Assembly (NCBI RefSeq): GCF_003385215.1
Contig: NZ_PQHW01000069.1
Span: forward strand, 1 to 38,553
Direction: 5' to 3'
DNA from: Amycolatopsis thermalba
GTDB taxonomy: Bacteria > Actinomycetota > Actinomycetes > Mycobacteriales > Pseudonocardiaceae
DNA length: 38,553 nucleotides
The notes beneath the pieces were generated by a model. The model saw only the letters and a list, made by a program, of their open reading frames with translations, made no database searches and was not told the origin of the DNA. The position numbers were made by a program, and so were the translations under genes. Numbering within the stretch: position 1 is the first letter of the stretch; every line of letters starts with the position of its first letter. This document shows, piece by piece, positions 1 through 38,553 of the stretch.

Positions 1-318
1 CGGGTGTGGTGGCGGAGTTGGGGTCCGGGGTGGGTGCCGCGCGGGCTCGAGAGGCGCGGGGGAGCGGAGGCGGGTCCCCCGCGCTGACCGGCGGCTGCGT
101 GGCCGCCGTCCGTCGGCCGTGCTCGCGGGTGTGGCGCGTCGTCGAGCGGTGCTTCTGCCTGCGGTCGCCCAGTCTGGGCGCGCTGCCCATTGTGGACGAA
201 TCCGGCACTGTCGGGTGAAAAGCCGCTCGCGGAGTTTGCCGTCTGGGCACACCAGGGAACCACCGCCACGAGTATCCGGAGTGGACCCACCGGGGCCCGC
301 CCCGAGAGGAGGCTCACC
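1..318. other. Left-edge stretch without an assignable gene
   Basis: No reading frame here could be assigned to a known family. On the minus strand an open frame begins at an ATG near position 195 and runs off the left edge without a stop. Its predicted product is Pro/Ala/Arg-rich and low in complexity, with mostly G/C third codon positions, so it may be the N-terminus of a disordered protein. It lacks a clear ribosome binding site. Plus-strand frames here are also open but equally featureless. The last 120 bases probably hold the promoter of the gene starting at 319. Confidence 0.3.
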
Positions 319-603
319 GTGAGTGGATGGGTGCGGGTGCACGACGAGCCAGGAGGGCTGAACGCGACCTTCGTCCTCGCCCGGCCGCGCTCCGGCACCG
401 TCGGCGAGACCCAGCGCGTCGCCCACGTCTTCCCGCTGCCCGCGGAGCGGCCTGGGCTGCTGGTCGCCTACTGCGGCTTCGAAGGCCGCCGCGGTGAGCT
501 GGACCTGCTGGACCGGCCCGTCGGCATGCCGTGTGAGCGATGCCTGGTCGTGGCCGCCCGCCGGGCCGGCGCCGGCACCATCCCCCAGCAGCGGCGCAAC
601 TGA
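319..603 (+). CDS. Small conserved-type protein with a Cys cluster
   Basis: This 94-residue protein is of unknown function. The GTG start at 319 is chosen because a strong ribosome binding site (GAGAGGAGG) sits a few bases upstream; the longer in-frame start at 190 has none. The N-terminal half alternates short hydrophobic strands with charged residues. The C-terminal half contains Cys52, Cys72 and Cys75, the last two as CERC, which could form part of a metal site or a disulfide. There is no signal peptide or membrane segment, so it is probably cytoplasmic. It stands alone, with a promoter-like sequence for the next gene just downstream. I do not recognise the family; three cysteines are too few for a classical zinc ribbon unless a His such as His36 takes part. 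Confidence 0.7.
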   Translation: MSGWVRVHDEPGGLNATFVLARPRSGTVGETQRVAHVFPLPAERPGLLVAYCGFEGRRGELDLLDRPVGMPCERCLVVAARRAGAGTIPQQRRN

Positions 604-645
604 GCGGACGAGCGTCCCACACAAACCCCCTCGAACAGAACCTCC

Positions 646-675
646 TTGACGCACGTCTGCGGTCAAACTTAAAGT
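646..675 (+). promoter_or_regulatory. Candidate promoter of the SGNH hydrolase gene
   Basis: TTGACG (646-651) is followed after 18 bases by TAAAGT (670-675), a reasonable match to a housekeeping -35/-10 pair. It lies about 30 bases upstream of the ATG at 707 in a locally AT-richer stretch. This is inference from sequence only. Confidence 0.4.
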
Positions 676-706
676 ACAGTCGTCCACAAACTTTCGAGGG
701 GGCGGC

Positions 707-1345
707 ATGACCACCGATGTGCTCACCGGAACCTTGCGCGGCGCACCCTGGCGGCGGCTCGCGATCCTCGGCGACAGCGTCGCCGAGGGGCTGGGGGACC
801 CGGCCGACGGCTACCCGCCGCCACCGTGGGCCGACCGGCTGGCGGACCTGCTGCGCGAACACCAGCCGGACCTGGCCTACGCCAACCTCGGCCTCCGCGA
901 CACGCGCGCCGCCCAGGTGCGGGACACCCAGCTCGCCGCGGCCCTGGACTTCCGGCCGGACCTGGCGGTGGTCGCGGCCGGTGGCAACGACATGCTCCGC
1001 CGCTCCTTCGACCCCGTCGCGGTCGAGCAAGCGCTGTCCGAAATCGTTTCCGCGCTCCGCGCAGCCGGGGCCGCGGTGGTGATCATGGGCCTGTTCGACA
1101 TCTCCCGCTCCCCGCTCGCGGCCGCGGACCGGCGCGACGGGCTCCGCGTCCGGCTGGCCCAGCTCGCGCGGCTCACCCGCCGCGTCGCCGACCGGCACGG
1201 CGCCTGGTACGTCGACCTCGGCGACCATCCCGCGTCAGCCGACGCGGGGATCTACAGCGCGGACCGGTTGCACGTCAACGCCCGCGGCCACGCGATCGTC
1301 CTCGCCGAGACCGTCCGCCGCCTCGCCGCGGAACTGCCGCGCTGA
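707..1345 (+). CDS. SGNH/GDSL-family hydrolase
   Basis: This 212-residue protein belongs to the SGNH (GDSL-type) esterase/lipase superfamily. The four signature blocks are visible: block I GDSVAEG with the nucleophile Ser24, block II around NLGLRD, block III GGND supplying the oxyanion-hole Asn, and block V DRLHVNARGH supplying the Asp and His of the triad. There is no signal peptide, so it probably acts in the cytoplasm on a small ester or acyl substrate that cannot be named from sequence. The ATG at 707 follows a GGGGGCGGC ribosome binding site and a candidate promoter. The next gene begins at or overlaps its stop codon, suggesting co-transcription. Confidence 0.88.
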   Translation: MTTDVLTGTLRGAPWRRLAILGDSVAEGLGDPADGYPPPPWADRLADLLREHQPDLAYANLGLRDTRAAQVRDTQLAAALDFRPDLAVVAAGGNDMLRRSFDPVAVEQALSEIVSALRAAGAAVVIMGLFDISRSPLAAADRRDGLRVRLAQLARLTRRVADRHGAWYVDLGDHPASADAGIYSADRLHVNARGHAIVLAETVRRLAAELPR

Positions 1346-1983
1346 CCCGCCCGAGGATCGTCGACGGTGCGCTGAGCCAGTACGACCGGTTCGCCGACCT
1401 CATCGAACCGGCCGACGCCGGCTGGGACACGCCGACGCGGTGTACCGGATGGCGGGTGCGGGACGTCGCCGCCCGCGTCGTCGGCAACGCCGTGGACACC
1501 GCCGACGGCACCATCGGCAGACGCAGCCCCGACGAGCAGGCCGCCGCCCTCCGGCACCACGACCCGGCCGAACTGGCCGCGATGCTCCGCGCGGCCAACG
1601 GAAGACTCCGCACGTCACTGTCCAGACTGGACGACGAGCTGTGGGGCAAACCCAGCGGCGTGCCGGGCCGGACGATCGGCAACGGCGTCCTGACCCTGTG
1701 GTACGACGCCTACGTCCACGGCGACGACATCCGCGCGGCACTGGGCCGGGAGTCCGAACGGGACGGTGGTCTGGCCGCCGCCGTGCACTGGGTCGCCGAC
1801 ACCCTCCGGCAGCGCGGATGGGGGCCGGCGCGACTCGACCTGCGCGGCTTCGGCCCGATCGACATCGGCGACGGGGGAGAAACCGTGCAGGCCGACGCGC
1901 TCGACTTCGTGCTCGCCGCGTCCGGGCGCCGGGACCCGGCCGCGCTCGGCCTTGCCGACGACGTCAACGTGTACTCACGCTGA
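1342..1983 (+). CDS. Maleylpyruvate isomerase/DinB-type protein (TIGR03083-like)
   Basis: This protein of about 213 residues resembles the actinobacterial mycothiol-dependent maleylpyruvate isomerase-like family with a DinB four-helix fold. The N-terminal helix with PTRCTGWRVRDVAAR and the central VLTLWYDAYVHGDDIRAAL are typical: the family uses a W-x-VxDv-x-H core and a later H-G-D-D-I segment for metal binding. Here the usual first-helix His is replaced by Arg, so metal binding may be altered. The start is uncertain. Homology begins just after the upstream stop, where only a CTG (1342) overlaps the TGA; the open frame extends further upstream but reads as shadow of the SGNH gene. The 3' end overlaps the convergent sigma-factor gene by 9 bases. 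Physiological substrate is unknown. Confidence 0.72.
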   Translation: MTRPRIVDGALSQYDRFADLIEPADAGWDTPTRCTGWRVRDVAARVVGNAVDTADGTIGRRSPDEQAAALRHHDPAELAAMLRAANGRLRTSLSRLDDELWGKPSGVPGRTIGNGVLTLWYDAYVHGDDIRAALGRESERDGGLAAAVHWVADTLRQRGWGPARLDLRGFGPIDIGDGGETVQADALDFVLAASGRRDPAALGLADDVNVYSR

Positions 1984-2853
1984 CCCCTTCTGGGCCGCCG
2001 CGTACGCGAGCTTGTCCGGGTTGACGATGGTGCGCAGGGCGACCAGGCCGTCCGCGCCCGGCTCGGGCACCACGATCCCGAACAGCTCACCCCACAGGTG
2101 CATCGCGATGCCCGGTTCGCCGTTGATCGAGCGCACCGAGAACTCGATCTCCCCCGCGCGGGGATCGCGCACCAGGCCGGCGACGTAGCGAGCGACGCGC
2201 TCGCGCCCGGACACCGGACGCCGGGCCGCGCTGACCTTGCCGCCACCGTCCGCCCAGGACACGACCTCCTCGGCGAACATCCGCTCCAGCGCCGCCACAT
2301 CGCCGTGCACGGCCGCGGCGAGGAACCGCTCCACGATCGCGCGGCGTTGCTCGGCCGTCGCGGTGAAGCGTGTGCGCCCGTCGCCGACGTGCTGCCGCGC
2401 CCGGCGGTAGAGCTGGCGGACGTGGGTCTCGTCGAGGTCGAGGATCTCACCGATCTCGCGGTGGCTGTGGCCGAACGCCTCGCGCAGCACGAACGCCGCG
2501 CGCTCCGGCGGGGTCAGCCGTTCCAGCAGGACGAGCAGCCCGATCGACAGCGACTCACGCTGCTCGGCGGTCTCCAGCGGGCCCAGCTCGCCGCCTCCGG
2601 TGAACACCGGCTCCGGCAGCCACGGCCCGGTGTAGAGCTCGCGCCGCGCCCGCGCGGAGGTGAGCCGGTTCAGGCACAGGTTCGTGACGACCTTGGTCAG
2701 CCACGCCTCGGGCACCTCGACGCCGGTGCTCGCCTCCCAGCGGAGGTAGGCCTCCTGCACGACGTCCTCGGCCTCGGACGCCTCGCCGAGCAGCCGGTAG
2801 GCCAGGCCGAGCAGGCGCGGGCGGTTGGCTTCGAACAGGGCGAGGCGGTCCAC
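1975..2853 (-). CDS. ECF41-type RNA polymerase sigma factor with SnoaL-like tail (SigJ-like)
   Basis: This 292-residue protein has an N-terminal sigma-70 region 2 (about residues 5-70), a region 4 helix-turn-helix (about 110-160, with LTPPERAAFVLREAFGHSHR) and a C-terminal extension of about 120 residues of the SnoaL/NTF2 fold. The hallmarks of group ECF41 are present: a linker GPWLPEP, a DGGGK motif in the tail and NPDKL near the C-terminus. In characterised ECF41 members the tail acts as a built-in regulatory domain in place of a separate anti-sigma factor. ECF41 genes usually neighbour a carboxymuconolactone-decarboxylase, oxidoreductase or epimerase target; none is next to this one. The closest upstream minus-strand gene is a small acidic protein. 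Confidence 0.92.
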   Translation of the reverse strand: MDRLALFEANRPRLLGLAYRLLGEASEAEDVVQEAYLRWEASTGVEVPEAWLTKVVTNLCLNRLTSARARRELYTGPWLPEPVFTGGGELGPLETAEQRESLSIGLLVLLERLTPPERAAFVLREAFGHSHREIGEILDLDETHVRQLYRRARQHVGDGRTRFTATAEQRRAIVERFLAAAVHGDVAALERMFAEEVVSWADGGGKVSAARRPVSGRERVARYVAGLVRDPRAGEIEFSVRSINGEPGIAMHLWGELFGIVVPEPGADGLVALRTIVNPDKLAYAAAQKGSA

Positions 2854-2862
2854 GCCCCCAGG

Positions 2863-3006
2863 CTACTGGCCCTGCTGCGGATCGAAGTCGTCGTGCGGGT
2901 CTCCCTCGGAGGTGCCCTGCTCGCCCCGCTGGACCTGCTGTTCCTCGGCCGAGGAGTCCTCGGCGCCGGGCAGGTCCTCGCGCGGGTCGTCGTGCTTGCG
3001 TTCCAT
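2863..3006 (-). CDS. 47-aa acidic hydrophilic protein
   Basis: This small open frame encodes 47 residues rich in Asp, Glu and Gln with no hydrophobic stretch; it is predicted to be disordered and cytoplasmic. It supports being coding because nearly every codon ends in G or C, as in neighbouring genes, and because it fills the gap between the sigma factor (starting at 2853) and the TetR gene (ending at 3044) on the same strand. The ATG lacks a strong ribosome binding site. No family is recognised. Confidence 0.5.
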   Translation of the reverse strand: MERKHDDPREDLPGAEDSSAEEQQVQRGEQGTSEGDPHDDFDPQQGQ

Positions 3007-3043
3007 GCGCCCGGGCTACCCGGCGGCGGCGGGCCGAAACGGT

Positions 3044-3700
3044 TCAGGCCGGTGGTTCGGTGGTGCGGTAGATGGTGGTCAGCCACACGTCGAGCAGCAC
3101 GTCGACCACGTCCGCCTCGGGCACGGCCGGCCCGTCACCGCCGAAGGTGGCGTACAGGACGCGCTCGTTCATCGAGTTCAGCGCGATCGCCAGGTCCCGC
3201 GCGGGAAGCCCGGCCGGAGCCGCGCCGCGCGCCCGCTCCGCCTCGATGGCTTCGGCGGTGCGGCGGACCCACGTCTCCATCATGCCCGCCCACAGCTCCC
3301 GCACCTCGGCGTTGGTGTGGCGGGCCTCCGCCGCCGCGAGGGCGACCGCGCGGTGCGCGCGGAAGGTCGTGTAGATCGCGTCCAGGCACTGCCGCCAGCG
3401 CTGCGCGGGGCTCGGGCCGGGGGTGTCGAACACCGCCGAGGACGCCCGGTCGGCCTCCTCGGTGACCCGGTCGAGCAGCGTGAGCAGCACCGCGTCCTTG
3501 GAGCGGAAGTAGAAGTAGAACGTCGGCCGCGAGATCCCGGCGCCGCGGGCGAGGTCGTCAGTGGAGATCTCGCTCAGCGGCCGCTCCGCGAGCAGCCGCT
3601 CGGCGGTGGCCAGGATCGCCAGCTCCCGTTCGTCGCCGCTGGGCCGGGGCGCGCGCCGGCCGCGAGCCGGGCGGGCGCGGACGGCGGGATCGGTGGCCAT
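3044..3700 (-). CDS. ethR: TetR-family repressor, EthR-like
   Basis: This 218-residue TetR regulator closely follows EthR of Mycobacterium. The helix-turn-helix contains GAGISRPTFYFYFRSK followed by DAVLLTLLDRV, and the ligand domain contains ERARGAAPAGLPARDLA and LNSMNERVLYATF, all recognisable EthR blocks. The start at 3700 is chosen because homology begins just after it; a longer frame runs to 3865 but would overlap the divergent gene and its operator. In mycobacteria EthR binds the intergenic region cooperatively and represses ethA. Here the neighbour is also a divergent EthA-like monooxygenase, and the 112-bp gap holds a phased repeat. The natural inducer is unknown. Confidence 0.93.
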   Translation of the reverse strand: MATDPAVRARPARGRRAPRPSGDERELAILATAERLLAERPLSEISTDDLARGAGISRPTFYFYFRSKDAVLLTLLDRVTEEADRASSAVFDTPGPSPAQRWRQCLDAIYTTFRAHRAVALAAAEARHTNAEVRELWAGMMETWVRRTAEAIEAERARGAAPAGLPARDLAIALNSMNERVLYATFGGDGPAVPEADVVDVLLDVWLTTIYRTTEPPA

Positions 3701-3720
3701 GCCGTCACCGTAGCAGGCTG

Positions 3721-3780
3721 TCGACGCCCTGTCGGCGCTCTCGACAGGGTGTTGACCGTCTCGACATACCGTTGGTACGT
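3721..3780. promoter_or_regulatory. Probable EthR operator: three phased 20-bp direct repeats
   Basis: Three consecutive 20-bp units begin TCGAC at 3721, 3741 and 3761, and each carries GTCGG, GTTGA or GTTGG ten bases later (consensus TCGAC-N5-GTYGR-N5). TCGAC and GTYGA are complementary half-sites placed one helical turn apart, so a protein would meet a half-site every 10 bp along one DNA face. The block lies between the divergent ethR-like and ethA-like genes. EthR is known to bind a long operator as several cooperating dimers, which fits this architecture. Confidence 0.75.
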
Positions 3781-3812
3781 TGCGGTTCAGACGCCGGAGG
3801 AACGGGGAAGCG

Positions 3813-5297
3813 ATGACGCTGGAACACGTCGACGTCCTGATCGTCGGTGCCGGGCTGTCCGGCATCGGCGCCGCCAGTCACCTGCAGGCGGAGTGTCCGG
3901 GCCGGTCGTACGCGATCTTCGAGTCGCGCGGCGCGATCGGCGGCACCTGGGACCTCTTCCGCTATCCGGGCGTGCGCTCGGACTCGGACATGTTCACGCT
4001 CGGCTACTCGTTCGAGCCGTGGACCGACGCGAAGGCGATCGCCGACGGCCCGTCGATCCGCGAGTACGTGCAGCGCACCGCGCGCACCCGCGGCATCGAC
4101 TGCAGGATCCGGTTCCACCACCGCGTGGTGCGGGCCGAGTGGTCCTCCGGCGAAGCACTGTGGACGGTCGAGGCGGAGCGCTCGGACACCGGTGAGCGCG
4201 TGCGGATCACCTGTGACTTCCTGTTCGTCAACTCCGGCTACTACCGCTACGACCAGGGCTACGCGCCCCAGTTCCCGGGGCAGGACGAGTTCACCGGGAC
4301 CGTCGTGCACCCGCAGCACTGGCCGGAGGACCTGGACTACACCGGCAAGCGCGTCGTGGTGATCGGCAGCGGGGCCACGGCCGTGACGCTGCTGCCCGCG
4401 ATGGCCGGCGACGCGGCGCACGTGACGATGCTGCAGCGCTCGCCCAGCTACGTGCTGTCCCTGCCGGGCACCGATCCGGTCGCCGACAAGCTGCGCGGGG
4501 TGCTGCCGGCCAAGGTCGCCTACCCGATCGTGCGGTGGAAGAACGTGGTGTCGGCGATGCTGTTCTTCCAGCTCAGCCGCCGCAGCCCGGGAGTCGTGCG
4601 GAAGTTCCTGCGCAAGGCCGTCTCCGCCCAGCTGCCGCGCGGTTTCGACGTGGACCGGCACTTCAACCCCAGCTACGACCCGTGGGACCAGCGGGTGTGC
4701 TTCGTCCCGGACGGCGACCTGTTCAAGGCCGTGCGCAGCGGGAAGGCGGACATCGTCACCGACACCATCGAGACGTTCACCGCAGACGGCATCCGGCTGT
4801 CCTCGGGGCGGGTGCTGGAGGCCGACATCGTCGTCACCGCCACCGGGCTGAACCTGCTGCCCTTCGGCGGGCTGGAGCTGGTGGTCGACGGCGAGCCGGT
4901 GGAGCTCGGCGAACGGCTGGCGTACAAGGGGATGATGCTGTCCGGCGTGCCGAACTACGCGTTCACCATCGGCTACACCAACGCGTCCTGGACGCTGAAG
5001 GCCGACCTCGTCGCCGGGTACGTGTGCCGCCTGCTCAACCACCTCGACGAGCACGGCTACACCACCTGCACCCCGGTGCCGCCGCCGTCGGTCACCGCGA
5101 CCGAGCCGCTGATCGACCTCAAGTCCGGGTACGTGCTGCGCAGCCTGGACAAGCTGCCCAAGCAGGGCCCGGCCGCGCCGTGGCGGCTGTTCCAGAACTA
5201 CCCGCGCGACGTGCTGCTGATGCGGCACGGGTCGCTGGAGGACGACGCCATGCGGTTCGCGCGCACCGCGAAGCAGGCGAAGGAGCGGGTGGCCTGA
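3813..5297 (+). CDS. ethA: Flavin-containing Baeyer-Villiger monooxygenase, EthA-like
   Basis: This 494-residue FAD/NADPH monooxygenase is close in length to mycobacterial EthA (489). It has an N-terminal FAD Rossmann motif GAGLSG (residues 12-17), the conserved GGTWDLFRYPGVRSDSDM segment, the Baeyer-Villiger fingerprint FTGTVVHPQHWP (FxGxxxHxxxWP) and a second Rossmann motif GSGATA for NADPH. It would insert oxygen next to a ketone carbonyl to give an ester or lactone; mycobacterial homologues also oxidise thioamides. The ATG at 3813 follows GGGGAAG; an in-frame TTG at 3780 lies in the operator and is less likely. It heads a three-gene operon with an SDR and a hydrolase, with 1-nt overlap to the next gene, and is probably repressed by the divergent EthR. 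Confidence 0.93.
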   Translation: MTLEHVDVLIVGAGLSGIGAASHLQAECPGRSYAIFESRGAIGGTWDLFRYPGVRSDSDMFTLGYSFEPWTDAKAIADGPSIREYVQRTARTRGIDCRIRFHHRVVRAEWSSGEALWTVEAERSDTGERVRITCDFLFVNSGYYRYDQGYAPQFPGQDEFTGTVVHPQHWPEDLDYTGKRVVVIGSGATAVTLLPAMAGDAAHVTMLQRSPSYVLSLPGTDPVADKLRGVLPAKVAYPIVRWKNVVSAMLFFQLSRRSPGVVRKFLRKAVSAQLPRGFDVDRHFNPSYDPWDQRVCFVPDGDLFKAVRSGKADIVTDTIETFTADGIRLSSGRVLEADIVVTATGLNLLPFGGLELVVDGEPVELGERLAYKGMMLSGVPNYAFTIGYTNASWTLKADLVAGYVCRLLNHLDEHGYTTCTPVPPPSVTATEPLIDLKSGYVLRSLDKLPKQGPAAPWRLFQNYPRDVLLMRHGSLEDDAMRFARTAKQAKERVA

Positions 5298-6094
5298 TGC
5301 GGCGCTACACCTTCGACGGCGGCACGGCCGTGGTGACCGGGGCGGCGAGCGGGATCGGTGCGGCGCTCGCGCACGCGCTGGCCGCGCGGGGCTCGAACCT
5401 GGTGCTGCTGGACCGCGACGCCGACCGGTTGACCGCGGTGACCAAGGCCGTGGGATCCACTGTGGACGTATCGGCGCACGTGGTCGACCTGGCTTCGGCG
5501 GAGGAGACGGCCGCGGCCGCCGAGCGGGTGCTGGCCGAGAACCCGCGCCTGACGCTGCTGATCAACAACGCGGGCGTGGCGCTGGGCGGGCGGTTCGACC
5601 AGCTGACGCTGGAGGAGTTCGGCTGGGTCGTGGACGTCAACTTCCGCGCCCCGGTCCAGCTGACCCACGCGTTGCTGCCCGCGCTCAAGGCCGCGCCCGG
5701 CTCGCACATCGCCAACGTGTCCAGCCTGTTCGGGCTGATCGCGCCGCCCGGGCAGTCGGCGTACTCGGCGAGCAAGTTCGCCATCCGCGGGTTCACCGAG
5801 GCGATCCGGCACGAGCTGGCCGGGCAGGTCGGCGTCACGTCGGTGCATCCGGGCGGCATCCGCACCCGGATCGCGGAGTCGGCGCGCGTCGGCAGCGGCG
5901 TGCCCGGCGGGATGGACACCCGGCAGTGGGAACGCGTGCTGCGGATGGACCCGGCCAAGGCGGCGGCGGTCATCGTGGACGCGATCGAGCACCGCAAGCC
6001 GCGCGTGCTGATCGGCTGGGACGCGAAGATCCCGGACCTGCTGGTGCGGCTGCTGCCCGGCGCGCACAGCCGTCTGCTGGGAAGGCTTCGCTGA
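5297..6094 (+). CDS. Short-chain dehydrogenase/reductase
   Basis: This 265-residue classical SDR has the nucleotide-binding motif TGAASGIG (residues 14-21), the NNAG motif, a catalytic Ser in NVSSLFG and the active-site YSASK. An Asp after the second strand (LLDRD) suggests NAD(H) preference. The start overlaps the monooxygenase stop by one base (TGATG), so translation is probably coupled. In this context it may oxidise a secondary alcohol to the ketone used by the Baeyer-Villiger monooxygenase, or act on a product alcohol. Similar monooxygenase-SDR-hydrolase sets occur in mycobacterial mymA-type operons. The substrate is inferred only from neighbourhood. Confidence 0.9.
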   Translation: MRRYTFDGGTAVVTGAASGIGAALAHALAARGSNLVLLDRDADRLTAVTKAVGSTVDVSAHVVDLASAEETAAAAERVLAENPRLTLLINNAGVALGGRFDQLTLEEFGWVVDVNFRAPVQLTHALLPALKAAPGSHIANVSSLFGLIAPPGQSAYSASKFAIRGFTEAIRHELAGQVGVTSVHPGGIRTRIAESARVGSGVPGGMDTRQWERVLRMDPAKAAAVIVDAIEHRKPRVLIGWDAKIPDLLVRLLPGAHSRLLGRLR

Positions 6095-6096
6095 CC

Positions 6097-6936
6097 GTGG
6101 ACTTCGTGGACGTGCGCGGGCGGCGAGCCCGCTACCGGGTCGCGGGTGACGGGCCGCCGGTCCTGCTGCTGCACGGGATCGGCCGGAGCCTGCGGGACTG
6201 GTCGGAGCAGCAGGACCTGCTCGCCGACGAGTACCGCACCTACAGCGTCGACCTCGCCGGCTTCGGGATGTCGGAACCGTTGCCGGGCAAGCACACGCTG
6301 GCGGCGCTGGCCGGGTTCGCGGCGGACTTCCTGGACGCGGTGGGGGAGACCGGCCCGGTGCACGTGGCCGGCAACTCCCTCGGCGGCGCGGTCGCGATGC
6401 GGTTGTCGGTGGACGCGCCGGAGCGGGTGCGCAGCCTGGCGCTGGTGAACAGCGCCGGTTTCGGCCGCGAGGTGACGATGGCGCTGCGGCTGCTCGCGTT
6501 GCGGCCGCTGGGGAAGCTGCTGCTGCGCCCGAGCCGGTCGGCGGCGATGCGGGTGGAGCGGGCGTTGTTCCACGACCGCGCGTTCGCGACGCGGGAGCGG
6601 GTCGAGCACGCGCTGGAGATCGCCCGGCAGCCGCACGCGGCGCGGGTGATGCTGGAGACCGCCCGCGGACTGGGCGGTTTCCGCGGCGTGCGGGAGGACT
6701 GGCGTGCCGAGCTGATCCAGGCGGTGGCCGCGCGGGCCCTGCCGACGCTCGTCGTGTGGGGTGATCGGGACCTGATCCTGCCCGCCCTGCACCTGGATGC
6801 CGCCCGGCGCGCGTTGCCGCACGCGCAGACGCGGTTGTTCACCGGCACCGGGCACATGCCGCAGATCGAGCGGGCCAAGGAGTTCCACGACCTGGTGACG
6901 GAGTTCTGGGCGGAGCAGGTCACGACCAGGGCGTGA
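6097..6936 (+). CDS. Alpha/beta-fold hydrolase (esterase-like)
   Basis: This 279-residue alpha/beta hydrolase has an oxyanion loop HGIG, a nucleophile elbow GNSLGG, an acid in VVWGDRDLILP and a catalytic His in GTGHMPQIE. There is no signal peptide. The GTG at 6097 lies two bases after the SDR stop; the open frame extends upstream only as shadow of the SDR gene. As third gene of the EthA-like operon it could hydrolyse the ester or lactone made by the monooxygenase. It could equally be a meta-cleavage-type C-C hydrolase, since those share the same motifs. Confidence 0.87.
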   Translation: MDFVDVRGRRARYRVAGDGPPVLLLHGIGRSLRDWSEQQDLLADEYRTYSVDLAGFGMSEPLPGKHTLAALAGFAADFLDAVGETGPVHVAGNSLGGAVAMRLSVDAPERVRSLALVNSAGFGREVTMALRLLALRPLGKLLLRPSRSAAMRVERALFHDRAFATRERVEHALEIARQPHAARVMLETARGLGGFRGVREDWRAELIQAVAARALPTLVVWGDRDLILPALHLDAARRALPHAQTRLFTGTGHMPQIERAKEFHDLVTEFWAEQVTTRA

Positions 6937-7032
6937 CCTGCCGCGGCACCCGTTCCCCGTCCAGGACCACGCCGTCCAGGCTCAGCTGCAGCGCCATCCG
7001 CCCCGCCGAGCGCCGAGTCAACGACCCGGACC

Positions 7033-7695
7033 TCAGCGGCGCAGCGCCTTGCGCGCCAGCCAGTTGCCGAGGAACTGCGCGCCCTGCACCAGCACGATGA
7101 TCGTGACGACCGCCAGCCACGTCACCACCCAGTCGAACCGGTGGTAGCCGTAGGTGATGGCGAAGTCGCCGAGCCCGCCGCCGCCGACCGCGCCCGCCAC
7201 CGCCGTCATGTCGACGATCGCGACGAACACGAACGTGTAGCCCAGCACCAGCGGTCCGAGCGCCTCCGGCACCAGCAGCGTCAGGATGATCCGCAGCGGG
7301 CTCGCGCCCATCGCGCGCGCCGCCTCGATCACGCCCGGGTCGATGGTGACCAGGTTCTGCTCGACGATCCGGGAGATCCCGAACGTCGCGGCGAACACCA
7401 GCGTGAACGTCGCCGCCGCGGTGCCCAGCTGGGTGCCCACGACGAAGATCGTCACCGGCCCGATCGCGGTGATGAAGATGATGAACGGGATCGGCCGGAT
7501 GATGTTGACCAGCACGTTGAGCACGGTGAACACGAACCGGTTCGCCAGCAGCCCGCCCGCGCGCGTGGTGTAGAGCAGGATGCCCAGCACCAGCCCGAGC
7601 GCGCCGCCGACGACGAGCGCGACCACGGCCATGCCCAGCGTCTGCGCGATCGCCTCCCAGAACACCGGGCCCAGGGTCTCCCAGTCCAGGCTCAT
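7033..7695 (-). CDS. metI: Methionine ABC transporter permease
   Basis: This 220-residue membrane protein is the permease of a MetNI-type D/L-methionine importer. It has five to six hydrophobic segments and the permease-ATPase coupling region EAARAMGASPLRIILTLLVPEA (EAA loop). Helices with RPIPFIIFITAIGP and AGAVGGGGLGDFAI are typical of MetI. The ATG overlaps the metN stop codon (ATGA), so it is translationally coupled. It ends the minus-strand metQ-metN-metI operon, convergent with the EthA operon 96 bases away. Confidence 0.95.
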   Translation of the reverse strand: MSLDWETLGPVFWEAIAQTLGMAVVALVVGGALGLVLGILLYTTRAGGLLANRFVFTVLNVLVNIIRPIPFIIFITAIGPVTIFVVGTQLGTAAATFTLVFAATFGISRIVEQNLVTIDPGVIEAARAMGASPLRIILTLLVPEALGPLVLGYTFVFVAIVDMTAVAGAVGGGGLGDFAITYGYHRFDWVVTWLAVVTIIVLVQGAQFLGNWLARKALRR

Positions 7696-8705
7696 GCCGC
7701 GATCTCCTCGATCTCGGTGGTGGCGCGCAGGTCCGCGATGAGCGCGTCCACGTCGGCGTCCGCGCCGATCAGCTCCAGCGTGAGACCGCCGAACGACCGG
7801 CCGGACAACGCGGTGATGCCGCCGTAGACGATCTCGAACCGCACGTTGTGCTTGCCGACCGCGTCGGACAGCACCGCGCCGAGCCGCCCGTCGTCGTGGA
7901 CCTTCGCCGTCACCAGCCGCCCGCCGTGCCGCGCGCGGATGCGGTCGAGGTCGGCGCCCTCCGGGGTGTCCCGGACGACCGACCCGACGAACCGCTGCGC
8001 CGCGTGTGTCTTCGGCGACGAGAACACCTCGAACACGCTGCCCTGCTCGATGACCCGGCCCGAGTCGAGCACCGCCACCCGGTCGGCGATCTCCCGCACG
8101 ACCTCCATCTCGTGGGTGATCACCACGATCGTCACGCCCAGCTCGGTGTTGACCCGCTTGAGCAGCCGCAGCACCTCGCCGGTGGTCTCCGGGTCGAGCG
8201 CGCTGGTGGACTCGTCGGCCAGCAGGATCTTCGGGTTCGTCGCGAGCGCCCGGGCGATCCCGACGCGCTGCTTCTGCCCGCCGGAGAGCTGGTCCGGGTA
8301 GTGCCACGCCTTGTCGGTGATGCCGACGAACTTCAGCAGCTCGGCCACCCGCGCCTTGCGGCGTTCCTTGTCCCACCCGGCGATCTTCAGCGGGTAGGCC
8401 ACGTTGCCGAACACCGTTCGGGAGCGGAACAGGTTGAACTGCTGGAAGATCATCCCGATCCCGGCCCGCACCCGGCGCAGCTCCCGCTCGTTCAGCGTGG
8501 TCAGGTCCACACCGTCGACGAGCACCCGCCCGGAGGTGACCGGTTCGAGCGCGTTGACCAGCCGGACCAGCGTGCTCTTGCCGGCGCCGGAGTAGCCGAT
8601 GATGCCGAAGACCTCACCCGCGCCGATCGTCAGGTCGACGTCCGCCAGCGCGGTGACGTCACCGAAGCGCTTGGTGACGCCCTGGAACTCGATGAGCGCG
8701 TTCAC
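7692..8705 (-). CDS. metN: Methionine ABC transporter ATP-binding protein
   Basis: This 337-residue ATPase has Walker A GYSGAGKST (residues 37-45), a Q-loop in IFQQFNLF, the signature LSGGQ, Walker B ILLADE and a switch His in ITHE. The last ~75 residues form the NIL (ferredoxin-like) domain, which in MetN binds intracellular methionine and shuts down transport (trans-inhibition). It is cytoplasmic and pairs with MetI. Its start overlaps the metQ stop by four bases and its end overlaps the metI start by four bases. Confidence 0.96.
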   Translation of the reverse strand: MNALIEFQGVTKRFGDVTALADVDLTIGAGEVFGIIGYSGAGKSTLVRLVNALEPVTSGRVLVDGVDLTTLNERELRRVRAGIGMIFQQFNLFRSRTVFGNVAYPLKIAGWDKERRKARVAELLKFVGITDKAWHYPDQLSGGQKQRVGIARALATNPKILLADESTSALDPETTGEVLRLLKRVNTELGVTIVVITHEMEVVREIADRVAVLDSGRVIEQGSVFEVFSSPKTHAAQRFVGSVVRDTPEGADLDRIRARHGGRLVTAKVHDDGRLGAVLSDAVGKHNVRFEIVYGGITALSGRSFGGLTLELIGADADVDALIADLRATTEIEEIAA

Positions 8706-9649
8706 TTCTTCGCGGCCCGCACGGTCTGTTCGAGGCGGTCCAGGATCGCCTGCAGGTCGGTGTTGGGGCGCTCCACCAGCACGGCGGTGTTCTTCGACTC
8801 GGCCCGCACCTCGCCGGCCACGCGCGGATCCCGGTAGAGCTGGGCCAGCTTGAGGTAGGTCGGGTTGTCCTTGTCCTGGGCGCGGGTGACGAAGGTGTTG
8901 ATGTAGGGCTCCGCCGACGGGTTCGCCGGGTCGTCGTTGAACAGCGCCGCCGACGGGTCGAGGTTCGCGTCCAGGGCGAAGTTGTTGTTGACGATCGCGC
9001 CGTCGACCGACGGGAGCGCGACCACGGTCTGCGAGGCGTCCACCGGGGTCACGGTGACCTTCGAGGCGGCCTGGTCGATCTCGGCCGGGGTGGACAGCAC
9101 GGTCCCGCCGCCGCGCAGCGAGATCAGGCCGGCCGACTGCAGCACCAGCAGGGCACGCGCCTGGTTGGTCGGGTCGTTCGGGATCGCGATCTGCCCGCCA
9201 CGCGGGATGTCGGCCACGGTGGCGTGCTTGCGCGAGTACAGGCTCAGCGGCACCACGTAGGTCGAGCCGACCGGGGTGAGGTCCTGGTTCGCGCTGACGT
9301 TGTAGTTGGCGAGGAACAGCAGGTGCTGGAACAGGTTCACGTCCAGCTGGCCCTGCGCGAGCGCCGGGTTGGCCTGCGTGTAGTCGGAGAAGTTGACCAG
9401 TTCCAGGTCGATCCCGTTCTCGGCGGCGACCTGCCGGAAGGCCTTCCAGTAGTCGGCGCTCGCGTCGGTGACCCCGATCTTCACGGTGGTGTGGCCGGCG
9501 CTGGTGCCGGAGTCCGACGTCGTGTTGACGACGATCAGGACCACGGCGACGAGGACGACGACCACGGCGAGGATGACGCCGGCCAGCGGGCCGCGTTTCC
9601 GGCGCGGCTTCTCGGGGAGGACGGCGTCGTCGGAGGAGTTTTCGGACAT
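8702..9649 (-). CDS. metQ: Methionine-binding protein with an N-terminal membrane anchor
   Basis: This 315-residue NlpA/MetQ-family substrate-binding protein captures methionine outside the membrane and delivers it to MetI. The domain is recognisable from TVKIGVT near residue 55, NFSDYTQANPALAQGQLDVN and FQHLLFL. Unlike standard MetQ lipoproteins it has no lipobox; the predicted protein has no cysteine at all. Instead a charged N-terminus (KPRRKRG) precedes one long hydrophobic helix (about residues 23-42), so it is probably tethered by an uncleaved transmembrane anchor. The start codon lies four bases from a long hairpin that contains its ribosome binding site. Confidence 0.93.
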   Translation of the reverse strand: MSENSSDDAVLPEKPRRKRGPLAGVILAVVVVLVAVVLIVVNTTSDSGTSAGHTTVKIGVTDASADYWKAFRQVAAENGIDLELVNFSDYTQANPALAQGQLDVNLFQHLLFLANYNVSANQDLTPVGSTYVVPLSLYSRKHATVADIPRGGQIAIPNDPTNQARALLVLQSAGLISLRGGGTVLSTPAEIDQAASKVTVTPVDASQTVVALPSVDGAIVNNNFALDANLDPSAALFNDDPANPSAEPYINTFVTRAQDKDNPTYLKLAQLYRDPRVAGEVRAESKNTAVLVERPNTDLQAILDRLEQTVRAAKK

Positions 9650-9653
9650 GGCG

Positions 9654-9718
9654 CCATCCTGCCGCCGGTCACCGGAACGGGGGACAACCGTCCCACATGG
9701 TGATCGGCGGCAGGATGG
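9654..9718 (-). promoter_or_regulatory. Long nested hairpin over the metQ ribosome binding site
   Basis: Two 20-nt arms (9654-9673 and 9699-9718) are reverse complements at 19 of 20 positions; the 25-nt loop holds a second perfect hairpin, GGGAC-AACC-GTCCC (9681-9694). In the metQ transcript the proximal arm ends four bases before the ATG and includes the AGGA that best serves as its ribosome binding site. The structure could block translation initiation, or it could terminate transcripts from the upstream LVIVD gene; it has no following U-run. Confidence 0.6.
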
Positions 9719-9762
9719 ATTTGCCTTCGATCGTCAGGCTGTGCTAGCGGCCCGCCGTCGAA

Positions 9763-11190
9763 TCATCCGCGGTAGCGGCCCTGGGTCTGGACGTTCAGCT
9801 CGTCCATCCGCACCGACTTCGCGCTCGCCGTGCGCGGGTCGTGCAGGGCGAACACGTCCAGGCCCTTCTGGATGTCGGAGGAGTAGATGTGGCCGTTGTA
9901 GTAGTAGGCCGACCACGACCCGCCGGTGATCAGCTGCTCGTTCGACAGCGGGCCGCGCTCCCAGTAGGCCAGCTCCTTCGGGTGGGCGGAGTCGGTGAAG
10001 TCCCACACCGAGATCCCGCCTTGGTACCAGGCCTGGACCATGATGTCGCGGCCCTTGACCGGGATCAGCGAGCCGTTGTGCGCCACGCAGTTCTCGGTCT
10101 GCGCCTGCTCCCGCGGGATCTTGAAGTAGCTCGCGAAGCGCAGGCTGCGGTCGTCGCCGCGGCCGGTGATGTCGTAGATCGCGTCCGCGCCGCGGACCGC
10201 GCCGATCGCCGCCGTGCACGCCGGCTGGCCGCCGCCGCCCAGCTCGTCGGTGAAGACGACCTTGGTGCCCTGGTTGTTGAACGTCGCCGAGTGCCAGAAC
10301 GCGAAGTTCGTGTCGTCCTGGACCTGCTCGATGATCCGCGGCCGCTCCCGGTCGGAGATGTCGAACAGCACCCCGTCACCCATGCACGCGCCGGCCGCCA
10401 GGTCCTTCTCCGGGTAGGCGGTGATGTCGTGGCAGCCCGAGGTCTCGGTGACGTAGTGGTTCGGGAAGGTGCCCGGGATGCCGCGGTTGCCGCCGGCCTC
10501 GCCGAAGACCACCGGCTCGTTGACGACGGCCGCGGCCGCCGGGTTGTGCACCGGGACCTTGACCACCGAGATCAGGTCGTGCGGCGGCCGGCAGTCCGGG
10601 AACTCGGCACGCGGGCTGTAGGAGGAGACGTAGAGGTAGACGTCCTTGCCGTTCTTGCCCGGCACCAGCGTGTGGGTGTGCGAACCGCACTTCGTCTCGA
10701 CCGCCGCCACGTACTTCGGGCTGGCCAGGTCGCTGATGTCGAAGACCTTGATGCCCTCCCACGAGTTCTTCTCCGTGGCCGGCTGGCTGGTGCTGGCGCA
10801 GGAGTTGTCGCTGCGCGAGGAGTCGGTGGACAGGAACAGCAGGTCGCCGGACACCGAGACGTCGTTCTGCGAGCCGGGGCAGAGCACCTGGCTGACGATC
10901 GCCGGCTTGCTGGGCTTGCTGATGTCGTAGATCGTGAAGCCGCTGTAGTTGCCGACGATCGCGTGGTCGTCGGTGAACGCGATGTCGGTCCCGAGGGCGT
11001 TCACGTTGTCGAACGGGGCCTGCTTCGGGATGTTCGCCAGGTGCTGGATGTTGCGGGACTGCCTGACCTCGTCGACCCCCGGGATGCCGGGCTCGGCCGA
11101 CGCCGGTGCGGCGCCGAGCGTGGTCAGCGACAGGGCGAGCGCGCCGGTGAGCGCGAACAGCCGGCGTCTGCGTCGGTTCCCCAGAGCCAC
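9763..11190 (-). CDS. Secreted LVIVD-repeat beta-propeller protein
   Basis: This 475-residue protein belongs to the LVIVD-repeat family, whose repeats form a beta-propeller. Repeated blocks such as FTIYDISKPSKPAIV, IKVFDISDLASPKYVAAV, VLFDISDRERPRIIEQV and ISVWDFTDSAHPKELAYW show the 'x-V-x-DIS-x-P' pattern. An N-terminal signal (five consecutive Arg, then a hydrophobic core ending in PASA) indicates export; the arginine cluster could allow Tat use. The GTG at 11190 is preceded by AAAGGGG at good spacing; a longer frame to 11631 is shadow of the divergent gene. Several cysteines and a CGSHTHT motif suggest disulfides and perhaps metal contact. It is divergent from a DUF305 lipoprotein. Biochemical function is unknown. 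Confidence 0.88.
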   Translation of the reverse strand: MALGNRRRRRLFALTGALALSLTTLGAAPASAEPGIPGVDEVRQSRNIQHLANIPKQAPFDNVNALGTDIAFTDDHAIVGNYSGFTIYDISKPSKPAIVSQVLCPGSQNDVSVSGDLLFLSTDSSRSDNSCASTSQPATEKNSWEGIKVFDISDLASPKYVAAVETKCGSHTHTLVPGKNGKDVYLYVSSYSPRAEFPDCRPPHDLISVVKVPVHNPAAAAVVNEPVVFGEAGGNRGIPGTFPNHYVTETSGCHDITAYPEKDLAAGACMGDGVLFDISDRERPRIIEQVQDDTNFAFWHSATFNNQGTKVVFTDELGGGGQPACTAAIGAVRGADAIYDITGRGDDRSLRFASYFKIPREQAQTENCVAHNGSLIPVKGRDIMVQAWYQGGISVWDFTDSAHPKELAYWERGPLSNEQLITGGSWSAYYYNGHIYSSDIQKGLDVFALHDPRTASAKSVRMDELNVQTQGRYRG

Positions 11191-11317
11191 GTGGCCAACC
11201 CCTTTCGGTTCGGAAGAAAAACGAAGTATGACCGAATCTCCCGCCTCGGCGACAGCGCCGAAAGTAGGCTTTTTCCTGCGGTACGGTCGCGGGTACGGAC
11301 GAGTGCGAGGAGGGCCC

Positions 11318-11947
11318 GTGCGGGGGTTCGTCGTGGGAACGTTGCTGGCAGCGGCGGTGCTGGGCGCGGCGTGCGCGCCGGAACCGGAGGCGCCGCCGGT
11401 CGTGGTGCCGGGCGCGCCCGGGGAGCCGGCCCGGACGCTGCCCGCGGACGAGGCGAGCGCGGCGGTGCCGTCGAACCGGCACAACGACGCCGACGTGTCG
11501 TACGTGCAGCGGATGATCATGCACCACCAGCAGGCGATCCGGATGGGCGAGCTGGTGCCGGCGCGGGCCGCGCGGGAGGACGTGAAGGGCCTGGCGGCCC
11601 GCATCGCGGCGACGCAGGGGCCGGAGATCACGTCGATGACCGCGTGGTTGCGGCAGCGGGGGCTGGAGGTGCCGGGGGAGCACTCCGGTCACCACGGCTC
11701 GCACGCCGAGCACGGCCCGATGCCGGGGATGGCGACCGAGGAGCAGCTGGCCGCGCTGGCGGCCGCGTCCGGGCCCGAGTTCGACCGGCTGTTCCTGCAA
11801 CTGATGACCGCGCACCACGAGGGCGCGATCACGATGGCGACCGAGGTGCTGGGCGCCGGGGCGGACGTGTTCGTGGAGGAGATGGCGACCGACGTGATCG
11901 CCTCGCAGACCGACGAGGTCCACCGGATGCGCGCGATGGCCGGCTGA
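11318..11947 (+). CDS. DUF305 lipoprotein
   Basis: This 209-residue exported protein has a signal peptide ending in a lipobox-like LGAAC (Cys19) followed by a Pro/Glu-rich linker. The DUF305 ferritin-like helical domain follows, with its two hallmark histidine pairs: RMIMHHQQAIRM and LMTAHHEGAITMA. A His/Met-rich linker (HSGHHGSHAEHGPMPGM) joins the two halves and could bind copper or another metal; some DUF305 proteins are linked to copper handling. The GTG at 11318 follows GAGGAGGG. It is divergent from the LVIVD-repeat protein across 127 bases, a pairing that suggests shared control. The metal role is inference. Confidence 0.88.
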   Translation: MRGFVVGTLLAAAVLGAACAPEPEAPPVVVPGAPGEPARTLPADEASAAVPSNRHNDADVSYVQRMIMHHQQAIRMGELVPARAAREDVKGLAARIAATQGPEITSMTAWLRQRGLEVPGEHSGHHGSHAEHGPMPGMATEEQLAALAAASGPEFDRLFLQLMTAHHEGAITMATEVLGAGADVFVEEMATDVIASQTDEVHRMRAMAG

Positions 11948-11968
11948 CGCCGGCCCCGGGAGGGGAGG

Positions 11969-12156
11969 ACTCGCGCGCGGGAGGGTGCAACTCGCGCCCG
12001 CGAGCGTGGGACTCGCGTGCGGGAGCGTGGGACTCGCGCGCGGGAGGGTGGGACTCGCGTGCTGTCGCGAGTTCCACGTTCATTGCCGCGAGTTCTGCAC
12101 TCGGTGCTGTGAGTTCTGCACTCGGAGTCGCGAGTTCTGCGGTTGGGGCTGCGAGT
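11969..12156. repeat. Phased 21-bp repeat array in two opposed blocks
   Basis: Five copies of ACTCGCG start at 11969, 11990, 12011, 12032 and 12053, exactly 21 bases apart. They are followed by five copies of the reverse complement CGCGAGT (or TGTGAGT/TGCGAGT) starting at 12066, 12087, 12108, 12129 and 12150, again exactly 21 apart. The left units carry GGGAG-type spacers and the right units CTGCACTCGG-type spacers. The whole can fold as a large cruciform or a set of hairpins. It fills the non-coding gap between the DUF305 gene and a small membrane protein. It does not look like CRISPR: repeats and spacers are far too short. Confidence 0.85.
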
Positions 12157-12278
12157 CCTGCGGCTGGGCCCCGGCGGGGTGTTGCGCGGAGGTGCGGCGC
12201 TCGCGACTCACCCGCGAGGTTGCACTTCGAGGGTGATTCCGCGTCCTCGTGGTGCGGGTGGCGCCGCCGAGGAGGATC

Positions 12279-12449
12279 GTGGACGTCATGGCGGAGCCGA
12301 ACGTGTCGGGATGGGCCGCGGCCGGCGGCGTCCTCATCCTGGCGATCATCGCGTCCGCCGCCCTGGGCGACGCGTGGTACTTCCTGGCCGGCGTGATGGC
12401 GGGACTCGGCCTGCTGGCCGGCATGCGGTCCAGCACGCCCTCACCCTGA
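12279..12449 (+). CDS. Small membrane protein
   Basis: This 56-residue protein contains two hydrophobic segments separated by a short polar turn (LGDAWYF), consistent with a two-helix membrane hairpin, and a short polar C-terminus. GTG at 12279 is preferred because GAGGAGG lies six bases upstream; ATG at 12288 is an alternative. Downstream it overlaps the convergent sigma-factor gene by nine bases. Family and function are not recognised. Confidence 0.65.
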   Translation: MDVMAEPNVSGWAAAGGVLILAIIASAALGDAWYFLAGVMAGLGLLAGMRSSTPSP

Positions 12450-12890
12450 GGAGATCCCCCGCAGGCGGTTCAGCGCGCGGTGCTGCACGAGGCGCACCTG
12501 GTTCGCGGACAACCTCAGCGCCGAGGCGGTCTCCTCCGCCGACAGGCCGGCCGCCACGCGCAGCAGCATGATCTCCCGCTCCACGCCGGGCAGCGCCAGC
12601 ACCGGTGAGTCGGCCTCGGGGGCACGGGCGCCGGCCACCGTCTGGGCCGTCAGCTCGTACACGAGCGCGGGGAACGGGCCGGCCCAGCCGGGCAGCGCGT
12701 GCAGGATCGCCAGGCACGCCTCGTGCGCGACCTCGTCCGCGCCGTGCCGCAGCCGCGCCCGGCAGTACCGCACCACGACGGGCGTCACCGCGGCGACCAG
12801 CTCCCGGATCGCCCCCGGATCGCCACCGGCCGCGGACGCGACGAGGTCCGCGCCGGGAAGCCCCGTGCTCACCACGTTCCGCGCCGCCAT
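12441..12890 (-). CDS. Short ECF sigma factor, SigD-like
   Basis: This 149-residue protein resembles the actinobacterial SigD group. Region 2 is seen in VRYCRARLRHGADEVAHEACLAIL and PFPALVYELTAQTVAGA, and region 4 in LPGVEREIMLLRVAAGLSAEETASALRLSANQVRLVQHRALNRLR, a helix-turn-helix. The linker between them is short, so the protein is smaller than usual. The start at 12890 is supported by GAGGGGGAG upstream; a longer frame to 13028 crosses a repeat that looks like a promoter. No anti-sigma gene is adjacent. A GGCAACC-N16-CGTAC element just upstream may be its own promoter. Confidence 0.8.
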   Translation of the reverse strand: MAARNVVSTGLPGADLVASAAGGDPGAIRELVAAVTPVVVRYCRARLRHGADEVAHEACLAILHALPGWAGPFPALVYELTAQTVAGARAPEADSPVLALPGVEREIMLLRVAAGLSAEETASALRLSANQVRLVQHRALNRLRGISSG

Positions 12891-12908
12891 CGCGCTCCCC
12901 CTCCTCGA

Positions 12909-13051
12909 CAGGTAGTACGCACGAGCCGCCCGGCGGGTTGCCTTCATGGTGGCCCCGGCCGGCCGCGCAACGGGCCGGCGTGGTGCAAGTCGGAGGAGGT
13001 TCCGCTCGGCGGCAGGTGGTGTGCGCACGAACCGCCCGGCGGGTTGCCTTC
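12909..13051 (-). promoter_or_regulatory. Duplicated ECF-promoter-like element
   Basis: A 28-bp sequence occurs twice in the same orientation (12918-12945 and 13024-13051) with 27 of 28 bases identical. Read on the minus strand, each gives GGCAACC, 16 bases, then CGTAC (first copy) or CGCAC (second), which resembles the -35/-10 layout of ECF sigma promoters. Both point towards the SigD-like gene; the first places transcription start a suitable distance before its ATG. The second copy also abuts the divergent nuclease-family gene. Confidence 0.5.
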
Positions 13052-13069
13052 GCCGCTAGGGTGATCATC

Positions 13070-13897
13070 GTGCGGCTCGCAGTGGTGGTTCTCGCGGCGG
13101 TTCTGGCTCTCGGCGCGGCTCCGGCGGCCGCGGCGCACCGGCCGGGGCTCACCGTCGCCAGCTACAACATCCACGCCGGCGCCGGGCAGGACGGCGTCTT
13201 CGACCTCGCCCGCACCGCCGCCGCCATCCGGGACCTGCGCGCGGACGTCGTCGGGCTGCAGGAGGTCGACGTCCACTGGGACGCGCGCAGCCAGTACCGC
13301 GACGAGGCCACCGAACTCGCGCGCGCCCTGGGAATGCACGTGTTCTTCGCGCCGATCTACGACCTCGACCCGCCCGCGCCCGGTGCGCCACGCCGCCAGT
13401 ACGGCGTCGCCGTGCTGAGCCGCTACCCGATCCTCGCCGCGCGAAACCTCGAGATCACCCGGTTGTCGACGCTCACCCCGGACGCGGCCCCCGCCCCGGC
13501 GCCGGGTTTCGCCGAGGTGACCGTCGCGGCGCACGGCGGGCCGGTCCGCGTCTACGCCACCCACCTGGACTACCGCGCCGATCCCGCCGTGCGGCAGGCG
13601 CAGGTCGCCGACATGCTCGCCGTCCTCGACCGGCTGCCCGGACCGGAGATCCTCACCGGCGACCTCAACGCCGAACCCACCGCCCCCGAACTCGCTCCAC
13701 TGTGGACCAGCCTGGCCGACGCGGACCCGCGCGCGGGCACCTACCCGGCCGCGGAACCGGTGAAGCGCATCGACTTCGTGACCGCGTCCCGGCACTTCGC
13801 GGTCCGTTCCGCCTGGACGGTCGCCACGACGGCCTCCGACCACCGTCCGGTGGTAACGCGGCTGGAAAGGGTTCAGTCGATCTCCGTTCGGTCGTAG
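13070..13897 (+). CDS. Secreted endonuclease/exonuclease/phosphatase-family protein
   Basis: This 275-residue protein has a Sec signal peptide (hydrophobic core ending APAAAA) and a complete endonuclease/exonuclease/phosphatase domain. Motifs are SYNIHAG, LQEVD (metal-binding Glu), THLDYR (His), TGDLNAEP (Asp/Asn) and the C-terminal ASDHRPV (catalytic Asp-His). Such proteins cleave phosphodiesters or phosphomonoesters, in DNA, phospholipid (sphingomyelinase-like) or inositol phosphates; the substrate cannot be told from sequence. GTG at 13070 is chosen because AGGG precedes it by eight bases; GTG at 13061 is possible. It is divergent from the SigD-like gene. Confidence 0.85.
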   Translation: MRLAVVVLAAVLALGAAPAAAAHRPGLTVASYNIHAGAGQDGVFDLARTAAAIRDLRADVVGLQEVDVHWDARSQYRDEATELARALGMHVFFAPIYDLDPPAPGAPRRQYGVAVLSRYPILAARNLEITRLSTLTPDAAPAPAPGFAEVTVAAHGGPVRVYATHLDYRADPAVRQAQVADMLAVLDRLPGPEILTGDLNAEPTAPELAPLWTSLADADPRAGTYPAAEPVKRIDFVTASRHFAVRSAWTVATTASDHRPVVTRLERVQSISVRS

Positions 13898-13922
13898 CAT
13901 GAGCCGGGCGGGAGGGAGAGCC

Positions 13923-14336
13923 ATGACCAGCAGTCCGCCGGAGCAGCCGAGCGAGTCGAAAACGCGCACCGCCACGGTGAACCTGCCGTTCGTGCGAGCC
14001 GAGTTCCGGGCGCCGCACGTGCCCGGCCGCGGCGAGGTCACCGCCGCGCTGCACACCGCACGGTCCTTCCTGCCACCGCCCCGCCAGCTCGCCTACTGGG
14101 GAGGTCTGGGCCTGCTCGCCGCGGTCGAGCTGATCGAGTGGCCGGTGGCCGTCGCGATCGGCGTCGGCACCGCGATCGCCGGGCGCGGCAAGGGCGCGGC
14201 GCCCCGGCAGGCCGAGGCCGACCCCGCCGAGGCCAACCCCACCGAGGTCAAGCCCGCCGAGGTCAAGCCCGTCGAGGCGAAGCCCGCGAAGGCGCGGGCA
14301 GGCACGCAGAAGCGGGGTCCACGCGGCGGCGCCTAG
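13923..14336 (+). CDS. Membrane protein with Lys/Ala/Pro/Glu-rich repeat tail
   Basis: This 137-residue protein has a polar N-terminus, a segment VNLPFVRAEFRAPHVP, a central hydrophobic stretch (YWGGLGLLAAVELIEWPVAV and following) that could form one or two membrane helices, and a low-complexity tail in which short E-V/A-K-P units recur and which is basic at the end. The tail resembles the lysine/alanine-rich tails of actinobacterial nucleic-acid or polyanion-binding proteins, but that is only a compositional likeness. ATG at 13923 follows GGGAGGGAGAG. It is 25 bases downstream of the nuclease-family gene and probably co-transcribed. No defined function. Confidence 0.75.
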   Translation: MTSSPPEQPSESKTRTATVNLPFVRAEFRAPHVPGRGEVTAALHTARSFLPPPRQLAYWGGLGLLAAVELIEWPVAVAIGVGTAIAGRGKGAAPRQAEADPAEANPTEVKPAEVKPVEAKPAKARAGTQKRGPRGGA

Positions 14337-14376
14337 GCCGGGGCGGGCGGACAGCCACCCGCGCTCCGCCCCGGAG

Positions 14377-15429
14377 TCAGGCCCCGTGGCGGGTGGAGGC
14401 TCGCACCACCAGCTCGGGCGTGAACACGACCTGCTGGTGCTCGTGTCCGGGATCCGTCTCCCGCAGCAGCAGCTCCGCCGCCGTCCGGCCGAGCCGGCGC
14501 CGTGGCTGCCGCACCGAGGTGAGGGGCACCGCGGCGGCCGCGGCGAAGTCGATGTCGTCGTAGCCCACGATCGCCAGGTCGTCGGGCACCCGCAGGCGCA
14601 GGCTGACGCACGTCTGGAGCAACCCGAGCGCCAGCAGGTCGTTCGCGCAGAACGCCGCCGTCGGGCGCAGTGACGACGGCAGCCCGGCCAGGCGCTGCCC
14701 CGCCGTCCGGCCCTCGGCCACGGTCAGCGCCGACGTCGTCAGGTCGACCAGGTTCTCCGGCCCCAGCCCGGCCTCCGCCAGCGCCCGCAACGCGCCCTCG
14801 CGCCGGTCGCGCACCTGCCCGAGCGTGTCGGGCCCGCCGATGAACGCCACCCGCCGATGTCCCAGCTCCAGCAGGTGCTGCACCGCGAGCCGCCCGCCCA
14901 GCACGTCGTCCACCGCCACCGAGCAGTGGTCGCCCGGCTGCCCGGTGCGGTCGACGATCACCAGCGGGATCCCGTGCGCCGCCGTCTCGGCCAGCACCGG
15001 TGAGCCCGGATCGACCGGCGTGATCAGGATTCCCTGCACCCGCTGCTGTTCCAGCCGGCTCAGGTAGTCGCGCTCGCGCTCGGCCCGGTTCGCGCTGTTG
15101 CACAGGAACAGCGACAGGCCGGCCTCGTCCGCCGCGTCCTCCACGCCCTCGGCCACGTCGGTGAAGAACGGGTTGCTCCCGTCGAGCATCACGTAGGCCA
15201 GGATCCGGCTGCGGCCCGCCCGCAGCTGCCGCGCCGTCTCGTTGCGCACGAACTTCAGCTCGGCCATCGCCGCCTCGACCTTCGCGCGCGTGCGCGGGCT
15301 GACGCGATCGGGCCGGTTCAGCACGTTGGACACGGTCCCCAGTGACACGCCCGCCGCCGCCGCGACGTCCTTGATCCCCGCCGCCCGGGGCTCTCCCGCG
15401 GCGGCCCCCTCCGTGGTCGTGCGCGTCAC
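14377..15429 (-). CDS. rhaR: LacI-family regulator of rhamnose utilisation
   Basis: This 350-residue LacI-family repressor has an N-terminal helix-turn-helix and hinge (about residues 17-70: IKDVAAAAGVSLGTVSNVLN and NETARQLRAGRS) and a periplasmic-binding-like sugar domain with LDGSNPFFTDVAEG, VAFIGGPD and IVGYDDIDFA. The GTG at 15429 is preceded by GGAGGAG; further upstream frame is antisense to the transporter gene. It is divergent from the rhamnose operon and most likely represses it in the absence of a rhamnose-derived inducer. LacI-type palindromes lie before both genes and before the distant GH78 gene. The symbol is by role. Confidence 0.9.
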   Translation of the reverse strand: MTRTTTEGAAAGEPRAAGIKDVAAAAGVSLGTVSNVLNRPDRVSPRTRAKVEAAMAELKFVRNETARQLRAGRSRILAYVMLDGSNPFFTDVAEGVEDAADEAGLSLFLCNSANRAERERDYLSRLEQQRVQGILITPVDPGSPVLAETAAHGIPLVIVDRTGQPGDHCSVAVDDVLGGRLAVQHLLELGHRRVAFIGGPDTLGQVRDRREGALRALAEAGLGPENLVDLTTSALTVAEGRTAGQRLAGLPSSLRPTAAFCANDLLALGLLQTCVSLRLRVPDDLAIVGYDDIDFAAAAAVPLTSVRQPRRRLGRTAAELLLRETDPGHEHQQVVFTPELVVRASTRHGA

Positions 15430-15443
15430 GTGACTCCTCCGGT

Positions 15444-15455
15444 TGAAACGTGTAA
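15444..15455. promoter_or_regulatory. LacI-type operator near the regulator gene
   Basis: TGAAACGTGTAA matches the general LacI-family palindrome TGAAACGTTTCA at 10 of 12 positions. It lies 15 bases upstream of the regulator's start codon and could mediate autoregulation. Confidence 0.5.
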
Positions 15456-15519
15456 CAAGCGTCAATGTTATCGGATCGCGACCGAAAGAACCGCGCTGAA
15501 CTGGGCTGAGAACTTGTCG

Positions 15520-15549
15520 TTGACTTCGTGATCCAGCGCATAGTAGCGT
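15520..15549 (+). promoter_or_regulatory. Candidate promoter of the rhamnose operon
   Basis: TTGACT (15520-15525) is followed by TAGTAG (15541-15546, 15-base spacing) or TAGCGT (15544-15549, 18-base spacing). The pair lies just upstream of a LacI-type operator, so bound repressor would block promoter clearance. Confidence 0.45.
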
Positions 15550-15558
15550 CAGCGCGCC

Positions 15559-15577
15559 AGGTTTGTGAAACCTTTCA
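15559..15577. promoter_or_regulatory. LacI-type operator of the rhamnose operon
   Basis: Two overlapping perfect palindromes are present: AGGTTT-GTG-AAACCT (15559-15573) and TGAAA-CC-TTTCA (15566-15577). The second has the usual LacI-family half-sites TGAAA/TTTCA. The site lies between the candidate promoter and the first gene of the operon (start 15592). Confidence 0.7.
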
Positions 15578-15591
15578 TTTCGGAGGTCGCG

Positions 15592-17109
15592 ATGGTGCGG
15601 CAGGACCCGGGCGTTGTGCCCTTGCTGGAGGTCCGCGGCGTCACGAAGTCGTTCGGCGCGGTGGCCGCCGTGCAGGGGGTGTCGTTCCCCCTCCACTCCG
15701 GCGAGGCCCACGCACTGGTGGGCGAGAACGGCGCGGGCAAGTCGACCATCGTCAAGATGCTCGCCGGGGTCCACCGCCCGGACACCGGAACGCTGCTGGT
15801 CGACGGGCAGCCCGTCGAGTTCTCCTCCCCGGCCGACGCCAAGGCCGCCGGCATCGCGGTGATCTACCAGGAACCCACGCTGTTCCCCGACCTCACGGTC
15901 GAGGAGAACATCGTGATGGGCCGCCACCCGCGCAAGCGGCTGGGCATGATCGACCGCGGCGCCATCCGGGCCGAGGCGGAGAAGCTGTTCGCCCGCCTCG
16001 GCGTGCGGATCGACCCGGGCCGCCCGGCGCGTGGCCTGTCGATCGCCGACCAGCAGATCGTCGAGATCGCCAAGGCCCTCTCGGCCGACGCGCGCGTGCT
16101 GATCATGGACGAGCCGACCGCGGCGCTGTCGCTGGTCGAGGTCGAGCGCCTGTTCTCGGTGGCGCGCAACCTGCGCGACGAGGGCGCGGCGATCATGTTC
16201 ATCTCGCACCGCTTCGAGGAGATCACCGAGCTGTGCCAGCGCGTGACGATCATGCGCGACGGCAAGCACGTCTCCACCGATCCGATGGCCGGCCTGACCG
16301 TGGACGAGATGGTCCGCCGCATGGTCGGCCGTGAGCTGGACGCGTTGTTCCCCAAGCAGGACGTCACCCCGGGCGAGGTCGTGCTCGAAGTGGACGGTCT
16401 CACCCGGGAAGGCGTGTTCCGCGACGTCTCGTTCCAGGTCCGGGCCGGCGAGATCGTCGCATTCGCCGGCCTGGTCGGCAGTGGACGGTCCGAAGTGGTC
16501 CAGGCCGTGTTCGGAGTGGACGACCGCGACGCGGGAACCGTGAAGCTGCGCGGGAAGAAGCTCAAGCCGGGCTCGCCGCGCGCCGCGATGGCCGCGGGCA
16601 TGGCCCTGGTGCCGGAGGACCGGCGCCAGCAGGGCCTGGTCATGGACCTGTCCATCGAGCGGAACGTGACCCTGCCGCGCTCGGGCGCGCTGGCGAAGCT
16701 GGGTTTCCTGTTCGGCGGCAGCGAGCGCAAGGAGGCGCTGCGCTGGACCGGACGCCTCCAGACCAAGTACGGCCGCCTCGGCGACGCCGTGGGCACGTTG
16801 TCCGGCGGCAACCAGCAGAAGGTCGTGCTGGCCAAGTGGCTGTCGATGGCGCCGAGCGTCCTGATCGTCGACGAGCCCACGCGCGGCATCGACGTCGGCA
16901 CGAAGGCCGAGGTGCACCGGCTGATGTCGTCGCTGGCCGCGGAGGGCGTCGCGGTGATCATGGTGTCCTCCGAGCTGCCCGAGGTGCTCGGCATGGCCGA
17001 CCGCGTGCTGGTGATGCGTGAGGGCCGGATCGTCGCGGAGATCGGCCGCGACGACGCGAGTGAGGACTCGGTGATGTTCGCAGCGATGGGTCAGGGAGCG
17101 GCGGCGTGA
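15592..17109 (+). CDS. rhaT: Rhamnose ABC transporter ATP-binding protein
   Basis: This 505-residue protein is a duplicated sugar ABC ATPase of the RbsA/XylG type. The first half has Walker A GENGAGKST, a Q-loop IYQEPTLF and Walker B LIMDEP, but its signature is the family's variant LSIADQQ. The second half has the typical degenerate Walker A (GLVGSGRSE), a full signature LSGGNQQK and Walker B LIVDEP. ATG 15592 follows GGAGG. It energises import by the two permeases encoded next, and its stop overlaps the first permease start by four bases. Assignment to rhamnose comes from the operon. Confidence 0.93.
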   Translation: MVRQDPGVVPLLEVRGVTKSFGAVAAVQGVSFPLHSGEAHALVGENGAGKSTIVKMLAGVHRPDTGTLLVDGQPVEFSSPADAKAAGIAVIYQEPTLFPDLTVEENIVMGRHPRKRLGMIDRGAIRAEAEKLFARLGVRIDPGRPARGLSIADQQIVEIAKALSADARVLIMDEPTAALSLVEVERLFSVARNLRDEGAAIMFISHRFEEITELCQRVTIMRDGKHVSTDPMAGLTVDEMVRRMVGRELDALFPKQDVTPGEVVLEVDGLTREGVFRDVSFQVRAGEIVAFAGLVGSGRSEVVQAVFGVDDRDAGTVKLRGKKLKPGSPRAAMAAGMALVPEDRRQQGLVMDLSIERNVTLPRSGALAKLGFLFGGSERKEALRWTGRLQTKYGRLGDAVGTLSGGNQQKVVLAKWLSMAPSVLIVDEPTRGIDVGTKAEVHRLMSSLAAEGVAVIMVSSELPEVLGMADRVLVMREGRIVAEIGRDDASEDSVMFAAMGQGAAA

Positions 17110-18149
17110 ACGCGACGAAGGTGATGTCTCCCAAGATGAGCGGGCCGGCGCCCACAGCCCGCAGGTTCTCCCTCGGCGGCCTGTTCCGGGCACGCGAAGC
17201 CGGGATCGTCCTCGCGCTGGTCGCGCTGGTCGCGTTCACGGCGACGCAGAACGCGCGCTTCCTGTCCGCGCAGAGCATCCGCGACATCCTGCTCGGCACC
17301 GCGATCCTGGCCGTCCTCGCGGTCGGCCAGGCGACGGTGATGATCACCCGCAACATCGACCTGTCGGTGGGCTCGGTGCTCGGCCTGTCCGCGTTCGCGG
17401 TCGGCTCGCTGCTGCAGGACAACCAGGGCATGCCGGTGATCGCCGCGCTGGTCGCCGGTCTCGCCGTCGGCGCGGCGTGCGGCCTGGTCAACGGGGTGCT
17501 GGTCCGGTTCGGCCAGGTGCCCGCGCTGGTGGTCACCCTCGGCACGCTCTACGCCTTCCGCGGCGCGGCCTACTTCTGGGCCGGTGGCGAGCAGATCAAC
17601 GCCGACGAGCTGCCCGGCCACTTCCTGCGGTTCGGCAACTCCTCGATCCTGGGCATCCCGTGGCTGGTGCTGATCGCGGTGATCGTGCTGGTCGTCGCCG
17701 GGGTCGTGCTGCGCAACTACCGCGCGGGCCGCGAGCTGTACGCGATGGGGTCGAGCCCGCAGGCCGCCGAGCTGGCCGGGATCAAGGTCGGCCGCAACAC
17801 GATCGCCGCGTTCCTGGTGAGCGGCGCGCTCGCGGGGGTGGCCGGGGTGCTGTTCGCCGCCCGGTTCGGCACCATCGACGCCGCCGCGGGCAACGGCTAC
17901 GAGCTGAACGTGGTCGGCGCCGCGGTGGTCGGCGGGGTCGCGGTGTTCGGCGGCAGCGGCACCGTGTGGGGCGCGGGCCTGGGCGCCTTGCTGCTCACCG
18001 TCATCGGCAGCTCACTCGCCGTCCTCGACATCAACCAGTTCTGGCAGCAGGCCATCGTCGGCGCGCTGATCCTGCTCGCGATCGGCGCCGACCGGCTGGT
18101 CGCCGTCCGGGTCGCCAAGTCACTGAAGAAGAGGGATTCCCATGTCTGA
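17106..18149 (+). CDS. rhaP: Rhamnose ABC transporter permease 1
   Basis: This 347-residue membrane protein belongs to the RbsC/AraH branch of sugar ABC permeases (BPD_transp_2). It has about ten hydrophobic segments, the conserved MITRNIDLSVGSVLGLSA near the first third, TLGTLYAFRGAAYF and the coupling region ELYAMGSSPQAAELAGIKV. GTG at 17106 overlaps the ATPase stop (GTGA). It pairs as a heterodimer with the following permease, which it resembles but does not duplicate closely. Confidence 0.93.
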   Translation: MNATKVMSPKMSGPAPTARRFSLGGLFRAREAGIVLALVALVAFTATQNARFLSAQSIRDILLGTAILAVLAVGQATVMITRNIDLSVGSVLGLSAFAVGSLLQDNQGMPVIAALVAGLAVGAACGLVNGVLVRFGQVPALVVTLGTLYAFRGAAYFWAGGEQINADELPGHFLRFGNSSILGIPWLVLIAVIVLVVAGVVLRNYRAGRELYAMGSSPQAAELAGIKVGRNTIAAFLVSGALAGVAGVLFAARFGTIDAAAGNGYELNVVGAAVVGGVAVFGGSGTVWGAGLGALLLTVIGSSLAVLDINQFWQQAIVGALILLAIGADRLVAVRVAKSLKKRDSHV

Positions 18150-19128
18150 CAAGCGGCCGGCCTGGCTGTCCCGCCTGGCGAGCTGGGACGCCGCCGTCAT
18201 CGTGATCACGGTGCTGGTGCTGCTCATCGCCTCCGGGGCGGTGGAGAACTTCGGCAGCAGCCGCAACTTCACCTTCCTGCTGCTGGACCTGCTGCCGATC
18301 GCGCTGATCGCGCTGCCGATGACGCTGGTGATCGTGACCGGCGAGATCGACCTGTCGGTGGCGAGCACGCTCGGCCTCACCTCGGCCGTGATGGGCGACC
18401 TGTGGAACCGCGGGCTGCCGATCGAGACGATCATCCCGCTGTGCCTGGTGCTCGGCGCGGTGCTGGGCGCGCTCAACGGGTTCTTCGTGACCGTGCTGAA
18501 GCTGCCGTCGCTGGCGGTCACCATCGGCACGCTGGCGCTCTACCGCGGCCTGGCGTTCGTGGTGCTCGGCGACGGGGCGGTGGCGGACTTCCCGCGCGCC
18601 TACACCTCGTGGGTGACCGGCACGATCGGCGACGGCCCGGTCCCGAACATGCTGATCCCGCTGGTGGTGCTGGCCGTGGTGTTCGGCCTGGTGCTGCACG
18701 CGACCCCGGTCGGCCGGTCGGTGTTCGCCGCCGGTGCCGGTGAGCAGGCGGCGCGCTTCGCCGGTATCCGCGTGGGACGGCTGAAGTTCTGGCTGTACGT
18801 GGTCAGCGGCCTGGTCGCCGGCCTGGCCGGGGTGCTGTGGACGCTGCGGTACTCCAGTGCCCGCGCCGACAACGGACTGGGCATGGAACTGGCCGTCGTG
18901 GCGGCGGTCCTGCTCGGCGGTGTCTCGATCTTCGGTGGCAAGGGCACCCTGCCGGGGGTGCTCGCCGGGGTGGTCCTGCTGGCCACGCTGCAGAACGCGC
19001 TGCGGCTGCAGGACGTGTCGAACGAGGCGCTCAACATCGTCACCGGGGTGCTGCTGATCATCTCGGTGCTCCTGCCCAACATCGTCATCCGCTTCCGGGC
19101 TGCGCTGCGGCGCCGGGCGACCACATAG
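18142..19128 (+). CDS. rhaQ: Rhamnose ABC transporter permease 2
   Basis: This 328-residue permease is of the same family as the preceding gene, with VIVTGEIDLSVASTLGLTSA, TIGTLALYRGLAFV and VFAAGAGEQAARFAGIRV at the corresponding positions. Its ATG lies eight bases inside the end of the previous gene, indicating translational coupling. The C-terminus ends in a basic cytoplasmic tail (RFRAALRRRATT). Two distinct permeases are typical of rhamnose and autoinducer-2 type importers, whereas ribose-type systems usually have one. Confidence 0.93.
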   Translation: MSDKRPAWLSRLASWDAAVIVITVLVLLIASGAVENFGSSRNFTFLLLDLLPIALIALPMTLVIVTGEIDLSVASTLGLTSAVMGDLWNRGLPIETIIPLCLVLGAVLGALNGFFVTVLKLPSLAVTIGTLALYRGLAFVVLGDGAVADFPRAYTSWVTGTIGDGPVPNMLIPLVVLAVVFGLVLHATPVGRSVFAAGAGEQAARFAGIRVGRLKFWLYVVSGLVAGLAGVLWTLRYSSARADNGLGMELAVVAAVLLGGVSIFGGKGTLPGVLAGVVLLATLQNALRLQDVSNEALNIVTGVLLIISVLLPNIVIRFRAALRRRATT

Positions 19129-19145
19129 AAAGGCGAAAACGCCCC

Positions 19146-20213
19146 ATGAAGAGACGACTCCTCGCCGGTGCGGTGTCGGCAGCCCTCGTGCTGACGGTGG
19201 CCGCGTGCGGTGGCACGACGAAGAACGACAGCAGCTCCGCCGGTGCCGGTGGCGCCCAGCCGACCGCGCAGGCCGACCCGAACGCCCCCACCAAGGAGGG
19301 CGTGAAGATGGCCTTCCTGCCCAAGCAGCTCAACAACCCGTACTCGGACATCGAGGTCGGCGGCGGCAAGACCGCCCTGGACGAGCTGAAGGCCGAGTAC
19401 AAGCTGGTCGGCCCGAACGACGCCAGCGCCTCCTCGCAGGTCAGCTACATCAACACGCTGATCCAGCAGCAGCAGGACGTGATCGGCATCGCCGCGAACG
19501 ACCCGAACGCGGTGTGCCCGTCGCTGAACCAGGCCCGCAGCTCCGGCATCAAGGTCGTGGCGTTCGACTCCGACGCGGCCAAGGACTGCCGCGACGTGTT
19601 CATCAACCAGGCCACCACGCAGGGCATCGGCGAGCAGCTGGCGAAGATGGCGAGCGAGCTGGCCGGCGGCTCGGGTGAGATCGCCATCCTGTCCGCGACC
19701 CCGAACGCCACCAACCAGAACGCCTGGATCGAGGTGTTCAAGCAGCAGCTGGCCAAGCCCGAGTACGCGAACCTGAAGCTGGTGAAGGTCGCCTACGGCA
19801 ACGACGACGACCAGAAGTCGTTCCAGGAGGCCCAGGGCCTGCTGCAGTCGTACCCGAACCTGAAGGCCATCGTCGCGCCGACCACCGTCGGCATCGCCGC
19901 GGCCGCGCGCTACATCAGCTCGTCGGCCTACAAGGGCAAGGTCGCGGTGACCGGCCTGGGCACGCCGAACCAGATGCGCGAGTACGTCAAGGACGGCACG
20001 GTCACGAAGTTCGCGTTGTGGAACCCGGCCGACATCGGCTACCTGGCCGCCTACGCGGGTGTCGCGCTCGCCTCCGGCCAGATCACCGGCGCCCAGGGCC
20101 AGACGTTCAAGGCGGGCAAGCTCGGTGAGTACACCATCGGCGCGGACGGCGAGATCGTCCTCGGCCCGCCGACGGTGTTCGACGCGAGCAACATCGACCA
20201 GTACAACTTCTGA
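19146..20213 (+). CDS. rhaS: Rhamnose-binding lipoprotein of the ABC transporter
   Basis: This 355-residue periplasmic-binding-protein-like (type 1, sugar) lipoprotein has a lipobox LTVAAC (Cys21) followed by a Gly/Ser/Ala linker. The mature domain begins near KMAFLPKQLNNPY and has the typical IQQQQDVIGIAANDPNAV, VVAFDSDA and VAVTGLGTPNQM segments. It binds the sugar outside the cell and delivers it to the two permeases. The ribosome binding site is AAAGG some ten bases before the ATG. A perfect GC-rich hairpin follows the gene. Confidence 0.94.
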   Translation: MKRRLLAGAVSAALVLTVAACGGTTKNDSSSAGAGGAQPTAQADPNAPTKEGVKMAFLPKQLNNPYSDIEVGGGKTALDELKAEYKLVGPNDASASSQVSYINTLIQQQQDVIGIAANDPNAVCPSLNQARSSGIKVVAFDSDAAKDCRDVFINQATTQGIGEQLAKMASELAGGSGEIAILSATPNATNQNAWIEVFKQQLAKPEYANLKLVKVAYGNDDDQKSFQEAQGLLQSYPNLKAIVAPTTVGIAAAARYISSSAYKGKVAVTGLGTPNQMREYVKDGTVTKFALWNPADIGYLAAYAGVALASGQITGAQGQTFKAGKLGEYTIGADGEIVLGPPTVFDASNIDQYNF

Positions 20214-20218
20214 TGCTC

Positions 20219-20250
20219 CCCGGCCGGGCCGCACCGGCGGCCCGGCCGGG
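20219..20250 (+). terminator. Intra-operon hairpin after rhaS
   Basis: A perfect 14-bp GC-only stem (20219-20232 with 20237-20250) with a four-base loop ACCG follows the rhaS stop by five bases. It has no T-run, and the operon continues 20 bases later. It is more likely a partial terminator or 3'-end stabiliser, raising binding protein over enzyme levels, than a full stop. Confidence 0.6.
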
Positions 20251-20269
20251 TCTCCACCAAGGACGAACT

Positions 20270-20596
20270 GTGGCCCGATACTGCTTCTGCCTGCAGGTGA
20301 AACCCGAGCGGATGGCCGAGTACGCGCAGCGGCACCGCGCGGTGTGGCCGGAGATGCGGCAGGCGCTGACCGACACCGGATGGCGCAACTATTCGCTGTT
20401 CCTCCGCGACGACGGCCTGCTGATCGGCTACGTCGAGGCCGACGACCCGGACACCGCGCGGGCGGCGATGGCCCGCACCGAGGTCAACGCCCGCTGGCAG
20501 GCCGAGATGGCCGAGTTCTTCACCGGCCTGGAAGGGCGCGGCCCCGACGAGGGGTTCCAGTTGCTCACCGAGGTCTTCCACCTGGAAGGAAAGTGA
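20270..20596 (+). CDS. rhaM: L-rhamnose mutarotase
   Basis: This 108-residue protein interconverts alpha- and beta-L-rhamnose so that the isomerase receives its preferred anomer. It aligns with E. coli RhaM: RHRAVWPEM (residues 21-29) corresponds to RRHNPIWPEL and keeps the catalytic His at residue 22; NYSLFLRDDGLLIGYVE and NARWQAEM match the later blocks. GTG 20270 is chosen because AAGGA lies six bases upstream; the open frame to 20213 is mostly hairpin sequence. Its stop overlaps the start of rhaI (GTGA). Confidence 0.93.
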   Translation: MARYCFCLQVKPERMAEYAQRHRAVWPEMRQALTDTGWRNYSLFLRDDGLLIGYVEADDPDTARAAMARTEVNARWQAEMAEFFTGLEGRGPDEGFQLLTEVFHLEGK

Positions 20597-21768
20597 TCCC
20601 GTTGTCCGACCTGACCGCCGTGAAAGAAGCCCTGCGGGCTCAGCGGATCGAAACGCCTTCGTGGGCCTATGCCAACTCCGGCACGCGGTTCAAGGTGTTC
20701 CCGCAGCCCGGGGTGCCGCGGACGCCGGAGGAGAAGATCGCCGACGCGGCGAAGGTGCACGAGCTGACCGGCATCGCGCCGAGCGTGGCCCTGCACATCC
20801 CGTGGGACCGGGTCGACGACTACGGCGCTCTCGCCAAGTACGCGCGCGACCTCGGCATCGAGATCGGCGCCATCAACACCAACGTCTTCCAGGACGAGGA
20901 CTACAAGCTCGGCTCGGTCACCAACCCCGACCCGCGCATCCGCCGCAAGGCCACCGATCACCTGCTCGAGGCGATCGACATCATGGACGCCACGGGCAGC
21001 AAGGACCTGAAGTTCTGGTTCTCCGACGGCATCAACTACCCGGGCCAGGACGATCTGCGCACCCGCCAGGACCGGCTGGCCGCTGCCCTGCGCGAGGCGT
21101 ACGACCGGCTCGGCGACGACCAGCGGATCCTGCTGGAGTACAAGCTGTTCGAGCCCGCGTTCTACGCCACCGACGTGCCGGACTGGGGCACCTCGTACGC
21201 GCACTGCGTCGAGCTCGGTCCTAAAGCGACGGTGTGCATCGACACCGGCCACCACGCGCCGGGCACCAACATCGAGTTCATCGTCGCGTTCCTGCTGCGC
21301 CAGGGCAAGCTCGGCGCGTTCGACTTCAACTCGCGCTTCTACGCCGACGACGACCTGATGGCCGGCGCCGCCGACCCGTTCCAGCTCTTCCGCATCATGT
21401 GGGAGATCGTGCGCGCCGACGCGCTGGACCCGTCCTACGGCATCAACTTCATGCTCGACCAGTGCCACAACATCGAGGCGAAGATCCCGGCGATCATCCG
21501 CTCGGTGCTCAACGTGCAGGAGGCCACCGCGAAGGCCCTGCTGGTCGACAAGGCGGCCCTGTTCGCCGCGCAGCAGGCCGGGGACGTGCTCGGCGCCAAC
21601 GCCGTGCTGATGGACGCCTACAACACCGACGTGCGGCCGCTGCTGGCCGAGCTGCGCGAGGAGTCCGGGCTGGACCCGGACCCGATCGCCGCCTACCACC
21701 GCAGCGGTTACCAGGACAAGATCGTCGCCGAACGAGCCGACGGCCGGCAGGCCGGTTGGGGAGCCTGA
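20593..21768 (+). CDS. rhaI: L-rhamnose isomerase
   Basis: This 391-residue enzyme converts L-rhamnose to L-rhamnulose. It is a TIM-barrel isomerase of the type found in Streptomyces and Pseudomonas, distinct from E. coli RhaA. Conserved blocks include HIPWDR, NTNVFQDEDYKLGSVTNPD, WFSDGINYPGQDD, EYKLFEPAFY (metal-binding Glu), CIDTGHHAPGTN (metal-binding Asp/His), FNSRFYADDDL and MLDQCHNIE. GTG 20593 overlaps the mutarotase stop and has GGAAGG upstream; TTG at 20602 is an alternative. It is cytoplasmic. Confidence 0.95.
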   Translation: MIPLSDLTAVKEALRAQRIETPSWAYANSGTRFKVFPQPGVPRTPEEKIADAAKVHELTGIAPSVALHIPWDRVDDYGALAKYARDLGIEIGAINTNVFQDEDYKLGSVTNPDPRIRRKATDHLLEAIDIMDATGSKDLKFWFSDGINYPGQDDLRTRQDRLAAALREAYDRLGDDQRILLEYKLFEPAFYATDVPDWGTSYAHCVELGPKATVCIDTGHHAPGTNIEFIVAFLLRQGKLGAFDFNSRFYADDDLMAGAADPFQLFRIMWEIVRADALDPSYGINFMLDQCHNIEAKIPAIIRSVLNVQEATAKALLVDKAALFAAQQAGDVLGANAVLMDAYNTDVRPLLAELREESGLDPDPIAAYHRSGYQDKIVAERADGRQAGWGA

Positions 21769-21774
21769 ACCACC

Positions 21775-23811
21775 ATGACGAACAATCCCGCCGCCGAACT
21801 CATCCAGCGCAGCAACGCCCTGGGCGCCGACCCGCGCAACACCAACTACGCCGGGGGCAACACCTCGGCCAAGGGCAACGAGACCGACCCGGTCACCGGG
21901 CAGCCGACGGAACTGTTGTGGGTCAAGGGTTCCGGGGGTGACCTGGGCACGCTGACCGAGGCCGGGCTGGCCGTGCTGCGGCTGGACCGCCTGCGCGCCC
22001 TGGTCGACGTGTACCCGGGGGTCGAGCGCGAGGACGAGATGGTCGCCGCGTTCGACTACTGCCTGCACGGCCGCGGCGGCGCCGCGCCGTCGATCGACAC
22101 CGCGATGCACGGCCTGGTCGAGGCCACCCACGTGGACCACCTGCACCCGGACTCGGGCATGCTGCTGGTCGCCGCCGCCGACGGCCCGGCGCTGACCAAG
22201 GAGTGCTTCGGCGACCGCGTGGTGTGGGTCGACTGGCGCCGCCCCGGGTTCCAGCTGGGCCTGGACATCGCCGCGGTCAAGAAGGCCAACCCGCAGGCGA
22301 TCGGCGTGATCCTGGGCGGGCACGGCATCACCGCCTGGGGCGAGACGTCCGAGGAGTGCCAGAAGAACTCCTTGGAGATCATCCGGACCGCGGAGAAGTT
22401 CCTCGCCGAGCGCGGCAGCGCCGAGCCGTTCGGCGCGGTCGTGCCCGGGTTCGAGCCGCTGCCGGAGGCGGAGCGGCATGCCAGGGCCGCCGCACTCGCG
22501 CCGGTGATCCGCGGGCTGGCCTCGACCGACCAGCGCCAGGTCGGGCACTACACCGACAGCGACGTGGTGCTGGAGTTCCTGTCCCGGGAGAAGCTGCAGC
22601 CGCTGGCCGCGCTCGGCACGTCCTGCCCGGACCACTTCCTGCGCACCAAGGTCCGCCCGCTCGTGGTCGACCTGCCCGCGACCGCACCGCTGGAGGATGT
22701 CGTCGCGCGGCTGAAGGAACTGCACGAGGCCTACCGCGCGGATTACCGCGCCTACTACGAGCGGCACGCCACCCCGGACAGCCCGGCGATGCGCGGCGCC
22801 GACCCGGCGATCGTGCTCGTCCCGGGTGTCGGCATGTTCTCCTTCGGCAAGGACAAGCAGACCGCGCGCGTGGCCGGCGAGTTCTACGTCAACGCCATCA
22901 ACGTGATGCGCGGCGCCGAGGCGGTCTCCCGCTACGCGCCGATTCCGGAGAGCGAGAAGTTCCGCATCGAGTACTGGGCGCTGGAGGAGGCCAAGCTCCA
23001 GCGCATGCCCAAGCCGAAGCCCCTCGCGGGCCGCGTCGCGCTGGTGACCGGCGCCGGTTCGGGCATCGGCCGGGCCATCGCCGAGCGGCTGGCCGCCGAG
23101 GGCGCCTGTGTCGCGATCGCCGACCTCAACGCGGACGCGGCCGAGGAGGTCGCCCGCGGCATCGGCAACACCGACAAGGCGGTTTCCGTGGTCGCGAACG
23201 TCGTCGATGCCGAGGCGGTCGCAGCCGCGGTGGACGCGACGGTGCTGGCGTTCGGCGGCATCGACCTGGTCGTCAACAACGCCGGCCTGTCGATCTCCAA
23301 GCCGCTGCTGGAGACCACCGAGAAGGACTGGGACCTGCAGCACGACGTGATGGCGAAGGGCTCGTTCCTGGTCTCGCAGGCCGCGGCGAAGGCGATGATC
23401 GCGCAGGGCCTCGGCGGGGACATCGTCTACATCTCGTCGAAGAACTCGGTGTTCGCCGGCCCGAACAACGTCGCCTACGGCGCGGCCAAGGCCGACCAGG
23501 CGCACCAGGTCCGGCTGCTGGCCGCCGAACTGGGCGAGCACGGCATCCGCGTCAACGGCGTCAACCCCGACGGTGTGGTGCGGGGTTCGGGCATCTTCGC
23601 CGGGGGCTGGGGCGCGCAGCGCGCCGCGGTCTACGGGGTGCCGGAGGAGGACCTGGGCAAGTTCTACGCCCAGCGCACTATCCTCAAGCGCGAGGTGCTG
23701 CCCGAGCACGTCGCCGCGGCGGTGTTCGCGCTCACCGGCGGCGACCTGACGCACACGACCGGCCTGCACGTGCCCGTGGACGCGGGTGTCGCGGCCGCTT
23801 TCCTCCGCTGA
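21775..23811 (+). CDS. rhaEW: Fused rhamnulose-1-phosphate aldolase / lactaldehyde dehydrogenase
   Basis: This 678-residue bifunctional enzyme joins a class II aldolase (about residues 1-430) to an SDR (about 430-678). The aldolase half has NTNYAGGNTSAKG, the zinc site THVDHLHPDSG and GGHGITAWGE. The SDR half has TGAGSGIG, NNAG, a serine in ISSKNS and YGAAK. The first domain splits L-rhamnulose-1-phosphate to dihydroxyacetone phosphate and L-lactaldehyde; the second oxidises lactaldehyde to L-lactate, as shown for related RhaEW proteins. This product fits the lactate-oxidation genes downstream. The ATG follows the rhaI stop by six bases. The family is known in Bacillus, Chloroflexi and actinobacteria. 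Confidence 0.95.
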   Translation: MTNNPAAELIQRSNALGADPRNTNYAGGNTSAKGNETDPVTGQPTELLWVKGSGGDLGTLTEAGLAVLRLDRLRALVDVYPGVEREDEMVAAFDYCLHGRGGAAPSIDTAMHGLVEATHVDHLHPDSGMLLVAAADGPALTKECFGDRVVWVDWRRPGFQLGLDIAAVKKANPQAIGVILGGHGITAWGETSEECQKNSLEIIRTAEKFLAERGSAEPFGAVVPGFEPLPEAERHARAAALAPVIRGLASTDQRQVGHYTDSDVVLEFLSREKLQPLAALGTSCPDHFLRTKVRPLVVDLPATAPLEDVVARLKELHEAYRADYRAYYERHATPDSPAMRGADPAIVLVPGVGMFSFGKDKQTARVAGEFYVNAINVMRGAEAVSRYAPIPESEKFRIEYWALEEAKLQRMPKPKPLAGRVALVTGAGSGIGRAIAERLAAEGACVAIADLNADAAEEVARGIGNTDKAVSVVANVVDAEAVAAAVDATVLAFGGIDLVVNNAGLSISKPLLETTEKDWDLQHDVMAKGSFLVSQAAAKAMIAQGLGGDIVYISSKNSVFAGPNNVAYGAAKADQAHQVRLLAAELGEHGIRVNGVNPDGVVRGSGIFAGGWGAQRAAVYGVPEEDLGKFYAQRTILKREVLPEHVAAAVFALTGGDLTHTTGLHVPVDAGVAAAFLR

Positions 23812-23831
23812 CGCAGGAAGGACACATTCTG

Positions 23832-25253
23832 ATGACCCTCGAGCGGATCACCCCGCGGCGCACGCGCGTCGGCCTCGTCGCCGGCGGGCTGGGCGCGTAC
23901 TGGCCGCAGTTCCCGGAGCTGCTGCCGCAATTGCAGGCCTCCGCACGGCGCGTGGCCGAGCGTCTGTCCGCTTTGGACTGCGAGGTGGTGGACGCCGGGT
24001 TCGTCTCGGACGAGCGGGAGGGCGCGGCCGCGGCGGAGACGGTGCGGGTCGCCGACTGCGACCTGATCATCGGCTTCCTCACCACCTACCTCACCTCGAG
24101 CATGCTCGCGCCGGTCGCGCAGCGCAGCGGCTCGCCGGTGCTGCTGCTCAACCTGCAGCCCACCGAGGCGATGGACCACGCGAACTTCGACACCGGGGCC
24201 TGGCTCGCCTACTGCGGCGCCTGCCCGCTGCCGGAGATGGCCAACGCGTTCCGCCGCGTGGGCGTCGAGTTCCGCTCGGTGTCCGGGTATCTGGAGGACG
24301 AGCGGGCCTGGACCCGCGTCGAGCGCTGGATCAAGGCCGCCGGGGTGCGCGCCGCGTTCCGGCACGGGCGGCACGGCCTGCTCGGCCACCTCTACCCGGG
24401 CATGATGGACGTCGCCACCGACCCGACCCTGGTGACCGCGCAGTTCGGCGGGCACGTGGAGATCCTGGAGATCGACGACCTGCGGGTGCGGGTCGAGAAG
24501 GTCACCGACGACGAGACCAAGGCGCGGATGGACCTCGCGAAGGAGATCTTCGAGCTGGACGACTCGGTCGTCGAGGAGGACTTCGCGTGGGGCGCCCGCG
24601 TCTCGGTGGCGCTGGACCGGCTGGTCGAGGACTTCTCCCTGGACACGCTGGCCTACTACCACCGCGGCCTGGACGGGGAGACCCACGAGCGGGTCGGCGC
24701 CGGGTTCATCCTCGGCGCGTCGCTGCTGACCGCCCGCGGCATCCCGGCGGCCGGGGAGTTCGAGCTGCGCAACTCGCTGGCGATGCTGGTGATGGACCGG
24801 CTCGGCGCGGGCGGTTCGTTCACCGAGCTGCAGGCGCTGAACTTCCGGGACAACGTGGTCGAAATGGGCCACGACGGCCCCGCGCACCTGGCGATCAGCG
24901 CGCGACGGCCGCTGCTGCGCGGGCTCGGCGTCTACCACGGCAAGCGCGGCTGGGGCGTGTCCGTCGAGTTCGACGTCAAGCACGGTCCGGTCACCCTGCT
25001 CGGCCTCGGCCAGGAACGGGACGGGCGGTTCACGCTCGTCGCGTCCGAGGGCGAGGTGGTGCCCGGGCCGCTGCTGGAGATCGGCAACACCACCTCCCGG
25101 GTGGACTTCGGCGGCAACCCGGGGGAGTGGACCGACGCGTGGTCGGCCGCCGGGGTGAACCACCACTGGGCGCTGGGCACCGGGCACCGCGTGCCGGAAC
25201 TCGAAGCCGTGGCCGACCTGCTCGGCCTCGAACTGCGCGTGGTGCGGGTGTGA
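23832..25253 (+). CDS. L-fucose/L-arabinose isomerase family protein
   Basis: This 473-residue protein belongs to the fucose/arabinose isomerase superfamily. The N-terminal nucleotide-like half has VADCDLIIGFLTTYLTSSM and LLNLQP; the C-terminal half has FELRNSLAMLVMDRL, NFRDNVVEMGHDGPAH and AGVNHHWALGTGH, which carry the Glu, Asp and His residues expected to hold the metal. It sits between the aldolase and kinase genes of a rhamnose operon that already has a rhamnose isomerase. It could widen the substrate range to L-fucose, L-arabinose or another sugar released with rhamnose. No matching kinase or aldolase specific for those sugars is nearby. ATG 23832 follows GGAAGG. Confidence 0.85.
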   Translation: MTLERITPRRTRVGLVAGGLGAYWPQFPELLPQLQASARRVAERLSALDCEVVDAGFVSDEREGAAAAETVRVADCDLIIGFLTTYLTSSMLAPVAQRSGSPVLLLNLQPTEAMDHANFDTGAWLAYCGACPLPEMANAFRRVGVEFRSVSGYLEDERAWTRVERWIKAAGVRAAFRHGRHGLLGHLYPGMMDVATDPTLVTAQFGGHVEILEIDDLRVRVEKVTDDETKARMDLAKEIFELDDSVVEEDFAWGARVSVALDRLVEDFSLDTLAYYHRGLDGETHERVGAGFILGASLLTARGIPAAGEFELRNSLAMLVMDRLGAGGSFTELQALNFRDNVVEMGHDGPAHLAISARRPLLRGLGVYHGKRGWGVSVEFDVKHGPVTLLGLGQERDGRFTLVASEGEVVPGPLLEIGNTTSRVDFGGNPGEWTDAWSAAGVNHHWALGTGHRVPELEAVADLLGLELRVVRV

Positions 25254-26722
25254 TGCGCCTGGCGGCCGCCGACCTGGGCGCCTCCAGCGGGCGTGTCATG
25301 GCCGGGACGGTGGGGCCGGGCGTGCTCGCGGTCGAGGAGGTGCACCGGTTCCCCAACGGGGGCGTCCGGGTCGCCCGAGCGGGTGGATCGACCCTGCACT
25401 GGGACATCCTCGCCCTGTACCGGGAGCTGCTGACCGGCGTGCGGGCCGCGCACAAGGCCGGTGCGCTGGACGGTCTCGGCATAGACTCCTGGGCCGTGGA
25501 CTACGGGTTGCTCGACGCCTCCGGGGCGCTGCTGGGCAATCCGGTCAACTACCGCGACGCCCGCACCGAAGGCGTGGCCGAGCGGGTGCTGGAGACGGTT
25601 CCGGCGCGCGAGCTGTTCGACGTCACCGGCCTGCAGCAGCTGCCGTTCAACACGCTCTACCAGCTGCTGGCCGAGCGCGACCTGAGCGCCGCCGAGACCC
25701 TGCTGCTCATCCCGGACCTGCTGAACTACTGGCTGACCGGGGTGCGTGGCGCCGAACGCACCAACGCCTCCACCACGCAGCTCTACGACGTGCGGTCGCG
25801 GGAGTGGGCGGTGGGCCTGGCGGAGCGGCTGGGCATCCCGGCCCGGTTGCTGCCGCCGCTGCGCGACCCGGGCACGGTGGTCGGCACGCTGCTGCCGGAC
25901 CTGGCCGCCGAGCTGGCGCTGCCGGAACTGCCGGTGGTCGCCGTCGGATCGCACGACACCGCGTCCGCGGTGGTGGGCGTGCCGGCCGAGCCGGGCACGA
26001 ACTTCGCCTACATCTCGTCGGGCACCTGGTCGCTGGTCGGGCTGGAGCTCGGCGAACCGGAGCTGGGCGACGCGGCGCTGGCGGCCAACTTCACCAACGA
26101 GGGCGGCGTCGACGGCACGATCCGGTTCCTGCGCAACGTGATGGGCCTGTGGGTGCTGTCCGAGTCGCTGCGGACCTGGGACGCGCAGGGCACGCCGGTG
26201 TCGCTGCCGTCGGTGCTGGCGCAGGCCGCGGAGGTGCCCGCGCTGTCGGCGGTCGTGGACATCGACGCGCCGGTCTTCCTGCCGCCGGGGGACATGCCCG
26301 CACGCATCCGGCAGGCGTGCGCCGAAACCGGTCAGCGGGTCCCGGAGACGCCCGGCGAGATCGTGCGGTGCGTGCTGGACAGCCTCGCGCTGGCCTATCG
26401 TCGGACCGTGCGCCAGGCATCGGAGCTGACCGGCAGGCCGGTCGACGTCGTGCACGTGGTCGGCGGCGGGGTGCGCAACGAGCTGCTGTGCCAGCTCACC
26501 GCGGACGCCTGCGGCGTGCCGGTGCTGGCCGGGCCGGTCGAGGCCGCCGCGCTGGGCAACGTGCTCGTGCAGGCCCGGGCGCTGGGCGCGGACCTGCCGG
26601 ACCTCGCCGCGATGCGGGCGCTGATCCGGGACACGCACGAGCTGCGCCGCTACGAACCGTCCGGCCGCGAGGCCGACTGGGCGCGGGCGGCCGCGCGGAT
26701 CGATCCGAGGGTGGTGGCATGA
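25253..26722 (+). CDS. rhaB: L-rhamnulokinase
   Basis: This 489-residue FGGY-family kinase phosphorylates L-rhamnulose at O1. The N-terminal ATPase motif AADLGASSGRV, the segment IDSWAVDYGLLD with the catalytic Asp, VNYRDARTEG, TGLQQLPFNTLYQL and GSHDTASAVVG are all typical of rhamnulokinases, and the C-terminal HVVGGGVRNELLCQL closes the nucleotide site. The ATG overlaps the upstream stop by one base and its end overlaps lutA by four, within the continuous operon. It is cytoplasmic. Confidence 0.94.
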   Translation: MRLAAADLGASSGRVMAGTVGPGVLAVEEVHRFPNGGVRVARAGGSTLHWDILALYRELLTGVRAAHKAGALDGLGIDSWAVDYGLLDASGALLGNPVNYRDARTEGVAERVLETVPARELFDVTGLQQLPFNTLYQLLAERDLSAAETLLLIPDLLNYWLTGVRGAERTNASTTQLYDVRSREWAVGLAERLGIPARLLPPLRDPGTVVGTLLPDLAAELALPELPVVAVGSHDTASAVVGVPAEPGTNFAYISSGTWSLVGLELGEPELGDAALAANFTNEGGVDGTIRFLRNVMGLWVLSESLRTWDAQGTPVSLPSVLAQAAEVPALSAVVDIDAPVFLPPGDMPARIRQACAETGQRVPETPGEIVRCVLDSLALAYRRTVRQASELTGRPVDVVHVVGGGVRNELLCQLTADACGVPVLAGPVEAAALGNVLVQARALGADLPDLAAMRALIRDTHELRRYEPSGREADWARAAARIDPRVVA

Positions 26723-27456
26723 AGGTCGCCGTGCAGGTCACCTGCATCAACGACGCGATGTTCCCGGACACCGGCAAGGCGGTGTTCACGCTGCTGCGGC
26801 GGCTCGGCGTGGCGGCGGAGTTCCCGGCCGCGCAGACCTGCTGTGCGCAGCCCATGGTCAACACCGGCTACCTCGACGAGGCCGTGCCGGTGGTGCGCAA
26901 CTTCGTCGACGCGTTCGCCGGGTACGACGCGATCGTGACCCCGTCCGGGTCGTGCGCGGGCTCGGTGCGGCACCAGCACTCGATCGTGGCGCGCCGCAGC
27001 GGGGACGAGCGGTTGCAGGAGGTGGTCGCGGAGACCTCGCCGAAGGTGTACGAGCTGACCGAGTTCCTGGTCGACGTGCTCGGCGTGACCGACGTGGGCG
27101 CGTACTTCCCGCACCGCGTCACCTACCACCCGACCTGCCACTCGCTGCGGATGCTGGGCGTCGGCGACCGGCCGCTGCGGTTGCTGCGCGAGGTGCGCGG
27201 GCTCGACCTGGTGGAGCTGCCCGCCGCGAACGAATGCTGCGGCTTCGGCGGCACGTTCGCGGTGAAGAACGCCGAGACCTCGACCGCGATGGGCGCGGAC
27301 AAGGCGCGGCACGTGCTGGACACCGGCGCCGAGGTGCTGGTGGCCGGGGACAACTCGTGCCTGCTGCACATCGGCGGGCTGCTGTCGCGGCAGCGCACCG
27401 GCGTGCGGGTGATGCACCTGGCCGAGGTGCTGGCGGGAACGGAGGATCGCTCGTGA
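26719..27456 (+). CDS. lutA: Lactate oxidation iron-sulfur protein LutA-like
   Basis: This 245-residue protein has two cysteine-rich CCG-type domains of the heterodisulfide-reductase/GlpC family. The motifs are QTCCAQP in the first and ECCGFGG in the second, with preceding single cysteines in SGSCAG and HPTCHS; these bind Fe-S clusters. With LutB and LutC it forms the L-lactate dehydrogenase complex known from Bacillus, which oxidises L-lactate to pyruvate at the membrane. ATGA overlap with rhaB indicates translation coupled to rhamnose enzymes. Confidence 0.92.
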   Translation: MKVAVQVTCINDAMFPDTGKAVFTLLRRLGVAAEFPAAQTCCAQPMVNTGYLDEAVPVVRNFVDAFAGYDAIVTPSGSCAGSVRHQHSIVARRSGDERLQEVVAETSPKVYELTEFLVDVLGVTDVGAYFPHRVTYHPTCHSLRMLGVGDRPLRLLREVRGLDLVELPAANECCGFGGTFAVKNAETSTAMGADKARHVLDTGAEVLVAGDNSCLLHIGGLLSRQRTGVRVMHLAEVLAGTEDRS

Positions 27457-28913
27457 GCGCCACTTTCGTGGGAATGCCCGCCTTTCCGAAGGCGGCGCGG
27501 GAGGCGTTGTCGGACACGCAGTTGCGCCGCAACCTCGCGCACGCCACCGGCACGATCCGCGCCAAGCGCGCGGCGGTCGTCGGCGAGGTCGGCGAGTGGG
27601 AGGAGCTGCGGCTGGCCGGCGCGGCGATCAAGGACAACACGCTGCGCCACCTCGACGAGCACCTGCTGACGCTGGAGAAGGCGCTGACCGGCCGCGGCGC
27701 CACCGTGCACTGGGCGCGGGACGCGGCCGAGGCGTGCGAGATCGTCGCGTCCATCGCGCGGCAGCACGCCGTCGACGAGGTCGTCAAGGTCAAGTCGATG
27801 GCGACGCAGGAGATCGGTCTCAACGAAGCGCTCGCCGCGCAGGGGATCACCGCGTGGGAGACCGACCTGGCCGAGCTGATCGTGCAGCTCGGCGACGACC
27901 TGCCCTCGCACATCCTGGTGCCCGCGATCCACCGCAACCGCGCGGAAATCCGGGAAATCTTCCGGGACAAGATGGCCGCCGCCGGGCGCCCGGCACCCGA
28001 CGACCTGTCGGACCGGCCGGCGGAGCTGGCGGGTGCGGCGCGGCTGCACCTGCGGGAGAAGTTCCTGCGGGCGCGCATGGCCGTGTCGGGTGCCAACTTC
28101 GCGGTCGCCGAGACCGGGACGCTGGTCGTGGTCGAGTCCGAGGGCAACGGCCGGATGTGCCTGACGCTGCCCGAGGTGCTGGTGTCGGTGGTCGGGATCG
28201 AGAAGATCGTGCCGACCTGGTCCGATCTCGATGTGTTCCTGCAGCTGCTGCCGCGGTCGAGCACGGGGGAGCGGATGAACCCCTACACCTCGACCTGGTC
28301 GGGCGCGACCGAGGGCCAGGAGATGCACGTGGTGCTGCTGGACAACGGCCGCACCCGCGCGCTGGCCGACGAGGTGGGGCGGCAGGCGCTGCGTTGCATC
28401 CGGTGCTCGGCCTGCCTGAACGTGTGCCCGGTCTACGAGCGCACCGGCGGACACGCCTACGGCTCGGTGTACCCGGGTCCGATCGGGGCGATCCTGAACC
28501 CGCTGCTGCGCGGTACCGGTGTGGACGAGCAGGTCGACTCGCTGCCGTACGCCTCCAGCCTGTGCGGCGCGTGCTTCGAGGCGTGCCCGGTGCGGATCGA
28601 CATCCCCGAGGTGCTGGTGCACCTGCGGTCCACAGTGGTCGACGCGCACCGGTCGTCGCCGAAGGCCGAGGCGGTGGCGATGAAGTCGGCGTCCTGGGTG
28701 CTCGCCGACGCGCGGCGCCTGGGCTGGGCCGAGCGTGGTCTCGGCGTCGCGGGCCGGGCGCTGAACCGGTTGGGGCGCAAGGTGATGCCCGGCGGGCGGC
28801 GCGCCCTGGGACGGCTGCCGTGGCCGGGTTCGCTGTGGAGCAACGCGCGGGACGTGCCGGCGCCGCCGGTGGAGTCGTTCCGGTCGTGGTGGCGGCGGGA
28901 GGGACGGCGATGA
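27453..28913 (+). CDS. lutB: Lactate oxidation iron-sulfur protein LutB-like
   Basis: This 486-residue protein has an N-terminal LUD (lactate utilisation, DUF162-type) domain up to about residue 300 and then two ferredoxin-type cluster motifs: C315-x2-C318-x2-C321-x3-C325 (CIRCSACLNVC) and C371-x2-C374-x3-C378 (CGACFEAC). A basic C-terminal tail follows. It is the electron-carrying core of the LutABC lactate oxidase. GTG 27453 overlaps the lutA stop and its end overlaps lutC by four bases. Confidence 0.94.
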   Translation: MSATFVGMPAFPKAAREALSDTQLRRNLAHATGTIRAKRAAVVGEVGEWEELRLAGAAIKDNTLRHLDEHLLTLEKALTGRGATVHWARDAAEACEIVASIARQHAVDEVVKVKSMATQEIGLNEALAAQGITAWETDLAELIVQLGDDLPSHILVPAIHRNRAEIREIFRDKMAAAGRPAPDDLSDRPAELAGAARLHLREKFLRARMAVSGANFAVAETGTLVVVESEGNGRMCLTLPEVLVSVVGIEKIVPTWSDLDVFLQLLPRSSTGERMNPYTSTWSGATEGQEMHVVLLDNGRTRALADEVGRQALRCIRCSACLNVCPVYERTGGHAYGSVYPGPIGAILNPLLRGTGVDEQVDSLPYASSLCGACFEACPVRIDIPEVLVHLRSTVVDAHRSSPKAEAVAMKSASWVLADARRLGWAERGLGVAGRALNRLGRKVMPGGRRALGRLPWPGSLWSNARDVPAPPVESFRSWWRREGRR

Positions 28914-29506
28914 GCGCGCGCGAGGAAATCCTGGGCCGGGTGCGGTCCGCGCTGGCTTCGGCGGACCCGTCGGAGGCTCCGGTGCCCCGCGGCTACCGGT
29001 CGGCGGTGCCGTCAGGTGATGTGGTGGAACTGTTCGCCGAGCGGCTGGTGGACTACCGCGCCGAGCTGACGCGGTGCACTGTGGACACTCTGCCCGCGGC
29101 GCTGTCGTCGGCGCTGGGTGACGCGGAAGCGGTGCTGGTGCCGGACGGTTTCCCGTGGGAGGTGCCCGGTGCGGTGCCGGACACCGGGCAGTCCGCGGCG
29201 GAGCTGGACCGGCTGGACGCGGTGGTGACCCTGGCGGCGCTGGCGATCGCGACCACCGGCACGATCGTGCTGGACCACGGGCCGGGACAGGGGCGCCGCG
29301 CGGTGAGCCTGGTGCCCGACCGGCACGTGTGCGTGCTGCGGACCGACCAGATCGTGCCCGGCGTGCCCCAGGCTGTGGCCGCGTTGTCCCCGGACCGGCC
29401 GCAAACCTGGATCAGCGGCCCCAGCGCGACGAGCGACATCGAGCTGAACCGGGTCGAGGGCGTGCACGGGCCGCGGACGCTGCACGTGTTGCTGGTGTCG
29501 CCGTGA
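28910..29506 (+). CDS. lutC: Lactate oxidation protein LutC-like
   Basis: This 198-residue LUD-domain protein is the third subunit of LutABC. The core runs from LDAVVTLAALAIATTGTIVL through GRRAVSLVPDRHVCVLRTDQIV to ISGPSATSDIELNRVEGVHGPRTLHVLL, a highly conserved ending of LutC. It has no Fe-S cysteines. ATGA overlap with lutB and GTGA overlap with the next small gene keep it in the operon. It completes conversion of rhamnose-derived lactate to pyruvate. Confidence 0.94.
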   Translation: MSAREEILGRVRSALASADPSEAPVPRGYRSAVPSGDVVELFAERLVDYRAELTRCTVDTLPAALSSALGDAEAVLVPDGFPWEVPGAVPDTGQSAAELDRLDAVVTLAALAIATTGTIVLDHGPGQGRRAVSLVPDRHVCVLRTDQIVPGVPQAVAALSPDRPQTWISGPSATSDIELNRVEGVHGPRTLHVLLVSP

Positions 29507-29715
29507 CGACCGCGCAGCGCCCCGCCACGCTGCCCCAGGCGGATCTGGAGTTGCTGGAACTGCTCGCCGACGGCCTCCCGCTGGACGCCATCGCGCGCCG
29601 CCTGGACCTGTCGGAACGCACCGTCCGCCGACGGCTGCGTGCCCTCTGCGACCGGCTGGGCTTCGTGGCGCCGATCCAGGCGGTGGTGTGGGCCGCCCGG
29701 CGGGGCCTGCTGTGA
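29503..29715 (+). CDS. 70-aa LuxR-type helix-turn-helix protein
   Basis: This very small protein consists almost only of a GerE/LuxR-type DNA-binding domain: LELLELLADGLPLDAIARRLDLSERTVRRRLRALCDRLGF matches the four-helix layout, and the C-terminus IQAVVWAARRGLL matches the usual dimerisation helix. It lacks any receiver or ligand domain. Codon use is typical of the neighbourhood and the GTG overlaps the lutC stop by four bases, so it is translated with the rhamnose-lactate operon. It may feed back on the operon or on a distant target. Confidence 0.82.
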   Translation: MTTAQRPATLPQADLELLELLADGLPLDAIARRLDLSERTVRRRLRALCDRLGFVAPIQAVVWAARRGLL

Positions 29716-29736
29716 GTTCCCCGCCGGGCGGGCCCG

Positions 29737-30018
29737 CTAGCTGACCATCCGGAGTTCGAGCAGCCAGCCGGGGCTGTCGAAGCTGCACCGGTAGTCGACG
29801 ACGGCGCCGACGCCGATCATGTCCCGGCCCTGCTGCCGGCACTTTTCGTAGGTGGCGTAGACCTTCCACGGAACCCACACGTCCTGGGTCGTCACCGTCC
29901 CGGTGTCCGTGGGTGCGGGACTCGCGCCCGCCAGCGCCGTGGTCGCCGTCCAGCCGGTGAACGTCAGCGCGGCCGCCAGCGCCGACACCGTGGCCAGCCG
30001 TGTCAAGCTTCGTTGCAT
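29737..30018 (-). CDS. Small secreted protein
   Basis: This 93-residue protein has a signal peptide (MQRSLTR, then a hydrophobic core ending near ALAG) and a mature part of about 60 residues with two cysteines (in EKCRQQG and YRCSFD) that could form one disulfide. The ATG at 30018 is preceded by GGGAGG. It is convergent with the rhamnose operon, whose last gene ends 21 bases away. The family is not recognised. It may share an exported role with the oxidase next to it. Confidence 0.72.
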   Translation of the reverse strand: MQRSLTRLATVSALAAALTFTGWTATTALAGASPAPTDTGTVTTQDVWVPWKVYATYEKCRQQGRDMIGVGAVVDYRCSFDSPGWLLELRMVS

Positions 30019-30141
30019 GATGAGCCTCCCAGTGGTGAAGGATTCATCGTCGCCCACCGGCTTGGCATGCCCCTGACGCGAACCGGAGCGCGCACGCAGG
30101 ACGAACCCGTCCCCGCTACTGTTCCGCTACGGGGCGGCGGA

Positions 30142-31589
30142 TCAGTGCGGGTGGCCGGGAATGGCCCGGTTGACCTGGTTTTCGGTGCCGGGCTCGACGA
30201 TGACGAACTGGCCCATCATCCCGGAGTCCTCGTGCCGCAGGATGTGGCAGTGGTACATGTACGGCGACGTGGGATCGGTGAACTTCCCGAACTGGACCGC
30301 GAGCCGGACGACGCTCTTGCCGGGCACGTAGACGGTGTCCTTGTACCCGGTGGCGTAGGACGGCGGCGGGGCGCCGTCGGTGTCGAGGATCTGGAACGCG
30401 ACCTCGTGGATGTGGAAGTTGTGCGAGTAGACGTTGTTCTCGATCTCCCAGATCTCGACGGCACCGGCCGGCACGACCTCGTCGATCCGGGTCAGGTCCA
30501 TCTCCTTGCCGTTGATGGCGTCGTGGCCGTTGAGCGTGAACCGCCGCACGGTGGCGCCGGGCGGGGGAGTGACGGGGGCAGCTCGGTGAGCCGCGCGGGC
30601 AGTTCGGGTGACGGCGTGAGCCGTCCGGCGGCGACGATCTTCAGCACGTCGAAGTCGCCCGCGCCGATGTCGACACCGTTGTCGGTGTTGCGCAGCACGA
30701 CCTGCTCGCCCGGCGCGAACGCGACGACGATCTCCGCGCGCTCACCGGGGGTGAGGGAGAACTGCTCGACCTCGACGGGAGCGCCGAGCAGCCCGCCGTC
30801 GGTGGCGACGACGTGGAAGCGGCGCCGGTCGCCGAAGCCGAGGGTGTACATGCGGGCGTTGGAGCCGTTGAGCACGCGGAACCGGACCCGCTCGGTGGTC
30901 ACCTGCAGCACGGGACCGTAGGTGCCGTTCACCAGGACGTGGTCCCCCAGGATCCCGAACGTGCCGTCGAGCGGGTCACCGTCGAAGGAGCCGTCTTCGG
31001 CGAAGTTCTTGTCCTGCAGGATCAGCGGGATGTCGTCCACCCCGTAGTCCGAGGGCAGCCCGGGATCGGTCTCGTCGTCGACGATGAACATGCCGGCCAG
31101 CCCGCGGTAGACGTGCCGCGCGGTGGCGCCGTGCGGGTGCGGGTGGTACCAGGACGTGGCCGCGGGCTGGTCGATGGTCCACCGCGGGGACCAGAGCGCG
31201 CCCGGCTCGATGGGCTGGTGCGGCCCGCCGTCCATGGCGGCGGGCAGGCGCATGCCGTGCCAGTGCACCGTGCTGGTCTCGGGAAGCTCGTTGCGGACCG
31301 CCATCTGGACGACGTCGCCGCGCGCGGCGCGCAGGGTCGGTCCGAGGAACGTGCCGTTGAAGCCCCAGGTCGGCGTCTGTTTGCCGGGCAGGATCTGCGT
31401 CGTGCCGGTCCGCATCGCGAGGTCGAACCGGCGCACGCCACCGGCGTCCGGCTCCGGCCGCAGCAGCGGCGGTATCCGCAGCGGGGTGCCGAAGTCCGAG
31501 GGGGTGGCCGGGGCCGGGCCCGGGTCCGACCGCAGGCCACCGTCAGCCCGGACAGCACCGACAATCCCAGGAAAAGCACGTCTTCTCAC
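30142..31589 (-). pseudogene. Tat-exported multicopper oxidase, reading frame disrupted
   Basis: Taken together two frames encode a full multicopper oxidase of about 480 residues. The upstream frame (31589 to 30492) has HWHGM and WYHPHPHG copper motifs, and the downstream frame (within 30549 to 30142) has HNFHIHEV and the type 1 site YHCHILRHEDSGMMG. Homology moves from one frame to the other near 30570-30580, beside a run of five G, so one base appears missing. At the N-terminus a second frame encodes LFLGLSVLSGLTVAC; dropping one C at 31570/31571 and restoring one base near 31531 would rebuild a Tat lipoprotein signal (RRRAFLGLS...LTVAC). The gene is either decaying or carries sequencing errors. 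An intact enzyme would oxidise phenolics or cuprous copper outside the cell. Confidence 0.8.
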
Positions 31590-31661
31590 GCCCGAAACCT
31601 ACGGCCTGGGCGGAAGATCCCCCGCGTGAGGGGCCGCGGTGGCCGAAATCGGACACCGATC

Positions 31662-31690
31662 TTGTTCCGAACGTGAAGTCCACGTAACGT
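31662..31690 (+). promoter_or_regulatory. Candidate promoter of the GH78 gene
   Basis: TTGTTC (31662-31667) and TAACGT (31685-31690) are separated by exactly 17 bases. Transcription would start near 31697, immediately before a LacI-type palindrome. Confidence 0.5.
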
Positions 31691-31702
31691 TCCCTCAGGT
31701 TT

Positions 31703-31714
31703 TGAAACGATTCA
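31703..31714. promoter_or_regulatory. LacI-type operator upstream of the GH78 gene
   Basis: TGAAACGATTCA matches TGAAACGTTTCA at 11 of 12 positions and has perfect TGAA/TTCA arms. It lies 12 bases downstream of a good -10 and 50 bases before the GH78 start, matching the layout at the rhamnose operon. Confidence 0.68.
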
Positions 31715-31763
31715 CCGTCGAATCAGCGGCCGTTTCCCCACCGGCCGAGGAGGAGCAGCATCG

Positions 31764-34700
31764 ATGCGCTCTCGTTCTCGTCTCCGCAGAATCCTGATCC
31801 CGGTCACCGTCGCCGCGGCGCTGGTGACCGGGCTCGCCCCGCCGGGCGTCGCGCAGGGCGGGCTCGTCTCCGTCACCGGCCTGCGCACCGCGCACCAGGA
31901 CCGTCCACTGGGGACGGACGACACCACGCCCGTCCTGTCCTGGCAGAACACCGCGCACGCACGCCAGCGCGAGCAGTCCGCCTACCAGATCCAGGCCGCC
32001 ACCTCACCCGAAGCCCTCGGCCGGGGCCGCGCCGACCTGTGGGACACCGGCCGCGTCGCGAGCGCCGACGTCGAAGCCACCTACGCCGGCAAGACCCTCA
32101 CCAGCCGTCAGCGCGTGTACTGGCGCGTGCGCACCTGGTCCGGCCCCGCGCCCTCGGCGTGGAGCGAGCCGACCTGGTTCGAAACCGGCCTCATCGACCG
32201 GGGAGACTGGACGGCCGGCTGGGTCACCAACCACGACTGGCAGCTGAGCCGCAAGCCCGCGCAGCCGGTGGTCGTCACCCTGCCGGGGCGGACCGCGCGG
32301 TACGTCCGCCTCGACGTCACCAAACTCGGCCTCCCGCTCGCCGAACAGCCCATCGACAGCAACAACCGCCTCGTCACCACCGGCACCGCGCGCCGCTTCC
32401 CGGATCTGACCCACCGGCTGCAGCTCGCCGAGATGCAGGTGCGCAACTCCGCCGACCCGTCGGTCAACTTCGCCGCCGGGCGGGACAAGTTCGTCACCGC
32501 CTCGGAGACGGAGACCATCCGCAAGGAGTGGGAGCCCGGCCTGATCGCCGACGGCCTGGTCACCTCCAACCCGGAGGAGGCGAGCAACGCCGGCTACCAG
32601 AGCGCCGCGCACGACACCCCGGACGCGCCGGTGTGGGTGACCATCGACCTCGGCGCCGACCGCACCTTCGACCAGGTCGTGCTCTACCCGCGCACCGACA
32701 CCCTCACCGCCGACGGCAGGACCCCGAACTTCCCCGTCGACTACACGATCCAGACCGCGCCCGCCGCATCCGGCCCGTTCACCGTCGCCGCGACCGTCAA
32801 GGACCAGCCCACGCCGGAGAACTGGCTGCCCGAGGCCCTGCCGCTGTTCGCGAAGGACTTCACCGTCCACGGCCAGGTGAAGCAGGCCCGCCTGTACGTC
32901 AGCGGCCTCGGCGTGTACGTGCCGAGCCTCAACGGCGCCCGCGTCGGGGACGCCGTGCTCGAACCCGGCAACACCGACTACGCCGACCGGGTCACCTACG
33001 CCGCCTACGACGTCACCGGCCAGATCCGTGGCGGCGGCAACACGATCGGCATCGCGGTCGGCAACGGCACCGCCGACGCGCTGCACACCTCCGGCCGCTA
33101 CCGCAAGTTCGCCCGCACCGCGAGCGACCCGCAGGTGATCGCGCAGCTCGAACTGACCATGGCCGACGGCAGCGTCCAGCGCGTCGGCACCGACACCTCG
33201 TGGCGCACCACGCTCGGCCCGACCACCGCGTCCAACTGGTACGGCGGCGAGGACTACGACGCCCGCCGCGAAATCCCGGGCTGGGACGCGCCGGGCGCGA
33301 ACCGCGCCACCTGGACGCCGGTCACCGCCGTCGCCCCGCCCGCGCCGACCACGAAGCTCACCGCGCGCAGCGGCGAGCCCGTCCGCATCGTCGAGCAGCT
33401 GCCCGGCGCCGAGGTGTCCCGTCCCGCGCCCGGTGTGCGGGTCTTCGACGTCGGCCGCAACATCGCCGGCATCCCGCGGATCACGCTGACCGCCCCCGCC
33501 GGCACCACGGTCCGCGTCTTCCCGGCCGAGGCGCTGCGCAACGGGCGCGTCGACCAGTCGAAGTCGAACGTCGGCGCGCCGATCTGGGACAGCTTCACCG
33601 GCAAGGGCGGCGCCCAGACCTGGCACCCCGAGTTCTCCTACCACGGCTTCCGCTACCTGGAGGTCGTCGGCGTCCCGGACGACGCCCAGCTGTCGGTCAC
33701 CGGCCTGCGCACCATGGCCGACAACGACTCCGCGGGCGAGTTCACCACGTCGAACGAGATCGTCAACGGCATCCACCGGCTCACCCGGCACGCGCTGGAG
33801 AACAACATGCAGAGCGTGCTCACCGACTGCCCGAGCCGGGAGAAGCTGGGCTGGCTGGAGCAGGACCACCTGGCCTTCGACACGATCGCCCGCAACTACG
33901 ACGTCGAGGCCTACCTCGGCAAGATCGTCCAGGACATCGCCGACGGCCAGGAGTCCTCCGGTCTGGTGCCCAGCACCGTGCCGGACTACGTGACGCTGGC
34001 CGGCACCTACCGCGACGACCCGAACTGGGGCGGCGCGCTGGTCCTGCTGCCGCTCAAGGCCTACCGCACCTACGGCGACACCGACCTGCTGCGCACCCAC
34101 TACCCGGCGATGCAGCGGTATCTGTCCTATCTGGAGGGACAGACCACCCGCTGGATCGACGGCGGGGTCTACGACTACAGCCTCGGCGACTGGATCACCA
34201 CCGAGAAGCCCGTGATGCCGCGTGCGATCACCGGCACGTTCGGGGTGTGGGCCATCGCCGACGGGCTCGCGCAGGTCGCGCAGGCGCTGGGTCGCGACGC
34301 GGACGCGGCCACCTACCGCGCCCGCGCCGACGACCTCGCCCGCAAGGTGTGGGCGAAGTACTACAACCCGGCCACCGGCCTGTTCGGCGGCGGCGGGCAG
34401 GGCGCGACCGCACTGGCGCTGGACATGGGTGCGGTGCCCGCGGACCTGCGGGCCGCGCAGGTGCGGCACCTGGTGGACAGCATCCAGGCGACCGGCTGGC
34501 ACCTGATCATGGGCGAGATCTCGTTCCCGTCCGTGCTGCGCGTGCTGTCCGAGGCCGGGCGCGACGACGTCGTGTACCTGATCGCGACCCGGACCACCAG
34601 CCCCAGCCTGGGTTTCCAGGTCAAGGCCGGGTTGACCGCGCTCGGCGAGACCTGGGACGGCGGCAGCGGCCAGTCGCAGAACCACTTCATGCTCGGCGCG

Positions 34701-35042
34701 ATGGACGGCTGGCTGCAGACGCGGCTGACCGGCATCGAGCAGACGCCCGATTCCACCGGGTTCCGGCGCCTGCTGATCGACCCGGCCGTCGTCGGCGATC
34801 TGACCTCGGCCTCCGGCCGGTACGAGAGCACCTACGGCGAGATCCGCACCTCCTGGAGCCGCACCGGCGGCGAGTACCGGCTGGACGTCACCGTGCCGGT
34901 GGGCGCGACGGCCGAGGTGCACGTGCCGTTCACCGGTCACGTCCCGGTCGCCGACGGCGCTCGCTTCGTCCGCGTGGACGGCGCCGAGGCGGTTTTCGAG
35001 GCCGGCTCCGGTTCCTGGACCTTCCGCTCGCGCGTGGCCTGA
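31764..35042 (+). CDS. Secreted GH78 alpha-L-rhamnosidase with inserted binding-like domain
   Basis: This 1092-residue exported enzyme (signal ending near GVAQ) removes terminal alpha-L-rhamnose from glycans or glycosides. A fibronectin-like N-terminal domain (VTGLRTAHQD...VYWRVRTW) is followed by an unusual inserted module of roughly 190 residues with discoidin (F5/8C)-like features (ARYVRLDVT, VWVTIDLGADRTFDQVVLYP), then beta-sandwich domains and the (alpha/alpha)6 catalytic barrel. The general-acid Glu is expected at residue 693 in DCPSREKLGW and the base Glu at residue 962 in LGETWDG; their spacing matches characterised GH78 enzymes. A C-terminal beta domain ends the protein. AGGAGG precedes the ATG. 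GH78 and the following GH106 gene are probably one transcription unit, 12 bases apart. Confidence 0.93.
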   Translation: MRSRSRLRRILIPVTVAAALVTGLAPPGVAQGGLVSVTGLRTAHQDRPLGTDDTTPVLSWQNTAHARQREQSAYQIQAATSPEALGRGRADLWDTGRVASADVEATYAGKTLTSRQRVYWRVRTWSGPAPSAWSEPTWFETGLIDRGDWTAGWVTNHDWQLSRKPAQPVVVTLPGRTARYVRLDVTKLGLPLAEQPIDSNNRLVTTGTARRFPDLTHRLQLAEMQVRNSADPSVNFAAGRDKFVTASETETIRKEWEPGLIADGLVTSNPEEASNAGYQSAAHDTPDAPVWVTIDLGADRTFDQVVLYPRTDTLTADGRTPNFPVDYTIQTAPAASGPFTVAATVKDQPTPENWLPEALPLFAKDFTVHGQVKQARLYVSGLGVYVPSLNGARVGDAVLEPGNTDYADRVTYAAYDVTGQIRGGGNTIGIAVGNGTADALHTSGRYRKFARTASDPQVIAQLELTMADGSVQRVGTDTSWRTTLGPTTASNWYGGEDYDARREIPGWDAPGANRATWTPVTAVAPPAPTTKLTARSGEPVRIVEQLPGAEVSRPAPGVRVFDVGRNIAGIPRITLTAPAGTTVRVFPAEALRNGRVDQSKSNVGAPIWDSFTGKGGAQTWHPEFSYHGFRYLEVVGVPDDAQLSVTGLRTMADNDSAGEFTTSNEIVNGIHRLTRHALENNMQSVLTDCPSREKLGWLEQDHLAFDTIARNYDVEAYLGKIVQDIADGQESSGLVPSTVPDYVTLAGTYRDDPNWGGALVLLPLKAYRTYGDTDLLRTHYPAMQRYLSYLEGQTTRWIDGGVYDYSLGDWITTEKPVMPRAITGTFGVWAIADGLAQVAQALGRDADAATYRARADDLARKVWAKYYNPATGLFGGGGQGATALALDMGAVPADLRAAQVRHLVDSIQATGWHLIMGEISFPSVLRVLSEAGRDDVVYLIATRTTSPSLGFQVKAGLTALGETWDGGSGQSQNHFMLGAMDGWLQTRLTGIEQTPDSTGFRRLLIDPAVVGDLTSASGRYESTYGEIRTSWSRTGGEYRLDVTVPVGATAEVHVPFTGHVPVADGARFVRVDGAEAVFEAGSGSWTFRSRVA

Positions 35043-35054
35043 GAGGACACCACC

Positions 35055-38000
35055 ATGAGAAGACTCGTCTCCGTCCTGCTCGCGGCTGTCACCGCCGTGG
35101 GCCTGGCCTCGGCACCCGCCGTCGCACAAAGCCCCGGCCCGGCCCCGACCACCGATCTGTCCCGGTTCGATCCGGCCGCCTTCGCCGACCCGCCGAAGGA
35201 CAGCCGGCCGAGCGTCTACTGGTACTGGAACAACACGATCACGCCGGAGACCACCGACCGGCAGATGGCCGAGATGCGGGACAAGGGCATCTACGAGGCC
35301 GTCGTGTTCCCCTACGGTGGCGCGTCGATGCGGCCGGCCTTCCTCACCGAGGAGTGGTTCACGCTCATCGAGCACGTCCTGCGCGAGGCGCAGCGCACGG
35401 GCATGAAGATGTGGCTGTTCAACGACAACAACTTCCCGAGCGGCCGCGGCGGGCTGAAGGTCGCCGAGGAGCACCCCGAGCTGCGGCTCAAGGGACTGCT
35501 GCGGTCCAGCCGCATCGTGACCGGTCCGGCGACGCTGACGCTCGCCGAGACCACGGGTCTGTCGGTGGACGGCGGCAAGCTCGTCGTCGATCCGGCGACC
35601 AAGCCCGGCGGCGCGGCGCTGACCCCGGGCGGCGGCTGGACCGACTACACGGTGACCGGCAAGGTCACGCTCACCAGCGGCGGCACGCAGCTGATGGTGC
35701 GCAGCGACGGCACGAACGGCTACCTGGTCGACGTCGACGTGAAGGGCAACACGAGCGTGTGGCGGGTCGACGGGACCCAGCGGACCCGGCTGACGACCGG
35801 CATCCCGACGCCCGGCTTCTCCGCGACCCGCGCGCAGACGATCACGGTGACGGTCTCCGGCAACACGATCACGCCGAAGATCAACAACACCGTGCAGCCC
35901 GCGGCCACCGACTCGACGTACGCGAAGGGCTCGGTCGCGGTGTCGGCCGAGGGCACCCAGCGGTCGCAGTGGGACACCCTGTCGGTGACCGCGCCGGACG
36001 GCGGCGTGTTGTGGTCGTCGAACTTCGACGACGCGCGGGCGCTCACCGATTTCCCGGCGGCGCGGGTCACCCTGGCCGGGATCACCGCGGCGGCGGCGCG
36101 CCCGGCGGGCACGGCCGACTTCCGGACCGCGGTCGAGCTGGACCCGGCGCAGGGCGCCTGGTCGGTCCCGGCGGGGCAGTGGCAGGTGGACGTGTACGCG
36201 CAGGCGCTGCTGCGCGACGACTCCAGCGGTTACGTGCGCGGGTACCTGGACCTGCTCGACCCGGCGGCCACCGACGCGTTCCTGGACACCGTGCCGGGCG
36301 AGTACGTGCGGCGCTTCCCGTGGGCGATGGGCACCGTGGTGCCCGGGTTCTGGGACGACGAGCCGTTCCTCGCCTCCGCGCAGCCGCACCCGTTCAAGCG
36401 GCTGCCGGCCTCGCCGGGCCTGGCTCAGGCGATCGTCGCCGCCGGTGGCACCCCGGGCGTGGCGTACCTGGGCGCCGCGGACGGCCTGGACCCCACCGCC
36501 GATCCGGCCGCCGGCTACTACTGGCGCGCGGTGAACGATCTGTTCGCCACGAACTACTACCAGCGTCAGGCCGAGTGGATGGCGCGGCACGGGCTGCAGC
36601 TGCTGACCAACCCGCTGCTGGACGAGGAGGGCCCGCAGCAGCGCATGCACTCCACCGGTGACCTGAGCAAGGACAACCAGTGGGCGCAGGTGCCCGGCAG
36701 CGACATGATCACCGGCGACTACACGCTCGGCGAGCAGACCATGCTGGGCCGCAACGCCGCGTCCGCCGCGCACCAGAGCGGTGCGCCGCGCGTGGTGATG
36801 GAGACGTTCGGCAACTCGGGCTGGCAGGTCGCGCCGGAGTTCATGCACGCGACCACCGGTGCGCTCGCCGCGCGCGGCGTGAACCTGACGTTCCTGCACG
36901 CCATGTGGACCGACGAGAACTCGGTCAACTTCCCGCCACCGTTCGGGCCGCGCAGCACGTTCTGGGCGGACATGCCCGCGGTCGACGCGTGGATCGGCCG
37001 GGTGATGGAGCTGGGCCGGGGCGAGAACCTGGCGCGGACCGTGCTCGTGCAGCCGCAGCGGGCGGCCGAGCAGACCCGGGTGGCCGACGCCGAGCACACG
37101 CTGGACGGGCACTTCGCGGACGCCGCGTACGCGCTGGAGCGGGGCCAGGTCGATTTCGACCTGGTGAGTGACTCGTCGTTGTCCGGCGATCCGGTGGCGC
37201 GGTTCCAGGCCGTGGCGCGGGCCGGTGAGCTGCACGTCGGCCAGGCGTCCTACCAGCTCGTGGTGCTGCCGCGGACGCCGGTGCTGGACCTGGAAACGGT
37301 GCGCACGCTGGCGCGGTTCGTGCAGGTCGGCGGGCACGTCGCGGCGGTCGGCCCGCTGCCGGCGCGGGAGGCGCGTGGCCGGGACGCCGAGCTGGCGGGT
37401 GAACTGAGCCGCCTGTTCGGCGACGCGGGTGCCGCCTGGCAGCGGCGTGGTGCCGGTTCCGTCGCGGTGGTGGGCGACGCCGAGGCGCTGCCCGGGCTGG
37501 CCCGGGCGTACGCGGCGGCTCGCTTGGAGCCCGCGGCGCCGAGCGTGCGGGTGTCGCGGACCGCGCGCGGCCAGGATGTCGCGTACTTGCTGAACAACGA
37601 GAGCGACCAGGTCGTGACGACGACCGCGACGTTCCCCAGCGGGGGCGTCCCGGAGATCTGGGACCCGCGCACCGGTTCGGCCCGCACCGCGACGGCGTAC
37701 CGCGCGGACCGGGACGGTGTGGCGGTGCCGGTGCGGTTGCAGCCGTACGAGACGCTCGCGGTGGTGTTCCGCCACGGCGTCCGGGAGACCCCGCACCTGA
37801 CCGATGGCACGCTGCCGGCCGACGCGGTCACTGTGGACGGACGGTCCCTGCGGGCCACGGTGGTCGCCGGCGCGCCCGGCGAGTACCACCTGTCCGGCGC
37901 GGCGAACGGCCGCAGCTACGGCGGCGTGGCTTCGGTGACGGACGCGCTGACCCCGATCCCGCTGGCGGGCCCGTGGCAGGTGCGGCTGGAGAAGCCGGGC

Positions 38001-38372
38001 GCGGTGGAGGCGGAACGCCCGCTCGGTTCGTGGACGAGCTTCGACCCGACGTTCTCCGGAAGCGCCGTCTACACGACGACGGTGTCGCTGACCGCGCGGG
38101 ACCTGGCCGGCCGCCGGTTGGTGCTGGACCTGGGCGCGGTGCACGACCTGGCGATGGTGACCGTGAACGGCGCGGTGTTGCCCACGGCGTTGTGGCGTCC
38201 GTACACAGTGGACGCCACAGCACTGCTGAAGCCCGGCGAGAACACGATCGCGGTGCGGGTGACCAACACGCTGGCCAACTCGCGCAACAAGATCCTCCCG
38301 TCGGGCCTGGTGGGCCCGGTGGTGCTGCGGCCGCAGGCCGTGGTGACCGCGCGGCTGGACCAGGGCCGCTGA
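35055..38372 (+). CDS. Secreted GH106-type alpha-L-rhamnosidase
   Basis: This 1105-residue protein has a signal peptide (hydrophobic core ending PAVAQ) and the GH106-like opening RPSVYWYWNNTITPE followed by DKGIYEAVVFPYGG and MWLFNDNNFPSGRGG. A beta-sandwich insert (about residues 175-320, with GYLVDVDVKGNTSVWRV and WDTLSVTAPDGG) resembles concanavalin-like binding modules. The barrel continues with PWAMGTVVPGFWDDEPF, NPLLDEEGPQ and METFGNSGWQ. The C-terminus has a galactose-binding-like jelly roll. GH106 members inspected by others act on rhamnose in rhamnogalacturonan or flavonoids; the substrate here is not proven. It starts 12 bases after the GH78 stop. The last 28 codons lie inside a 98-bp tandem duplication. 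Confidence 0.86.
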   Translation: MRRLVSVLLAAVTAVGLASAPAVAQSPGPAPTTDLSRFDPAAFADPPKDSRPSVYWYWNNTITPETTDRQMAEMRDKGIYEAVVFPYGGASMRPAFLTEEWFTLIEHVLREAQRTGMKMWLFNDNNFPSGRGGLKVAEEHPELRLKGLLRSSRIVTGPATLTLAETTGLSVDGGKLVVDPATKPGGAALTPGGGWTDYTVTGKVTLTSGGTQLMVRSDGTNGYLVDVDVKGNTSVWRVDGTQRTRLTTGIPTPGFSATRAQTITVTVSGNTITPKINNTVQPAATDSTYAKGSVAVSAEGTQRSQWDTLSVTAPDGGVLWSSNFDDARALTDFPAARVTLAGITAAAARPAGTADFRTAVELDPAQGAWSVPAGQWQVDVYAQALLRDDSSGYVRGYLDLLDPAATDAFLDTVPGEYVRRFPWAMGTVVPGFWDDEPFLASAQPHPFKRLPASPGLAQAIVAAGGTPGVAYLGAADGLDPTADPAAGYYWRAVNDLFATNYYQRQAEWMARHGLQLLTNPLLDEEGPQQRMHSTGDLSKDNQWAQVPGSDMITGDYTLGEQTMLGRNAASAAHQSGAPRVVMETFGNSGWQVAPEFMHATTGALAARGVNLTFLHAMWTDENSVNFPPPFGPRSTFWADMPAVDAWIGRVMELGRGENLARTVLVQPQRAAEQTRVADAEHTLDGHFADAAYALERGQVDFDLVSDSSLSGDPVARFQAVARAGELHVGQASYQLVVLPRTPVLDLETVRTLARFVQVGGHVAAVGPLPAREARGRDAELAGELSRLFGDAGAAWQRRGAGSVAVVGDAEALPGLARAYAAARLEPAAPSVRVSRTARGQDVAYLLNNESDQVVTTTATFPSGGVPEIWDPRTGSARTATAYRADRDGVAVPVRLQPYETLAVVFRHGVRETPHLTDGTLPADAVTVDGRSLRATVVAGAPGEYHLSGAANGRSYGGVASVTDALTPIPLAGPWQVRLEKPGAVEAERPLGSWTSFDPTFSGSAVYTTTVSLTARDLAGRRLVLDLGAVHDLAMVTVNGAVLPTALWRPYTVDATALLKPGENTIAVRVTNTLANSRNKILPSGLVGPVVLRPQAVVTARLDQGR

Positions 38373-38478
38373 TCGGCTCGTGCCACAGGATCCTTCCGTC
38401 GGGCCTGGTGGGCCCGGTGGTGCTGCGGCCGCAGGCCGTGGTGACCGCGCGGCTGGACCAGTGCCGCTGACTGGCTCG
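38291..38478 (+). repeat. 98-bp tandem duplication of the GH106 gene end
   Basis: The sequence from 38291, covering the last codons, stop and 3' flank of the GH106 gene, is repeated from 38389. The offset is 98 bases and the aligned ~90 bases differ at about four positions. The second copy starts beyond the stop codon and, because 98 is not a multiple of three, is out of frame with the gene. It would lie in the 3' untranslated region before the terminator. Confidence 0.85.
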
Positions 38479-38490
38479 TCGCGCTCAGCC

Positions 38491-38535
38491 GGTGCTGCCC
38501 CGCTGTCATCGGGGCAGCACCGTGCCGCTCGTTTT
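38491..38535 (+). terminator. Intrinsic terminator after the glycosidase operon
   Basis: A perfect 12-bp stem, GGTGCTGCCCCG (38491-38502) with its complement (38510-38521), encloses a 7-base loop and is followed by GTTTT at 38531-38535. It ends the GH78-GH106 unit. The remaining bases to the window end show no gene. Confidence 0.8.
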
Positions 38536-38553
38536 CCCCATCCCCCTCCCCAG

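Follow-up and report, generated by a model that had tools for sequence, protein, structure and literature searches.

Candidate operators shared by a rhamnose uptake and catabolic operon and the adjoining GH78–GH106 rhamnosidase genes of Amycolatopsis thermalba

The rhamnose operon of Amycolatopsis thermalba and a pair of probably secreted rhamnosidases of families GH78 and GH106 carry candidate operators in common, a reading strongly supported by comparison of a 38,553-nt stretch of contig NZ_PQHW01000069.1 (hereafter the window) with related genomes. Rhamnose catabolism and the secreted enzymes that would release rhamnose appear to have the same short control site in this soil-type actinobacterium. 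Given the sites and how well they are conserved, along with gene content and synteny, we infer that a LacI-family repressor, here called RhaR1, would bind operators of the TGAAA-NN-TTTCA type before the gene that encodes it, before the rha-lut operon for uptake and catabolism, and before the GH78–GH106 operon, and it is likely that RhaR1 represses all three until build-up of rhamnose or an early intermediate releases it. The secreted enzymes that free rhamnose would then be induced along with rhamnose import and its breakdown towards pyruvate.

Three palindromic sites form the core of this proposal, and all were found exactly where a preliminary description of the window had placed them. TGAAACGTGTAA, at 15444–15455, combines one strong and one weak half-site and lies just upstream of the RhaR1 start as a candidate autoregulatory operator. 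TGAAACCTTTCA, at 15566–15577, is the candidate rha operon operator, just 5′ of GGAGG, a Shine-Dalgarno-like element before the ABC ATPase gene; its centre is CC/GG (LacI-family operators usually have a CG centre), which, like the weak half at 15444, speaks against the reading. TGAAACGATTCA, at 31703–31714, is the candidate GH78–GH106 operator, 49 nt 5′ of the GH78 ATG. When up to two mismatches were allowed, TGAAACGWTTCA gave eight strand-matches in the window at four places (3035 besides the three above), compared with 0.99 expected, and none of 100 shuffles reached eight. Across the 7.24-Mb draft genome the exact motif occurs only at 31703, and six places lie within one mismatch: two in the window, two in another LacI/GH78 locus on contig C66, and one each on contigs C90 and C212. 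The last two were set aside, their neighbouring frames, read by eye, being MarR/MFS-like and NDH-2/DNA-glycosylase-like with no rhamnose link. With up to two mismatches allowed, the genome has many copies of the motif (64 forward matches and 65 reverse ones, compared with 17 each for the reversed pattern), so the 15444 site rests on its position and conservation. Each site had also been described as near a plausible promoter, which a consensus scan did not bear out at either control region: no match was found in 31500–31800 and a single one in 15380–15640 (minus strand, 15569 to 15540), the plus-strand consensus being absent from both intervals and such a scan being weak evidence either way in this high-GC genome.

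RhaR1 (14377–15429, minus strand) is encoded divergently from the rha operon. It belongs to the LacI family by full-length NCBIfam matches (E down to 1.9e-64, all below equivalog cut-offs) and aligns throughout to two paralogues carrying Pfam LacI and Peripla_BP domains; at the level of sequence, it also shows the family trait of a palindromic operator 5′ of target genes. A motif scan of this and related genomes, which had been proposed as a check, supports the sites as candidate operators through their conservation. We kept 80 RhaR1 relatives from a genome scan and counted a site wherever at least 10 of 12 positions matched; such a site is present upstream of 76 but absent from the upstream stretches of four. 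By comparison, 0.9% of base-shuffled stretches have one, as do 15 of 1600 taken at random from these loci. Within the genus, TGAAACCTTTCA is identical at the 15566 position in all 14 RhaR1 loci, TGAAAGGTTTCA is found on the regulator strand in all 14, and the counterpart of the 15444 site matches at 10 or more of 12 positions in 12 loci and at 9 of 12 in the other two. Among the 80 wider loci, a 15566-type site is the best-scoring one in 41, and a perfect TGAAACGTTTCA precedes a separately placed rhaEW in nine.

The gene labels first assigned to the window (LacI regulator, rhamnose-type ABC importer, RhaI, RhaEW, RhaB, GH78 and GH106) stand. On the plus strand, the operon begins with a sugar ABC transporter ATP-binding protein (15592–17109; family matches below equivalog cut-offs) and two sugar ABC permeases (17106–18149 and 18142–19128; profile family matches). 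A RhaS-type rhamnose-binding protein (19311–20213; TIGR02637, 395 bits, above cut-off) and L-rhamnose isomerase RhaI (20614–21768; TIGR02635, 626 bits, above cut-off), both given as the matched stretch to the stop with the start not fixed, flank a rhamnose mutarotase-like protein (20213–20596; TIGR02625, 63.5 bits, below cut-off). These are followed by the bifunctional aldolase/dehydrogenase RhaEW (21775–23811; TIGR02632, 1049 bits, above cut-off), an isomerase-like protein (23832–25253; weak arabinose/sulfoquinovose isomerase matches, start by eye) that is conserved in the operon and found in relatives, and rhamnulokinase RhaB (25253–26722; TIGR02627, 468 bits, below cut-off; FGGY domains, start approximate). 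LutA-LutB-LutC-like lactate oxidation genes (26794–29506; CCG and LUD/Fer4 domains, first start approximate) and a small HTH protein of about 70 aa (29503–29715) complete the rha-lut operon. A minus-strand frame at 29012–29878 proved to be antisense of lutC.

The GH78 alpha-L-rhamnosidase (31764–35042, plus strand; Pfam GH78 domains) is probably secreted, judging by eye from its signal-peptide-like N-terminus, and is followed after 12 bp by a GH106-type alpha-L-rhamnosidase (35055–38372, plus strand; Pfam PF17132). The two genes probably share one transcript, and their order is the same in four relatives. They had been called distant from the rhamnose operon, which is misleading: the rha-lut operon reaches to about 29.7 kb, with the GH78 start at 31.76 kb. 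In the four relatives, probed for lutC, the HTH gene, the secreted gene and the oxidase, the pair adjoins the operon end with no multicopper oxidase between, a small secreted gene intervening in one of them (G132).

TGAAACGATTCA stands, exact, about 50 bp 5′ of all four same-genus orthologues of this GH78, one of which is 75% identical and has diverged flanks; between our genome and G124 the site matches at 12 of 12 positions and the flanks at 32 of 60 and 35 of 50. Four relatives without GH78–GH106 at the locus were checked, and three (G113, G092 and G133) have no site of at least 10/12 in the corresponding stretch, while one retains it. Exact TGAAACGATTCA-type places number 14 in the genus, spread over 12 of 19 genomes, and the exact reversed pattern is found in none of the 19. 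Ten lie directly before rhamnosidase genes or MFS genes linked to RhaR2, a RhaR1 paralogue (one of the ten being a remnant in G127 whose genes are gone), and one lies about 0.35–0.6 kb before a GH78. The other three show no rhamnose link and were set aside, those in G126 and G130 adjoining an adenosine-deaminase-like frame (by eye) and the third being on contig C101 of G121. These three places, together with the 19 of 25 genus GH78 matches whose examined stretch has no site of at least 10/12, would suit a chance similarity, with no rhamnose LacI regulator controlling GH78, but we regard this as very improbable given the exact site before all four genus orthologues, the diverged G124 flanks and the absence of the reversed pattern. 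The siteless genes include a full-length, 49% identical relative in G124, which has both RhaR1 and RhaR2, so not every GH78 belongs to the regulon; the candidate site is a mark of this GH78 orthologue and not of GH78 in general. In favour of the regulon, on the other hand, G006 has no RhaR1 match at 1e-60, and its 45% identical GH78 has no site either.

The preliminary description held that one regulator, encoded at 14377–15429, controls both gene sets. Conservation upholds the shared operators, but single control by RhaR1 is not established, because the same genome encodes RhaR2, with a near-identical recognition helix and the same operator code. RhaR2, on contig C147, is 60% identical overall to RhaR1, and its helix reads VSIGTVSNVVN compared with VSLGTVSNVLN, each invariant among the genus sequences (15 of 15 and 14 of 14, respectively). 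All 15 RhaR2 upstream stretches have sites of at least 10/12, six of them a perfect TGAAACGTTTCA (G131b, a 51% identical LacI protein outside both clades whose stretch has a 10/12 site, was excluded from these counts), and the RhaR2-linked MFS gene of G120 and G121 has the exact GH78-type operator in front of it. It is thus a real possibility, if short of an even chance, that the 31703 operator is read mainly by RhaR2, or by both paralogues, with a rhamnoside, for example, as the second signal to which the enzymes respond. Distribution cannot tell which paralogue acts, since all five genomes with this GH78, our own included, carry RhaR2. However, the RhaR1 gene adjoins the rha-lut operon that GH78 follows, whereas RhaR2 lies on another contig, where the GH78 gene itself has no site in the stretch examined, though the RhaR2-MFS promoter region upstream has one; several large frames between these MFS and GH78 genes have no Pfam match. 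While we favour RhaR1 at 31703, a more tentative idea is that RhaR1 at the importer/catabolic operon and RhaR2 at the MFS/rhamnosidase locus share an operator code, GH78–GH106 integrating two inducers, free rhamnose and imported rhamnoside, through one 12-bp site. With these two paralogues one could ask how repressors, once duplicated, retain or divide a common operator code.

Judged by regulator family and gene content, the locus is part of the RhaR regulon already predicted for Actinomycetales, as far as the available part of that report goes (Rodionova et al. 2013, PMC3870299), and its two-paralogue aspect is modestly new. There, a LacI-type RhaR is predicted to co-regulate rhamnose uptake and catabolism with the putative rhamnosidases ramA and rhmA and, in some genomes, genes for lactate dehydrogenase, and RhaEW lies within the rha loci. 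Our locus likewise has a LacI regulator, genes for rha uptake and catabolism, RhaEW among them, and a shared candidate operator before rhamnosidases, in the genus this GH78 and a few others but not most; it differs from the regulon as given in that part in having the GH78–GH106 pair beside the rha-lut operon and a second paralogue sharing the RhaR1 operator code. For Chloroflexus aurantiacus, the same part of the report also predicts a LacI regulator, RhmR, for the locus of rhamnosidase RhmA, but, unlike here, a different regulator, a DeoR-type RhaR, for the rha operon. Our analysis ties a conserved GH78–GH106 operon to the rhamnose regulon predicted there for Actinomycetales and names a 12-bp candidate site.

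Finally, a third LacI protein (40% identical), encoded on C66, has an MFS gene and two GH78-type genes as neighbours, and the nearby sites TAAAACGATTTA, TAAAACGATTCA and TGAAACGATTTA resemble that at 31703. Control of the 31703 site by this protein is nevertheless very improbable: both the operator and GH78 occur in G064, G125 and G132, none of which has a C66-type regulator match at 1e-60 (a limited comparison, this cut-off being close to the C66 protein's own score of 1.3e-64), its recognition helix is different (VSPASVSNFFH), and the sites by its G124 counterpart include TAAAACGATTTA.

The window, one whole contig (C189), encodes the LacI-family protein RhaR1 (14377-15429, minus strand) and, across a divergent promoter from it, the rha-lut operon, which opens with an ABC sugar importer, a RhaS-type binding protein, a mutarotase-like protein, RhaI and RhaEW, and continues with an isomerase-like protein, RhaB, LutA/B/C-like proteins and a 70-residue helix-turn-helix (HTH) protein ending at 29715. 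Between the operon and GH78 (31764-35042) lie a gene for a small, apparently secreted protein and one for a multicopper oxidase (minus strand); GH106 (35055-38372) begins 12 bp after GH78. The three candidate operators, at 15444 before RhaR1, at 15566 before the rha operon and at 31703 before GH78, lie exactly where the preliminary description placed them, confirming that observation. Allowing up to two mismatches, TGAAACGWTTCA gives eight strand-matches (four places) in the window against 0.99 expected, a number reached by none of 100 shuffles. Across the draft genome (7.24 Mb), the exact motif occurs at 31703 only, and at up to one mismatch it occurs at six places, two of them in the window. 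With two mismatches allowed, matches are frequent genome-wide (64 forward and 65 reverse; 17 and 17 for the reversed pattern), so a weak site carries little weight by itself, and support for the putative operator at 15444 rests on position and conservation.

At least 443 relatives of RhaR1 were confirmed in a genome scan, of which the best 80 (68–83% identity) were used, with 450 bp upstream of each (233 bp in one case) taken from about residue 17; the nearest named loci among the matches listed are from Amycolatopsis, at 83% regulator identity, and own or very near records are possibly absent. A site matching at least 10 of the 12 palindrome positions was present upstream in 76 of these best 80, compared with 0.9% of base-shuffled stretches and 15 of 1600 random stretches of the same loci, the best site being TGAAAGGTTTCA in 41 and TGAAATGTTTCA in 14 of the 80. 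The upstream stretches of L043, L083, L085 and L086 held no such site; in L083, TGAAACCTTTCA lies ahead of an MFS gene. A perfect TGAAACGTTTCA precedes separately placed rhaEW at nine further places in these loci. Within the genus, RhaR1 is present in 14 of 19 genomes, and all 14 loci carry TGAAAGGTTTCA, together with a counterpart of the 15444 site scoring at least 10/12 in twelve and 9/12 in two. The site at 15566-15577 has a non-CG centre (CC/GG), kept in one orientation; the centre is CG in the GH78 site and TG in the rha operon operator of many Actinoplanes-type loci.

The window's GH78 is held by five of the 19 same-genus genomes, own included (the others 93–94% and 75% identical), and in all five an exact TGAAACGATTCA lies about 50 bp before the gene. 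Comparison of this genome with G124 gives 12/12 identical positions in the operator, against 32/60 and 35/50 in the flanks. Among four relatives examined that carry no GH78-GH106 at this spot, G113, G092 and G133 also show no operator there, while G127 retains the promoter stretch and operator, some 200 bp before a dehydrogenase-like gene, which suggests loss of GH78-GH106. A GH78 in G006 (45% identical) has no site, in a genome with no RhaR1 match at 1e-60. Scanning this and related genomes, as the preliminary description proposed, placed exact sites mostly before rhamnosidase genes or genes linked to RhaR2, a RhaR1 paralogue: the 14 genus places, in 12 of 19 genomes (reversed pattern, 0), comprise five GH78 orthologues, the G127 remnant, two GH78b-like genes, two RhaR2-linked MFS promoters, one place ~0.35–0.6 kb before another GH78 (G129) and three with no link seen. 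The candidate operator is not a general mark of GH78 genes: of the 25 genus matches to the window's GH78, 6 show a site scoring 10/12 or better in the stretch fetched (the five orthologues plus a single gene on G124 contig C11), and 19 show none, including a 49% identical full-length relative on G124 contig C12, although some of the 19 may be later operon genes or start outside the stretch. Conservation of the sites across relatives supports the proposal that the rha operon and GH78 share operators.

The same proposal treated the two loci as distant, with an oxidase and a small secreted gene between them. Both genes are indeed present in the window, but the oxidase was not found in four relatives' GH78 loci: in G125, G064 and G124 neither gene was detected from the lut-HTH operon end to GH78, and in G132 the small secreted gene alone was. 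Accordingly, the rha-lut operon, together with strain-level additions, accounts for most of the 16 kb gap, and the claim of distance is weakened. In G064, about 0.56 kb with open frames of up to 186 codons separates the HTH gene from the operator and may contain an unnamed small gene. The window's oxidase (30142-31589) is split over two reading frames, its pieces (30492-31589 and 30142-30549) overlapping, as a frameshift or an error in sequencing would leave it. Besides RhaI, the isomerase-like protein (23832-25253) has weak arabinose/sulfoquinovose isomerase similarity and is kept inside relatives' rha operon. The operon-closing protein (29503-29715) consists of a helix-turn-helix only and was found at 6 of the 8 loci tested from relatives.

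The claim that RhaR1 is the single regulator of both loci is likewise weakened, because RhaR2 in the same genome (C147:53127-54125; 60% identical) has the same operator type and a recognition helix that differs by two conservative changes. RhaR2 and an MFS sugar transporter are encoded divergently, and further along comes a GH78 gene. RhaR1 and RhaR2 fall into separate clades (support 0.999 and 0.988); the RhaR1 operator type is found at RhaR2 loci in 15/15 genus cases. In G121, where RhaR1 found no match at 1e-60, the RhaR2 contig stretch contains the rhaEW end, a rhamnulokinase-like frame (by eye) and an MFS gene, with an exact operator between the last two, making RhaR2 itself a likely rhamnose regulator. 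Both regulators are present in each of the five genomes that have the window's GH78, so distribution cannot choose between them. A third LacI protein (40% identical) is encoded on contig C66 alongside an MFS gene and two genes of GH78 type; this separate rhamnosidase locus (L122) has its own TAAAACGATTTA-like sites beside the regulator. At 1e-60, which is close to the score of the C66 regulator itself, G064, G125 and G132 gave no match to it.

In Actinomycetales, LacI-type RhaR is described as co-regulating L-rhamnose uptake and catabolism, with the putative rhamnosidases ramA and rhmA in the RhaR regulons of several members and lactate dehydrogenase genes in some (Rodionova et al. 2013, PMC3870299). 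The window's putative regulon adds to this already predicted one. Among the papers listed in a literature survey, none was, by title and abstract start, an experimental study of a LacI-type RhaR from actinobacteria; a Streptomyces GH78 is secreted on xylose, with no rhamnose regulator named for it in the portion of the report consulted (PMC12772271).

The GH106 of the pair is followed by a second one in G064, G125 and G132. The start of contig C18 in this genome is also GH106 and aligns at the second-GH106 position with 92–94% identity, so the GH78-GH106 operon probably continues there with a second GH106. The window end (38377-38553) resembles a GH106 end.
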